This document shows, piece by piece, positions 1 to 64,000 of a DNA stretch of 64,000 nucleotides. A program made the translations under genes and the position numbers. The notes beneath the pieces were generated by a model. It was not told the DNA's origin. It did not search any database and saw nothing but the letters and a program-made list of their open reading frames with translations. Source of the DNA: Rhynchopus sp. YZ270_cl-10 (Eukaryota; Euglenozoa; Diplonemea; Diplonemida; Diplonemidae); NCBI GenBank assembly GCA_964035575.1, contig OZ037924.1:744001-808000 (forward strand). The letters run 5' to 3'. Numbering within the stretch: the stretch's first letter is position 1; each line of letters starts with the position of its first letter.

Positions 1-55
1 ATGATCCAAAAAAAAAAAAAAAACCTGGTCATGGTGTGGCTGTATAGGGCTAGGG

Positions 56-104
56 TGTATACCCTAGAAGGACCCAAGAAGTACCCAATTTACCCCTAAT
101 TTTA
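56..104 (+). repeat. Direct repeat, partner at 1137-1185
   Basis: About 49 bp beginning TATACCCTAGAAGGACCC is repeated nearly exactly at 1137-1185. The pair encloses the TACTGGG minisatellite, so it may bound a duplicated or inserted block of about 1.1 kb. Confidence 0.7.
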
Positions 105-475
105 AGGGGGTGCAAAAATTATTTTGTGTATTTTTTTTTGGTGGTTTTTTGTGGCCAGAAATTTTCACCCCAAAAAATCAAAAAAAATAAAAAAATATTT
201 CAGTGCTCCGGAGCCTCTGCGTGCTGTGGTGCGGTCACTTTGCGCTCAGAACTGAGTATTTTTGACCTAAAATGCATGTATCAGTTTTTACAGCCATTTT
301 CAGGTTTTGTGTGTAATATATGGTCAGTACTTGACCACTGAGGGTAAAGTGCAAAGTAAACGTGGGGGCAGTTTGCATAGCTGCGAACTTTGCTGCGCGT
401 TGTGACCCCCACAATTTGACGGTAGGAGCTCGTAGAACCCAACGAGGAGTGAGAAAAAGATACGTCGAAAGAATA

Positions 476-545
476 AAAGTAGCGTACCGTGCGCCTGCGG
501 CGCACGCTTTGCAACCCACCCTCCCATGACATAGTTTGGCTGCAG
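476..545 (-). repeat. Short interspersed repeat R1, partial copy
   Basis: This has the GCGCCTGCGGCGC box and the CATAGTTTGGCTG box of the R1 family (best copy 44825-44945), here on the reverse strand. Other boxes of the family without a full unit occur near 2412, 14950, 22640 and 39052. Confidence 0.6.
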
Positions 546-691
546 CAACCTGAACACCTGGTAGTGGTCGTCGCAGGCCACTGTCGTCTCGGACCCCCCC
601 ATATTCGACCATCATCCCACGATTTCCCAAAAACCCAAAAGTTAGCCTGGTCATGACAGGTAAAATGCACTAGGGGACTGGTGGGCACTAG

Positions 692-986
692 GTACTAGGT
701 ACTGGGTACTGGGTACTGGGTACTGGGTACTGGGTACTGGGTACTGGGTACTGGGTACTGGGTACTGGGTACTGGGTACTGGGTACTGGGTACTGGGTAC
801 TGGGTACTGGGTACTGGGTACTGGGTACTGGGTACTGGGTACTGGGTACTGGGTACTGGGTACTGGGTACTGGGTACTGGGTACTGGGTACTGGGTACTG
901 GGTACTGGGTACTGGGTACTGGGTACTGGGTACTGGGTACTGGGTACTGGGTACTGGGTACTGGGCACTGGGTACTGGGTACTGGG
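692..986 (+). repeat. Minisatellite (TACTGGG)n, about 42 copies
   Basis: This is a nearly perfect head-to-tail array of the 7-bp unit TACTGGG. The first two units and one near 964 vary. The + strand has a GGG run every 7 bases with TACT spacers, so it fits the intramolecular G-quadruplex pattern throughout. Open frames on the opposite strand are a by-product of the repeat. Confidence 0.97.
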
Positions 987-1491
987 TGCCACTTAGGATT
1001 TTGTGAAAATTTCCACCACCGAACACGTGGGGCTCTCGGATGTACCAACTTTTTGCGAAAACAAGGCTACTAACCACAGGGAAAGCTCGGGAAAAAGATC
1101 ACGTTTTCCTTAAGGAAGTGCCCTAAGGAAAATCACTATACCCTAGAAGGACCCAAGAAGTACCCAATTTACACCTAATTTTTAGGAAAATCACACCACT
1201 GGTGGAAAAAAATTTTTGGTGGTAAAAAAAAAAAAAAAAAAATCTGGTGGAAAAAAATTTTTGGTGGTGGACAAGCATGTTCCCAGATCACGTGATTTTG
1301 ACCAAAATTTTGGGGTCCAGATCACGAAAATAAAAGGGGTATGGGGTGCATTTTTGGGCGTTTTTGTCGATCGCATCGTCCGATTCGGTGCGATTGCAGA
1401 AAGTGATGGGGTCATTTTGGAAAAATGGACAAAATTTTATTGACTTAAATGGGGTGTCCCGGCGGTACCACACTAACACCCACTTGCGCAC

Positions 1492-1567
1492 ACTTTCACC
1501 CCATTTCACCCCATTACACCCACTTTCACCCACTTACACCCCATTACGCCCCATTACACCCCATTAC
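1492..1567 (+). repeat. Degenerate ATTACACCCC tandem repeat
   Basis: A 10-bp unit close to ATTACACCCC is repeated about eight times with drift. A second short array of the same unit lies at 2237-2292. Both follow a stretch mentioning the same flanking words (CAAAATTTTA), so they belong to one dispersed repeat. Confidence 0.8.
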
Positions 1568-1798
1568 ACATGAATTACAACGCTTGGTGTTTTGGTCTTT
1601 ACTAAAGGGATGTGCGGGCGACATCAAAAAAATTGAAAATTTTCGCGATATTTGGTGCTCCAAAAATTTTCCGGAACCGAAAATCGTGTAGTTTGGGGGT
1701 ATTGAGGCCAGAAAAAATATGTGTGAATACATGAAAATATTCCTGATAGGGTGGCATTCGGCCAAAACATCAGCTGTTTTGGTCATTTTTGCCTTGTA

Positions 1799-1966
1799 CA
1801 GTGCTGTGTACTGTGTACTGTGTACTGTGTACTGTGTACTGTGTACTGTGTACTGTGTGTACTGTGTGTACTGTGTGTACTGTGTGTACTGTGTGTACTG
1901 TGTGTACTGTGTGTACTGTGTGTACTGTGTGTACTGTGTGTACTGTGTGTACTGTGTACTGTGTAG
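1799..1966 (+). repeat. Minisatellite of TGTGTAC and TGTGTGTAC units
   Basis: Seven 7-bp TGTGTAC units change to a run of 9-bp TGTGTGTAC units and revert to 7-bp at the end. The mixed unit length shows growth by slippage of a two-base extension. A GTAGAAACACGG motif follows directly. Confidence 0.95.
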
Positions 1967-2009
1967 AAACACGGTAGAAACATGGGGAATCGGTTATGTA
2001 GCCACGCCA

Positions 2010-3190
2010 GTAAAAATTTAACACCGGTGGCACTGTGCGCATAAGTGCATAGAAAAAATCGTAAAACAACGTGTAATCTGTGGTGGTCAAAAGTGCAAAA
2101 TTCCTTCGGCAATGGTCAGCCAGGCAAATTTTTTTTTGCTCCACTCGCCAAAAAAAATTTTGTTGTCACCTTTTTTGGACTTTTCGTGTTGAAAAAACGG
2201 GGGGAAAACGCAAAAAAAGCAAAAAGTTTAAATTCCCTCCATTACACTCCATTACACCCCATTACACCCCATTACACCCCATTACACCTGAATTACGCCG
2301 TGCCCGGGACACCCCATTAAATTTTTTCAAAATATGAACCCATACTCGTAAACAAGGGTCATTTTCAGGTTTGAAAACCCAACTTCAGATGAAATTGTGG
2401 TGTTTTGAGTGGGAACACAGTAGCGCCGCAGGCGCACGGTACCCAACTTTTGTCTTTTTTCTTTTTCCCTTCACTTCTTTAGCACCCTCTGTACCTTCTT
2501 TTCATTAGAAAAAGAATGTATATGAAACAATCTTTTTCCCTTTTCTCTGCTTTCTTTTGATTGTGCGAGCCGATTGCTCTCCATGGTGGGGTCATATGTG
2601 TGTGCAAAAACACTCTGAAGTACCCTTACTGTGAAATATGAGATTCTCTGGTTTTAGTAAAGAAAAACGTACCGAGCAAAATCGTCAAAAATCTATGGTA
2701 GTCGGGGTGCGGGATTCGTGACCCAAAACATCGGTTTTTGGCATTTCTGAATCTTTTCCAGAAAGCGGTGGGGTCATTTCGAAAAAATGGACAAAATTTT
2801 AGTGACTTCAATTTTCACAAAATATGAACCCATACTCTTAAACAGGCCTAATGCTAACTTTGGGGGAGGGGGGAAAAAAGTGAACCGACGGAAAAAAAAA
2901 AAAACGAAAAAAAAATTTCCCTCCGGGAAGGGGTCCAGGGTTTTCGCTTATCTTCATGAAAAAAAATTTCCCCCAAAATCGTGAAGATATGTCCAAAAAG
3001 GGGTCAACAAAAATTTTTCGCGCTCCGCTCGAAAAGGTCCGTTCATTTCGCGTAAATACGTGATGACGTGGGATGGTAACGTACATCAAGAACCAAACTA
3101 ACCCTTTTCTCACGTTTTTCCACGTCAAGCCCTCGCACTAGGTTCTCTCTCGTGAACGAAACCTTCCCTCAGTACAAGAAGAAACGGCGG
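2010..3190. other. Repeat-derived gene-free stretch
   Basis: There are A-runs, T-runs and fragments of dispersed repeats, for example AATATGAACCCATACTC near 2330 and 2820, which recurs near 22220. I see no coding signal. Confidence 0.6.
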
Positions 3191-3202
3191 TTGACATCAA
3201 AA

Positions 3203-3345
3203 CTTTCTGGCGAAGCCACGGTACGCAACATTTCAAAAATTGTGACCTAAAACCGAACATTTTTACAGCCAAACTATGGTAGAGGGCTGTGGGCTACCAG
3301 GTTTTGAGCTGCGCCGCAGGCGCACGGTAGGCTACTTTTTTTATT
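3203..3345 (+). repeat. Short interspersed repeat R1
   Basis: In order it holds GGCGAAGCCACGGTACGC, the GCCAAACTATGG box and GCGCCGCAGGCGCACGGTA followed by a T-run. Both outer boxes contain CACGGTACGC or a close variant in the same orientation. Confidence 0.75.
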
Positions 3346-3959
3346 TTTTCTGGCAAGGGGGGTGCATCATTGAATCCCTGAAACAAGTCTCCATCGTCAC
3401 TGCCACCGCCATCGCAATCGCCATCTTCGCTTTCCTCTTTAACATCAACAGATGCAACACCGCTCTCTGTATCTTCAGAGCTCAGAACTTCTCCAACACT
3501 CGATGTCTCGTCGACTGACAGACCCTCCTCCTCCTCGAACCCAGTGGTGGGGGCAGTATGCACCGCTGTGTCCTTCTTTTAATCTCCCTTCCTCCTGAAG
3601 ATGCGGGCGCAGGCGCCCACATCTCCAGGACCTAGGTTCCCACGACATACCACAGGCAGAGAACCCCCCATCCCAAAAACCCCCCTTTTTAAGGGTGAAC
3701 CGACGAACCAACGCAGGCCCTTAGGGTGGTACTTTTTGCTGGTCAGCGGACCAGCAACCCTAGGTATTGCTGGTCCGGGTCTAAAAAAAAAAAATAACAA
3801 TAGATTTTTTTTGAGATTTTTTTTTGAGAATCCCACCAGAACAGTCGGGTGTGTCACAGATGCAGAGACCCTGGGGGCTCAAGGGTACACCGTGGGAGAC
3901 CAGAACGCGACTCAATTGGTCAAACGCCGAAGGAAAAGGAAGCATGCAGCATGGCGAAA

Positions 3960-4090
3960 TAAAAAAAGTAGCGTACCGTGCGCCTGCGGCGCAATCTTGC
4001 CAACCCACCTTCCTATGACATAGTTTGGCAGTTAAAATGTGCCATTTTAAGGGAATTTTTTTGAAATGTTGCGTACCGTGGCTTCGCCTG
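3960..4090 (-). repeat. Short interspersed repeat R1
   Basis: This is the reverse-strand copy of R1: GTAGCGTACCGTGCGCCTGC, then CATAGTTTGGCAG, then GTTGCGTACCGTGGCTTCGC. Spacing matches the other full copies (about 120-130 bp). Confidence 0.8.
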
Positions 4091-4437
4091 GAACCTTTGG
4101 GTGCCATGACCGCCGCTTCTTTTATAGATGTACTGAGGTTACTGATACGAAGGCTGACACCCACTACGGCTTGTGGTTCACCCTCCCCACCCGCCTTTCA
4201 CGATTTTGTGCATCAGAGGGGAGAAAGCGCGTCACCTCCCTGCAGTGGCAGGGAGTCTTTTTTTACCACTGTGTGCTTTTCACCTGTTTTTTGCATTGAC
4301 CAGCAAACCGGGTTTGGACCAGCAGTTGGCGGCTACCCCCCCGACCACCCTAAGGCCCTGGCAACGGATAAAAAAAAAAAATAATAAATAAAAGTGAACC
4401 GACGAACCAACGGTTAGCATTAGGCCTGCTCTTAAAC

Positions 4438-4474
<37 letters not shown>

Positions 4475-4516
4475 GGATCATATGTCATATCTCGTATGAG
4501 CACCCCTGGTCCCCTA

Positions 4517-5055
4517 CTGGGGGGGGGGCTAATAAAGTATACGGTGCTAATAAAGTATACGGGGGTAATAAAGTATACGGTGCGGAAACCCATTTTGAGC
4601 GTGGAAATCTGTGAAATAAAGTATACGGTTTTTGTGTACATTTTTCTTACTAAAAAAATTTTTCAGCAAGTTTTGCACAAAAAACTGAATTTTTTTTTTT
4701 TTTTTGATTTCGGTGGTCCGGATTCTGTGCGTGCTGTGATGGGGTCACTTTGCGCTGAGAAACGAGTATTTTTGACCTAAAACGCGTGTATCAGTTTTTA
4801 CACGATTGGTGCTGATGGGGTTCAGATTTGTGAAAATTTAAGTCACCAAAAAATTGTTCATTTTTCCACATTGACCCCACCACTGGCTGGGATTGGCCCA
4901 AAAATGCCAATGGTGGTGTTTTCGCGAGGTTTCGGCTACTAGAAACCCCAAAATAACAGTGATTTTTTTTTTCCTTCCACTTTTCGTTTTTTGGCCATTT
5001 AAGCAGTAATTCCCGCCGAATAAAGTATACGTATACTTTAATAGCTCCCCCCCAG
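4517..5055. mobile_element. TA-flanked MITE, Tc1/mariner-like
   Basis: The 539-bp element has terminal inverted repeats of about 25 bp, starting CTGGGGGGG and ending inward in AAAGTATAC at both ends. It is flanked by TA on both sides. TA duplication and short inverted ends fit a Tc1/mariner-type non-autonomous element; the superfamily is inferred from the TA alone. Four copies of AATAAAGTATAC lie just inside the left end and one inside the right. No transposase is present. Confidence 0.75.
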
Positions 5056-5428
5056 TACCCAAAAAAAAAAAAAAAAGGCTTTAGTAGAAGGTACCAAATG
5101 TTCACACGAACATCGGTTTCATAACTTTCACCCACCATATAAAGGGGAATTACTGAAGATGTCTACCCTTTTGAATACTACTGTATAATTCTTAAGACTG
5201 AAACAGGGTAAAAGTTCGAAACCAATCTACTGAAAGTTTCAATTTATGCAAGGAAACAGTTTATTTTTCCCCTTTCACATTTTTGCAACAAGGAATATAT
5301 AAAAAAAAAGATGGGTTGTTGTTGTTTTTTATACACTTCCCTAATGCTTTCAAATTTTATTTGAAAGTATATGAATTTGTTTATTTGTATTACCACCTCT
5401 TTTCAGCCTCTCTTAGGTTTTCATCAGC

Positions 5429-5530
5429 CAACCGTCTTTTGTGACGAAGAGACAGCCCATCTTCAAACCCAGCGCGTTAACGATAGTGGTAAAGATGTGT
5501 GTGCACGAGAGGCACATTCATCCTACAAGT
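5429..5530 (+). ncRNA. Hairpin module B1 with long conserved 5' extension
   Basis: The hairpin at 5494-5523 is GATG, two unpaired bases, TGTGC, loop ACGAGAG, GCACA, two bases, CATC, then CAAGTTTCC. The 65 bases before it are almost identical to 44425-44499 and can form small helices (CGTC-loop-GACG, AAGA-loop-TCTT). Conservation over about 100 nt at two distant places is the evidence for a functional or mobile RNA-like unit; its role is unknown. Confidence 0.5.
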
Positions 5531-5662
5531 TTCCATTACTATTGTTCGAAGTGCCATGCTTCCGCATGAGCAAACCGCCACCCATCCCACGCTCCCACGC
5601 TCCCTCCCTCGCGAAAGATGTTGTCCATGTTTTGATTGTGGTCACGAAATTACCTCTCTTTA

Positions 5663-5702
5663 GATGTGTGTGTGCGAGAGGCATATGCATCTGTCAACTT
5701 TT
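5663..5702 (+). promoter_or_regulatory. Hairpin module B2
   Basis: GATG pairs with CATC and TGTGC with GCATA (one wobble); the loop is a shortened GAGAG. GTCAACTTTTC and a long pyrimidine tract (5694-5745) follow, upstream of the gene at 5957. Confidence 0.5.
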
Positions 5703-5899
5703 CTTCTCTTCTACTCTGTCCCTCTCCCCCCTATTCCCGCTGCATTTACCTTGCATGACTGCGGGTGTACGCACTACACACCAAGGTTTCACAAAAGAGA
5801 AAAAAAAAGAAAAGAAAAAATACTTGCCTTAGTAAACCCCCTCAAACCAGGGATATCTTGGTATTAGTGTAGACACCCGAGGATGAGCTTGGGCTCCAC

Positions 5900-5910
5900 T
5901 ATTTTTATAA
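5900..5910 (+). promoter_or_regulatory. TATA-like box upstream of the 5957 gene
   Basis: TATTTTTATAA lies 47 bases before the start codon in a locally C/A-rich leader. It is a candidate core promoter only by sequence and distance. CAACACACAG at 5925-5934 could equally be a splice acceptor. Confidence 0.25.
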
Positions 5911-5956
5911 CCCTCCCAACACCAACACACAGACCTTCATTGAAAGAAAGTTCACC

Positions 5957-7135
5957 ATGGCGAAGATTCAACTATGTGTGGCAAGCATGCTGCTCATGCA
6001 TGCATCTGCGCTGCCGGTGTCGAGTGTGACGATCCTCCCGCCTGCAGGTGGCGCAGCTGTGTCGCAGGTGCAGGGTCTGATGGCAGACAACATGCCGGCA
6101 TGGGCATCGCTTCCCGGGTCCACCTTCAAGGACTTCCCGAGCCGCTACACGGCAGCACCGTTTGCGTACACTGTGGCGGACAACCACGCCCTCGCGAGTG
6201 GGTCGTCTGTCGAGTTCACCTGTGTCGGCGCTTATGGCTGCAACATTGTTGTGTTCATGTACGAGTGCAGCCCGTGTGCGTCGAACAAGGGTGGACTCCC
6301 GACGTCGCTGGTGGTGGACGAGTTCGTGCGTTCGCGCTGTGCTCCTTCGTTCCACCTCCCATCCACGACAGGGAACGCACGCCACCTCATGACTGCGTTC
6401 GTGAAGACGATTGCTTCTGGGACAACGACCCTTGTGCTGGATGCGGGTGTGGACTTTGCGATGTTTGGTGTGAGCCAGACTGCTGCAATTGACTGCCCCA
6501 CCTGCGCACTGTGCGGCCACCCCATGAACCTCGACTTCTGCCACATGCAGGGAGGACAGTGTGGGCTCAACACATGCGTTGTGGCAGGCCCGTCACAGGG
6601 TGGGTGCTCCGGCCCGTGTGCGAGTGCAGTGCCGCTGGCAAGCCAGACGTGTGCAAACCTGGCCGGTGGCGGGTGGAGACTTGTGCGCCACTTGCCCGCA
6701 AACTCCGCAACCTTCTTCCCCGTGAACGACAACGCTGCAGGATCTGCCACACCGTACGGCACAAAGCCTGCAGACCTTGAGGAGGCGGCCACCACTGCAC
6801 CTGGATGGAGTGTCGACTACGCGGGCACGTTCACCCAGTTCCTCTTTGCCACTGGTAACTGCAAACACTATCTGATCACAGACAAATCGGAGGCCATTGG
6901 AAGCTTTTACTCAAACTCGCCACGCACTGTGATCGAGAGCAGTTACAGCAACACCCCGTACACAGCCAGGTGGTACAACCGTGCTCCTAACTCTGAGGAC
7001 CCCTGGATCTCGACCCGCGACCACTCGTACGCTGGAAGAACCACGATCTTGTACGGTGAGGTTATGTCACTCCAGTCCCTCCCTCACGGCACATACGGAC
7101 GCGAAAACGAGGGGCTGAACGTGTGGGTCCGTTGA
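5957..7135 (+). CDS. Secreted cysteine-rich protein, function unknown
   Basis: This is a 392-residue single-exon ORF. The first 18 residues (hydrophobic, ending HASALP) look like a signal peptide, so the product is probably secreted or lumenal. The middle (about residues 75-225) is rich in Cys, including paired CxxC spacings such as CPTCALCGHP. The C-terminal half begins with GGWRLVRHLPA and continues with a DN-AG-YGT motif. That arrangement recalls an uncharacterised extracellular domain I have seen in secreted proteins of marine eukaryotes; this recognition is uncertain and gives no function. There is no C-terminal membrane segment or lipid-anchor signal. The start is the first ATG in frame, with CACC before it. 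The coding part is far more GC-rich than its flanks. Confidence 0.85.
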   Translation: MAKIQLCVASMLLMHASALPVSSVTILPPAGGAAVSQVQGLMADNMPAWASLPGSTFKDFPSRYTAAPFAYTVADNHALASGSSVEFTCVGAYGCNIVVFMYECSPCASNKGGLPTSLVVDEFVRSRCAPSFHLPSTTGNARHLMTAFVKTIASGTTTLVLDAGVDFAMFGVSQTAAIDCPTCALCGHPMNLDFCHMQGGQCGLNTCVVAGPSQGGCSGPCASAVPLASQTCANLAGGGWRLVRHLPANSATFFPVNDNAAGSATPYGTKPADLEEAATTAPGWSVDYAGTFTQFLFATGNCKHYLITDKSEAIGSFYSNSPRTVIESSYSNTPYTARWYNRAPNSEDPWISTRDHSYAGRTTILYGEVMSLQSLPHGTYGRENEGLNVWVR

Positions 7136-8049
7136 ACGTAAGAAGGTAAAAACCTTTTGATTGCGCATGTTTTTACTAACGTACTTATTTGCATATCCCG
7201 CATGCACGTATTTCATGTTCTCATATTTGAGTGCTCAGGTGACAGAGCACAAGACTATGATGATCGTGTTCCCAACATTTTCCCTTTTTCTGATGTGTCC
7301 ATTCTAGGGAAGCGCACTTGCATAAATAGCCAGTAATTTGACTGCACGCGATTCCCTTAGTCACTGGATGGGGTCCCTGTAGGTCCAACCTTTTATCCTG
7401 TTGTGTTGCAACAAACAACACAATATTGGGCCACAAACCTCGTATCTCTGGGCTCATGACAGGTCATCCCTTTCCACTCCACTCCACACCCTTATGTCAA
7501 CCCCCTTTTTGGTTTCTTTTCCCATGTTCACCTTTTGACAATGCGAAATTGAAACAACAAAACCTGTATGCCTGCTGTGTGTTGCTTTCCTGCCCGTTCG
7601 CGAGAGGCACATCCACCTTGGAGGAATCTCTTTGCTTCAGGCAGTGCACGACTCGATATTACGATTGTTAGTGAATATAACAAAAGCAGCAGGTGGGTCA
7701 TTTTTTTCCATTTTTTGTCCATTTTTAACCATCATCATATCCCCAGGCCAGTTTTTATTTTTATACCTATGTAGCTTAGGTTTTGTTGCTTTAGTGTGCG
7801 GCTGTGACGAGATTTTATAGCTTGTCAAGTATAAGCTAAGCAACCCGAACACAAACGTGATGTGCAAAGCGAACAGCAGCATTTCCCATTCTGACTTCAA
7901 AGGAGTGAAGACAAACCCACGCGTCGGGGACATTGCAAAATGTGTCCGGTGTGTGTCACTGGTTTATCTACCTTTCCTTCTTTGAGCAGAAAACAGAGGC
8001 TTTTGCTCCATCTGCGGTGATGTGCTGCATTTCCCCCAATATTTTTTTG
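7136..8049. other. Intergenic spacer
   Basis: No gene is visible. Near 7598 lies CGAGAGGCACATCCACC, a decayed copy of the loop and 3' arm of the type B hairpin module. The rest is ordinary AT-rich sequence. Confidence 0.5.
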
Positions 8050-8111
8050 GTACACTGTCACGAGAGAGGGCTTTGTATTTTCAACTTTTTTTTTTTTTTC
8101 GCATATACTAG
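8050..8111 (+). promoter_or_regulatory. Hairpin module C1 with acceptor
   Basis: TACA pairs with TGTA and GTC with GGC around loop ACGAGAG (two extra bases here). TTCAAC, a run of T and an AG at 8110-8111 follow. This is the same order (helix, branch-like AAC, pyrimidines, AG) as other modules. Confidence 0.5.
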
Positions 8112-8452
8112 GAAACATTCGTTATGTACGCTTGGCAGATATCTGCACCTTCATGTTTTATGTTTTTCAGCTTTTGTTTTTGTGTGACATGTTTTTTTGT
8201 CAGTTGCCATTGCCAGCACAGCTCCTTTTGTCTGCATTCGCTCCTTTCAGGTACCTTGTAATCAAAGCCATCTCCAAAGGCTGTTCTAAGGTGACCTGCG
8301 CTTCTTACATCCTCTAATCATGGAAACTCCCTTGACCCGGCTTGCTACTCACGCAAAGCAGCCAAGCTTAATATAGGGGTATGTTTCTGTGCAGTCGTGG
8401 ACATCAAAAGTGTTGACGGTGGTTTTATACGTTGTCTTTTAATTGAAAAAAA

Positions 8453-8500
8453 GGTGACTAGGCACGAGAGGCTCAGGATCATCTTATAAACTTTTCTTTA
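8453..8500 (+). promoter_or_regulatory. Hairpin module A1
   Basis: GGTGA pairs with TCATC and CTAGGC mostly with GCTCAG around loop ACGAGAG; TATAAAC and pyrimidines follow. A donor-like GTATGTTT lies at about 8380, and CTTGCCAG about 140 bases downstream could be its acceptor, so it may sit in a 5' leader intron of the gene at 8890. Confidence 0.6.
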
Positions 8501-8889
8501 ATTTACCATTAATTCTTTGTGGAACGAAGTGTGTTTCACGTGAGACACATTAGTTTGACAAGGAATTTTTTATTTTATTTTTTTGTTTCTCTCTTTGTCT
8601 CTTTGTTCTTTCATGCTTGCAAACACTTTTCACTCGCTTGCCAGTGCCCAGTTGTCAGAGAGAGATGCAGATAGATTCCCCTCCTACACTCCTTGTTTTT
8701 TAATTGTTTCCAGGAGATACAAATTGCCTCTCCCCCTCCCTTTCCCACCCTCATCACTTGACAGGACCACTGATCACTTTTTTTTTCTTCTTTATTTTTT
8801 ACACACCATTGAATCAACATATCAGGCCACCCCCTCCATCCCCCCATCCCCCCCAATTCCCCCATCCCCCGCCTCTAGTGTAGGGATAC

Positions 8890-11409
8890 ATGGAGAGTCC
8901 GTTCCAGCCCTTTCTTGACACGTGTTCACCTCCTGCGCCGTTGGAGGATGCGTTTGCAAGATGTGGGGGCAGTGCGGGTATCCAGCTTCCACAGTGCATA
9001 TTGGGACACCGTATTCAGAAGGTCCTGCGATGTGGGGATGCGTCTGGCACGTCGTGCGAGAAGACGGCCGACTCGTTGTCTCTCCTCGTCGAAAAGGCTG
9101 GTGTGTCGTACGTCATGAAGCTTCTCCCTGCAGGGTCGCGCACGATAGGTAGTTTGTCCTTTCTCTTAAACCTCCGCCGCTTGCATCTCTGTCCGTTGAC
9201 GGATCTTTGGGTGAAGGATGGTATTATCATATGTACTCGTAAATTCTATCCTGAAGTGCCTACAGCATTGACGGTGGAAAGGATTGCAGAGCGTGTTGAA
9301 GCGGTGCTTGCGTTGACGAGCAGCCTTGGGGGGGTGTTGAATGGGAACATCAACACCGCGCCTTCGAATATAATGGAGGAGAACGGTACTGTGGTGTTGG
9401 TGGATTGGTTTGTGCCTTACCTTTCCGCGCAGCAGGCGACATTCAGGGACCGGGAGAGGTTGTGCGAATGGCTGTTCGATGCGTTGCGGGGCACGCAGTA
9501 TCCTTTGGATGTGCAGTTCCCTCCGCCACCTCCCGCGCCTTTGGGTGAGGTGGGGAGTAATTTGGGGGATTTGACGCAGGGTAGTCTTGAGAACGGAAGT
9601 CCGCAAGAGGATGGTGTTGCCTCGCATCCCGCTGCCTTTGCTGACTTTGCATCCCGCCTTATGCACACAACAGAAGACCTCGTACGGCATGAATGGCTCC
9701 TCTCGGCAAGAGAGACTTCCGCATCCCCTTTCTCCCGCCTCGCTGCGATGCGTAAAATATGTGTTGCGCCCCACAACTTCGTCTCCACCAACACCGAGAA
9801 AGAACGGCTCATCCTCAATGCACTTCTCCCTCACGTTTACAATGGGATTCCCACTGACAAATATGCGTCGGGGGCTTGCTTCAAACGGCTCAACGGATTT
9901 GCAAAGGAACACCGAAATGGTGCGATCACACACGACACATTGGCCTCCCTTGGGAAGAAGTTTCGGGATAACATTGTCCCTCCACTGCAAATGGCAGAGC
10001 CTGAGAAGGTGGAGGCTGTGTGGTACTGTAGCGAAGGGGACAGAAATGAAGACGCCTGCTGCAGCATTATGAATCTTTCTGCATACTCTGGGGTGCGTGA
10101 TGGGACGCAGGACTATGCGTGTGGTGTGTTTGATGGGCATGGGGGTGCGGAGGCGTCGCAGTACTCAAATCATCAGTTGTTGCCGGAAATTCGGAATTCT
10201 CCGTATTATGCAAGTGATATGGAGAAGGCGTGCATTTCTGCCTTCGAAACCGTCAACCGCAACTTCATCCACACCGCAGAAAGCCTCGGTGTTGACAGCG
10301 GTACCACAGCAACCGTCGTCATCATCCGTGACGGCACCCTCCACTGCGCTTCGGTGGGCGACTCATCCGCCGTGCTCTGTCGTGGCACCACTGCGATCAG
10401 GCTCTCCAAAGAACACCGTGCCTCAGACCCCACAGAACGATCTCTTGTCGAATCCCGTGGTGGCTGCGTCATGAAGGTTATGGGCACTGACCGAGTGGAA
10501 GGGCGCCTCTGCGTGACCCGTGCAGTAGGTGACCCAAGTGTCGCCAAGGTGATCTCCTGCCTGCCGTGCTACAACTCTGAAGTGCTGCAAGCTGAGGACG
10601 AATTTGTGATCGTCGCGTCTGACGGGCTGTGGGACGTCATGACCCCAGAGGAGGTGGTGGAGAATGTGTTGCAGTGCAAGGCTGAGATCGATGGCTGTGC
10701 ATCCATGGCATCACCCAGTGCGCAGGTGCCCTTCGCAAAGAGCACGGTCTTCGAGGAGCCAGAAGGAGAACTGCTTTCTCCCATCTCAGCCGACAGTCCG
10801 CGCAGCGAAGGCGTCGGTGGGGGTGGTGGCGACTTCCACTTCGGCTCGCACGGCACACTGGCGACGGTTGCAGCCCCAAAAGACTGTGTGGTACCCCTCC
10901 GCGAGCGGTCCAAAGTCTCTGCCCTAGAAGAACGCCAGCTGCTCAGCCCGTACGGGAAATGCCTTCAAGCCTGGTGCAGTGGCTATGAGTTTGACACACC
11001 GAAGAGCACCAGCAGTGTCGGGTCTTTGTATGTTAACTTATTTTTTTAAACCCTGTCACGGTTTTTGCCAGGATGTGGGGGCGTTTTCTCCCCACTTCCC
11101 CAGGGGAAAAAAATCTGCCCGATTTTTGCCCACCCGATTTCCCGTTTCCCGATTTTGAAATTTGGCAGTTTCAATCCTCTTGTAACGGCATCCTAGCGGT
11201 TTCGAGAAAGTTTTTCACAGGGGTGGTTAAAATGTTTGTTTTGCAGGTTGCGGCGAAAAAGCAAAAGCAAGCAGCGGTCTGCAAGCATCGACAGCACAGA
11301 CCAGTACGAAGACTACCAGGTGATAGCTGAGGCTCTTGCGGCTGAGGCCAGTGAACGTCTGTCCACGGACGACTGTACGATCTGCATCGCCTTCCTTAAA
11401 CAGGGGTGA
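8890..11409 (+). CDS. Pseudokinase-PP2C phosphatase fusion
   Basis: There are two exons, 8890-11027 and 11247-11409, giving 766 residues. The 219-bp intron has GTATGT and TTGCAG. Splicing adds the terminal PP2C strand with DDCTICI in frame, which strongly supports it. Residues about 370-760 form a metal-dependent serine/threonine phosphatase: RNEDACC, DGHGG (D415), GTTATV, SVGDSSAVL, VTRAVGD, ASDGLWD (D578) and the final DD are all present, so activity is expected. An insert of about 130 residues precedes the last strand. Residues about 50-215 resemble a decayed protein kinase: VMKLL with K77, then NINTAPSNIM in place of the catalytic loop and VDWF in place of DFG. Catalytic His and Asp are absent, so this half is probably a regulatory pseudokinase. 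It likely acts in cytosolic signalling; no signal peptide is seen. Confidence 0.9.
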
Positions 11410-11519
11410 AGGGACAATCTGTGTGTTTGTTTTTTTTTATTAGTTTTCTTTTTCCCCCACCTGAAGACGAAGAGACAACGTTGGAAAAGATCCATCCTGT
11501 AGTTACAACATTATCTTAT

Positions 11520-11669
11520 CATACAATGCAACGAGGCCGAATCGGCCTCGCGAAGGTCGGCTCAGGCGTGGCTGAGACGTTTGTAAGTATTAGTACGCCT
11601 CAGCCACGCCTCAGATAGATTTGCCAAGACATCTACTTTCAGGCGTAGTCGGCCTCGTTGCATTGTATG
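11520..11669. mobile_element. 150-bp palindromic MITE
   Basis: A perfect 21-bp inverted repeat (CATACAATGCAACGAGGCCGA and its complement) bounds the unit. A second inner inverted repeat is built on AGGCGTGGCTGAG. The whole could fold on itself. No clear target duplication is visible. Confidence 0.75.
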
Positions 11670-11686
11670 TCTTCTTCTTTTTTTTA

Positions 11687-11752
11687 GGTACACTGTCGCG
11701 AGAGGGCTTTGTATTTCAAGGCAACTTTACACCTTCTGTTTGTTTGCCGCAG
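11687..11752 (+). promoter_or_regulatory. Hairpin module C2 with acceptor
   Basis: GTACACTGTC, loop GCGAGAG, GGCTTTGTATTTC, then GGCAACTTT, a pyrimidine tract and GCCGCAG ending at 11752. The outer TACA/TGTA and inner GTC/GGC pairs are kept. Confidence 0.55.
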
Positions 11753-12087
11753 GATATACCGATTTTATCACACACTTTTTCACACCGTGAAAAGGTGTGA
11801 ATAGAAGTGAAAAAATAGGAAAAAAATGAGAAAGTGTGCGTGTTTCACCTCAAAATTAGGCGACTATGCAAGTGGGACTTATACGCACATGGCCGACTTT
11901 TCTCCCCCTTCGTGTTCATTATGGTCTATGGCGGCACTTCAATGAACGCAGTATGGCAGTGGAGAGGTGCAACTCCATCGTTCCAATACAAACCCTTCTT
12001 TCCCTCCCGTTTCCCGGAGGGGTATGCAGGACTATTCTGTATTGTCCTCAGGGAGGTAAACGTCCCTGCCTAAATGCAAGTTAAAAC
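11753..12087. other. Spacer without recognised features
   Basis: AT-rich sequence with a CACACTTTTTCACACCGTGAAAAGGTG inverted word near 11770 (broken across two arms). No gene is seen. Confidence 0.4.
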
Positions 12088-12731
12088 CAGGGAAATAGCT
12101 TGGGTACTTTTGCTGGTTTCAAAACCAGAACGAGCTGGTTTACTGGTTTGGGGGAAAATAAAAAAAAAAAGTGGGATTCGGGATTCAGTTTTTCGTCGCC
12201 CCCTCGCACCACTTTCCCACTCACAGAAGAAAGCCTCACACGTAAGCGAACCCCTAAAAAGGGTTCATTGAGTGACTCTGTGGTGTAAAAAGCTGCATGT
12301 TTTGGACAAAACCCTATTTTTTTTCGCCTGCGGCGCCACTTTATATTATTTTTTTGCTCCGCAAAAAAATAGAGTTCACAATGTCTTCGGGGGCCCCCTT
12401 GCATTTTGCAAGCCACAAATGCAACTTGACCAAAGCTGCAAAAAGTTGACCGTTTTTTTCAAACTGACCACCGTTGCAACAGCCCCTGCTTCTGGAAGAC
12501 GTATTGACTTTGTACGGTTAGTGGAACGTAAGGTGCAAGACCAAGCTCCGTTAACACAGGATTATATTACATTTTCTTTGTCTCGCAAAATTTACCCTTG
12601 CCTCTCCACTCTGTGGTTGGCAGGGAGGCGCGCGCGAAGCGCGCGACGACCGCTTTCAACCGGGGAAAATTTTTTGCTAAACCAGCAAACCAGCAACATT
12701 TGAAAAGTGCACCTTTCAAGCTACTACCCTG
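12088..12731. mobile_element. hAT-like non-autonomous element
   Basis: The ends match as CAGGGWARTAGCTTG inverted repeats. An 8-bp GTTAAAAC lies directly before the left end and again four bases after the right end (TTAA intervenes). The interior carries the dispersed block also seen at 20940-22015 and 38090-38440: the GCCTGCGGCGCC box, GTTGCAACAGCCCCTGCTTC, and the GCGCGCGAAGCGCGCG hairpin at 12629-12645. No transposase is present. Confidence 0.6.
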
Positions 12732-12760
12732 TTAAGTTAAAACTCTTCAAAAAAAAAAAA

Positions 12761-13597
12761 CACGGGTCGGGAAAGATCTTTTTTTTTTTTTTTTTTTTCG
12801 AGAAAAAAAATCCTCTTCTCCCCAGGGCGTTCGCCCCGGGGCGAAAAATATTTTTTTTCGTTAAAAAAATCTTTTCCTGAAAAAATGACATTTTATTTCG
12901 CCCCAGGGCTTCGCCCCACCGGGGCGAAACCCTGTATAAATAAATAAATAAATAAAAAAAGGGGGAAAAAAAAAAAAAAAGAGAGAGAGAGATTTCTCCC
13001 CACCACCCTGTAGACCCCCCCGGAGGGGGGGTCGTAGAGGGGTGTCCACTGTACTCAAAATCATCCGCAAACCCGCCTGCCGTGAGAGGAAGTTTCCCCA
13101 GCACTCCCGCTCGCTCCTCAATCCTGCAGTCTGCTGAAGGTGTACCGTACCCCCTGTTATAGAAGGTGTCACTGCTCGTGTCAACTCTACTTTCAACGGC
13201 AGAGAGTTGAAAATAATCAAAATAAGGATGAAGTCTCATATGACAGATGCCTCTCTTGTACATCTGTTTGATTAAACAACACAAAGAGACCCTCAGTGAG
13301 GGGGGATTGATGAAATTCTCCATCGTTTTGCTGGTTTTAGTATCAGGAAAGTTCAGCTGTAATATCACTTGTGCTGGGGAAGGGATCACGCGCAAATCGC
13401 AAATTTTTTTTGACCATTCAGTACCAGGGATTCACCCCACGAACTAACTTCTCTCCGGCGGGAAAATTTTTTTTGACCTATTTTAAGCACTAGTAAAAAA
13501 ACGAAAATTTCGGGGTTTTTGGCATTTCGCCACGATCAGGAAAAAACGATGGCGATAGCGAACGCCCTGCTTCTCCCGAAAAAAAAAAAAAAAAAAA
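12761..13597. mobile_element. CACGG-type MITE, partial copy interrupted by a hAT-like MITE
   Basis: The left end CACGGGTCGGGAAAGATC and about 60 further bases match the intact copy at 13598-14110. The copy is split by the element at 12823-13569 and resumes with the duplicated CTTCTCCC and a run of A. A second, complete copy then follows directly. Confidence 0.75.
12823..13569. mobile_element. hAT-like MITE with 8-bp duplication
   Basis: Perfect 12-bp inverted ends CAGGGCGTTCGC are flanked by the 8-bp duplication CTTCTCCC (12815-12822 and 13570-13577). CAG termini and 8-bp duplications are the hAT hallmark. The undisrupted site is visible in the intact MITE copy at 13598-14110. Inside are further GGGGCGAA palindromes, a TAAA microsatellite and GA repeats, but no transposase. 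Confidence 0.85.
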
Positions 13598-14110
13598 CAC
13601 GGGTCGGGAAAGATCTTTTTTTTTTTTTTTTTTTTCGAGAAAAAAAATCCTCTTCTCCCGAAAAAAAAAAAAAAAAAAAGATTTTTGGGAGAAAAAAAAA
13701 AAGAGAAAAGATTTGAAAATCCTGGGAAAATCCTGAAAAAATCCTGAAAAATCCTGGAAAAATCCATGAAATTTCATGAAAAATCTCGAGATCTTGAGAA
13801 ATCTTTGAAAAAAAAAAAAAAGATTTTCAAAATCTTTTTTTTTTTTTCCCCCAAAAAGATTTTTCAAAATCCCAAAAATCTTTTTTATCTTTTTTTTGAG
13901 AAAAAAAAGATTTTCAAGATCTTTTTCATCTTTTTTTCTCTTTTTTTCCTTTTTTTTCCTTTTTTTTCCTTTTTTTTTCAGGATTTTTCAAAGATCTCAA
14001 AGATCTCGAGAGATCCTGAAAAAAAAAGACAAAAATCCTGAAAATCTTGATTTTTTATTTTTTTCTCCCGAGATTCTCGAAAAAAGACAAAAGATCTTTC
14101 CTGACCCGTG
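13598..14110. mobile_element. CACGG-type palindromic MITE, intact reference copy
   Basis: The 513-bp element has inverted ends CACGGGTC(G)GGAAAGATCT. The interior is built from A- and T-runs and repeated AAATCCTG and GATCTCGAGA words that make it largely self-complementary. It sits in an A-run, so the target duplication cannot be read. It is the reference for the nested copy at 25220-29356. Confidence 0.8.
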
Positions 14111-14431
14111 AAAAAAAAAAAAAAAAAAAAAAAAAAGTCCTCCTGTCTTTCTACCTCGGCCAAAAAATAAAATTCTTGTGTGTCAATGGGCTGTAAAACA
14201 TTGACACAACCTGATGGCGAGTCGCCACAGCTTTCTTGGCTCCCTCGGTTTGTCCTTAAGCGGGGTCACAACCAAGTTTATTTTGATCAGTTGATCAGTG
14301 TGTTTGCATTATTTTTTTTTTTTTTTGAATACCTTCCATACTTGTAGCTAACTAGCCGTGGTACGTGGCGATTTTGTTTCCCAAAAGAAAGAAAAAAATC
14401 GGCCGGAAAGAAATTTTTTTTACCCAGGGAA
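14111..14431. other. Spacer after MITE
   Basis: A-run, then ordinary sequence with TTGATCAGTTGATCAG near 14284. No gene is seen. Confidence 0.4.
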
Positions 14432-14612
14432 AAAATTTTCCCCCAGGAAATAAATTTCCCTCAGGCACTAAATTTGCCTCAGGAAATAAATTTCCCCTCG
14501 GGAAATAAATTTGCCCCAGGAAATAAATTTCCCTCAGGCAATAAATTTCCCTCAGGAAATAAATTTGCCCCAGGAAATAAATTTGCCTCAGGCAATAAAT
14601 TTCCTTCCAGGA
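14432..14612. repeat. Degenerate 18-20 bp tandem repeat
   Basis: About ten units of AGGAAATAAATTTCCCTC with GCAATAAATTTGCCC variants. Each unit is close to palindromic around AAATTT. Open frames across it are a by-product. Confidence 0.85.
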
Positions 14613-15129
14613 TATGCACCTGGGGAACTGGGTTGCATCCTGTATCTTAAATTTTTTTGCCTGCGGCGCCATTTTTTCATTTTTTGCTCCGCAAAAAAGG
14701 GTTCGTTGAGTGACTCTGGTGACAGGGATTACGCTCCACGTGTGGAACGTATGGAAATCCATACGTGAATTGTTTTGAAAAGGTGGAATCCATACGTGTC
14801 CATACGTGGTAATTTGGGTTTTGGATTGAGGCTGGGGTGGGGTTAGGTGAGGAGTGGGGGCTCCGCCCACCTCTCACCTAACCCCCACAGAATTCTATTT
14901 TTAGAAGACAATTTTCTTCTATTTTACCGGAAAAGGAAGATGCACTGCGGCGCGAGCTTTCAACCCACCCTTCCCGCGACATAGTAGGCAATTTTAAGCG
15001 CAATTTTTAGAAATGTTGCGTACCGTGGCTTCGCTAGAAACTTTCGTTTTAGCAAAATATGGAAGTAAAATTTACGGAACTGGACGATAGTTACCAACAA
15101 AAGTGCCATTTTATGTCAACATTTTAAAG

Positions 15130-15335
15130 AAATGTTGCGTGCCGTGGCTTCGCCAGAACCTTTGGGAAGCAATGAGGAGTGAGAAAGAAGGATAAGGGCA
15201 AAGAAAAAAGTAGCGTACCATGCGCCTGCGGCGCAAGCTTGCATTACATCCTTTCCATGACATAGTTTGGCTGTAAAAAAAGGTGCAATTGTAAGCGCAT
15301 TTTTTAGAAATGTTGCGTACCGTGGCTTCGCCACG
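15130..15335 (-). repeat. Short interspersed repeat R1, one full and one partial copy
   Basis: On the reverse strand are GTTGCGTACCGTGGCTTCGC (15133), GTAGCGTACCATGCGCCTGC (15210), the CATAGTTTGGCTG box and a second GTTGCGTACCGTGGCTTCGC (15312). A further incomplete copy lies at 14950-15035. Confidence 0.75.
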
Positions 15336-15599
15336 AGTTTAACACTGAAAAGATGGGGAATATGCTTGAACGCGCTGTTGCCCTGTTTCTCAGCAACAAG
15401 CGTCACAGATTCAAGAGAAAACGGAGGTGTTCCTGCTGATGGCGGAGGAGTTGGAAAACGTCGCTCCCCCCGTATTTGTTTCCGGAATTGAGCTTCTGAG
15501 GACCTTTTTCGCGCGAAGCGCGGAAAAATTTTTTTTGCCAAAAAGAAAGAAATTGGGCGTGGAATTCTAAAATTTTTCGGGAAAAACGGCATATTTAGC

Positions 15600-16120
15600 G
15601 ATAAGTATGATACCTTCTATTCAGTAGAAAGTATATGAAATAATTTAGTTAGGCCAAGGGTGTTAACTAAGCCTTTTTCACACCTGTTAGTCGCAGGGCA
15701 TTTATGCTTTCATTCGGATGGCTGGCATCGTGGGTCAGTCGGAGGTGCATCAATGACTACCAGTTTCTTTATTTCTTTATTTCTTTTTTTTATAAATTAG
15801 ACAGTACATGAAGAGACCACCCACCCCCTTTTCGCGAAGAATGGGCTCGTCTACTTCATGATCTGGGAAAATAGTGTGGTCATATTTTGTGAGCTTTCTT
15901 TAAACTGTTGTTCCTTATTGTTGACAAGGTGGCTAATGTACAGGTTGTGCATCTGCTACAATATTACCGTAGTCGTAAAAATGGAACGCAAAAAACCCTA
16001 TGGTTTTTGTTTGTTTGTTTTTCTAAACAAGACAAGACCTCAGGCGCAAGACTTTTTGTGAAGACTAACCTTGGTGCAGGTATACCCCAGCAAGCATCAT
16101 TATGGCTATGTACCACAAAA
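15600..16120. other. Spacer without recognised genes
   Basis: AT-rich. A stretch near 15710-15770 (CGGATGGCTGGCATCG, TGGGTCAGTC) has a related copy at 20098-20146, so it is at least partly repeat-derived. Confidence 0.4.
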
Positions 16121-16160
16121 GTACACTGTCATGAGAGGGCTTTGTCACCATTGAAAAATC
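16121..16160 (+). promoter_or_regulatory. Hairpin module C3, decayed
   Basis: GTACACTGTC, loop ATGAGAG and GGCTTTGTC remain; the outer helix is weakened. It is followed by a pyrimidine-rich stretch. Confidence 0.35.
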
Positions 16161-16494
16161 CAAATTTATTCTGGTCTTTCTGTCTTGCGCCTGAGTTCGC
16201 TCGTTCAAGAGTAAACTGGATGACATTTTTTTTTTTTTTCGAGTTGAAATTAACTGAGAGTGGTTGACATCATCTCGCTGTTTTCTTCAACTTCACGTTA
16301 TTCCGAGGGCCAAGATTCAGACACCAGCCTTGCTTTTCACTTTGGGAATGACTACGTGCTTGATAGAGTTACCATGAGCGGGCGCGCACCTGTTGAATTG
16401 TTTCTCTCATTTTTTTTTTTTAATTTTTTTTTTTCGCCGAGCGGTTGTGAACCGCCTCCGTTCTCTTACGGTACGGACCACATGGACCACCCTT

Positions 16495-16572
16495 TGCATG
16501 TGCTCGACTGAGATGCGTTTTAGCACGTTTCAACTGCTCTTTCTTTCTTGTCTTTTTATCCCTCCCATTCAG
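16495..16572 (+). promoter_or_regulatory. Hairpin module D1 with acceptor
   Basis: ATGTGCT pairs with AGCACGT (one wobble). TTTCAAC, a strong pyrimidine tract and CATTCAG ending at 16572 follow. The same GCTCGACTGAGA and GTTTTAGCACGTTTC words recur at 63043-63075. Confidence 0.5.
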
Positions 16573-17080
16573 CTCTTCTCACGAATCTGCAAAACAACTC
16601 CCCCCCTTTTAAAGTATCATGCTTCATTATTTTCTTTAAATATTGCGTCTCCCGTTTGAGCAGTTTTCCTGTGTACCCCAGTCTTGTGTAGAGGGCGTGC
16701 GTCTTATGTGTGGTTCCTGTGAGGAGTCATTCGTGACCCTACCGTGGACTGGTGATTGGATTGTGTTACTATGGTGTAAAAAGCTGCATTTTTTTTACAC
16801 TGTCCCCCATCTTTTTTCCACCTGCGACGCAAACGAAAATGAAGCTGTTGTGGCCCGTGAAAAAGTTGGTACTTTTAGGCATTTTTTCTTTTGGAAATTG
16901 GTACTTTTTGACGGGCCATATACCGCAATCGTAAAAATTCTGGGGCGTAAAAATGTCCCAAGTTTCAGATTTTCCCCCAATTGTCCCAGTTTTGTTACGT
17001 CCCAGAATTGTTCGGGCGGTTTTCCGGGTACTTGTCAATTTTTTGGGGGTGTGGGTGGTGGGGTGCGGCTGGTATCACCC

Positions 17081-17275
17081 CCCGGTATCACATATGATAC
17101 TGATTTCCATGGATACACATGAAAAGGAGTTCCGTGCTATTCACAGAACTCGATAGGCGATTGAGCTTATCTAACAACAACCAAAACAAAAGAAAGTACA
17201 AAGAAGAGAATAAAAAATGCAGGAAAAATAGACAAAGAGAAAAACAAAGAGATTTTGACAAAGTGAACAATAAAA
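17081..17275 (+). repeat. 195-bp dispersed repeat, copy 1
   Basis: Starts CCCGGTATCACATATGATAC and ends near AACAATAAAA. It is identical by eye to 20576-20770; a diverged third copy spans 48200-49282 with an insertion. No coding signal. Confidence 0.95.
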
Positions 17276-17703
17276 GTTGAATGAGGGCTTTTCAACTTTC
17301 ACTCCACATGTATTTTCTCTCTCTACATCATGCGGTATTTCTTCGTTGCGATCTCTTCGTCGCGCAAAAGCCGAAGTGTATTCTAAAGAAGAAAAAATAC
17401 ATGTGGCGCTACGCACAGATCCACCTTCGTTGAGTTGAAGATCAGTTGACTTCTGTGACTTCTCAATTGCTTAAACTCAGTGCAAAAAAAAAAGGGAGGC
17501 AAAGTCTACAGTTACGCCCTGCCCTGTAAAAGAGCAGCGATTTTTTTTGTCACAATGTTTGACAGAAAATGTATTTGCGGCCAGTGGCTGTAGGCTGTGT
17601 CCTCTGTTTGTACCAGATGCAATGATCCGTACATTTCCCCCCCTCCCTCACTGCAGAGGTTTTTGAAATAATATGTGAAACAAAAGGAAATTTATTTCTT
17701 TAA

Positions 17704-19503
17704 CCCTATACGCCCCAAGAGCCACTTTAATGGCTTTCGAAATGACGCCATGCTGTTAGACAGGTTCAACTCATTTTTGTAAAAACATTTTTTTTATGTG
17801 GAAAGAATTTGCACCGATCTTTCAAAAGAAGCAAGAGTCGAAAACTTTTATGCATCTGGTATTACTTTCGGTGCTGGGGGCTGGGGTGCTACTTTCACCA
17901 AAAGTGACGATTTTTCACCCACACCCCTAATATGTACCTTTCACGATACCCAATGCCGCCAAGCCCTTAGTCGGCTTCTACCCATTTTCGTGAACACAAT
18001 TTTTTATATATTTCGAAAGATTTTTCGCCGATCTTTCAAAAGAAGCAAGAATCGAAAACTTTTATGCATCGGATATTACTTTCGATGCTGGGGGGAGGCG
18101 GGGTGGGGGTGTGAGCACCCCTGTGACCCCCCCATATTCTAAAATCTGTAATACAACGTGCTCTGACATAGGTTCTACTCATTTTCGTAAAAACACTTTT
18201 TTTATGTGGAAAGAATTTGCACCGATCTTTCAAAAGAAGCAAAAATCGAAAACTTTTATGCATCTGATATTACTTTCGATGCTGGGGGAAGTAGTACCAC
18301 TTTTCACGGCCCTTTGGACGGGCACCCCCTATTCTGGTTCCTCAACGGCACCCCATGCTCTGTATGAGGTTCTACTCGTTTTCGTTAAAATATTTTTATA
18401 TATTTCAAAGATTTTGACACGAATCTTTCAAAAGAAACAAGAATCGAAAACTTTTACGCATCTGATTGCACTTTGGATCTGTGGACCGCTACCCACCCAA
18501 GAGGCACCCCTTCGACCCGAAGGACATGGTTATGGCTAAGGGTCATCATGATTTGATAATGGTTCTGCTTGTTTTCGTAAAAATCCTTTGGTTTATAGGG
18601 AAACTATTTGACTCAAATCTTTTAAAATAAGCAAAAATCGAAAACCTTTGTGCATCTGTTTGCCATTTGGATGCTGGGGCGAGTTGCCACCAAAACCACA
18701 AAAACACCCCACACACACGACCTAGGCAGAGCACACAGTAAGCCGAATGTTCACTGTTTTTTCGTATTTCGGGGTGCTTTTTTCATGGATTTTCGACCCA
18801 TTCTGGGGGCTTTCGACCTCAGGAGATGCCCAAATTGTAAAAAATCGCCCATTTTTTATTATATAACAATTTTTTGTGAACGGAAATGATGAAGACTACA
18901 GAGTATTTCGTTTCGTCTCCCCTTTCCCCCCTTGTGCACTCACCTCATTTCTGTACTTCAGGCAAACGGTTTTTCTTCTTTTGACACACTTTTTGGGTGG
19001 AATAAGAAGAAGAATAAGCGTATTTGACGTGGGTAGCGTACCAACTAAACAAAAGACGACGAGGTGTTCATTATTTCGTTTTTAGCCATGTTTCAGTGTA
19101 AATCGTTAAGGAAACCCGTTTTAGACATGGCTGCTAACAGAGCTGCACTCATATAAGTTGAGTTCTACTAGGACTTTTTGCTCGATTTTTTTTTCTTTGA
19201 AAAGATTTTGTGATCAATCTTTCAAATAACGCCATTTTCGGACAGCAATAATTTACGGGTTTTTCCTCGGCCGGCCGAATTAGCCAAAAACCAAAAAGTG
19301 GATTTTATGCTCACCTCATTTTAGGGATAACATTTTTTTTCGAAAAAAAACTTAAAAAAATGGAATTGAAAGCCGTGTTCAAAATCTTTCAATTGCGGCC
19401 AGGTACGATCAAAAATTTGCATCTGGGGTCCCCTTACCGGTTGGAGAGCCCCAAAAACCAAAACTCAAAAGTGGCTTGAAAAAATGGCTTGGGAGGTATA
19501 GGG
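17704..19503. mobile_element. Non-autonomous piggyBac-type element, 1.8 kb
   Basis: It is flanked by TTAA on both sides (17700-17703, 19504-19507). The ends are inverted: CCCTATACGCCCCAAG on the left, CCCTATACCTCCCAAG read inward from the right. TTAA and CCC-termini are diagnostic of piggyBac. The left part holds five degenerate direct repeats of about 200 bp, each containing GATCTTTCAAAAGAAGCAA (near 17815, 18030, 18225, 18420 and, more diverged, 18615). No transposase remains. The same subterminal words occur in the element at 29533-31154, linking the two. Confidence 0.9.
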
Positions 19504-19881
19504 TTAACTTATTCTAAATCCCCCCACAGCATAGTCACGTTGGTAGTGGCAACCCCCAGCGCTCTCAATAACACCAGCCTTCCGGCCTGGTATTCCTTAT
19601 TATTAGAAACTGTGCAACATAAGCACAGGGCTTTCCCCCTCTCTTAAAATGAAATTCTCTCTTTCGATGCTCCATACACAAGGGGCCTTCGCCTTCCCTC
19701 CGGTTGAGAATTTAATAGAGTGTGTGTTACGATTTTTTATATATTCCCTACGAAGTTTGCTTTAAAGGGAAAATAGTATTACCGGGTACAGTCGCCAATC
19801 ATCCCTCCAACAGGAGAGATTTTTGTGCAATCCACGAAAACAACTTTACCTACCCGATCCTACTTTTTTGTGATTTTGTGC

Positions 19882-19912
<31 letters not shown>

Positions 19913-20266
19913 CGTGATTTTTTGTGAAATGGGATTGTTGGAGGCACCCGGATCTCCCCACCAGGGAAAAAAAAAACAAAAGCAAAGTCCAGAATTTCAT
20001 GTTCTCGATCTCACTTCGGAACAACGCTGATTCTTACAATCGACGCCCTTTTTTATTTTTTAATGTTGTAGGCCGCAAGGTACTTGCAGTACTACCACAT
20101 CCGGATGGCCGGGGCATCGTATGTGGGTCAGTCAGCAACTACAGTTTTTTAAAATGTTTTTTTTAGTTCAATATCACACACTCATCACCGCCTTCCCTAC
20201 TAGACCCCCCACCCTGTTCCGATATTACTATGGACAGAGATATTTTTATTGCCCTTATCAAAAACC

Positions 20267-20298
<32 letters not shown>

Positions 20299-20575
20299 CT
20301 CCTTCTTCTTCTTCTTCCCCCCCAGTGCTCTCAAGATCCTCCACGTAGGGGAGGATATTTCCTCCAGGGGCTTTTTTTTTTTTAAGTAAGAGAAAACCGA
20401 ATGGAGTGGGAACGCTAGTGAGAGCGCAGCGGAAACGATAGTGGGAACGCAACGAGCTTTTTTCATAATGTTTTATTCTTCCCCACAAAATATCACGCGC
20501 AGAGAAACACTCGTTTTTCACACAGCGCGTCCGTTTGTTTGTTTTTCTCAAACGACACCTTTTTTCAAAATTTTT

Positions 20576-20770
20576 CCCGGTATCACATATGATACTGATT
20601 TCCATGGATACACATGAAAAGGAGTTCCGTGCTATTCACAGAACTCGATAGGCGATTGAGCTTATCTAACAACAACCAAAACAAAAGAAAGTACAAAGAA
20701 GAGAATAAAAAATGCAGGAAAAATAGACAAAGAGAAAAACAAAGAGATTTTGACAAAGTGAACAATAAAA
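20576..20770 (+). repeat. 195-bp dispersed repeat, copy 2
   Basis: Identical by eye to 17081-17275 and 3.5 kb away, so the duplication is recent or maintained by conversion. The flanks differ. Confidence 0.95.
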
Positions 20771-21381
20771 TTTTTCAGGCTTTTTTGGTGGAGGATTTCC
20801 TCCATTTTTTTTTTTTTTTTTGGCGGGCTCGGGTGGAGGATTATCCTCCTAGGGGTTTTATAGTGGGGAGTCACTTTGTCTCCCCCGAGGGAGCCAATAT
20901 TTTCCCGAGCCTGTATGCACCGTCCAGGGCTGCACCTTAAAAAAAATTTGCCTGCGGCGCCATTTTCATTTTTTGCTACTCAAAAAAAGGGTTCGTTGAG
21001 TGATTCTGTGGTGTAAAAGGAAGCATTTTTACACCGTACCCTAATTTTTTTTCGCCTGCGGCGCCATTTATATTAATTTTTTTGCTCCGCAAAAAAATAG
21101 AGTTGGCAATGTCTTTGGATACCCTTGCATTTTGCAGCCAAAAAATACAACTTGACCAAAGCTGCAAAAATTTTGCCGTTTTTTTAAAAATAACCCGCCG
21201 TTGCATCAGCCCCTGCTTCTGGAAGACGTATTGGTTTTGTACGGTTCGTGGAGCGTATGGTGCAAGAGAAAGGATTAGATTTTGGTGTGGCCCGCCCCTC
21301 GATTTAACCCACTTTTGGGCCATTCTTGGGCCATTCTTGGGCCGTGTTTTTTTAGGTGTATTTTTTAATTTTTTTGCCCTT

Positions 21382-21604
21382 TACACAGTATACACAGTAT
21401 ACACAGTATACACAGTATACACAGTATACACAGTATACACAGTATACACAGTATACACAGTATACACAGTATACACAGTATACACAGTATACACAGTATA
21501 CACAGTATACACAGTATACACAGTATACACAGTATACACAGTATACACAGTATACACAGTATACACAGTATACACAGTATACACAGTATACACAGTATAC
21601 ACAG
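21382..21604 (+). repeat. Minisatellite (ACACAGTAT)n, about 25 copies
   Basis: A perfect 9-bp array. It is the reverse complement of the unit at 39462-39874. Confidence 0.97.
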
Positions 21605-21703
21605 TCAGTACAGTACAGTACAGTACAGTACAGTACAGTACAGTACAGTACAGTACAGTACAGTACAGTACAGTACAGTACAGTACAGTACAGTACAGTA
21701 CAG
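21605..21703 (+). repeat. Microsatellite (ACAGT)n, about 19 copies
   Basis: This perfect 5-bp array directly joins the 9-bp array and shares ACAGT with it; it looks like a derivative made by loss of the middle of the unit. Confidence 0.97.
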
Positions 21704-22029
21704 ATTTTAGCCACCGTGTTGTGAATTATTCCTAACCGAAAGGTTCGGACCACCCCAAATTTCCCCTCCAGTCACTATGCAGAGGTGCCTCCGGGTCAGA
21801 CCTAGCGTGAAAACCACCCCAAAAAAAACACCGGGTAACAAATTAAAAAAGGGACCCCCCCTCGATTTAACCCACTTTTGGGCCATTCTTGGGCCATTCT
21901 TGGGACACGCAAAACCACAAATCGGGCCACACCAGATTTCCGTTTTTTATTATCTCGCAAATTGACCCGCCTCTCCGCTCTGTGGCTGTCAGGGAGGCGC
22001 GCGCGAAGCGCGCGATGACCGCTTGTTGC

Positions 22030-23160
22030 CAGTGGTCGCGCTAATTATGGGAAAAAATGGGGAAAAAATGGATTTCGGGTACGGAAAAACGTTCCTTGAA
22101 AAGGTTAGCTGGGGAGGCCCGGAAACCCCGTTTTGTGGCATTTCCGGGCCAATCCCGGCTTGTGGTGGGGTATATACGGAAAAATGGACAAAATTTTAGT
22201 GACTTAAATTTTCGCAAAATATGAACCCATACTCGTAAACAAGGGTCATTTTCAGGAAAATTCGGAAAATTCCGAGATTTGGAAGCAATTTTTCTCCTGA
22301 AAATCAGTGGGTTTTCAGCCCCAAAACATACCGCGATTGGAATTTCCGGAATCCGTCCGCGCTGTGGTGGGGTCACTTTGCCGAAATGGCCAATTTTTTG
22401 GTTTTGGTCAAAATCCATGTAGGGTAAAGTAAATCCCACAACCAGATTTTCTCTCCCTGATCCTGACGTCTTGCAACATGAAAATGCGCGAAAACACCGG
22501 CATTTGCATTTCCGGAATTCGTCCGTTCTGTGGTGGGGTCAATTTGCCAAAATGGACAAGTTCTTGGTTTTGGTCAAAACCCGTCAGTGTAAGGTAAAGG
22601 GGGCAAGTGTTTGCCTGTAGAAACTGGAAGGGAACAGGCAGCGCCGCAGGCGCACGGTAACCAACTTTTTTTTTTTTCCTTTTCTTTTTTCTCCTCTTTC
22701 TTTTGACTTTCCGAGCCAATTGCGTTCCACGGCGGGGTCACATGTATATGCAAGTCCACTATGTGGTGGTCTTACTCAACAATATTAGAACTTCTGGTTT
22801 CTTAATGAAATCCCCGTACTGCAAAAAAAAAACGTTCCTACCAAAACCCCCAAAAATCCCGGGATGAGGGATGGACTTTAGCGCGAGCTCTGACTTGTTG
22901 CGGGGGGAAATTTTTTTTTTTTTGGGGGTTTTTTTCAGGGCCTTCAACGTGTCGAAGTTAAGCCTTAACTTCGACAACTTTTTTATTTTGGTTTTTTTTT
23001 TTGTCGAAGTTCGACAAATCTAAAAAAAATATGGGATTTTGGCAAAATCCTTTTATCTCTGACCGAGTTACAGGGTGGTCCACGGGAGAAACTCGGTTCA
23101 GGGTTTTAACATTCTCCTGTGATCCACTGTGACCATTTGGACGGAGCTCGTAGAACTCAA
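22030..23160. other. Repeat-rich gene-free stretch
   Basis: Two related blocks contain CCGGAATCCGTCCG/CCGGAATTCGTCCG and GTGGTGGGGTCA (22346 and 22512), each followed by CAAAATG or GAAATGG. An R1 box lies near 22640. Near 22945 and 23003 is GTCGAAGTTAAGCC / GTCGAAGTTCGAC. No gene is seen. Confidence 0.5.
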
Positions 23161-23164
23161 CGAG

Positions 23165-23310
23165 GAGTGAGCCAGGCAAAAGTAGCGTACCGTGCGCCTG
23201 CGGCGCAAGCAGGCATCCCACCCTTCCCATGCCATAGTTTGGCTGTAAATAAAGCGCCATGGTATGCGCAATATTTGAAATGTTGCGTACCGTGGCTTCG
23301 CCAGGGACTT
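23165..23310 (-). repeat. Short interspersed repeat R1
   Basis: A full reverse-strand copy: GTAGCGTACCGTGCGCCTGC (23181), CATAGTTTGGCTG, then GTTGCGTACCGTGGCTTCGC (23282). Confidence 0.8.
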
Positions 23311-23845
23311 TTGTTGTAATAAATGTACTGAGCTTACTGATAAGACAGGTATACCCACTACGGCTTGTGGATCACCAGTGGCTACAAAGCTACCAATGCT
23401 GCTTGTGTTGAAATACACGTGTGTGGGACAGTTTTCAAAAATGACCAAAACCTATATAAACCCCCTGAGAGCTTCTCCCTGTGATTTGCTGCACCCGCGC
23501 GCGCGAAGCGCGCGCGGGCTCGGGGAGGTCTTTTTTTTTTTTTTTTTTTTTACTTCGACAAAACTGTGGACAGGCTTTGTCGATGGTTGAAGGCCCTGGT
23601 TTTTTTTGCAAAAATAAAATCCTCCTCATTTCGAAAATTCTGCTTTTTTCGTGGAGGATCTTGAGAGCCCTGTTCCCCCCCCCCCCTTTTTTTTTTTTGC
23701 GACACTTTTAAGTTTTTAACAAAAAGCGACCATTTATTACCTCTTTTTCTCACTATACATTCCTTCCTATTCTCCCATTTCCTTTACAGAGAAACAATAC
23801 TATATTGATACACACGCCTCTTTTTAAGAGGGAGGGGAAAAAAAT

Positions 23846-25192
23846 ATGGGGGCTGAATATGATATGCTGGGCCAGCTTGGGATTACGATTCCGCAGGCCC
23901 GCGCTGTTCCGGTACCCCCTTCGAGTCGTGCGGGGACGCAGATTGTGAGGTTGAGGGAGGGCGCTCCGTCTCGCACTTCAACCGCTTCTACTCCAACCAG
24001 ACAAACGACATCGTATGCTCGTCATCGTGAAGCATCTGTTTCCCCTACTAGACTCCGTGACGTGCCACGTACCCCTGGCGCTTCGGTGTACAGTGAAGCT
24101 GGTAAAACCATTATGTCAGTTCCTCGCAAGAAGAGTGCCTACTTCGAGGAGTATGAGATCTATGACTCAGAGGTGCCGTCAAATGCAGCGTGCAATGAGT
24201 TGGCACTACGGAGAAGGGATGAGGCAGAGCAAGGAAGGCGTGCAGCAGAGCAGCGCGCGACAACCGCAGCGATTTCGGCAGACAGAGAGCAGGCCCGTGT
24301 GGACGCACAAAAGGTGCTTGATAAGAAACGGCATGAACAGCGTACCCTCTGTGAAGCGAATGCGGGCAGAAGAGAGCGGGATGTCGCAGAGGCAAAACGC
24401 CAGGCAGACGCTGACAAAAGGCAGAGGGAGAGATTGGCGGAGAGTTATGAAGCTGCTGTCGCAGAAAAGCTGATGGAGCTGCAGATCAAACGGAGTGAAG
24501 GCGCGAAATTCAAACAAGGTTTGGACCGCGCTGTGGCAGAGCGGCATCAAAGACAGCAAGATGAAGCGCAGTACCGCATGAAGCCTGACATTCATGGGTT
24601 TGAAATTGGTGAACACAGATCTACCGCAGATCTGGCTGCAAGACAGCGGGATATGCAACGTTCTTGGGCAGAGCAGATGGACCACAAACAACAGGTAGAT
24701 GCCGCAGAGCACGCCAGATCCGTACGCCAACTGCAATTCGGTCTTGCAATGAGTACTGCCGAAGAGCAGGAACGTATCCACAAAGAGAAGGTGAAGAGAC
24801 AACGCAACCAAGACTTCCTTGTGATGCAGAAGCGGCAACTCTCGGAGAAGAAATCCCGTGAGGAGAACAATGCGAAAAACGAAATGCGTGCCGACCGTGA
24901 GCGTGTCCGTCACGACGTCGAAACTGGGCATCAAAAGGCTGTCGAAAAAGCGGCCATAAAACAGTTCAAAAAGGAGGAATGGCAGAGAAGCCTTCAGCAC
25001 CAAATGGCCGAGCATTTATCGGTGCAAAAGAAGCGTGAGGAGGCTGAGTGCAAACCACACATGGCCCACAACGGTCTCGGCATGCAAAAGCAACGTGGTA
25101 TTCTCCTGCGCTGTCCAGTAACGAACCAGCTTCTCCCCCCATCCGCGTTCAACCTGCAGCACAAACCCGCAAAGCGTGTGTTTGTTGCATAA
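23846..25192 (+). CDS. Coiled-coil protein, probably ciliary
   Basis: A single-exon ORF of 448 residues. The first ~110 residues are Pro/Ser/Arg-rich and probably disordered. Residues about 118-410 are almost continuous charged coiled coil (Glu, Arg, Lys, Gln, Ala) with repeated ER/EQ/KR clusters. The chain ends in a compact tail with RCPVTNQLLPPSAF. The pattern resembles trichohyalin/plectin-homology-type and microtubule-inner-protein-like axonemal proteins, but I cannot assign a named family. No signal peptide or membrane segment is seen. The start is the first ATG after a pyrimidine tract and TTTACAG at 23781-23787, in an AAAAAAATATG context like other genes here. Codon use matches the other genes of the window. 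Confidence 0.85.
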   Translation: MGAEYDMLGQLGITIPQARAVPVPPSSRAGTQIVRLREGAPSRTSTASTPTRQTTSYARHREASVSPTRLRDVPRTPGASVYSEAGKTIMSVPRKKSAYFEEYEIYDSEVPSNAACNELALRRRDEAEQGRRAAEQRATTAAISADREQARVDAQKVLDKKRHEQRTLCEANAGRRERDVAEAKRQADADKRQRERLAESYEAAVAEKLMELQIKRSEGAKFKQGLDRAVAERHQRQQDEAQYRMKPDIHGFEIGEHRSTADLAARQRDMQRSWAEQMDHKQQVDAAEHARSVRQLQFGLAMSTAEEQERIHKEKVKRQRNQDFLVMQKRQLSEKKSREENNAKNEMRADRERVRHDVETGHQKAVEKAAIKQFKKEEWQRSLQHQMAEHLSVQKKREEAECKPHMAHNGLGMQKQRGILLRCPVTNQLLPPSAFNLQHKPAKRVFVA

Positions 25193-25280
25193 AAAAAAGG
25201 TGGCCCCAAAAAAAAAAAACACGGGTCGGGAAAGATCTTTTTTTTTTTTTTTTTTTTTCGAGAAAAAAAATCCTCTTCTC

Positions 25281-25897
25281 CAGAGTCCTAGCTTGCCTGG
25301 GTCAGTGGGTCAAGCTGACCCAAGTGCCTGGGTCGCGACCCACGAAAAAAAAAAAAAAAGGGAATTAATTAATTTGGAATTGGGAAATTCTGATTTTTTC
25401 CCCTCTTTGGGGGGGCCCACCACCTTTTCTGGGGTAAGAAAAAAAATATTGACAAAAAAATCCGGCACCGTCCAGGGCTGGACCCAATTTTTTTTTGCCT
25501 GCGGCGCCATTTTTTCCTTTTTTGCTCCGCAAAAAAGGGTTCGTAGAGTGACTCTGTGGTGTAAAAAGCTACATTTTTACACCGTACCCTAATTTTTTTC
25601 GCCTGCGGCGCCATTTTATATATTTTGTGTTGGTGATCTATGAACGGGGAGTGATTTTTATGGTAAAAGTAGCGTTCCACTTAACGTTGTGAGCAACTCA
25701 CTAGTCGTAGTGGCCAAAATTTGTATCAGTCAAGAACTTGTCCATTTTTCTGAAATGACCCCACCACAGTGAGGGTAGAGCTCGGAAAACCCAAAAAAGC
25801 CAAGACAAGCCCCCCAAGGCCCAAAACCTCTGCTGACCCAAAAAAAAAATTCTGACCCAGATTTGGCATTTTTTTCCAAAACCAAGCTAGGACCCTG
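25281..25897. mobile_element. hAT-like MITE with 8-bp duplication
   Basis: The inverted ends are CAGAGTCCTAGCTTG and its complement CAAGCTAGGACCCTG (14 of 15). They are flanked by CTCTTCTC at 25273-25280 and 25898-25905. The unit lies inside the CACGG-type MITE. The interior holds GCCTGCGGCGCC boxes at 25498 and 25601 and the GGTGTAAAAAGCTAC word of the dispersed hAT-associated block. No transposase is present. Confidence 0.9.
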
Positions 25898-26439
25898 CTC
25901 TTCTCCCAAAAAAAAAAAAAAAAAAAGATTTTTGGGAGAAAAAAAAAAAGAGAAAAGATTTGAAAATCCTGAAAAAATCCTGAAAAAATCCTGAAAAATC
26001 CTGGAAAAATCCATGAAATTTCATGAAAAATCTCGAGATCTTGAGAAATCTTTGAAAAAAAAAAAAAAGATTTTTTTTTCAAAATCTTTTTTTTTTTTTT
26101 TTCCAAAAAGATTTTTCAAAATCCCAAAAATCTTTTTTATCTTTTTTTTGAGAAAAAAAAGATTTTCAAGATCTTTTTCCACGGATGCTGCCAGATCTGG
26201 CCAGATTTGGGGGCCAATTTCCCAGATCTGGCTCGTTTTCCAGATGTGGAGATCTTGTTTCCAGATCTGGCCAGATCTGGCCAGATCTGGGAATCTGGGA
26301 AATTTTTTTTTTCAAAAAAAAAAAAAAAACCCCAGATCTGGCCAGATCTGGAAATCTGGCCATTTTTTTTTTTTTTTTTTCTCAGATTTCTGGCTATTGT
26401 CTCCCAGGGAAAGGGACTCTCGAATTTTTTTTTTCGCCC

Positions 26440-27180
26440 CTATATAGGGCTAATTTCGACGATTTGAGGCCGTTAAAAGCAAAATTTGACACTTTTGAGC
26501 ATCTGTGGGGGTCTAAAACGTGGTTTCGCGCACCCGAAATTTCGTGGTTTTTACCAAAGACAAGTCGATTTTTGAAAAATCTCGAAAAAAAAAATTTTTT
26601 TTCCCGGGAAAATTTTGACCCCTGAGTAGGGTTTTTGTGCACCAAAAAGTGCAAAAAAACGCAAGAGTCGGGTGTTTTGACGATCTGGGGTACCGCCATA
26701 TGCACTACAGGGGCCCACAATTTCGACTTTTTCTTAGCAATTTCCTTCATAATTTTTTTTTTCGATTTTTGGCAAAGGCAAATCTCAGGCAAAAAAAAAT
26801 TCACCCCTGATAGTGGGTCCTTGGGTGTCCAAAGATGCCAAAAACACAAAAATTTTGATGTTTTGACCGTCGGTGGGCGCCTAAAACGCACTTCTCTGCC
26901 CAAAAAATGAATATCGATTTTTCCTTAGCGTTTTTATAGCCGTGCTTTTTGGGTACTTTTTCGCAAAGGGAAAAAAAAAAATATCAACCAAAATAGTGGG
27001 TCCTTGGGTGACCAAAAATGCAAAAAAAACGCATTTTTTTGGTGTTTTGACCCTTCAGAACCACCCAAAACGCACTTTTGTGTACCAAAAACACGCATAT
27101 TTCACATTTCCTTAGCAATGCCTTCACAAGTGCAAGGTGATTTTCGACCTAATAATTTTGTGCACTTTTTTTGTGGTCAC
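26440..27180 (+). repeat. Four degenerate direct repeats of about 165-190 bp
   Basis: Each unit has GGGT-CC-GGGTGNCCAAA or a variant, a GTTTTGAC or similar word, CTAAAACGCACTT-like text and TTCCTTAGCAATT or similar. The third and fourth units are most alike (GTGGGTCCTTGGGTG at 26814 and 26997). No frame is maintained, so they do not look coding. Confidence 0.75.
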
Positions 27181-27639
27181 GTAACGCTAAAATCCTCTCC
27201 GTGATGCGAGAATTACATGTGCGAATGCGATAATGATTCTCGCATGCGAACGCCCAAAACCACGAAGGAGGACGCAAGCAAGGCTTCAGTGCACTTAGGT
27301 ACAGGATGCGTCGTTTTCAGTTACAAAAAAGGGTACTGTGAAGCGGTTGAGGCACACACACACACACAGACCCGTTGCAAAATGCATCTGGGACCCACGC
27401 TAGACCCCCCAAAAGCTGTAAAACCATATATTTCCATCTCGCGACCCCAGCGGATGTGGACTGAGGTGTTTTTTTTGGGTGTTTAGAAAGGTTTTTGTCC
27501 GATTGGAGAATTTTTTCGGTAAGTGTTGCATTTTGTCCCCACTGAGTGTGCACTCAGAAAACACTCATCAATAAAACGACCTTTCTGTTCGGTAAAAAAT
27601 AGTTATTTTCTATCGTAGTAGTGGGTTTGTCGTGCAGTG

Positions 27640-27979
27640 ATGTTCTTTGTACCTGGAGAGTGGGCCGAGTGCAAGGTATGTTTTTAACCCCCCGGTTTTC
27701 TCCCTTTTCGACATGTCCGCTATTTTTTAGCTATTTTTTTTTTTTTTTGTCAACAAAAATGTCACTTTTACGTTTAAGGGGTACGGGGCGGCTTCTTGTT
27801 TGTTTGTTTGTTTTTTTGTTGTAGTCTCTACTTTTACATTCAATTTCTCTTAACAGGTACCCGAACCGACGACCCTTCATCGTGACAGCGAAGCAGTGCC
27901 GACGGAAGAGCTGGTGCAATTATTTGAAAACCAGGTGGCGATCGTAAAAGTCGGGTTTATATACCAACTTTTCCATTAA
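27640..27979 (+). CDS. Possible two-exon small gene or gene end inside a mobile element
   Basis: Exon 27640-27675 (MFFVPGEWAECK) and exon 27857-27979 join in phase 0 across a 181-bp intron with GTATGTTTTT and TTAACAG, the same donor as established introns nearby. The 52-residue product continues VPEPTTLHRDSEAVPTEE and ends QLFH. Composition of the second exon looks coding, unlike its surroundings. An AG directly precedes the first exon, so earlier exons are possible and this may be a captured 3' end. Function is unknown and reality uncertain. Confidence 0.35.
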
Positions 27980-28900
27980 CCCACCCCATAGACCACCCTA
28001 ATTATTATGAAACTCTTAGTCAGTCACTGCTATAGCCATTTAACCCAGGGAGCATAGCTAGTGCAAGAAATTCGACTTCGGGATCCGGAAAGTCTGTCCT
28101 CTGCTCTTGCGGAGGACTAGGCACAAGAAAATATTGCGTTCCCCCAGAAAACCAATTTTTGTCAGAGTAATTTTTGCCCAGGGCATGCTCTTGAAGCATG
28201 GCGGCTTGGTGTGAGAAGGGGCAGTGTATTGTTTTGTTCTAGATTTCAACGGTTGTTAGAACGAGTCAAGTGGATGCTTATCTAAACACTGACTTTAGTA
28301 CAGACCCGAGAGATCACACATGACTTTGAGGAAAGAACAAAGCAATGCATCTGTACCCGCACGCCAGGTTGTAGTTACTTCAGAATTTTCTTAAGTTTGC
28401 ATGAACGAGGAGGGGCGAATCATTCTTCGGGAACCATTAGCTGTATACCATGGAATGATTTTCTCAAAAACACCACGTGGGGGCTGAATTCAATCCCTTA
28501 AGAATTGCGAATTCAGCCTTTGTAGAAGGTACGTCTTACTTGTACTTGTACTTGTATGCCGTGTCCACCCTTCTCGACCTTACCGGTTCACATGTACGAA
28601 TAATATTAGGCAGTGGTAACACCCTTCTCAATTGTGCAAACTTAAGAATTTTCTGCTGGAACTTACCAAAATCGATTTTCTTTCACCCCAAACACCCGCA
28701 ACACCCCACCTGCTACTTCGGTAGCCTGTGTTGTTGGGAGTTGGTTCTCATGTTGATCCCCAGTGTTTTGCACTGCTTCTTCTGAGCCCAACGCTGTTTG
28801 GCCTGTCGACGTAATAAATACGAAGACAGGGCGGCGGTGCCAACAATTTTCCAATGATGTAACGTTTATCTGATTGATTTATCGTTTGATATACCTTGTG
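27980..28900. other. Interior of the CACGGATGC element without recognised features
   Basis: Mostly unique-looking sequence with a short CTTGTA run at 28538-28552. No convincing ORF and no module copies. Confidence 0.4.
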
Positions 28901-30122
28901 TGTCCTACTTCGTAACTTGCACACACGAGCAACGTATATTGAACGGTACTTCAAGCGATACTTCGTTATGTCATTGGGGGTACCTGGAAAAAAAAATTTT
29001 CCCAGACGTCCCAGATCTCCCAGATGTGGCCAGATCTGGCCAGATCTGGCCAGATCTGGGACGTCTGGGAAAATTTTTTTTTTCAAAAAAAAAAAAAAAA
29101 TTTCCAGATCTGGCCAGATCTGGGAGGCCCAGATCTGGAGATCTGGCCAGATCTGGCAGCATCCGTGTTTTTCATCTTTTTCTCTCTTTTTTTCCTTTTT
29201 TTTCCTTTTTTTTTTCAGGATTTTTCAAAGATCTCAAAGATCTCGAGAGATCCTGAAAAAAAAAGACAAAAATCCTGAAAATCTTGATTTTTTTTTTTTT
29301 CTCCCGAGATTCTCGAAAAAAGACAAAAAAAGACAAAAGATCTTTCCTGACCCGTGAAAAAAAGAAAGTTGTAAACCCAAAATTTGTCCGTTTTTTTAAC
29401 CCATTGTATTGTACTCCCCCCAGTCCTCCACCTTCTCCCCGCCACAAAAAAAAACGTAACAAAAAAAAGTATGTAAATCATACATGTTGGTACGTACGTA
29501 AAACGCGCAAAATAATAAAAAAATGTTTTTAACCCTTTAGTTCCTGCGAGCCACATACGTGGCTTTACGAATGGCGACATGCTTTAAATAAATTTCTACT
29601 ATATTTCGGGAAAACATTTTTTTATATTTTGAAAGATTTTGTGCAGATCTTTCAAAAGAAGCAAGAATCAAAAAAAAATGTGCACCTGTTAATTTTTGAG
29701 AAGCGGGAGAGCCCGGGGGGTAAAATGGGAAAATGAAGGGGAAAATGTGATATTTCCCGGCCCTCCAATGGCGACATATTTTGACTAAATTTCTACTACA
29801 TTTCGGAACATTTTGAAAGATTTTGCACAGATCTTTCAACAGAAGCAAAAATCAATTTTTTTTGCACATCTGTTGCTTTTTCAGAAGTGGGAGAGCCCGG
29901 GGGGTGAAATCGGAACATGGTTAAAAAAGTGTGTTAGTCCCCTATCCTCCAATGGCGACATGCTTTAAATAAATTTCTACTAAACTTCGGGAAAACATTT
30001 TTGATATTTTCAAATATTTTCCACAAATCTTTCAAAAGAAGCAAAAATCGAAAACTTTTGTGCATCCCTTAATATTTTAGAAGGGGGGGGGGGCCCGGGG
30101 GGCGAAACCATTAAGCTTCATC

Positions 30123-30676
30123 ATGCTGGTACACAAGCCAGGTCTGTCGTACTCGGTGAACTACCTGAACCAGGCGATTGACGGGTTGAACCGCAAAACG
30201 AATAATGCGCTTGGTGGTTGCCATCCTGTGCAATGCTCGGGTCCGAAGATGACGTCAGATCGACACTACGAGTTCATGGCATTGTACCCGCCCAATGAGA
30301 CCAAACGTGCTGCAATCCTTGACGTGTCGAAAGAGTCGTTCGACAAGCACCGTGGCCACTGCAGCTGGTGTGGTTTGTCCAAGGAACCCACATTTGACAT
30401 CCGTGCTGCTATGCCCGCCCCTGCACGCTTTCTGAGCGGGAGTATCCGTACGAGTCTGGGATGAAGGCCAGCTACCCCCACGTGGGTATGGACCTGGCAA
30501 AGATGGATACTCCCAGGAACTGCAAAGTGTGTTCAAAGGCACCTGTGAGAGTCCGGATGACGTACCGCTGCATGACCTGCGGCGTCTATTTATGCCCTGC
30601 CGAGTGTCATCGCAAGTACCACACCGAGAACAGCAACGCAATGAAGAGGAAAAGAGACTCGGGTGTAGAGCCCTAG
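30123..30676 (+). pseudogene. piggyBac transposase remnant, C-terminal part
   Basis: The first frame (30123-30464) matches the end of a piggyBac-type catalytic domain: YSVNYLNQAIDGLNRKTNN and a Cys motif GHCSWCG. The second frame, readable from about 30416 to 30676, carries the C-terminal Cys-rich zinc ribbon: CKVCSK, then YRCMTCGVYLCPAECHRKYH, with the family's Cys/His spacing. One frameshift between about 30410 and 30460 separates the two. The protein has lost its N-terminus and most catalytic Asp residues. The remnant lies inside a TTAA-flanked element, which confirms the assignment. Confidence 0.85.
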
Positions 30677-31072
30677 GTCACCTTACCCCCAACCCCCTTT
30701 TACCCCCTCCCACTGGGTTTTCAAGGCAAAACGTGTGAAAACGGGTAATCTGCTGGCGGCAACAAGCAGCAACATGCTGTGAGCTCATTTCTGTGTAAAC
30801 TTTTTTTACTAAGTTTTTCGGGATATGTAGATTGTCACCAATCTTTCAAATAAAGCATGTTTCGACCACATTTGAAACACTCCGAATTTTTTAAGTCGAT
30901 TTTTTGGGATTTTTGAAAAAGTTCATGACAAGCTCCCCACTTTTTTGACCACTGATTTTTTCCCGATTTTTTTCGATTTTTTGAAAATTTGAAAGCGGTG
31001 TTCAAAATCTTTCAAATGCGACCAGAATCGGTCAAAAATTTGCACCAGAAATTTTTTTTACTGCAGAAAGAG

Positions 31073-31074
<2 letters not shown>

Positions 31075-31112
<38 letters not shown>
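31075..31112 (+). repeat. Run of 38 G
   Basis: An unbroken G tract within the right half of the piggyBac element. Shorter G runs (8-10) lie at 30088 and elsewhere in related elements. Its exact length may be an assembly estimate. Confidence 0.9.
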
Positions 31113-31114
<2 letters not shown>

Positions 31115-31566
31115 AAAAATTTTTTTTGAAAAAAAGTCCTTCGGAACCAAAGGGTTAATAAAAAACGTCACAAAGACGTTTTGCGCGCTTTTGTTACGTT
31201 TTTGTGACGTTTTTATTAAAAACATTTTTTTATTATTTTGCGCGTTTTTTGATTATTTTTGCGCGTTTTACGTACGTACCAACATGTATGGTAAAGGATG
31301 TAAATAGACAAAAGTTTTTGAGTGAAAAAATAAAAGTTGGGGCATATTTATTTTTCCATTCATTTTTCTTCCTCCGCCTCCTCTTCTTCTTTTTGGCTGT
31401 AGGGTACTTCTTTGTACTTTTATGGCTGGTGTTGGGCGTGGCGTCAATCGGAGGGTGTGCCTGCATCAATAACAACTATCTCTCTCTTTTTTTTCTCTTT
31501 TTCCAGGGAAGGTTCAAGGGTAGTGACACGACACACCCCTCCACCCTTCCACCCTTCACCTATACC

Positions 31567-33393
31567 ATGCAAAGTCCGCACCTCCGACATCGTGGACGAA
31601 ATGCGTTTCTCGCCCTCTGTGCCGTGGCCTGCCTTAGTGCACCACTTTGCCTTGCATACCACAGCGCCCACATCTTCTGCTCCACAATCTTCCTCTTTCA
31701 AAGCTCTCTAGGTTGCTTTGCTTTGCACCGCTACTTCCGCCGTGGAGACAGGCTATGGTGTACACCTTCATTCGCAGCGCTGCTGATCACACTTCTCGCC
31801 GCAACAGCTCTCTGTGTTTATGAATCTCCAGCGCAAAGCATCGTCCTCATTGCTGCGAAAATCCAGTACATGGTGTTGCCCTGGTTTCTGATCTCCTTCC
31901 TTCCGGAAAGTCTGCAGCCCGCTGTCATCCCCTGTACCGGGATGGTTCTCGGCTTTCCGTATCACATCTATTACTGTTTCCGTACCCTTCACTTTGTCCC
32001 TGCGGTTCTCACGGTAGGGCTTCACTCTCATGTCGTTAGGGAGTGGGGCGATGTAAGGCAGGTGTCTCCGATGCTTGCGCTTCTTTGTATCGACGTTTTG
32101 ATGTATAGCCTGTTTCTCAGCACCTCTGGGTCCCTCATGATTTTCCTTCATGATGGGACAACGTTCCCCGCATTTTTTTTCCACTATGTGGTGCCCTCTG
32201 TATGGTTGACGGTCCTGCTTCCTGATGGGGTAGGTGAGGATTGGGACCTTCGTGGTATCACCGATCTGGACGATGTGAGCGACACTTCTTCTGACGAATA
32301 TTTTTCGTCCGGGGAATGCACCAACGACACCCCCGATTTGGACCTAGAAATCCAGAACCAAGCGAACGGAGAGTCTCAGTGGATGGCCTTCGATGGGGAG
32401 ACTACACTGCGTGCTGTACGGGGTAAGGTGGCAGAACGATTTGGGTTAAAGGGATGCAGGGTGAGGTTGATCGGGGATGGGGTGGTGATGACGGATGGCC
32501 GTCTGGTGGATTATTCGCTGGAGGAAAGATTGCTCCGCTTTTCTGCAAAGCCGGGTCTTATATATTCGAGGGAGAGGTGCGAGGCGGTGGTGTGTGCGAT
32601 GGGTGTTGCGTTGGACATACGTTCGTTGTCGTCAGAATTGCGCAGAAGGATTGCCGCTGATGACACTCATCTCATTGCAGAATTGGCGGTTCTGTTGCCA
32701 ACACAACAGTACCACGTGGATCACACCATTGCAACCGCCCCACGGTGTACTACCACGATTCTCCGGTTGGCGCGACGTATTGACTGTCCAGAGATGGTGA
32801 CCGATGTGGTGATGGGGTTAGCATCTACGCAGTACGGTATGGCAGTGTTGCTGCAGAAGCGGGCTGCGGTGTTGGGTGGGACAGAGGTGTGGGGTGATGC
32901 GGCGACGACATTGGCGATAGTGCGTGCGGCGGATGTGATGGATGTGCGGGTGAGCACGGCGCAAAGGGCACTGCAGCGGCACAGTGCAGAGGCAGTGCTG
33001 GCGGCTGTGGAAGATGAGGTGGAGCACCGCGCCGATGACATGGTGGCGACGTTGCTTGCGCATGGTGCGGTCACACCGCAGCTGCTCAAGGCGGCGGAGC
33101 TGCGGTGCCGCAAACAGTCCCCCCTCTCCTACCTGACAGGAGGCAACCTCACCAACGCACTCATGCAGCGAGGCTACTGCGTCTGGAATGTGCAACGAAG
33201 GCGCGACGCAGTCTGCATCTGTGTGCTGTGGACGTCGCTCTTCGTGGGCACTGCTCTGTTTTTGTTCGGGGGTGGGGGTGAGGAGAACGGCATTGTGTGC
33301 CTGTGGCTTGTGGTCTCGTTTGTGGCATGTCTTGCGGCCCCACCCCGTTCGCTGTGGCATGCGTGTTGGGGTGGGTGTGTGCGTACAGTATAG
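31567..33393 (+). CDS. Polytopic membrane protein with a cytosolic middle domain
   Basis: 608 residues from the ATG after a pyrimidine tract and TTTTTCCAG (31497-31505). The frame is open further upstream, but that part is repeat-derived and unlike coding sequence. Residues about 10-225 contain roughly six hydrophobic segments, including FAALLITLLAATALCV and VSPMLALLCIDVLMYSLF. An acidic linker (DLDDVSDTSSDEYFSS) follows. Residues about 275-345 read TLRAVRGKVAERFGL and RVRLIGDGVVMTDGR, a spacing reminiscent of a ubiquitin-like fold (inference). A helical region leads to two C-terminal membrane segments around AVCICVLWTSLFVGTALFLF. No family is recognised; a transporter or receptor role cannot be claimed. 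Confidence 0.85.
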   Translation: MQSPHLRHRGRNAFLALCAVACLSAPLCLAYHSAHIFCSTIFLFQSSLGCFALHRYFRRGDRLWCTPSFAALLITLLAATALCVYESPAQSIVLIAAKIQYMVLPWFLISFLPESLQPAVIPCTGMVLGFPYHIYYCFRTLHFVPAVLTVGLHSHVVREWGDVRQVSPMLALLCIDVLMYSLFLSTSGSLMIFLHDGTTFPAFFFHYVVPSVWLTVLLPDGVGEDWDLRGITDLDDVSDTSSDEYFSSGECTNDTPDLDLEIQNQANGESQWMAFDGETTLRAVRGKVAERFGLKGCRVRLIGDGVVMTDGRLVDYSLEERLLRFSAKPGLIYSRERCEAVVCAMGVALDIRSLSSELRRRIAADDTHLIAELAVLLPTQQYHVDHTIATAPRCTTTILRLARRIDCPEMVTDVVMGLASTQYGMAVLLQKRAAVLGGTEVWGDAATTLAIVRAADVMDVRVSTAQRALQRHSAEAVLAAVEDEVEHRADDMVATLLAHGAVTPQLLKAAELRCRKQSPLSYLTGGNLTNALMQRGYCVWNVQRRRDAVCICVLWTSLFVGTALFLFGGGGEENGIVCLWLVVSFVACLAAPPRSLWHACWGGCVRTV

Positions 33394-33609
33394 GTAAGGG
33401 TGCGGGACTGTAAGGTGTAGCGTGTAACGCATTTGGTGGCTGATATGGGCTTGACTTATGAGTCGAGTAGATAGAGTGCCTTGCCTGTGAAGGTTTGGGC
33501 TACATAAATGACGCTGCGTTTTCGTAATAATTTGTCAATCTCAACCCCGCTAACCCAAACACCCCACCTACAGATTCTTAACCCCAACCCCAGTCTTTGT
33601 TCACTCACG

Positions 33610-35265
33610 ATGCGTGTGTCGTCTGTGCTTGTGGCAGCGTGCATGCTGTCGGTGGCGGCGGGCACTCCGAACATCATGCTCTTCATGCCCGACGACTTTG
33701 AGTTCAAGTGGAGCGAGGCACCGGAGGGGACGTCGGAGCTGGCTGTGGACATCCCGACACCGAGCTTCGACCGCGTGCGTGACGACGGTGCGGTGTTTGA
33801 GCGTGCGTACACTGCAAGCCCGAAGTGTGCGCCGTCGCGCTTTTCGCTTCTGACTGGACGCTACTCGAGCAGAGGCACGTACGCCGTGGCCCAGGCACGC
33901 CAGTCCTACAGGGACGACGCAGACTGGACCGGGCGCACCTACATCGACGTCCCGCAGACGAAGGTGATTGGGCCCGACTACGCCCGCAACGTGCAGAGCA
34001 CCTTGGAGCGCAACGGGTACGAGACGATCCACTCCGGGAAGTGGCACCTGTTCCCCCTTGACGACGAGGAGGCGTACCTGGAGGACTACTCCTCGCTTGT
34101 TGCTGCGATTGAGAGCGCAGGGTTCTCGACTGTGGCCTCGGCGTACGTGTCGAACATGGGACCGACCGGCGAGACTGATGGGACGAACACGTGGTCGCAC
34201 AACTACGAGTGGCTGGTGGAGACATCCCTGGCGGCAGTGGCCACTGCTGTGGAGGCGGAGAAGCCGTTCTTCCTGCACATGACACCGACAGGGCCGCACA
34301 GCCCGAAGACGTACAGGGCGCTGTTTGACTTCACTGTGCGCCAGACGCCTGCAGGTGTGCTGGACGAGGACCCCGTCACGACGATGCGGTCGCGCACGGA
34401 CCTGTGGGCGGCTGCGGAGGACCTGTCGGACGACACGGACGTGCAGGAGACGCTTGCAGCAGGCATGTGGGTGGACGACATGTTGGGTGCCATGCTTGAC
34501 GGCCTGGAGGACCTCGAGGTCCTCGAAGAGACTGTTGTCATTGTCTGCCTCGACCACGGCGTCGACGGGAAGTCGTCTCTCGCCGAGACGGGCACCCGCA
34601 TCATGCAGGCTGTGATGCACCCCTCTGTGACCGTCACGTCGGTTGCGTCCGTCGTCAGCAACATCGACACGCCTGCAACCATCCTCGAGATTGCCGGGCT
34701 CACGTCGCGCTACACCACCGACGGTGTGTCGTGGCTTGCCGAGGTGCAGGGGACGGTGCCGACAACGACGCTGCCCAAGTTTATGGAGTACGCCCTTGAG
34801 CGTGCGGTGGTGGCAGGGGGCTTCAGGTACTATGAGGGTGCGCTGTACGACCTGGAGGGGGACAACGTGGACACAGACCTGTCTGGGGAGGCTGAGCACG
34901 CAGACACACTGGCGGCGATGGAGGGGTACATGGCGTGCCACGACACGGACACGTCGGCAGAACGCGGCCACGAGGAGACGTGCGCGCAGACGCCGATTGC
35001 GAACGTGTTTGCGACTGCACGCAGTGCGTCTGTTCTGTCATCTGTGGCGACGCGTGTGCGCAGCAGCACCAACACGAGCGCCAGCAGCAGGGGGCTCGGC
35101 AGCGACGTGGCAATGCCGCAGAGTGCCGTTGTGCCGCTGTGGGCTGCGGGTGTGGCCCTCGTGGTGGCGATGTGCACCGCAGCACTGGCAACGCGGTGGT
35201 ACATGCTTGCGAAGCAGGGCCGCATTGAGGAGAGCCGTGCTGCAGACAAGGCTGCGGTGCTCTGA
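33610..35265 (+). CDS. Type I membrane sulfatase
   Basis: 551 residues, one exon. Residues 1-18 form a signal peptide. The alkaline-phosphatase-fold sulfatase signatures are in order: metal-binding D28-D29 (LFMPDD), the signature CAPSRFSLLTGR with C73 as the residue oxidised to formylglycine, GKWH (K144, H146), HMTPTGPHSP, and LDHGVDGKS (D315, H316, K321). All are intact, so hydrolysis of a sulfate ester is expected, acting in the secretory pathway or on the cell surface; the substrate cannot be told. A hydrophobic helix near residues 505-527 (VPLWAAGVALVVAMCTAALA) anchors the C-terminus, leaving a short basic cytosolic tail. The reading frame extends upstream of 33610, but the signal peptide and CACG-ATG context select this start; CCCACCTACAG at 33564-33574 may be its acceptor. 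It is one of the most GC-rich genes here. Confidence 0.92.
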   Translation: MRVSSVLVAACMLSVAAGTPNIMLFMPDDFEFKWSEAPEGTSELAVDIPTPSFDRVRDDGAVFERAYTASPKCAPSRFSLLTGRYSSRGTYAVAQARQSYRDDADWTGRTYIDVPQTKVIGPDYARNVQSTLERNGYETIHSGKWHLFPLDDEEAYLEDYSSLVAAIESAGFSTVASAYVSNMGPTGETDGTNTWSHNYEWLVETSLAAVATAVEAEKPFFLHMTPTGPHSPKTYRALFDFTVRQTPAGVLDEDPVTTMRSRTDLWAAAEDLSDDTDVQETLAAGMWVDDMLGAMLDGLEDLEVLEETVVIVCLDHGVDGKSSLAETGTRIMQAVMHPSVTVTSVASVVSNIDTPATILEIAGLTSRYTTDGVSWLAEVQGTVPTTTLPKFMEYALERAVVAGGFRYYEGALYDLEGDNVDTDLSGEAEHADTLAAMEGYMACHDTDTSAERGHEETCAQTPIANVFATARSASVLSSVATRVRSSTNTSASSRGLGSDVAMPQSAVVPLWAAGVALVVAMCTAALATRWYMLAKQGRIEESRAADKAAVL

Positions 35266-36920
35266 TTGGTGCACACCACAACCCACTCGTGTGCGGTGCG
35301 TCATGTTATTTCGTCATCATAATCATAATCATCATCAGCATCAGCACCACCACCACGGTTATTCGACTTCTCATATTTTACTTTACCCCCTCCTTTCCGT
35401 TCTCCCCAATTCGTTCTTGCTGTTGCTACAAACAAGAACCCGCCGTCAGCGAACAAGGCTGTCGGCAGCACCATGTATTCGCGGCGACGTTGGTTGGCCT
35501 CAGAAGTCCTTCCAAGCTGCAGACCCCAGGTCAGGGCAACTGGCAGAGTTGACGCGCATGTGTGAGAGGCGCGCACGTTCCGTCATGTCCGGCACCTTGT
35601 GGGCGTGTTTTTGACACATACTTGCAGTGGTGTGTGCCCTGTAGGGCCTAGCCGTCTTTCAAGTTTTAACATCATCTTTCCATGCATTATCAACTCCACT
35701 CTCCCCTCTCCCATATCCGATACAGAGCTATCATGTCCACGCTCGCCATGGCGTCTATTCGCGAATCATGCCCGTGAGCCCTGTTCCTCACGAGCATGTT
35801 TGCAATTCAATTGTGTTAGCGTTGCACCTGCTCTTTTTTTTCATTGTTTCCCCCTTTTTTTTTTGCATCGTCTTCGTCCAGGCCGAACCTGGGCGTTGCG
35901 CCAGAACAGACCGTAACCCTACATATGGTACAGGTCACCCCATTTCTTGAACTTGTTACTGTTGCTCATCAAATAGCGGATGTGTCTTGCTCTGTCACGT
36001 GCCTTCTTTTTGTCCCTTAGTCAGGACTAGTCGAAGCCGATACACAAAGCAGACGTGTCTGTTCTGAGATGGTTGCACCTTCCGTTGTGCTGTTGACTGA
36101 GTCAGCCACTCGTTTGTTTGTTTGTTTGTTGCAGACATACTTTTGTTTTTTGTGTTGTATTTTGTTTTAATTTTGTTGTTCTCGACGCTTACGACGTAAA
36201 CATCGTGCTGAAGCGAGAAGCCCGAATGGTGAAGGATTGGGACACGAGTCGCTGGAGAAAGAGAAGTAACTGTTCACAAAGGCTCCCTTCTTGTGCCCAA
36301 TTTTCACCTTTTGCCCATAGCTTTTTACGAAAGATGACAAAATGGTGTACCTTCCAGCAAAGGCACACCATCTTTCAGAAAAAGGTTCCCTCCGATCCAG
36401 TGCCGTGCAAACAAAGTACAGCACCTTTTTTTGTTACATATTCTTTGTGGAATTCTTTGTGGGTCAACATGGTGCCCTCTATGGTTCTCTAAACCCGTGG
36501 AGGTGTTGCACCTGTGTCTGCAGAAATATCTGCAACTATCAAATTTGTTTTCATTTTTCTTTTGTTTTGCTTCAACCCTGCACAAATGAACTAAAAAACC
36601 AAAAGGGGTGCGACATGTTTGCCACCCTCTGATGCTTTCTGTCCTCCTTAACTCAAAGTGTATGCATTGATTAAGGTTACATTTCAACTTCTCTTTTATC
36701 GCCTTTTTTTTTCTTTGGGCAAAAATATCAGCCCATTATCGTCAAATTCGCAATTTTCTCAGATTTAGTTGATAAAAAAAAAAATTTCCCCCGGGAAAGG
36801 CAGGTCAAGTACTGTTCAGGGTTGGTGGTTTCCATTCTTTCTCCACTGCATAACTACTTTTTGCACGCGCTTGTATTCGTCAAACTTCGCGAACGCCACC
36901 CTGCGATTCTTTAGCCGTAT
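35266..36920. other. Intergenic spacer, no gene seen
   Basis: There is an ATC/CAC trinucleotide patch (35310-35360) and pyrimidine-rich stretches. Near 35553 GACGCGC, loop ending TGTGAGAG, GCGCGC resembles a strongly altered type B hairpin. No supported ORF. Confidence 0.5.
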
Positions 36921-36929
36921 GAAAAAAGA

Positions 36930-37175
36930 AGAAAAAAATGGCGCCGCAGGCGAAAAAAAATAGGGTACGGTGTAAAAATGCTGGTTTACACCACACAGTC
37001 ACTCAACAAACCCTTTTTTGCGGAGCAAAAAAGGAAAATCATACTTGGACCGCCCGAAATATATTTCGGGCATTTCGGGCGAATTAGGGGCGGATTTCGG
37101 GCGATTTTGTGCGCCCGAAGTCGCCCGAAAACGCCCGAAATCGCCCGAAATGCAGATTTCGGGCGAATTCGGGCG
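36930..37175. repeat. hAT-associated box and CGCCCGAA palindromic repeat
   Basis: GCGCCGCAGGCG (36940) and CTCCGCAAAAAA-type words belong to the dispersed block. At 37049-37175 the words TTTCGGGCG and CGCCCGAAA are repeated about ten times in both orientations, including CGAAATATATTTCG. An inverted relative lies at 41760-41945. Confidence 0.8.
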
Positions 37176-37202
37176 CTTTTTCCGTAGTGAAAACCGACTA
37201 GG

Positions 37203-37229
37203 TAGGGTTCTACTCATTTTCGCAAAAAA
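37203..37229. mobile_element. Fragment of a piggyBac-type element, left part
   Basis: TAGGGTTCTACTCATTTTCG matches the subterminal repeat of 17704-19503. It continues at 40076 after the inserted element. Confidence 0.6.
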
Positions 37230-37487
37230 TGGTGTGGCAGCGTATACTGGGGGGGTAAACCGGTAGAAACACGGTAGAAACACGGGGAATCGGTTGGGGT
37301 ACCTTTTTTTTGGAAAAAAATTTTTTTTTTTTTACCAGGGCAGGGCAGGCCTTTTGCTAACCATCATGCCATCGTGCCACGTTTTTGGGCGTTTTTTATT
37401 TTTTTTTCCATCATGCCACCATCATGCCACGGGGGGTGGTGGGGCAGGGCTTTCGCTATCCATCACCTGGGGATTTCCCCCCCAGAT

Positions 37488-38056
37488 GGCATGATGGCAT
37501 GATGGCATGATGGCATGATGGCATGATGGCATGATGGCATGATGGCATGATGGCATGATGGCATGATGGCATGATGGCATGATGGCATGATGGCATGATG
37601 GCATGATGGCATGATGGCATGATGGCATGATGGCATGATGGCATGATGGCATGATGGCATGATGGCATGATGGCATGATGGCATGATGGCATGATGGCAT
37701 GATGGCATGATGGCATGATGGCATGATGGCATGATGGCATGATGGCATGATGGCATGATGGCATGATGGCATGATGGCATGATGGCATGATGGCATGATG
37801 GCATGATGGCATGATGGCATGATGGCATGATGGCATGATGGCATGATGGCATGATGGCATGATGGCATGATGGCATGATGGCATGATGGCATGATGGCAT
37901 GATGGCATGATGGCATGATGGCATGATGGCATGATGGCATGATGGCATGATGGCATGATGGCATGATGGCATGATGGCATGATGGCATGATGGCACGATG
38001 GCACGATGGCACGATGGCACGATGGCACGATGGCACGATGGCACGATGGCACGATG
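37488..38056 (+). repeat. Minisatellite (GGCATGATG)n, about 63 copies
   Basis: A nearly perfect 9-bp array; the last eight or so units are all GGCACGATG. Inverted single units (CCATCATGCCA) occur outside at 37363, 37410 and 38469. All six frames are open because the unit length is a multiple of three. Confidence 0.97.
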
Positions 38057-38342
38057 ACACCTTACAATTTTTCTGCTCGCTGCGCTCGCTGTACGCTATT
38101 TTCTTCCTGCCTACGGTGCCATTTTACAATGTCTAAGGGGATTCCCTTGCATTTTGCAGCCAGAAATGAAACTTGACCCAAGCTGCAAAAAATTGACCAT
38201 TCTTATTTCAAAGGAACCCAACCGTTGCAACAGCCCCTGCTTCTGGAAGACGTATTGATTTTGTACGGTTAGTGTACGTAAGGCGCAAGACCAAGGACCG
38301 TTAATAAAGGATTATATTCCGTTTTTTGTTTATATCTCGCAA

Positions 38343-38667
38343 AGCTGACCCTTCGCCTCTCCACCCTGTGGCTGGCAGGGAGGCGCGCGCGAAGCGCGCG
38401 ACGACCGCTTTCACCAGGCGGGAAAGCTCGGAATGTACTTTTTTTTCCAGGAAATTATTTTTTTTTGACCATCATGCCATTCAGGGGGAAAATCCCAAAG
38501 TTAGCAAAAGGCCTGCAGGGCAGGGTTTCCGCCAGCATTTGGGGTTTCAGGATTTGGGGGGGTCCATCAAAAAGACCCCCCAAAAATTTTTTTTTCTCCC
38601 CGCAAGAGCGGTCGTCGCGCGCTTCGCGCGCGCCTCCCTGGCAGCCACAGGTGGAGAGGCGAAGGGT
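38343..38667. repeat. Inverted repeat with arms of about 65 bp
   Basis: 38349-38412 and 38606-38665 are inverted copies that include GCGCGCGAAGCGCGCG. The spacer has GGGGGGTCCATC and CAGCATTTGGGG. The arms are the 3' part of the hAT-associated block. Confidence 0.8.
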
Positions 38668-39461
38668 CCTGCGGGGGGAGGGCCGCAAAAAAAATTTCGG
38701 GAAGGGTTGAAAGGGCGGGGGAGCTCACTGCCGATTGAGGTGTCACTTCCACTAGGCTGCAGAAAGGCTGTCTTTGCTTTTTTGTTGTGTCGACAATCAC
38801 CTGCTAGTGCAGGATCTGGTCGGGGGTGGAAGCTTAACAAGGTAAGGGTCTTGTGAGAGGGTGATGGCATTTGCTTTTTTCGTTGTATGGCGCTACAGTG
38901 ATTATGGCCAGCCTGATTATGGCGCTACAGTGCTGCAGTTGGAACATGTAATAGAAAGTGAATGTACTCGCTGCTTGCATCGAAGCCTCCTTAAAAAAGG
39001 GGCAACCACATAAGTATCAATGGGGATATATCAATATCAAATAGTCAGCAACAGCGCCGCAGGCGCACGGTACGCTACTTTTTTCTTTTTCTCTTTTTTT
39101 CTTTTAGATTTCCCCCCCCCTTTTCTTCCACTTCTTTTGACACAGCGAGCCAAATGCTCTGCACGGTGGGGTCACATGACCACGGGGGGTCATCTACAAC
39201 CTCCAAAACCCCATTTTTCTTGGGGGGGTCCATGGGCCCCCCCAAACCCCTGTAAAAATCCGGATTTTTCTGGGAAAAATATTGGGGGGGTCCATGGTCC
39301 CCCCCGGTCCCCCTTGGCGGAAACCCTGCAGGGGGGCTTCTCTATACTGTAGGCATTTTCAGAGGCACAGATTTGACAGACCGGGGCCGGAACTGGCTGG
39401 GATGTCACGAAACTGACAAAAAAAGTGGTTTTCGACCTTTTTTTTTTGTCAAGCTGTACTG

Positions 39462-39874
39462 TACTGTGTATACTGTGTATACTGTGTATACTGTGTATAC
39501 TGTGTATACTGTGTATACTGTGTATACTGTGTATACTGTGTATACTGTGTATACTGTGTATACTGTGTATACTGTGTATACTGTGTATACTGTGTATACT
39601 GTGTATACTGTGTATACTGTGTATACTGTGTATACTGTGTATACTGTGTATACTGTGTATACTGTGTATACTGTGTATACTGTGTATACTGTGTATACTG
39701 TGTATACTGTGTATACTGTGTATACTGTGTATACTGTGTATACTGTGTATACTGTGTATACTGTGTATACTGTGTATACTGTGTATACTGTGTATACTGT
39801 GTATACTGTGTATACTGTGTATACTGTGTATACTGTGTATACTGTGTATACTGTGTATACTGTGTATACTGTGT
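39462..39874 (+). repeat. Minisatellite (TACTGTGTA)n, about 45 copies
   Basis: A perfect 9-bp array, the reverse complement of that at 21382-21604. Confidence 0.97.
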
Positions 39875-40075
39875 TCTGCGGAAATTGACCAAAAACGAGA
39901 ACTTCTCCATTTCGGCAAATTGACCCCACCACTGGCCGGACGGATTCCGGAAATGCAAATGCCGGCGTTTAAAAGTTCACCAGCGAAAAAAAAAGAAATT
40001 TTTCCAACATCTATACCCCCCTTTACGGAGCGATAACTGGTAGAAACACGGGGAATCGGTTAAGGCGCCACACCA

Positions 40076-40490
40076 AAAAACTTTTTATATTTGGAAAGAT
40101 TTGATGCCAAATCTGTCAAAATAAGCAAGAATCAAAAACTTTTGTACACCTGAGTGCACTTTGGAGGCCCGTGAGAATCACCACCAAGTCACGGGTTTTC
40201 TGACTATCATTTGCTTATTCCTACCCAAAACACACTATGAACCGGGTTTTCACTATTTTTTCGTATTTCAGGGTGAATTTTTGTGAATTTTCGGGTCACA
40301 GGGTGGTTCTGACCCATTCTCGGGGTGTTTCGGGCCTGTAGTTGCTCAGGAGATGCCCAAAAACGTGAAAAATCGCCTTTTTACGTTTTTAGTAGTATTT
40401 TAGTGTAAATTGTTAGGGAAATCGGTTTTATACGTGGCTGCTAACAGAGCTGCACTCATATAAGTTGGGTTCTACTAGGAATTTTTGCTC
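40076..40490. mobile_element. Fragment of a piggyBac-type element, right part
   Basis: AAGCAAGAATC and GTGGCTGCTAACAGAGCTGC with the following text match 18440-19180 of the 1.8 kb piggyBac. The fragment ends where the tandem block at 40494 begins. No terminal CCC or TTAA is seen here. Confidence 0.7.
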
Positions 40491-40493
40491 AAT

Positions 40494-41136
40494 TTTCAAC
40501 TTACCTTCCTTCACCCCCCTGTAAGGGTAACCGTAGGTGAAGTAAGGTCTAGTATTGAAATCGATGTGGGGGGGGGAAAGGGTCAATTTTACAAAACCAG
40601 ATTTTGAGGAAAATTTTAGCTGAAAATGGGCCCCACGTATAAGCAACCGGGCTCATATTTCTCAAAATTTAAGTAGTCAAAAAATTATCCAATTTTCGAG
40701 ATTGACCCCACCACTGCACGGGCGGAGCCCAAAAATGCAAATAAGGACCCTTTTTCAACTTACCTTCCTTCACCCCCCTGTAAGGGTAACCGTAGGTGAA
40801 GTAAGGTATAGTATTGAAATCGATGTGGGGGGGGGAAAGGGTCAATTTTACAAAACCAGATTTTGAGGAAAATTTTCAACTTACCTTCCTTCACCCCCCT
40901 GTAAGGGTAACCGTAGGTGAAGTAAGGTATAGTATTGAAATCGATGTGGGGGGGGGGAAAGGGTCAATTTTACAAAACCAGATTTTGAGGAAAATTTTAG
41001 CTGAAAATGGGCCCCACGTATAAGCAACCGGGCTCATATTTCTCAAAATTTAAGTAGTCAAAAAATTATCCAATTTTCGAGATTGACCCCACCACTGCAC
41101 GGGCGGAGCCCAAAAATGCAAATAAGGACCCTTTTT
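40494..41136 (+). repeat. Composite tandem repeat X-Y, X, X-Y
   Basis: Unit X (about 122 bp, from CAACTTACCTTCCTTCACC to GAGGAAAATTTT) occurs at 40494, 40756 and 40877. Unit Y (about 140 bp, from AGCTGAAAATGGGCC to AAGGACCCTTTTT) follows the first and third X. Copies are nearly identical, so the expansion is recent. X contains an inverted pair, CTTACCTTCCTTCACC / GGTGAAGTAAGG. Confidence 0.95.
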
Positions 41137-41759
41137 AATTTGTTCTCTTGAAATGTATAATTTCATGTTTTCGCGAAAAAAATTACAACTGATCCCTACA
41201 AGGGTTGAAGGAAGGTGGTTGAAAACAACAGTAACAAGGACAAGTAATTGCTAAGGAAAAACGGGTGTGCTGTGGAAAACTCCGCGCGATTTTCGAAACC
41301 ACCGTAGCATCGTGGCGATTTGCTGGAGGTGCTGATGTGCCTGGTGTGATCTGTGCATTCTGTGTTCCTTCCGCACTGCTCCAACGACGACGACAATGTG
41401 GGGAGCCTGTGGACAAAAACGAGCTGGAACACGCCGAGCCTGCCGAGCCGACGTCCAACAACGCTATCGAGCAGATGGTGCTGGACGAAGAGGACAGCCC
41501 CCCTTCTTGAACGTTTCAGATGCTGGCGTCCCAGTGGGTCTGGCAGCTTACGAAGAGCGTTAGCATACCTGCAGAAGAGCAGAATGCTGGGCGTGTTGTA
41601 GATTATTTCTACAGGATGGAGTTCCACATCACACCCCGTTTTTTTTCCGATAGCAATTACTTGTTTTTTTCTTTGAACAAATTTTGTGCCAATCTTTCAA
41701 ATAAAGCGTTAGATTTTTACACTGATAGCATGCTTCCCAGCACACATAAGATACTGGTT
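41137..41759. other. Unassigned stretch, partly coding-like
   Basis: 41265-41510 has a + strand frame with coding-like GC content (ending with an acidic run around LEHAEPAEPTSNNA). It is interrupted and followed by CAATCTTTCAAATAAAGCG (41691), a word from the right side of piggyBac elements. It may be a transposon gene fragment; not supported enough to call. Confidence 0.3.
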
Positions 41760-41945
41760 GTGCGCCCGAATTCGCCCGAATCTGCCCGAAATCGCCCGAA
41801 TTCGCCCGAAATGCGCCCGAATTCGCCCGAATTACGTATAAATTCCCTTTAAAACGCCCGAAATATATTTCGGGCACATTTCGGGCGCTCGGGATCCGCG
41901 CCCGAAAAATCCGCCCGAATTCGCCCGAAATATATTTCGGGCGGT
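41760..41945. repeat. CGCCCGAA palindromic repeat
   Basis: About twelve CGCCCGAA/TTCGGGCG words in both orientations, ending CGAAATATATTTCGGGCGGT. It is an inverted relative of 37049-37175; both are joined to TCCAAGTATG and a GCGCCGCAGGC box. Confidence 0.85.
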
Positions 41946-41999
41946 CCAAGTATGGAAAATGGCGCCGCAGGCAAAAAAAATAAGGGGTACGGTACGCAG

Positions 42000-42977
42000 C
42001 GAGCAGAAAAATTTTATGGTTCCATCATTCCAGTCATCTGGGGGTCGGGCGAGGGGTCCCCAAAAGTGCCCAAAAATCCCCTCTTTTTTTTTGAAAAATT
42101 GTTGGAGTAGTGTAGTTGCCTCGGTTGTGTTGCCACAGTTGTGCAATCTCCACTGTCCTTTTTTTTTTTCCCCCTCCCAAAAAAAGATTTAGTTGATTTC
42201 AACTAAATGCGAACCGCACGATAATCCCCTGAAAAATATACATTTGGAAATGCAGGCCGTGCACAAAAGAACGTCGTCACCATGAATGAAACATTGGTGA
42301 CACGCCCCACCTGTGGAGTAAAGGGTGTCAATTCATCAGACTCACCTGATGCACAGATATGGGATGCTTGTTTTTTTTGTGTCTTTTACTCACTGCCACT
42401 TTCCTCTTTTGCCTCCTCTCTCTGGCTTAATAAAGTGACACCGCAAACCTCTGCCTCAAAGCTAATTTGGCGGTGGTGTCTCAAACTCCCACTCCCACCC
42501 TCCCTCTTTCTTGCTTTCTTTGCCACTGCTACAAGAAATAACCACAAAATTGCATCGCGAGGCCAATGTGCACTTCTCTTTTTAGATGCTGCACTGTCAA
42601 CTGTCGCATCAAAAGAACCCTTCACCCTATCCCCTCTACTTTTATTATACACGGCTACTTTTTAGCGAACGACACAACCTATGAATGGGAAGAGAAGCTG
42701 ATCCTCTTTCCACCCCTTCGGGGAGGGGACGGTGTGCTATGCTAACTGCCAGCCACAGGGATATGGACAAACTCCCTCATGACAGGTGGAAGTGTCCAAC
42801 CTGTACGAAGACAATCCCAAGCCAACTCTCGCTTTCTTTCAAACAACGTTTCTGTGACTTAAACAGAATCTCCCCGAGACGCAGAGGGCTACCCCGATGT
42901 CGGTATAGAAAGAGAGCAGAACAAAGTTTATATCCCTCACCCACCCCTTTGGCAGAACTCCGCCCCTTTTTAAAACA
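42000..42977. other. Intergenic spacer before the 42978 gene
   Basis: TTTATAT at 42928-42933, 45 bases before the start codon, is a possible TATA box; TTGGCAG at 42949-42955 a possible acceptor. No supported ORF, although 42685-42860 has mildly coding-like composition with a CPTC motif. Confidence 0.4.
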
Positions 42978-43727
42978 ATGAAAGCGGCTTTATTGAGTCT
43001 TGCGGCATTGTTGGCCACAGCTGTGGCACATCCGTCTGCTTCACTGCGGAAGGCAGGAGTGACGTGCGATCAGGCCGTCGGGGGTGCGGAGACGATTAAG
43101 TACTATTCGTACCACATTCACGTGCTGTACTGGTACCAGCATAATGCAAGCGTGACGGAGGCGATGCGTTTGAAGCAGAAGTTTATCTCGACATTCAACA
43201 TCGACCCCACCGCTGCGTGCGACGACGGCGAGAGCACACACGGAGTGAACCCTGCGCTCTGCATTGTGGACAACGACACCACCCCGACCTGCCCTTTCGT
43301 CACCTCCGAATGGGCCGCCTTCGTACCCCCGGAGAACATCAGCGCGCTGATCCCCTTCTTCACACAGAACCGCGGGAGTTTGGATGTCTTGGTGCACCCA
43401 AACAGCGGATGCGAGGTTTGGGACCACCTGACCTGGCCTCTGTGGAGCGGCAACAAGTGGGAGCTCGATGGAAGCTGCCTGCACTACAATTGCCCGGGAT
43501 GTGATTACACAGACTGTGCGACGCGGGGTGCTGCCCTGGTGCCTGCCACACCAGAAGCGACACAGTGCCACAAAGACGTATGCAGTGCACAGTGCACCTC
43601 CTGGCTCACCGCTATGAAGTCCTTCAACGAAGACTGCCCCAACTACTGCGACGCACACAGCGAGTTCTGCAGAACCATGGCCGCATACCCCGGGTATGTG
43701 ACCGCGAATGCACAGTGCCATGCCTAG
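42978..43727 (+). CDS. Secreted DOPA 4,5-dioxygenase-like protein
   Basis: 249 residues, one exon. Residues 1-18 are a signal peptide. Residues about 42-165 match the small DOPA 4,5-dioxygenase family: YHIHVLYWY (H46, H48), AMRLKQKF, WAAFVPPEN, then NRGSLDVLVHPNSGC (H140) and VWDHLTWPLW (H150). The conserved His residues that would bind iron are present. Characterised family members open the ring of DOPA (betalamic acid and fungal muscaflavin routes) and are cytosolic, so a secretory member is odd. The remaining ~80 residues form a Cys-rich tail (about 14 Cys, several CxxC-like spacings) not part of the family. Substrate and activity are unknown; the fold assignment is good. Confidence 0.85.
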   Translation: MKAALLSLAALLATAVAHPSASLRKAGVTCDQAVGGAETIKYYSYHIHVLYWYQHNASVTEAMRLKQKFISTFNIDPTAACDDGESTHGVNPALCIVDNDTTPTCPFVTSEWAAFVPPENISALIPFFTQNRGSLDVLVHPNSGCEVWDHLTWPLWSGNKWELDGSCLHYNCPGCDYTDCATRGAALVPATPEATQCHKDVCSAQCTSWLTAMKSFNEDCPNYCDAHSEFCRTMAAYPGYVTANAQCHA

Positions 43728-44424
43728 GGCGGAGAACAAAGCTAAAAAAAATGTGTTTCAAGATTAGACACAAAACAGACCCCATTTTTGTTGTTGTGAG
43801 GAGACTTTCTTATAGAGAGAAAGAGAGTGCAGTTTATGTACGCAGCATTTTATATGTTTGGCACTCCTCCTTTGCGTTCTGTGAGAGGGGGTGTTTGGCG
43901 TGTTCGATGTACTAAGTGTCTTACCAAATTGTACTCCCCCGTCTGGGGGGGGGGTAACCCTCTCCCCGTCTCTCTCCGTGTATCCTCAAACCCAACTGTA
44001 CCGACTTTCCCGTAAGTTCAATTTTCCCTACCCCACTACCCCCATGTCCTCCGAGAGGGAGCAAAACCCTTTTGTTCACGTTGTCAAAAATATTCAAAAA
44101 TAATGTGATAAGGGGGGATGGGGGTAACTCCAGAGTGGTGTCTCGTCCTTTTTTTTTTTGTGTATTTTTCTTTTTTTTTGTTTTTTTTTCTCTTTTTTTT
44201 CCTTCTGTTCTTGGTTGTTGAGATAAGGCGTGGCGAGAAGAAAAAGGTGTTTATTCTATTGAAGGGCCATCTTTGCCGAACAGTCTTTGACAACAGTTTT
44301 TTAAGGATTGTCGTACTTTGGTTGTGCAGCTTTTTTTGATTATTTTTGATTTTAAGGAAAGGGCAAGCCTCGCAAAATGCTTTATGTTTTCGAATTGAAA
44401 AGCATACAAAATTTTATTTTTGAA
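43728..44424. other. Intergenic spacer
   Basis: 3' flank of the dioxygenase-like gene with T-runs and a G9 run (43943). No gene is seen. Confidence 0.4.
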
Positions 44425-44557
44425 CAACCGTCTTTTGTGACGAAGAGACAGCCTATCTTCAAACCCAGCGTATTCCAGCGCGTTAACGATAGTGGTAACG
44501 ATGTGTGTGCACGAGAGGCACATTCATCTTTCAAGTTTTATTTTTTTAATGATGTAG
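44425..44557 (+). ncRNA. Hairpin module B3 with long conserved 5' extension and acceptor
   Basis: 44425-44540 is nearly identical to 5429-5530 apart from a 10-base insertion. The hairpin (44500-44529) has TGTGC/GCACA and loop ACGAGAG. TTTCAAGTTTTA, T-rich sequence and GATGTAG (44551-44557) follow. Confidence 0.55.
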
Positions 44558-44824
44558 GTGACCAGGGTTTTATCTTGAAAAAACATTTTAAAATTCTACC
44601 CGGTCTACCCGGGTCTGGCAAAAAAGTGGTCAAAAAAAAATTTTTCGCCTCCGGCGAAAATGTCCCGGTAAACCGTTAAAATTGCTGCATTCACTCGCAT
44701 ATTGCATATCATCTCACGTTCCCCACCTTTGCGGAATAAGCAAAAAAATCATGTCAGGTCGGTAGCGTGCAGACGTTTCCTCGTATAGACATCTACAACA
44801 AGAAACGGCAGTCATGGCAAAGGT

Positions 44825-44945
44825 TCCTGGCGAAGCCACGGTACGCAACATTTCAGAATATTGTGCTTAAAATTGCACATTTTACAGCCAAACTATGTCA
44901 TGGGTGGCTTGCAATCTTGCGCCGCAGGCGCACGGTACGCTACTT
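44825..44945 (+). repeat. Short interspersed repeat R1, best copy
   Basis: GGCGAAGCCACGGTACGCAA, AAAATTGCACATTTTACAGC, CAAACTATGTCATGGG, then GCGCCGCAGGCGCACGGTAC, GCTACTTTTTT. The two CACGGTACGC boxes are in direct orientation about 110 bp apart. No coding potential. Confidence 0.85.
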
Positions 44946-45252
44946 TTTTCCTTTCGCCATGCTGTATGCTTCCTTTTCCTTCGGCGTTTGACCAATTGGG
45001 TCGCGTTCTGGCTGTGACGGGGTCACTTTGTTCATGAGGCCAGTTCTGGTCACTCTTAGAGGTTTGTGTGAGGTACCCCAAGATATATCATTTTGGTTTT
45101 TTTTTTGGCCTGGCCGGGTGGTTTTTTTTTTTCCAAACACGTAGTGTATTAAGAAACTAGACAAAAAGAAAGCCAACGTTCAGATCTTGTATAACAGTAT
45201 TTCCCCTTGATTCCTTTCACCTTGCGCCAAACAGATTTTTACCCCTATTTGG

Positions 45253-45392
45253 CTGCGTTCAACGAAAAAATTCATTGCACGTTACCACTACCACCCCACT
45301 ACCACCCTTTTTTATTATGAGCGAAGGAAACGACATGCAGATCGACGAGATCCCGCAGAACGGCACGCCGTCCTGCTGCGTTCAACGAAAAA
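45253..45392 (+). repeat. 17-bp direct repeat pair around a short coding-like insert
   Basis: CTGCGTTCAACGAAAAA occurs at 45253-45269 and 45376-45392. Between them ATGAGCGAAGG at 45319 opens a short coding-like frame (MSEGNDMQIDEIPQNG). It looks like a target duplication around a fragment, but no terminal repeats are seen. Confidence 0.4.
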
Positions 45393-45575
45393 CACTGTTA
45401 TATTTTTATTGTTATCAAGATCAGTTGGCGGATGATATCGTCTAGTTTTTTTTTTTCCCAGACCGGGTAAATATTTTTTTTTTTTATTTTACCCGGTCTA
45501 GGGACCACTAACATATAAGGAGATAAAACCCTGTAGGTGACGCCGAAACCCAATTTTTTTCTGTTACTATTTCAA

Positions 45576-45642
45576 GGTGACTGAGCACGAGAGGCTTTCA
45601 GGGTCATCGTATTAACCTTTTTGTTGCTGTGTCTTCCGCCAG
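45576..45642 (+). promoter_or_regulatory. Hairpin module A2 with acceptor
   Basis: GGTGA/TCATC and CTGAGC/GCTTTCAG (one bulge) close loop ACGAGAG. Here the A-T pair of other copies is a G-C pair on both sides. TATTAAC, a pyrimidine tract and CGCCAG ending at 45642 follow. Confidence 0.65.
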
Positions 45643-45688
45643 TCAATGCGGTTTTTGCACTGTCAACTTCTTCGATTCTGTATCTTGA

Positions 45689-45757
45689 AGACTTGTGTAC
45701 CTGTTGTGTGCACGAGGTTCAGATTCTTCAAGGTGTTTTTTTCCTCTTTGCTAACAG
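45689..45757 (+). promoter_or_regulatory. Decayed type B hairpin module with acceptor
   Basis: TTGTGTGCACGAGG, then ATTCTTCAAGG, a strong pyrimidine tract and CTAACAG ending at 45757. The 3' arm is altered. Confidence 0.35.
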
Positions 45758-45972
45758 CGTGCCATGTGAGTGACTCCCCCCCCTCCCCAATGAGCTGTGT
45801 TGCGTATACCGATGGCACCCTACCATCAGAAGATGCAACCACATGCCTTCATTAGCTCTCCCTCCCCCCCCTTGTGTGGGTTTTTTTTTCTTCTTTTCAA
45901 CTGCACCTTTTTTTTGAGGTGGCAAAGTATCTGATATTTGGACTCATTTTCCAACTTTCCCATTTTATTTAA

Positions 45973-46061
45973 GGTGACTAAGCTCGAGAGGCTTAGGGTC
46001 ATCTTATAAACTTTTCTTTTACTTTTTTGGATCACGGTTCTCCAAGCACGACTCACTGTAG
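45973..46061 (+). promoter_or_regulatory. Hairpin module A3
   Basis: GGTGA/TCATC and CTAAGC/GCTTAG with loop TCGAGAG; TATAAAC and TTTTCTTTTACTTTT follow, with CACTGTAG at 46054-46061. A further decayed type B 3' arm (GGCACATTCATC) lies at 46163. Confidence 0.6.
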
Positions 46062-46543
46062 GAGTAAATTAGGAGTAATTCCTAAGGAGGATACATGGTT
46101 CATATGTAGTCAGTCTGTCGTCAATTTTCTTCACAAAGCGCAATACGTGAAAACGCTCTGTGAAGGCACATTCATCTTTAAAGTTTTCATTTTTCGTTCG
46201 CGAAAGGTTTCGCGAAAGAGGAGGAAAAGAAGGTAAAAAAAAGCGTCTTTAAAAAAAAAAAAACATACAATCCCCCCCAGACAAGAACGAAGGATCTCAG
46301 ACCAGAGTCTCCCACTCTCTCTGCCACACTCTTTCGGGATGAGGTGTGCCTGCAACGTAGTCCCCTTGAGGGCGACATTCAGATATCTTGGTGCTTGTCG
46401 ATACAATATAGTGAAGCCCAGCGGGTGCACACTTAATGCAACCAAGTTGTCGAAACGAAATGAACTTCACGAATTTGGTCGTTCCTGTCTCCCACCTATT
46501 CACCTCAATATTCAGGATAAAAGCTGGACTTTTCTTTAAAAAA

Positions 46544-48022
46544 ATGCGTGTACCCTCATCAGAAGTGCCGGAGGTGGCTGCGTATATGAAGCAGCTTGGG
46601 ATCCCTGATGTGTTGGAGACATTGCTGACAAAGGTTCTTCAGGAGCGGCCGAACTCGAGGAGCGGCTTGTTGGAGTGCCTGCTGGGGGAGGTGAGAGCGA
46701 TGCGGGCTAAGGTGTCGATGTCGGATTCACTTGTAACACCCTTGCTCCTCGATGTTGGCACCCCTCTGCACGATAAGCCTGAAGCAGCAGGTGGCGTGCA
46801 TCACCCTGTCTACAGGGTCTGCTTCACAGGAGGCCCCTGCGCAGGCAAGACGACGTCGCTCTCGGTCGTGCGGGAGCGTCTTGAGCAGGAGGGCTTCACC
46901 GTCCTCTGCACCCCCGAGGCAGCAACGATGCTCTTCACCGCAGGCGCAGGGATAGCCTTCGAGGACCCCACAGAGGAGCGGGTGTTTCAGTTCCAGCTTG
47001 CGTTGCTGAATATGCAGCTCTGTGTGGAGGCGCAGTTGTGCGATGTGGCGCGGAGTTGTGGGCGCCCCGCAGTGGTGCTGTGCGATAGGGGGGCGATGGA
47101 TGGGCGGGCGTTCTGCTCGGACGACACCTGGGGACGCATCACGCGTGCCTGCGGGAGGAGCACCGAGGAGCTGCGCGACGCACAGTATGATTTAGTGGTG
47201 CACCTCGTCACCGCCGCGCAGGGTGCCGAGGACTGCTACACGACAGAGAACAACGAGGCACGCACAGAGTCTCCTGCAGACGCGCGGGCACAGGACGAAC
47301 GGCTCCTCGAGGTGTGGTTCGGCCACCCCAACAGGAGTATCATACATAACACCTCAAGCATCTTCGCAGACAAGGTCTCTCGCACATGCGACGCGATTCT
47401 ACATCTTGTTGGGGTACGCCGTGCGAACGCCAATCAGCTGTACTCTCTGTCATGGGCGCCGGAGATACACGAACAGTGCAGCGTAATGTACATTAAGACA
47501 CGCGTTTTGCGGTCGTGCGGTCCAGAGTCGACACGCCTGTGCACACAGTGGAATAACAACGGCGTGACCTACGTCATGCAGACACACACCACCGCGCCAA
47601 GCGGTGTTGTGACACGCACTGCGAGGGTCATCGGCGAGGCGGTGGCTGCGTCTCTGCTGGAGGCAGCGTCGGGGATGCTACCTACATGGGATGTCGTGAG
47701 GCGTGTGTTTACATCTGGGGACCGTCGCTTTGAGGTGTTGGAGCACGATGACGGGCGTGTGCACGTTCTGGCAGAGGTGCGTGACAACGTGCCTCACGAC
47801 ACAGACGTGTCCTTCCTCCCGCCTTTCCTCTTCGTAACGTGTCCCGTCTCCACAACAGAGGACCTCCTCCACGACGTCCCGAAGGCCAGCCGTGAACCTC
47901 ATCGTGTTGCCCGTCTTGTAAGTATTGTAAGTGAGTCGTGCTCCATCCGTGGGAGCGTCGATATGGACATCTTCTCGCCATGTATCGCCCGCTACCGCAA
48001 CGGATCATTCCGACATGCCTAG
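46544..48022 (+). CDS. Ttd14-like P-loop ATPase with N-terminal RIIa docking domain
   Basis: 492 residues from the ATG in an A-rich context (AAAAAAATG); the frame is open upstream but not coding-like. Residues about 8-40 (VAAYMKQLGIPDVLETLLTK) match the RIIa/DPY-30 dimerisation-docking helix pair that binds anchoring helices, common in ciliary proteins. Residues about 90-290 match the AAA_28 P-loop domain of TRPL translocation defect protein 14: FTGGPCAGKTT (Walker A), a PEAATMLF strand, and VVLCDRGAMDGRAF. The remainder (about 320-480) fits the CYTH-like C-terminal half of that family. In Drosophila Ttd14 binds GTP and phosphatidic-acid-type lipid and is needed for TRPL channel trafficking; a membrane-traffic or ciliary role is an inference here. 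It is one exon. A series of hairpin modules precedes it. Confidence 0.88.
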   Translation: MRVPSSEVPEVAAYMKQLGIPDVLETLLTKVLQERPNSRSGLLECLLGEVRAMRAKVSMSDSLVTPLLLDVGTPLHDKPEAAGGVHHPVYRVCFTGGPCAGKTTSLSVVRERLEQEGFTVLCTPEAATMLFTAGAGIAFEDPTEERVFQFQLALLNMQLCVEAQLCDVARSCGRPAVVLCDRGAMDGRAFCSDDTWGRITRACGRSTEELRDAQYDLVVHLVTAAQGAEDCYTTENNEARTESPADARAQDERLLEVWFGHPNRSIIHNTSSIFADKVSRTCDAILHLVGVRRANANQLYSLSWAPEIHEQCSVMYIKTRVLRSCGPESTRLCTQWNNNGVTYVMQTHTTAPSGVVTRTARVIGEAVAASLLEAASGMLPTWDVVRRVFTSGDRRFEVLEHDDGRVHVLAEVRDNVPHDTDVSFLPPFLFVTCPVSTTEDLLHDVPKASREPHRVARLVSIVSESCSIRGSVDMDIFSPCIARYRNGSFRHA

Positions 48023-48332
48023 GGGGTGACTGCATCAATCACAATACGACAACAAACAAAATCCCAAAAATACACCTTAGTTTTTTACCCCACCTTGCTC
48101 CAACCCCACCGGTGCTTTTTACCCCTAGACATGATAATTTCGGTCAACATAGAAAAATATGGGAAATGAGGTAGGGTGGCCTTTTTTTCTCTTGCGGAAC
48201 CCGGTATCACACATGATACTGTTTTCCATGGATACACATGAAAAGGAGTTCCGCGCTAACAGAACTCGATAGTAGATTGGGCGTATCTAACAACAAACAA
48301 AACAAATAATGGTGTGGCTGAAGGGGGGGGGT

Positions 48333-48420
48333 GCTATTTTCTGCTATTTTCTGCTATTTTCTGCTATTTTCTGCTATTTTCTGCTATTTTCTGCTATTTT
48401 CTGCTATTTTCTGCTATTTT
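48333..48420 (+). repeat. Tandem repeat (GCTATTTTCT)n, about nine copies
   Basis: A perfect 10-bp array; further units lie at about 49160-49195 near the other end of the element. Confidence 0.95.
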
Positions 48421-48621
48421 GGGGGTCTGGATTTTTTTTATTTTTTGGCCGTGGTTTGGGCTTTTGCTAAAGGGAGGGGAAATGAGGGACTCCTGACCCC
48501 AGCCAGTCCCCAAAACACCTACCAAAGATGCAGACAACGTTTTTTTCGAGCAAAAAAGCGTAAAAAATAAGATCAATTTTAGCAAAAAAAAATGTATTTT
48601 GTCCCGATATAGACCAGGTGC

Positions 48622-49032
48622 TGTACTGTGTACTGTGTACTGTGTACTGTGTACTGTGTACTGTGTACTGTGTACTGTGTACTGTGTACTGTGTACTGTG
48701 TACTGTGTACTGTGTACTGTGTACTGTGTACTGTGTACTGTGTACTGTGTACTGTGTACTGTGTACTGTGTACTGTGTACTGTGTACTGTGTACTGTGTA
48801 CTGTGTACTGTGTACTGTGTACTGTGTACTGTGTACTGTGTACTGTGTACTGTGTACTGTGTACTGTGTACTGTGTACTGTGTACTGTGTACTGTGTACT
48901 GTGTACTGTGTACTGTGTACTGTGTACTGTGTACTGTGTACTGTGTACTGTGTACTGTGTACTGTGTACTGTGTACTGTGTACTGTGTACTGTGTACTGT
49001 GTACTGTGTACTGTGTACTGTGTACTGTGTAC
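48622..49032 (+). repeat. Minisatellite (TACTGTG)n, about 59 copies
   Basis: A perfect 7-bp array. It is the same unit as the 7-bp part of 1799-1966, and two bases short of the 9-bp unit at 39462-39874. Confidence 0.97.
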
Positions 49033-49282
49033 CTTATGATCCGTTTGTGGAGTGGGAGGGGGTTTCCGGGTTTGCGGGCTGGCCAAGTTTCCTTCCCTCG
49101 TCCATCGGGAGCCACACCACCACCCAGCCACCAAACCCAAAAAAAAACCCCCCAAAGTGCTATTTTCTGCGATGTTCTGCTATTTTCTGCTATTTTGGGG
49201 TCGTCAGCCACACCAAATAAAGTAAAAAAATAAGAAATGCAGGAAAAATAGACAAAAAGAAAACAAAGAGATTTTGACAAAG

Positions 49283-50908
49283 GGACGGTAGAAATGTTAC
49301 CAATATTCTCATGTCCAGGGGTGAAAACACAGAGGTCATGACCCTCTTTATAGCTTGGAAATCCTAAAACCCACCTTAGTTTTTTAACAGGATTGGCCAA
49401 CGGTATATTTGTCCTATGTTTTTTCTTTTGAATCATTCCCCTCACCCAATTATCATGTGCGCCACCCAGGGTAAGAGCCCAAATGGCTTCCTAAAATGGG
49501 TAAAGTAAATTCTAAAGAATTCAAAGAGAAGAGGCACAGTAGATTAGTGAGGACAAATCAAGTGGAAACATGTTTAGTTTGGTTTTGAATACACCGGTGT
49601 TTGTCTTACTGTAACTGCCATTTCCATGGGTGTTAAAGAAGGCAGATGAGGCAGGGTTTTTTCGTAATGTTTTATTGAGGTACACTGTCACGAGAGGGAT
49701 TTGTATTTCAAGTCAACTTTATTCTTTCCTCATGCAGAAAAAAAACTCTTTTTTCGTCCTTTCGAGCTTGTTTTGCGTCTTCCGCAGTTTACAATTTCCC
49801 TCCCCCCCGTATCACTTGTGATGCAGAGCCACGTGAGGCGTGTCTCCCAAACAATAAGTAAAAAGCAAATGAACGAAAAACGTTGGTAACCAAAAGAAAA
49901 CCGACGCAGGAGCTTTTCTTGGAACTGTTTTATTCTCCCCACCCCAACAACATCACATTTCAGAAAAACATTGTTTTTTTCGTTTTTGTTCACTTTCTTT
50001 TCTTCTCCCTCACACCTGGTCGCATACTGCGAGTTTTCCTGGAAGCGCAGGAAAAATGACTGGGGAGTGTTGGTGGCTCCGTGACGCCACAGAGCCGGCA
50101 CACTCGTTGAGTGCCTCACAAAACCTCAAATTTATTCCGCTTTGATTTTATTTATTGTCTTCACGCTATATTGTTGTTGTTGGGTTGGGAAATAAAAAAG
50201 CAAAAAGGAACAAAACAATGTGGTTTTTAACAGGGACTACAAACCCCAGTTGAAAGCGAGCAGTTTTTTTTTAAGTTTTCTCCCCTTCCCATGTTGAGTT
50301 GACATAGCCCATGCGCATCCACCGTTTCCACCCGCTCGTTTCTTTGGCAGGCTTGATCGACAACTGCTGGCAATGGTTAGAGTCATCTGGCAAGGCCAAC
50401 TCTACTTCACACCAGTTTTGGGCATGCTCCTTAAACAGAACATGTAGGTTGGAGGACAATGTAGCGCAGTACAATTGCACTCAGCTCGCGGTGCTTCGAT
50501 AGTGTACCGTCCACCACCATGCTCAGAGGTTTTCCTCAGAGGTAACGTCCACGCAACGCCCATCTACGCCCTCGTACAACCCACATACAGCCCACATGCA
50601 CCCAATTCTGCCGAATTACCAAAAAAGGCCCTGGAGGAAGATCTCCCACCTTTGGAGGAATCTACTTACGTCTTCTGTGCTCACGGTGAGCTGTCTTCGT
50701 TTCCTCCCCCTCGCGTTGTACCATGTTTTCGGGCATCACAATCCGCACGAGCCACCACATTCGCACATTTTTAACATGCCAATTCTTTCACGGATATCAC
50801 ACCATTTCCCCCAAACTTCCCTCACAATCCTCACAACCCGACTCAACGCCCTTTTCCCTCCCACAGTATACACATTTTCATCCCCCTCCCCTCCCCCTCT
50901 CCCCCTCT
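49283..50908. other. Intergenic spacer with module C4
   Basis: Apart from the hairpin module at 49679, I see no gene. The 700 bases before 50909 become very C-rich. Confidence 0.4.
49679..49737 (+). promoter_or_regulatory. Hairpin module C4 with acceptor
   Basis: GGTACACTGTC, loop ACGAGAG, GGATTTGTATTTC (outer TACA/TGTA kept, inner pairing weak), then GTCAACTTTATTCTTTCC and CATGCAG ending at 49737. Confidence 0.5.
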
Positions 50909-52633
50909 ATGGCAGTAGTCGTCAGCGTAGCTCCCTATGCAAACACCCTCCCCCCTGTCTCTGGACCCGCTCTAGCGGATCTACACCAAAGCGCGCCGTT
51001 TCTGAAGTCAGGTCTCCCCTCTAGCACCAAGACACGAACGGGATTTAAGAGCTTCGATGTAGAGTGCCAGGTGTTGTCGCAGTCTTTGGAACGCATGCAC
51101 ACCCATTGGAACGGATCTCAGAAGGTGATTTCGCGTCTGGAGGATCGGTTAGGGGTGGACGAAACCGAAAGGTTAGTACCCCCTGGCTCTGTGAATGGTG
51201 CTTTTACGGCAGCTTCGAGACGAGATACAGATTCATTGGAACAGCTAGATCTATTTGGCATAGAAATCAGCATCGTCCGCCGTGCGTTGATGAGGATACA
51301 AGGTGTGGTAGGAGAGGTATGCAGGAGTTTGGATGGCATACGGTGCGAAGCAGGGGGGTTACGGAGTGAGAACGAAACGCTCCGGGCAGAAAACCAGCAT
51401 TTACAGAATGTTGTCATTCGCTCAAGCACTTTGCCAGATAATAATATACCTGAGAAACGGCAGGAAAACCCTGATGTATTTGCTGATTTGGAACAGCCAA
51501 AAACGCCCCCTTTACCTCGCCCCTTCTTAGACCAGGAAGCGATTCGGTCGCACCAATGCTCTCTTTGGGCGCACCTTCTCCGGCACCTTATCTTCTCCGA
51601 TGGGGTTTACCACTTTCTTGTTGATTCCTCAAACGCAGTACTTTACCGCAGAACGCTTATTGCAAAGGAGGCAGCCGTCTTTGGCCTTTCACCCATATCC
51701 GACGCTTTGTTCAATTGTAAGCGGCCCAATGTGGTAATCCAACGTCTAACAGAAACCCATCCAGACCACCGTTTTATCCCCAAACCTCATCAAAGGGCCC
51801 AAATTAATAAACCAAAAGGAGTAAAAGGAGGAGAAGCGTTGGTCATATTGGATCCACCATCTCCAAGAAGGGATTGTGAAGAAGGGGAAAACCAGTTTAA
51901 GGTGAAGCGGAGCACAGTCAACCCGTTGACAGGGGGCAGAACGGAGGGGGTGGTGTCGTTTCTGGGGACGAACAACTTTAGCTGTGGGTTTCAGAACCCT
52001 GCTGTGGGGCGTATTAAGGCGGTTGTGGGCGCCTCCTCGCTGTGGGGGCAAAGCGACCCTGCGACCCTCCTTTCGGACCGACTCTCATTTTTTTGCACCC
52101 GAAACCTCACGAACCAATGGATTTCCGTAGATTTCCTTGACAATGTGATTCTCCCTCGCGCATACTCCATCGTCTCATTCCACCCGATTCTTTCTGGATA
52201 TTACCCAAGAGATTGGGTGTTGGAAGGATCAATGGATGGAATGGGCTGGACCACCTTGATCAAGCATAGTGGTGATACTTCTTTAGGAAAGTTAAGCCCT
52301 GTGGCGACGTGGAAGATTGGAGATGAAGAGGAGTTGAAAGCAGCGCGGTCTGGGAAGAGGGTGCAAAAAGATTTGATGGTGCCTGCGGAGGGGGTGACGT
52401 TGGGGTATTATAGGGTGTTTCGCATTAGACAGACAGGGCCGAATAGCTTTGGGAGCGGGGAGCTGCAGGTCAGTAGCATAGAAATCTTTGGCGACATCAT
52501 GTACGTAGCAGAGCGTGAGGAGATGCAAAGCCCTGTACTGCCTAACTCCCGCAGCCACGTCGATGTCGCATGGGACGATGCTTGGGCACTCCCTCTCGAC
52601 ACAAAGGGAGGCAAGAAAGGAAAGAAGCGATAA
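50909..52633 (+). CDS. Coiled-coil protein with C-terminal discoidin-like domain
   Basis: 574 residues from MAVVVSVAPYANTL. The frame is open further upstream, but that part is C-rich leader with unlike composition. Residues about 50-190 contain predicted coiled-coil heptads (LEDRLGVDETE, LRSENETLRAENQHL). Residues about 345-530 resemble the F5/8 type C (discoidin) domain variety found in intracellular BTB and E3-ligase proteins: NFSCGFQNP, YSIVSFHPILSGYYPRDW, LEGSMDG, YYRVFRIRQTGPN, ELQVSSIEIFG. There is no signal peptide, so the domain is intracellular and probably binds protein rather than extracellular glycan. It ends in a Lys-rich tail, GGKKGKKR. The middle (about 195-340) is unrecognised. 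Confidence 0.82.
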   Translation: MAVVVSVAPYANTLPPVSGPALADLHQSAPFLKSGLPSSTKTRTGFKSFDVECQVLSQSLERMHTHWNGSQKVISRLEDRLGVDETERLVPPGSVNGAFTAASRRDTDSLEQLDLFGIEISIVRRALMRIQGVVGEVCRSLDGIRCEAGGLRSENETLRAENQHLQNVVIRSSTLPDNNIPEKRQENPDVFADLEQPKTPPLPRPFLDQEAIRSHQCSLWAHLLRHLIFSDGVYHFLVDSSNAVLYRRTLIAKEAAVFGLSPISDALFNCKRPNVVIQRLTETHPDHRFIPKPHQRAQINKPKGVKGGEALVILDPPSPRRDCEEGENQFKVKRSTVNPLTGGRTEGVVSFLGTNNFSCGFQNPAVGRIKAVVGASSLWGQSDPATLLSDRLSFFCTRNLTNQWISVDFLDNVILPRAYSIVSFHPILSGYYPRDWVLEGSMDGMGWTTLIKHSGDTSLGKLSPVATWKIGDEEELKAARSGKRVQKDLMVPAEGVTLGYYRVFRIRQTGPNSFGSGELQVSSIEIFGDIMYVAEREEMQSPVLPNSRSHVDVAWDDAWALPLDTKGGKKGKKR

Positions 52634-53247
52634 AATGAAAAAGGGAGAAATAATGGAGGGTCGAGAGGTTATGCCATGAAATGCTTGAGAGGTTTTTTTC
52701 TCTTTGAGATTTTTTTTTTTGAAAGTTATTTTACAAGCTTTCAAAAAGGATTAGGTTGAGGGGGGGAGGGGGGAAAATTGTTGCTAGAGTTTCAAAAAAA
52801 GGGGGTGGTCATGTTCCCTTGTACCACGTTTTTCTCTTGGGAGGTTTGTTTGGGGGGTTTTTTTTTCGAAAAAAAAATTGTTTCTGCAATATTTTTTTTG
52901 AGCGCAAAAAAAGGGCAAAAAAATGAGAGGAATATCAACAAAAATAGGGGGATATTATGTACCGTTTTACCCATGACGCAACTGGGCACAACTGGCACCA
53001 GACTCACCTCCTACGCTTCATCTTGAACCAGTACGTTATTGCGCGCAGAATCAGTTCTTGATCAATTCTTGATTCTTGATCAATTCATTTGTCGAAACCA
53101 AAAGAATCATTGCATTCTGCTACAGAATGTCGTCATTTTTATTTATTTTTGTTTGAATACTTGATGACGTATAGACAACCTCGCTTTGAACTCCACTCCT
53201 GCGTTTTTTTGCGTCCTTTGTGTGCTTTTTCTTCGAAGGGAAAGTAT
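52634..53247. other. Spacer between convergent-spaced + strand genes
   Basis: T-runs, G-runs and CTTGATCAATTC/TTGATCAATTCATT near 53060. No gene is seen. Confidence 0.4.
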
Positions 53248-54494
53248 ATGAAATCCCCCTCCCAATCCCCTGAATCACAGATGGGGAAGGGGAGGACCCA
53301 GCCCCACCCCACCCCTCCTGTTACACCGGCCACCAAAAGGAAGAAGACACGCACAACGCGTGCACATATGGCCTTTGCAGAGTACTTTACGAACGCGGGG
53401 ATGGATATCGAGACTGTGTCGGACTGTCTGGCGGACGCATTGCGACGCCATCTTGAAAGCGCGCTGCACGCTGTCGGGGGTGACTATAGCAAAGTGGTAT
53501 GTACATGAAACCCTCCCCTCTATAAACAGTTCTGCGATGAACAAAACGCCATCTTTCAGTTCAGAAACTAAAAAAAAATTGAGCATTTTATTTTTAGGTG
53601 ACTAAACAGAGATTAGGATCATCTTATAAACCTTTCTTCTTTATGTTTGACGTCTCCATTACTTCCTTAGCATCCCCTTCACCCTCTTCTCACCCCTCAC
53701 AGTTTTTGATAATGGATTTGGACGAAACGATGTGGACTCCTGCCCACGGTGCCACGCAAGGCGCACTGGGTAGCGCACACTGGCTGGCCTTGATCTCAGA
53801 CGACTACCATCAACTGACCCCAGAGGTGTCGTACTCAGACCTGCAGGCAGACGTACTCCGTGTTTGCGACGTTATCTTGGGGCACATTGAAGTCAAATCG
53901 TGCGATGAAGGCACCGTAAAGCTTATTGCTGAGTGGCGGGGGAAAGGGGCGAAGGTCATTGCTGCGACAGCGCGAATGAACACCATGGCACGGGGCACAC
54001 ACATGCAGCAGTCCAATCTCTCTGGCCTCAAATTCTGCGACCTCTCCCCGGACGTCCCAGCAATCGAAGCCAAGATGCGCGCACTCTGGGCACCCCACGA
54101 CGGCTGGCCCGGCCTTTGCCATGAAAACGGCATCTGGTTTCTCTCGATGGCAAACAAAGGCCTCTTCCTGAAGGCTATTCTCGACGAAGACGTGGCCTGT
54201 GTCTTCGCAGACGACACACGGAAACACCTCATGCGTTCCCAAGAAGCATTAGGCCGGGTCCTCCCCTACCACTCCTGTATTCACTACACCGGCGCCGTTG
54301 ATGAATCCCTACGGGTATACAATGAACAAAGCTCTGATACGCATATGGGCGCAATATGCACAAGGCTGCTGAAAAGCCGCTGCAACCACTTCCAAGAACT
54401 CCTCGCTACCGACAACCTCTTCTTTCGAACGTGGCTGCACCGTGTCAAAAGCTACGTCCCCGAAATGGAACAGGTTGTCAAAAAGTTGAAATAA
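53248..54494 (+). CDS. HAD-superfamily protein of DUF2608 type with basic N-terminal exon
   Basis: Two exons, 53248-53496 and 53703-54494, joined in phase 0 (intron 206 bp, GTATGTAC to CCTCACAG), give 346 residues. The junction restores the buried strand before HAD motif I: KV joined to FLIMDLDETMW, with D88 and D90. Motif II is IAATAR, a Lys-bearing NKGLFLKAI follows, and motif IV is VFADDT. The order and the NKG block fit DUF2608, a family best known from bacteria, so transfer is possible. Phosphatase-type chemistry is expected but the substrate is unknown. The first exon gives a basic, Pro/Thr-rich stretch (TPATKRKKTRTTR) and a helix (AFAEYFTNAGMDIETVSD) I cannot place. The ATG at 53712 inside exon 2 is an alternative start but would lack the strand. 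The intron carries hairpin module A4. Confidence 0.8.
53597..53640 (+). promoter_or_regulatory. Hairpin module A4 inside a coding intron
   Basis: GGTGA/TCATC and CTAA/TTAG with loop ACAGAGA: two pairs are lost from both arms at once. TATAAAC, a pyrimidine-rich stretch and the exon-2 acceptor (ending 53702) follow. Confidence 0.7.
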
Positions 54495-54623
54495 AATTTT
54501 AAAATAGTGGGGGGTATGGGGTCTGTGATAAAAGGGGAGGGATACACAAGGTCTTAATTCCTGTTGTCCCATGGTGCTGGGGTGGTGTAGGATTTTTTTT
54601 AGGGGGCGGGATTTTTTGCTTTA

Positions 54624-54670
54624 GGTGACTAAGCACAGAGAGCGATGCTTAGTGGATCATCTCACCAATT
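54624..54670 (+). promoter_or_regulatory. Hairpin module A5
   Basis: GGTGA with TCATC, CTAAGC with GCTTAG; the loop is enlarged to 12 bases (ACAGAGAGCGAT). CACCAATTTT and a pyrimidine tract follow. Confidence 0.6.
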
Positions 54671-54689
54671 TTTTTTTCTTCTCTCAAAA

Positions 54690-54730
54690 GTGACTAAGCA
54701 AGAGGCTTTATGGTCATATGATAAACTTTT
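54690..54730 (+). promoter_or_regulatory. Hairpin module A6, short loop
   Basis: GTGACTAAGC, loop AAGAG, GCTTTATGGTCAT, then GATAAAC and a long T/C tract. It lies 20 bases after A5. Confidence 0.5.
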
Positions 54731-55380
54731 ATTTTCTTTTTCTTCTTCTTCTTTTTTTGTCAAATCTGTGCCATTACTCCCCCCCCGCTTCCCATAAAAT
54801 CTGACTCGATGGAGGTAGTTTTTTTCTTCTTTTTATTTGTGTTTCTTCCACAAAAAAAGTACGTCCGCTGAAACACTGGAAAGGATGATATTATTGTAGC
54901 GCTTTAACGTACTGTTCAGTGTATCTGTGCACAGTAAGCTCTTGAAAACAGTGGAGATTTGCACAACTGAGGCAACTGCACTACTTCCAACAATTTATCG
55001 AAAAAAAAAAAAAATAGGAGAAACGACCAGTTTAGCTTAGTGATTTCTCCTTCCCCCCCCCCTCCATACCACAATCACCACTACATGCTTGCTTTTTAGA
55101 GGTATTTGTTTTGTTACTCATGGTTGGTTTTCCTGCGGTCCTCAAAAAAAAGGGGGGGTTTTTTGTTCAAAGGTCCAACCTCACTTTTTCTCCTGCAGTG
55201 CTGGATAGTGTATTACTCCAGTTGTAATTGCGTATTCTTTTTGCAGTCAGCTGAAGCTGTGTGCGATAACGATTGTGATCAAAATGACTAGGGCTATCTC
55301 ATTAAAGCCCCCTTTTTTTTTCTTCTCTCCTCTCGTGCCTGCATCGGTCTTGAGAGGGGTGTCAAATTCACTCCTTTTTT
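54731..55380. other. Spacer between hairpin modules
   Basis: T-, A- and C-runs and short pyrimidine tracts. No gene is seen. Confidence 0.4.
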
Positions 55381-55382
55381 TG

Positions 55383-55462
55383 TGTATATGTGCACGAGAG
55401 GTGCGTTCATCTTTTCAAGTTTGTTTCATGTTTACTAACCATTACTATTTTTTTGCTCACAG
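55383..55462 (+). promoter_or_regulatory. Hairpin module B4 with TACTAAC branch point and acceptor
   Basis: ATGTGC, loop ACGAGAG, GTGCGTTCATC (paired with wobbles), then TTTCAAGTTTG, a perfect TACTAAC at 55433-55439, a T-rich tract and GCTCACAG ending at 55462. Branch point to AG is about 24 bases, a normal splicing distance. Confidence 0.6.
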
Positions 55463-55721
55463 CAACGAAATAACAATTAGGCAGAGGGGAAAGAGAAGAA
55501 GGGCAAGGAAGAGGATGGTGTGTGGAGGGGTACTGTCCAAAGTTTGCAGGTTTGCAGGTTTTTGCACTGCTTTTCACGGACACACACCCCGCACGATTTT
55601 CTTCTTGCACACTATCCTATCTTATCTGTAAGAGCACCTCCCCACACGTCTTTTACAACGTGGAGCATGCACACACACACAGCCGGCACACTGCACTATC
55701 CACGTTTTTTTTCCCCTTTGA

Positions 55722-55770
55722 GGTGACCAAGGCGAAATGATGCTCCGGTTCACCCTACTAACTTTCTTCA
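55722..55770 (+). promoter_or_regulatory. Hairpin module A7
   Basis: GGTGACC pairs with GGTTCACC (one bulge); here the 3' arm is TCACC, giving G-C where other copies have G-U. CCTACTAACTTTCTTC contains a perfect TACTAAC. Confidence 0.55.
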
Positions 55771-56021
55771 AAAAAAAAAGCAAAAAAAGGAACACTCCCA
55801 CCCTTCAAAATAACAGACCAACATAACCATTTTCTCTCTCTCTCTCTCTTTTATCCTTTTTTTTTATCATTCCCCTCCTCCTCCTCCTCCCCCATCCTCA
55901 ATACCCCCTCTCTTCCAGGCATCCCCCTCCCTCCTCTCCCATTCTCTTCCCCTGAAATACTACCTGCGTCATCAGGCAGTTGAATTTTTTTTCTTCCCAA
56001 AATCTACACATTTTTTTTCAA

Positions 56022-56086
56022 GGTGACTAAGCACACAAGCTTAGGTTCATCTCTATAAAAAAACCTTTATTTTTTTTCCAATACAG
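56022..56086 (+). promoter_or_regulatory. Hairpin module A8 with acceptor
   Basis: GGTGA/TCATC and CTAAGC/GCTTAG with loop ACACAA; TATAAAA, a T-rich tract and CCAATACAG ending at 56086, 77 bases before the start codon of the gene at 56163. Confidence 0.65.
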
Positions 56087-56162
56087 TCTTCTATACACAG
56101 CCTTTTAAACGGTATATCATATTGAGAGCTTTTTTTGGGATATTAGACAATTTTTTAAAAAA

Positions 56163-59100
56163 ATGGAAGGCAATGCTGAACCGACCGCAGATTTGGTGGG
56201 AAAGGTCGACATGATGATCCGCCAGCTATTTGACATAGTGTACGTTAACGAGGAGACTGTTGTGGAGTGTACTGTGGAGGGGGTAGTCGCGGCGGCTGTG
56301 GTGGTGGTGGGGGTGGGTATGCAGGGTGTGCTCGATGCAGCTGAGGAGGTGGAGAAGGCGGCAGGGAAGGGGAAGGGGAAGGGAGCTGCGGTGGTGGCGG
56401 AGACGCCGGTTGCTTCACCACCACCAGCCCCGCCAGCTGCGGAGACTGTCTGGCAGCAGAAGACCCGGCTCATACAGCAACAAATCGAAACCACCACCGC
56501 GACCATCGCTGCAGCGGAAAGCAACCTCCTCCGTACCTACTCCTTCCTCAAGGCCCCTCCACCCCACGTAAAAGGGTTGGTAGTGAACTTCATGCTGTCC
56601 TGCGGTGCGTTCCAGTACACAAAGGGCCGACCCAACCCCACCCTCCACACCCCATGCTTCTCCCGCGATGCCATTACGGTCCAGGAGGCCCGCCAAATTT
56701 GTCTGGCAGATCCGAAACTATGTGGGTTTTCCTTTAGTGGTCCGGTTGTTCCGAGCTTTCCGCCGAAAAAGACGGTTTTTTATGAAGTATCTACGTCTAC
56801 CCCACTTTGCTACTCCGATATTGGAGAATTTCCGGAAGAAGGAGGAGGAGGAGGAGGGGAAAAAAATGGGGAAGAAGAAGAAGAAGATACGGTCCTCGAG
56901 CCGGCTGTTGTGAGGGAGGTTGAATACCATACGTACACCGCGTACCCAAGCATCGCTGGGGAGTGGGCGCTGCTTGAGGGCAACCATCTAGAGGAGTACC
57001 GTACTAACAGCAGGGTGCGTCTGATGCAGGCGGGGTCGCGCATCTGGGGGATGCAGACGAGACCTGGACGCGCTGCGCAGTATTTTGTACGCGGCAATGT
57101 CACTCAAGATGGTGCCATCACCTTGACCATCGCAGACGCCACAATAGAAGAAGATGCACACCTTGCGGAATGCTTTTCGGCAGACAACTTCTACAGTCTC
57201 AGTGGAAAGCTGTCTCAAGTAGAGGGTCTCGCAGTGATCAGAGAGTTCTCGGGGGTATGTACCAGAGTGAAGGATATACAAGGGGGGTCGTCGGATTGGG
57301 AGTTTCGGATGGAGCGCGATTTGTATGGTGGGTACACAACTCAGCAGGAGGTGGCGCCAGTTGCGGTCACTCATGTGTCAGAATTGCATGAGAATTGGCC
57401 AGGGATTGTGTCGGTGAGGTTTTCGGTGAGCCCGCCTATCAGTACCACCATGCACAAAGAGCCTGCCGCAGAAAGGGAGGACTTCAGGCGTGTCTTTTTG
57501 AGTGTTGATTTGCAGGTAATCTATGGGATAGATGCATGGATGTCGGGGACAACGCAGATGAGGATTGAAAAGTGTCCGGCGGTGTTGGACGGCCGTTTGT
57601 TAGATTTACCGCGAATTGCAGGGGTCAAACCGAAGGAGCAAAAAGAGGAAGGGGGTATTGCTCCACGGCCGCCGCAAGGAAATAGTGGGAAGAAATCAAA
57701 GAAAAAGGTTCCGCAAGCTGCGTTGTCCGACGCAGATCTGCAGGTGGTGTCCAAAATGAATTGTACAATGCACTACATGGTCAACCCCCGTGCTCTACCT
57801 CCCGATGCATTGCAGCCACCTCATGAGCTTTCTCTTTCTCAAAACTGTCCTGCGTGGAAGGCAAAGACGCTTGGTGACAGTGGAGGGTCAGGGGGGAAGT
57901 CACTCAAAACCCGGAAATCGCTTCGCATGGAGACCGCCCTCCCAAAGGAATCCGATTCTTGCCCAGCTGGGGATGCAATCTTCGCGGCCGCGCCATCCGA
58001 AATAATTTTCCCTACACCGTTCTCGGTCGGGCTGACCTATGACCTCGGGTTCACCCTCACCAATAAAGACAAGGTTTCCCGCAGATTAAACGTACAACAA
58101 CCAGACCACCCGGTCTTCAAAATAAAATTGTTGACAGCAATGCCAGAAGGGGGTTTGTTAGCACCGGGGATGAGTGTGAAGTATTCGATAAAATTTTCTC
58201 CGCAGACGTTGGAAACATTTGAGTCGAAGGTTATCGTCGCGACGGAGTGGTCGAATTTTTTCATTCCGATTATTGCGGCGAGAGAACGTCCATTATTGAC
58301 AATCAACGGCCAAAACAGCCCCTCAAATGTTGCCATACACAATGATGACTGTCTTCTTGGTGATACATTAAGGACGGTTCTGACGCTTCGAAATGATGGA
58401 GGGTGGGCGTCATTTGCAGTTGTGCCGAAGGATGAGGAACTTCGAAAAATTTTGTGTATTGAGCCGGAACAGATCTCTTTGGGACGAAACGAATCTGCAG
58501 ATGTCACCATCTCTATAGTCCCCACCGCGGTAGGGGATGCATCCGTCATATTGCATATCGATAGTGATGAAGGCAGCGCACACTCCTCCGTCTCCATAAG
58601 CATGAACTCTGTGTACCCCACCCTCATCGTCCCCGCCGCCGACGACGCCGGGCGAACAGAGGACATCGAATTTGAGTTTGGCGACACCTCACTGCTTGCA
58701 GAAGAGGTGAAGGGGTTTAGCATTATCAACGAAGCTGCCGTAGGGGTTTCGGTGCATGCAGGGCTCCACGTGGTCAATGTATTTGGAGAAACGGTGTTAA
58801 AGACGTTCACGATATCGCGGTGTACCGAAAAAGGTGAAGAGGCGGTGGTCCCAAATGAGGCCGACAACGTTCTCACCATCCCTGCGCGCAGTACGCTTAA
58901 CCTTAAGCTTCGGTTTTCACCAACGATGCAGGGCGCTTTTGAAGGAAGGCTTGTATTCGCGCTTTGTAATATTCCCGAGCCCCAGTCCGACGCCCACCCC
59001 TTCTGGAAGAAGGATGTGGCTCTAGGGGAAGGGGTCGGCTACTTCATCACCTCGCTTCTCTTAACCGGGCTTGGCTCGAAAATTCCGCTCAAAATTACCC

Positions 59101-62100
59101 CAAATAGGGTGGAATGTCAGTCAGACGTTGTGGCGCAGTATCCAAACACCCGGGTTATAACCATTTCGAACCAAGGAACCAGGGCGGTCTCATTTGAGGT
59201 AAACCCCGACAAAACCGCCTTTGCCGATGAGATTACCGGGGTCGCCTTGCACTTTGCGCCACGAAAGGGGACGATCCCCCGGCAGGGGAGTGTTCAGGTA
59301 ACGGCGACGTACACTCCGCTGACTGTGGGGGAGTTTTATAAGAAGGTGGAGGTGCTGTGCGATAACAAAATGGCGCAAAGCCTATTTTTTGAAATCATGG
59401 GGCAAGCGGGGTGCCCGCATCTCCGAACCGATGTGACTACACTGGACTACACTGCAGACGGGATCATATCGACAGCACAGCACGGCGGCCGCGGGGTTGA
59501 CCAGAAGATTACGATTACGAACACCTCTAAAATCCCTCTCGCATACCACGTGTACTCCTACTGGGATATGATCAGCCTCGAGCAGGAGGACAGAGAAGCA
59601 CACCCGGTTCAGTTCCATGTAGACCCCGATGTTGACATCATCCAGCCCTCCGAACAGCGTGTCGTCTGCGTCACCTTCTTCCCCCCAGCCGAGCCCGGCG
59701 AGGTAAAAGACTGCATTAACGTTACCTCCGCACCAATTCTCCCACAGCACGGTGCTTTGGTCGACAATTTGACCACTGCCGACATTTTTGAGGTCACATC
59801 TCGGCAAGATATCGGCTTGCTAGACGCTTGCGCTGTATTATTAGGTTGCCTCCCACCGGTCGCTGATACTTTAATGACGGTGTTAAAAGCGGAGCCCTCT
59901 GTAGTGTTACATCACATAAAATTGGTGAATGCAAGCCGTAAAGGATTAGATCTATTAACTTCCAACCCGTCGAATGCGTTAACAGGAAGCTCTCAGTCGC
60001 ATAGTGGGTTTTTGCATTCTACTTTGGTTGCAAGGATTGTTGAGTCTGAAGCGTTGATGGGGAGGCTTGAGGCAAGTCTCCGAATGTCAACGTCTCCACC
60101 AGAATGTGTTCTATTATGCTGGGCGAAGCTTGCGTCTGCATTTTTGAAGTGTCTGCAGATTTCGAAAAAACGCATTGCCATTGCAGCGGAAATTCAGACC
60201 ATCAAATGTCATATCGTGCCTTCCCAGGTAGTCCTGCAAAATGCGTTTAAAAATGTACCACAATACGTTAACATCGAACTCCGTAATGTCTGTGCGGTAG
60301 ATGGTACCTTCCGTTGGGCGATTGTCGAAAATGAAGGCTCCACTCAGGCCACTGCGATTGCCGAGCCAAGCTCCGGGTATATCCCTGGAGGGACGACGGT
60401 GGTTTGCAAGCTCGGTATTACACAGCTTTCGAGCGAGCCGATTGATCTCATTTTACCGTGCGTTCTTAAAAACATTCCTGTTAATGGAAGCGACGACGAT
60501 GACGGAAAACAGCTGCTTCTCGGGGTGCACATCACTTCGCTGCATGAAACCCAGAATGTCGCCTTTTCTTTGGACCACAGCGACACACCGACACCGATCG
60601 AGGAGTTCTGCAGGTCTATCGTGAATGATATGGTATCCTCTGTGGTCAAGGAGGAATCTTCTCTTCTGGTCCCTGCGATCAACACTAAGGTCAACATTTT
60701 TGAGGTACACAAAAGCGACCTCACACTGAAACACATTCAAGGCGGTGAAGCTGCTTATACCCTTAATGTAGAGAAATTCCCCTCTGACACCTACAACCTT
60801 GAATCCGCAAAGGCACTATTAGCGCATACACGCAACACTGGAATGGACGTTTCAACCTATACACAAAACACGCAAAACTCAACCCTCACCTTCTCGGACA
60901 TCACTCTCTCCATGAGTGGAAGCAAAGGGAAGAAAATGAAAAGCAAGAAACTCACGCTGTCTGCGAATGCGTTGCAGTTCTCCTCAAAGGACGGCAGGAA
61001 GCATGCACTTGACAAAATGCTGGTCAAACAGGGCAGACAACAGAGCTACGAATACCTTTCAAAGGGCAACGGCTTTGCCATTGAGATCCCCCAAAGCCAT
61101 GGGGTGCTGTCACGCACAGGGGCCTCCGAGGTGTGCATTCCCCTCGAGCTTCACTCCGACCTGGCAGGCCTCTACGAAGACACGATACACCTTGAATTCT
61201 CCGACCCTGCTATCAAACCCGTCCGCATCCCAATCACCTGCACCGTCACCGGGCAACTCGTCAGTCTCTCGGAAGACACACCAGGGCTCTTCTTCCCGCT
61301 CGGTTCCCCTCCGGTTCTTCAATTTCCCGTCAACCTCGCTTCGCCCACCTTATCCCGCACAAAAGTGTTTAAAATAGACAACCCCGGCAGGGTGGACACC
61401 GAAGTGTCCTGGTCAGTGATCCTCAATGGGAATAACTGTGAGGTTTCTATCGATGAAGATGGGGTGGCAGTGAAAGAGGCAGCATCGACTGTGTCTGCGG
61501 CGTTTGAGGTGCATATCACACCAGAGAGCTGTGTGATCCAGGCTGGAGGGGCGAAGACGTTTCAGGCGGTGGTTGTTATGAGGGAGGCAGGGCAGTTTCG
61601 AGCGAATTTGACATGCAGTTGCCGCACTGCGAAGACTGCAGCCAACCTGCAGTATCTTCGTTCCTCTGTCCAAGGCAAAGGAGACAGCGCAGAAACAGTC
61701 TTGGCACACCGCTGGGAGCAGGAGGCAAAGTACGCCGCCCCTGTCCACCTGGACCTCCAGTCTGCCGCAGTCAGCAACGGTCTCACCTGCGACCCGTCTC
61801 TCCTTCATATGCTCTGCCGTGGTGCGCCTGCACCTTATTCACCAAAGAAGGACGGCTTCTGCAAAACCTTGCGCCTCACCAACAAAGTCGCCGCTGCACA
61901 AGACTTCAGAGTGCACTGTGGCGCGCCCTTCGTCCTCTCAGGCTACGCACTGCACACAAGCGGCGTGCGCTCGCTTGTCAGCAACACAGGAGACGACAGC
62001 GGCATGACGCTCTTCCAGCTCAAAAACGCGGAAAGCCTAGACCTCTATATCGAGCTCCCCTGGGGTGAGTCCGTCGCACAGCGCTACAGACAAGGCGAGT

Positions 62101-62988
62101 CGTCGATGCTGAACGGCACGCGGCCAGACCTGCTGACCATGAAGGGGTCGATGGTAGCGGGGGATGCGGTGGTCACAGCAGCAGCCTCGCAGCACAAAAG
62201 GCGTGGGCGGGTGCAGACGCAGGACGTCGTGCGTGTAGAGTCAGACATCACAGTCACCTTCGCAAACGGCGAGACCCAAAGCGTGCCGGTGCTCGCAGTG
62301 GTGCACTACCCTGCGGTAAAATGCGAACCATCTGCAGTTATCTTCGGCGAGCGCGAGGAAGACCGCAAAACAGAGTGGTGCAAGCGGATCGTATGTTTTG
62401 TTTTTAGAGAAGACATTAGATTAGGTCACTCTTAGGACCACCTCACAACATTTCTTTTCACTCTACCCACACTACTTTTAACTACAATTTGCAAACAATT
62501 AATAACTACCCACTTCCACACAGTTCCTCGAGGCCAGCACCTCTGCCCCTGTAAAGTACAGAGTCGTACACAAACCCAAAGCCAAGCCCATGACACAGCT
62601 CACCGCTGTTCTTTCGAAGGCAGAGGCGTTGAAGAGCACGTTGCAGAGGGAGACTGTGAAGCAGCTGCAGGGGTCGGTGTCGGACAAGAAGCTGGCACAG
62701 CGCATCAGCGAGGGGGAGTCGGCAGTGGCTCATGGCTTGAACGCTACGGACAACCCTGAGGCGTTCGTTTTTGATTGCACAGAGGGCGTCATCCCCGGGC
62801 AGTCTGCCGAACGCCAAATTGCGGAACTGAAGATAACATTTAAGCCTCTCGGCACAGCCTGCTTCGAATCCTGCTTCGCAATCGAGGTCGAAGGTGGGCG
62901 TGGCTGCGAAGTCACCCTAAAGGGACGCTCTGAAGACACCGAATACGGCCGCGTCGCGCGAGGTACCGCTAAGATAGTAAACCACTGA
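56163..62988 (+). CDS. Giant ASH/MSP-repeat axonemal protein (HYDIN/DLEC1-type)
   Basis: Two exons, 56163-62390 and 62524-62988, joined in phase 0 (intron 133 bp, GTATGTTTTG to CACACAG), give 2,230 residues. The start is in an AAAAAAATGG context. After an Ala/Glu-rich N-terminus and a Cys-containing segment (about 145-195) comes a beta-rich domain (about 260-390). From about residue 610 onward at least seven ASH/MSP-like immunoglobulin-fold units follow, typified by LGFTLTNKDKVSRRLNV, RVITISNQGTRAVSFEV, QKITITNTSKIPLAYHV, VFKIDNPGRVDTEVSW and LRFSPTMQGAFEGRLVFAL. Such arrays are characteristic of cilium proteins (HYDIN and CFAP65 of the central apparatus, DLEC1, CFAP47). At 2,230 residues it is far shorter than HYDIN (about 5,000). 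Which family member it is cannot be decided. The last exon (154 residues) closes the final unit. Confidence 0.88.
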
Positions 62989-63035
62989 GCATTGTTTGTT
63001 CTTTTTTGTAAGCGAAGCTTCAGGCTTTTCCCCCC

Positions 63036-63082
63036 ATGCATGAGCTCGACTGAGACGGCGTTTTAGCACGTTTCCAACTACC
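63036..63082 (+). promoter_or_regulatory. Hairpin module D2
   Basis: Shares GCTCGACTGAGA, GCGTTTTAGCACGTTTC and AACT with D1 (16495). Pairing ATGAGCT/AGCACGT has one mismatch. It ends nine bases before module A9. Confidence 0.45.
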
Positions 63083-63090
63083 TTTTTTAA

Positions 63091-63137
63091 GGTGACTAAG
63101 CACGAGAGGCTTAGGTTCATCTTATAAACTTTTCTTT
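63091..63137 (+). promoter_or_regulatory. Hairpin module A9, consensus copy
   Basis: GGTGA, CTAAGC, ACGAGAG, GCTTAG, GT, TCATC, then TTATAAAC and TTTTCTTTTTTTTTCC. Every paired position is intact. It lies 100 bases downstream of the ASH-repeat gene. Confidence 0.7.
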
Positions 63138-63347
63138 TTTTTTCCTGTCCCGCGGAAAACTCCATCTTCTGATGTGAGGTCTTCTTTTTGGTGCAGAATG
63201 GGGTAGGGGTGGGGTGGGTGGTTCTGAGACGACCTGATTATTATTATATTAATAGCCGTAAAATTATTTCCTCAAGCCAAAATCCTTCTAGGAGCGGAGT
63301 TTTAAGAATGCCATAATTGACGTCTGGAAATAATTGCAGTGGAGGTA

Positions 63348-63442
63348 TTTTAGCCGGGTTTCCCACACAAAAAATAATTACCGTGTAATTATAGGAAATA
63401 ATTACACGGTAATTATTTTTTGTGTGGGAAACCCGGCTAAAA
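63348..63442. mobile_element. 95-bp perfect fold-back element
   Basis: Two 45-bp arms (TTTTAGCCGGGTTTCCCACA onward) are perfect inverted copies around AGGAA. This length of perfect pairing indicates a young MITE or a solo fold-back. Target duplications are obscured by flanking T/A runs. Confidence 0.9.
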
Positions 63443-63925
63443 AAAAAATCGCGATTTTTTTTCTTTTTTTCTTTTGTGAACACCCCGGGTTTGATACCTG
63501 TACCGCAGGCATTCCTCTGAGTCTAACGATTGATAATCAGAGCTCGGTTTGTTGTCAAAGACATCTTCCACCATGCATTGAGGAGGGTAAGACAGTGGTC
63601 GCAGTTTGTACTTGATAGCATTACAACATTTAACTTCTCCACGGGGGTCTTGGGCCGTTCACTCGGTTATACCTTGACCAGCGGAAGAGGCCTTTTTGGT
63701 CTCTAGAATATCCGGTATTCCCGAACGGAGGCACACTTTGTGTGTTACTACGACCTGGCAACTTCCAGCAGTAGGTTAAGTAATGCTTTCTTGTAAATTG
63801 TTGGATCATTTATCTCCTCAGTGCATGAATGCCCCACGTGACTGGACACTTTTGTGTTTGTCAAGTGGACTGTCTGGTCACTTCTCAGTGACTGGCGGGT
63901 TGGCTGTGGTTGCCCTGTCACGACT
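63443..63925. other. Spacer without recognised features
   Basis: Ordinary sequence; GTGACTGGACAC and GTGACTGGCGGG words near 63838 and 63889. No gene is seen. Confidence 0.4.
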
Positions 63926-63998
63926 TACCTGTGTACCTGTGTACCTGTGTACCTGTGTACCTGTGTACCTGTGTACCTGTGTACCTGTGTACCTGGGT
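63926..63998 (+). repeat. Minisatellite (TGTACCTG)n, about nine copies to the window end
   Basis: A perfect 8-bp array of TGTACCTG that runs off the window, so its full length is unknown. Confidence 0.95.
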
Positions 63999-64000
63999 GA

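Follow-up and report, generated by a model that had tools for sequence, protein, structure and literature searches.

Hairpin repeats of a diplonemid genome are probably LINE 3' tails and lie almost without exception along the direction of transcription

The short hairpins repeated in the genome of Rhynchopus sp. YZ270_cl-10 are very probably (we put the probability at about 0.88) 3' tails that belong to LINEs (non-LTR retrotransposons) and to short, non-autonomous copies with a tail of this type. One of the three hairpin families, A, makes up the last ~50 nt of a LINE that has an endonuclease and a reverse transcriptase, and the hairpin copies follow the direction of transcription with hardly an exception. 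Jumping genes are seldom so strict, and the direction of LINE insertion is usually near random or mildly biased. The hairpins had been noticed in a stretch of 64,000 nt (hereafter, the window), where a preliminary description took them for a selected RNA structure joined to branch-point and acceptor-like sequence. Our analysis confirmed part of that observation and supported part of its interpretation.

The window was scanned with three covariance models, R1 for family A, R2 for family B, and R3 for family C. At a cut-off of E<=0.02 this gave 17 copies (9 of A, 4 of B, and 4 of C), all 17 on the + strand. At least 17 copies on that strand, and 11 positions suitable as model seeds, had been proposed beforehand; the models recovered the former number, with the C copy at 16123 partial and none on the minus strand, and placed a hairpin copy at 11 of the 11 seed positions. 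On the minus strand of the window, the unfiltered R1 scan scored E=0.69 at best, and the R2 and R3 scans (default filters, E<=1) listed no match. The copies are as follows, where "tail" is used in the sense of the probable reading given above.

5491..5538, + strand, B hairpin tail preceded by a putative remnant (about 5429-5490) of the 3' end of a sister LINE, R2 E=6.6e-9
5660..5707, + strand, B hairpin tail, R2 E=9.9e-8
8047..8096, + strand, C hairpin tail, R3 E=3.6e-10
8450..8498, + strand, A hairpin tail (LINE 3' end), R1 E=5.4e-14
11685..11732, + strand, C hairpin tail, R3 E=1.2e-12
16123..16145, + strand, C hairpin, partial (model 6-29), R3 E=0.0024
44497..44544, + strand, B hairpin tail with putative upstream remnant (from about 44424), R2 E=3e-10
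45573..45623, + strand, A hairpin tail, diverged, R1 E=9.3e-12
45970..46018, + strand, A hairpin tail, R1 E=1.1e-14
49677..49724, + strand, C hairpin tail, R3 E=3.7e-14
53594..53638, + strand, A hairpin tail in an apparent cis intron (DUF2608 gene), R1 E=1.8e-11
54621..54676, + strand, A hairpin tail with enlarged loop, R1 E=2.3e-9
54686..54733, + strand, A hairpin tail, diverged, R1 E=2.8e-6, outside the training set
55380..55427, + strand, B hairpin tail, R2 E=8.3e-6
55719..55768, + strand, A-like hairpin, TCACC as outer arm, TACTAAC downstream, R1 E=0.014, outside the training set
56019..56071, + strand, A hairpin tail, R1 E=1.3e-10
63088..63136, + strand, A hairpin tail, top R1 score of the window, R1 E=2.3e-15

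The hairpins are numerous genome-wide. The A pattern occurs in at least 3,408 places at <=2 mismatches, the exact B pattern in at least 135, and the C pattern in at least 509 at <=3 mismatches, while the reversed-pattern control gave 0 for each of them. Within the window, the loop motif ACGAGAG occurs 10 times on both strands summed (8 on +) against 3.7 expected, a number reached by 0 of 100 shuffles. Seven window copies were folded and compared with shuffled sequences: z lies between -3.2 and -3.9 in four of them (63089, 44498, 5661, and 56020), with -3.9 for the B copy at 5661 (5660..5707), and is -1.8 for the A copy at 45574. The C copy at 49678 folds no better than its shuffles (z -0.7), a weakness that counts against the LINE-tail reading, and neither does the A-like copy at 55720 (z 0.06), where the folded stretch missed part of the outer arm. 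The Rfam scan of the window gave no match at gathering level. The proposal of a structured RNA with constant loop and pairing arms, on one strand and outside Rfam, is borne out. A structured host RNA gene was considered and rejected, since the best Rfam match of a long A copy, at E 1.4, is not credible, and searches of the two snRNA-cluster loci (L029 and L030) with A, B, and C gave no match at E<=0.01. At another locus, L025, a weak + match (E=0.041) lies close to a weak - match (E=0.019).

The origin of family A is given by two LINE copies (loci L042 and L043) that have 5,455 bases in common at 99.8% identity. Both finish with ...GCGATAACGAATATGATAAGGTGACTAAGCACGAGAGGCTTAGGATCATCTTATAAACTTTTCTTTT, and hairpin A, found there by R1 with E=3.5e-16 in each, stands directly past the stop of ORF2, the TAA of GCGATAACGA. 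ORF2 has the Pfam domains PF03372 (endonuclease, 1.7e-13) and PF00078 (reverse transcriptase, 5.3e-24), and its part 550-988 matches human LINE-1 ORF2p chains. In L043, the stem-loop is followed at the LINE 3' end by the T-rich tract TTTTCTTTT, which lacks a clear repeat unit. The stem-loop occupies this position, at the 3' end of the autonomous LINE and after ORF2, in 2 of the 2 copies fetched with both flanks, from a reverse transcriptase (RT) class of 27 rows. The upstream portion of some longer A copies evidently derives from the end of ORF2: in L032, it is 84.9% identical to ORF2 1367-1452 and reads WGNDIIPDNKL...R*, the same as the LINE. When scored against a null, LINE sequence was detected upstream of the hairpin in 5 of 32 A copies (including L016, itself a reference), and the other 27 had no LINE sequence past the hairpin foot; the ORF2-end motif was absent from 2 of the 3 long A copies scanned. 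The A copies look like retroposed pieces of the LINE 3' end. Their 5' ends lack the usual spread of truncations, which counts against the LINE-tail reading.

Family B seems to keep traces of a sister ORF2 end. Among five B copies, chosen for length from 40 listed matches, three read IIPNNRL upstream of the hairpin, and the ORF2-end motif is missing in the two others. The two window copies with an upstream remnant match at 88% (5429-5532 against 44425-44538), and a 119-nt query from the second of them (44497..44544) found at least 39 further places in the genome. Family C resembles a SINE of ~109 nt, with a figure of 31/39 taken from the best 40 of 1,369 candidates. A comparison by eye of the listed B and C copies with the positions of the RT classes found no coincidence. 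Both families would be SINE-like passengers carrying tails of the same kind as A.

The arms of the three families differ yet pair, as their comparison bears out, and this combination with a constant loop would fit a 3' tail bound by proteins of the kind found in stringent-type LINEs. Covariation had also been claimed within A, where we find the opposite tendency. With the loop fixed and the inner stem free, 64 of 100 copies among the matches listed have the consensus inner stem; 30 have one stem change, which keeps the pair in 8 and breaks it in 22, for an expectation, by our own estimate, of about one third of pairs kept under unconstrained decay. The remaining 6 copies have more than one change, and 3 of these, all one variant, are fully paired. 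As for the three examples given in support of the claim, TCACC at 55722 is a real paired change, whereas the CTAA/TTAG stem at 53597 is the consensus cut short and CTGAGC at 45576 pairs imperfectly.

The direction of the copies was measured against that of neighbouring copies. The 515 copies among the matches listed include 252 testable ones, which lie between agreeing neighbours, and 263 untestable ones; 251 of the 252 agree in strand, in lists that are the hand-typed first rows of larger sets (up to 100 per search, 40 in two of them) rather than a random draw. The + copy at C1:1310443 sits between minus-strand neighbours; the limit of 400 kb leaves it untestable, and a looser limit would make it a second exception. 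Gene strand gives an independent reference only for the kinesin genes, the Pfam-supported genes of loci L013 and L023, and the window. Kinesin genes within 50 kb of a listed hairpin copy are on the same strand in 22 of 23 cases, and those within 100 kb in 41 of 43, both exceptions spanning a divergent switch. This comparison dropped 15 of 135 kinesin rows as extra pieces of one gene and left out the hairpins on contigs 2-8 because these contigs have no kinesin row. At locus L022, the longest ORFs, which lack a Pfam match, are opposite in strand to the hairpins.

Direction was also tallied for the RT classes, which were set by hand from E-values and open frames with 2 of 150 RT rows left out. 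Counts are given as concordant/discordant/untestable rows.

RT class 1462 (class of the hairpin-A LINE), 19/0/8
RT class 1364, 4/9/8
RT class 1329, 0/1/4
RT class 1320, 1/1/4
RT class 1322-1862, 11/7/4
RT class 1505-1803, 0/0/14
RT class 1747, 4/1/3
RT class 3381, 6/2/1
RT class 1597, 4/0/1
RT class 1619-1901, 6/0/4
RT class 2034, 5/1/2
RT class 1057, 3/0/2
RT class 986, 1/2/5

All testable rows of the class that includes the hairpin-A LINE are concordant (19 of 19, from 27 rows). Class 1364, which carries EN, RT, and RNase H, inserts both ways, and one exception in 252 beside a two-way LINE class of the same genome makes a natural experiment on how transcription or replication affects target-primed reverse transcription. 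Every testable row of classes 1619-1901 (6/6), 1597 (4/4), and 1057 (3/3) follows the direction of transcription, so the one-way rule may extend beyond the hairpin-A clade. The one copy end of class 1619-1901 that we read has no hairpin words.

LINEs usually produce a target-site duplication. None was found in 59 copies (the observed word length was reached in 49 of 300 permutations), which counts against the LINE-tail reading, and the flanks of L043, inspected by eye, show no duplication beyond T. Of 60 copies, 26 contain TTT in the 6 nt immediately preceding the hairpin foot and 12 contain it at -30 to -24. The ORF2 protein would bind the stem-loop by reading its constant loop, the arms needing only to pair, and would nick a T-rich target. 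The U-rich RNA end (UUUUCUUUU) would then prime copying, and reverse transcription would proceed inward and mostly stop at the hairpin foot. The one-way bias would originate in the insertion step, through some polar process; candidates include the non-template strand displaced during transcription and a single arm of the replication fork. We give roughly even odds to the resulting proposal, namely that this LINE clade and its tail-bearing passengers read chromosome polarity, inserting genome-wide into only one strand of DNA that is transcribed (or replicated co-directionally). Entry would be at T-rich single-stranded sites (transcription bubbles, R-loops, or a fork arm), and mostly a 50-nt hairpin would remain. 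If so, hairpin scars would mark the direction of transcription or replication along every chromosome arm.

Insertion could instead be two-way, with selection removing the antisense copies of the LINE tail. We consider this rather unlikely, although it has a parallel in Leishmania, where the ~4:1 sense bias of SIDERs accompanies reported roles in mRNA decay (PMC2689281, PMC11520807). Class 1364 keeps antisense LINEs in the same arms (9 of its 13 testable rows), A copies with the exact consensus, presumably young, already follow the rule, and a 50-nt antisense insert between genes should hardly be worse than one of 4 kb. A target effect, with T-tracts concentrated on the sense strand, would agree with the T-rich flank at the hairpin foot and with the excess of pyrimidine runs of >=20 on that strand (72 against 39). 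However, runs of >=8 T and >=8 A on the sense strand are nearly even (250 against 202 in 214 kb), which leads us to reject sense-strand T-tracts as the cause of 251/252 and to hold this explanation highly improbable.

The preliminary description had read the hairpin, AAC, and pyrimidine tract as a branch-point and acceptor module of host transcripts. Such an element at 3' splice sites, presenting the branch point in both cis-splicing and SL trans-splicing, would account for the near-strict sense direction (251/252) and for the AAC and short T-rich tract downstream of the hairpin. The genome has spliceosomal RNA genes and an SL-like gene, which we take to match the diplonemid SL sequence and which, with the RT relatives, points to a diplonemid, and TACTAAC, seen after a few diverged hairpins, occurs 10 times in sense and 2 in antisense. 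Copies also lie within two cis introns, one of them apparent, with limits set by eye (about 53497-53704), in the DUF2608 gene, which presumably resembles MDP-1 phosphatases, and the other in a LETM1 gene. Yet the LINE 3' end has the identical sequence, which leaves this claim unsupported: the branch-like AAC and pyrimidine tract would be the element's own 3' end. The AG fared no better as a positional signal, with no fixed distance: in 60 copies, CAG/TAG reach 3.3 per 100 at +30 to +40 downstream of the helix and 0.2-4.2 in other bins. This tally excludes hairpins at E>0.05, all hairpins of L025, and any hairpin closer than ~220 bases to the end of a locus. Most stem changes within A disrupt pairing, and the segment of U2 that binds the branch point is GUGUAUUAUC; its best partner would be UAAUAAC, not TTATAAAC. 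The LETM1 reading frame places the 5' splice site, CAA/GTATGT, 12-14 nt upstream of the hairpin copy, ruling out AAG/GTGA as that site. A universal hairpin before branch points was likewise rejected: where a branch-like motif has a pyrimidine run, the 36-nt window upstream of it shows no better folding in sense (mean -5.29, 38 sites, some overlapping) than in antisense (mean -6.64, 19 sites). We therefore find the splicing role very unlikely as a general explanation, and the hairpins are most likely not splice acceptors. The host may use a few copies, some intronic and a few diverged ones with TACTAAC. A LINE tail can evidently resemble a splicing element.

A MITE, a foldback DNA transposon, or an introner would also be short, hairpin-forming, present in thousands of copies, and sometimes intronic. 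Introners, in Amoebophrya and others, are short repeats found in introns, and they share with our elements the hairpins and the intronic location. However, the repeat unit here is not an intron and does not run from splice site to splice site in the one case available, the LETM1 intron. The two tests for a MITE put forward with the preliminary description, target duplications (59 copies) and direction (251/252), both come out against it. A retroposon can pass these same tests, and the identity to the LINE 3' end already refutes such an origin for A. We regard this class of explanations as scarcely credible.

Among known systems, the LINE-tail reading brings the hairpins closest to the stringent-type LINEs UnaL2, ZfL2-1, and ZfL2-2, which have a 3' tail stem-loop and partner SINEs and whose proteins recognise the loop specifically and the stem in a general way (PMC4176376). 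The likeness lies in the stem-loop tail, present also on short non-autonomous copies, and tail binding would be a further one. In contrast, the tail here closes with a tract rich in T, the majority of sampled A copies consist of nothing but the hairpin, target duplications were not seen, and insertion is one-way. The SIDERs, derivatives of the ingi/L1Tc clade, are similarly short retroposons, numerous and sense-biased in euglenozoan polycistronic arrays. Their bias is ~4:1, and their antisense copies are overrepresented between poly(A) and trans-splice sites (PMC2689281), whereas our elements have one exception in 252 and a 3' hairpin. The hairpins offer a ready RNA for probing ORF2 tail binding in a phylum distant from animals. 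In the annotation of such genomes, they may provide an inexpensive guide to the direction of gene arrays. Finally, the best homologues of the LINE RT region include named RT proteins of Diplonema papillatum, mostly 45-50% identical, and closer matches were found at 97%, 54%, and 50-51%.

Covariance models bear out the at least 17 + strand hairpins that the preliminary description had placed in three families by arm sequence (A, B and C): 17 copies in the window reach E≤0.02, nine of A, four of B and four of C. That description gave the hairpins a loop close to ACGAGAG, with AAC, a pyrimidine tract and, in many cases, an AG behind it. Scans with the three models (R1 for A, trained on window copies; R2 for B and R3 for C, trained on window and locus copies) found no minus-strand copy in the window, the best unfiltered R1 score on that strand having E=0.69. 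R1 recovers two A copies from outside its training set, at 54686 and 55719, and the A copy at 63088 is also matched by R2 (E=0.003), which indicates that the families have a common plan. Folding of seven window copies against shuffles gave z of -3.2 to -3.9 in four and -1.8 in one; the other two, including a C copy, were unremarkable, one of them having been folded with part of an arm missing. In the window, the hairpin copies hold up, as do their structure and their confinement to one strand.

Across the genome (152 Mb, 126 contigs), the A pattern occurs in at least 3,408 places with up to two mismatches, the C pattern in at least 509 with up to three, and the exact B pattern in at least 135, while the reversed patterns occur in none for any family. 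The arms had been described as covarying, which holds between families, where they differ yet pair, but not within A, where single changes mostly break pairs. When the inner stem was allowed to vary around a constant loop, 64 of 100 A copies among the matches listed had the consensus inner stem, 30 had one change (pair kept in 8, broken in 22) and six had more than one, three of these being copies of one paired variant. Such pair-breaking changes are expected of repeat copies in decay, and structural constraint on A would act on the source element.

A reverse transcriptase (RT) search of the genome returned 150 rows. Those of the best RT homologues that bear an organism name come mostly from Diplonema papillatum. 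Two members of one RT class, retrieved together with their flanks, are 99.8% identical across 5,455 bases and encode an ORF2 of 1,462 aa with endonuclease and reverse transcriptase domains. In both, the ORF2 stop leads straight into hairpin A, after which come TTTTCTTTT and then unrelated flanks. Some A copies share an extension reaching 20-110 nt further upstream, which is the coding end of ORF2: at locus L032 the extension is 84.9% identical over 86 residues and translates as WGNDIIPDNKL through to the stop, an in-frame motif not kept at L016 and L034. LINE sequence upstream of the hairpin was above the null in 5 of 32 A copies, and not in the other 27. Judged by sequence, the hairpin at two LINE ends and the ORF2 end in the extension identify A as a LINE tail with its retroposed pieces. 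The hairpins are thus a LINE 3' tail family, an already known kind of element. For families B and C, the simplest reading is that of short elements carrying tails of the same kind, given the ORF2-end remnants of B (IIPNNRL at this position in three of five fetched copies, absent from two) and the fixed-start unit of C. The latter looks SINE-like: it is about 109 nt long with a fixed 5' start (for example L018 3004-3112), and 31 of 39 non-self matches among those listed start within three bases of one another.

According to PMC4176376, stringent-type LINE proteins bind the 3'-tail stem-loop of their own RNA, the stem generally and the loop specifically. By analogy, we infer that the ORF2 protein would bind the hairpin stem-loop; binding of this type predicts a constant loop with freely varying paired arms. 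TTT stands right before the hairpin foot in 26 of 60 copies, against 12 of 60 further out, and T is likewise enriched after the tail, so it is plausible that the U-rich end of the RNA primes on a T-rich target. A search for target duplications at hairpin copies found none.

The proposal that the hairpins form a branch-point and acceptor module is not upheld, since hairpin A is a LINE 3' end. In 60 copies, AG follows the helix at no set distance and the T-rich tract lies only at about +10 to +25. Upstream of other branch-like sites, the sense strand folds no better than the antisense. TACTAAC occurs 10 times on the sense strand against 2 on the antisense, which shows that there is a host branch signal, but this signal is not the common A tail. 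Some A copies sit in introns, where any use in splicing is hypothetical. One lies within a LETM1 gene (upstream exon PF07766), whose reading frame demands the 5' splice site CAA|GTATGT, 12-14 nt 5' of the hairpin, and rules out AAG|GTGA; another, at 53594, lies in an apparent intron of a DUF2608 gene, as judged by reading the sequence. Some diverged hairpins resemble A and have TACTAAC or TACTGAC after them (window 55719-55768; L021 4347-4388 and 4828-4867); they are possibly additional families of tails, or copies recruited to serve as branch points.

The L030 locus has a minus-strand gene, picked by eye, which reads ...CTACAGTTTCTGTACTTCATTG|GTATGG..., ends in a terminal hairpin and T-run, and resembles the diplonemid spliced leader (SL). 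This gene lies in one cluster with U2, U4, U5 and SRP genes above the Rfam cut-off and with U1, U3-like and 5S matches below it (L029 and L030, on contig G000:C1); this cluster is repeated, with U2 copies every ~29 kb in places (at least 46 U2 places). The U2 branch-binding segment in L029/L030 is GUGUAUUAUC, against the consensus GUGUAGUAUC. In D. papillatum, according to PMC10161547, essentially every mRNA carries an SL, 41% of genes have introns, and as many as 120 genes lie in one unidirectional array.

Insertion direction of the LINE tail family is nearly absolute in the present genome. Among the matches listed for A, B and C, 515 distinct copies on 89 contigs were considered, of which 252 were testable, having on either side, no more than 400 kb away, neighbouring copies that agree with each other. 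All but one (251/252) agree in strand with these neighbours; another copy on the unexpected strand, C1:1310443, is among the 263 untestable ones. Adjacent pairs of listed copies are -- in 181 cases, ++ in 184, -+ in 57 and +- in 4, and contigs have a single divergent switch from - to + (51/89), one strand only (34/89) or more switches (4/89), so that contig arms look transcribed outwards. Kinesin genes, an independent check of gene strand, agree with the nearest listed copy in 22 of 23 cases within 50 kb, 41 of 43 within 100 kb (both exceptions straddle a switch from - to +), 65 of 70 within 200 kb and 84 of 94 within 400 kb.

The 1462-aa LINE class, with a hairpin A end in both copies fetched, follows the same direction in 19 of 19 testable cases (8 untestable). 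Two control RT classes do not: in the 1364 class, whose LINE encodes endonuclease, RT and RNase H, 4 copies run with this direction and 9 against it, and in the 1322/1862 class the counts are 11 and 7, which shows that antisense elements survive in this genome. Other classes are also one-way where testable (6/6 for 1619-1901, 4/4 for 1597), and one 3-kb stretch of the 1619-1901 class contained no hairpin words; these counts speak against the rule being unique to hairpin LINEs. Sense-strand T-runs, considered as its cause, are spread too evenly between strands. By comparison, Leishmania SIDERs are ~4:1 sense in gene clusters according to PMC2689281, against 251/252 here. Searches of open-access papers on the direction of retroposons in gene arrays, on LINE insertion with a strand bias and on elements of diplonemids (PMC2689281, PMC11520807 and PMC10161547 among them) turned up no equally strict case.

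Other repeats were noticed in the window:
17081-17278 and 20576-20773, direct repeat of 198 nt with 99% identity
475, 3964, 15206 and 23178, 77-nt family beginning AAAAGTAGCGTACCGTGCGCCTGCGGCGCA, 77-88% alike
from about 37325, 39363, 48524 and 63910, long tandem arrays in which copies recur every 8, 9, 14 and 8 nt, respectively

Outside the window, at locus L013, an ORF at 7631-8701 (+) encodes a tyrosine recombinase domain of the phage-integrase type; the TMEM43 gene of this locus lies on the other strand.
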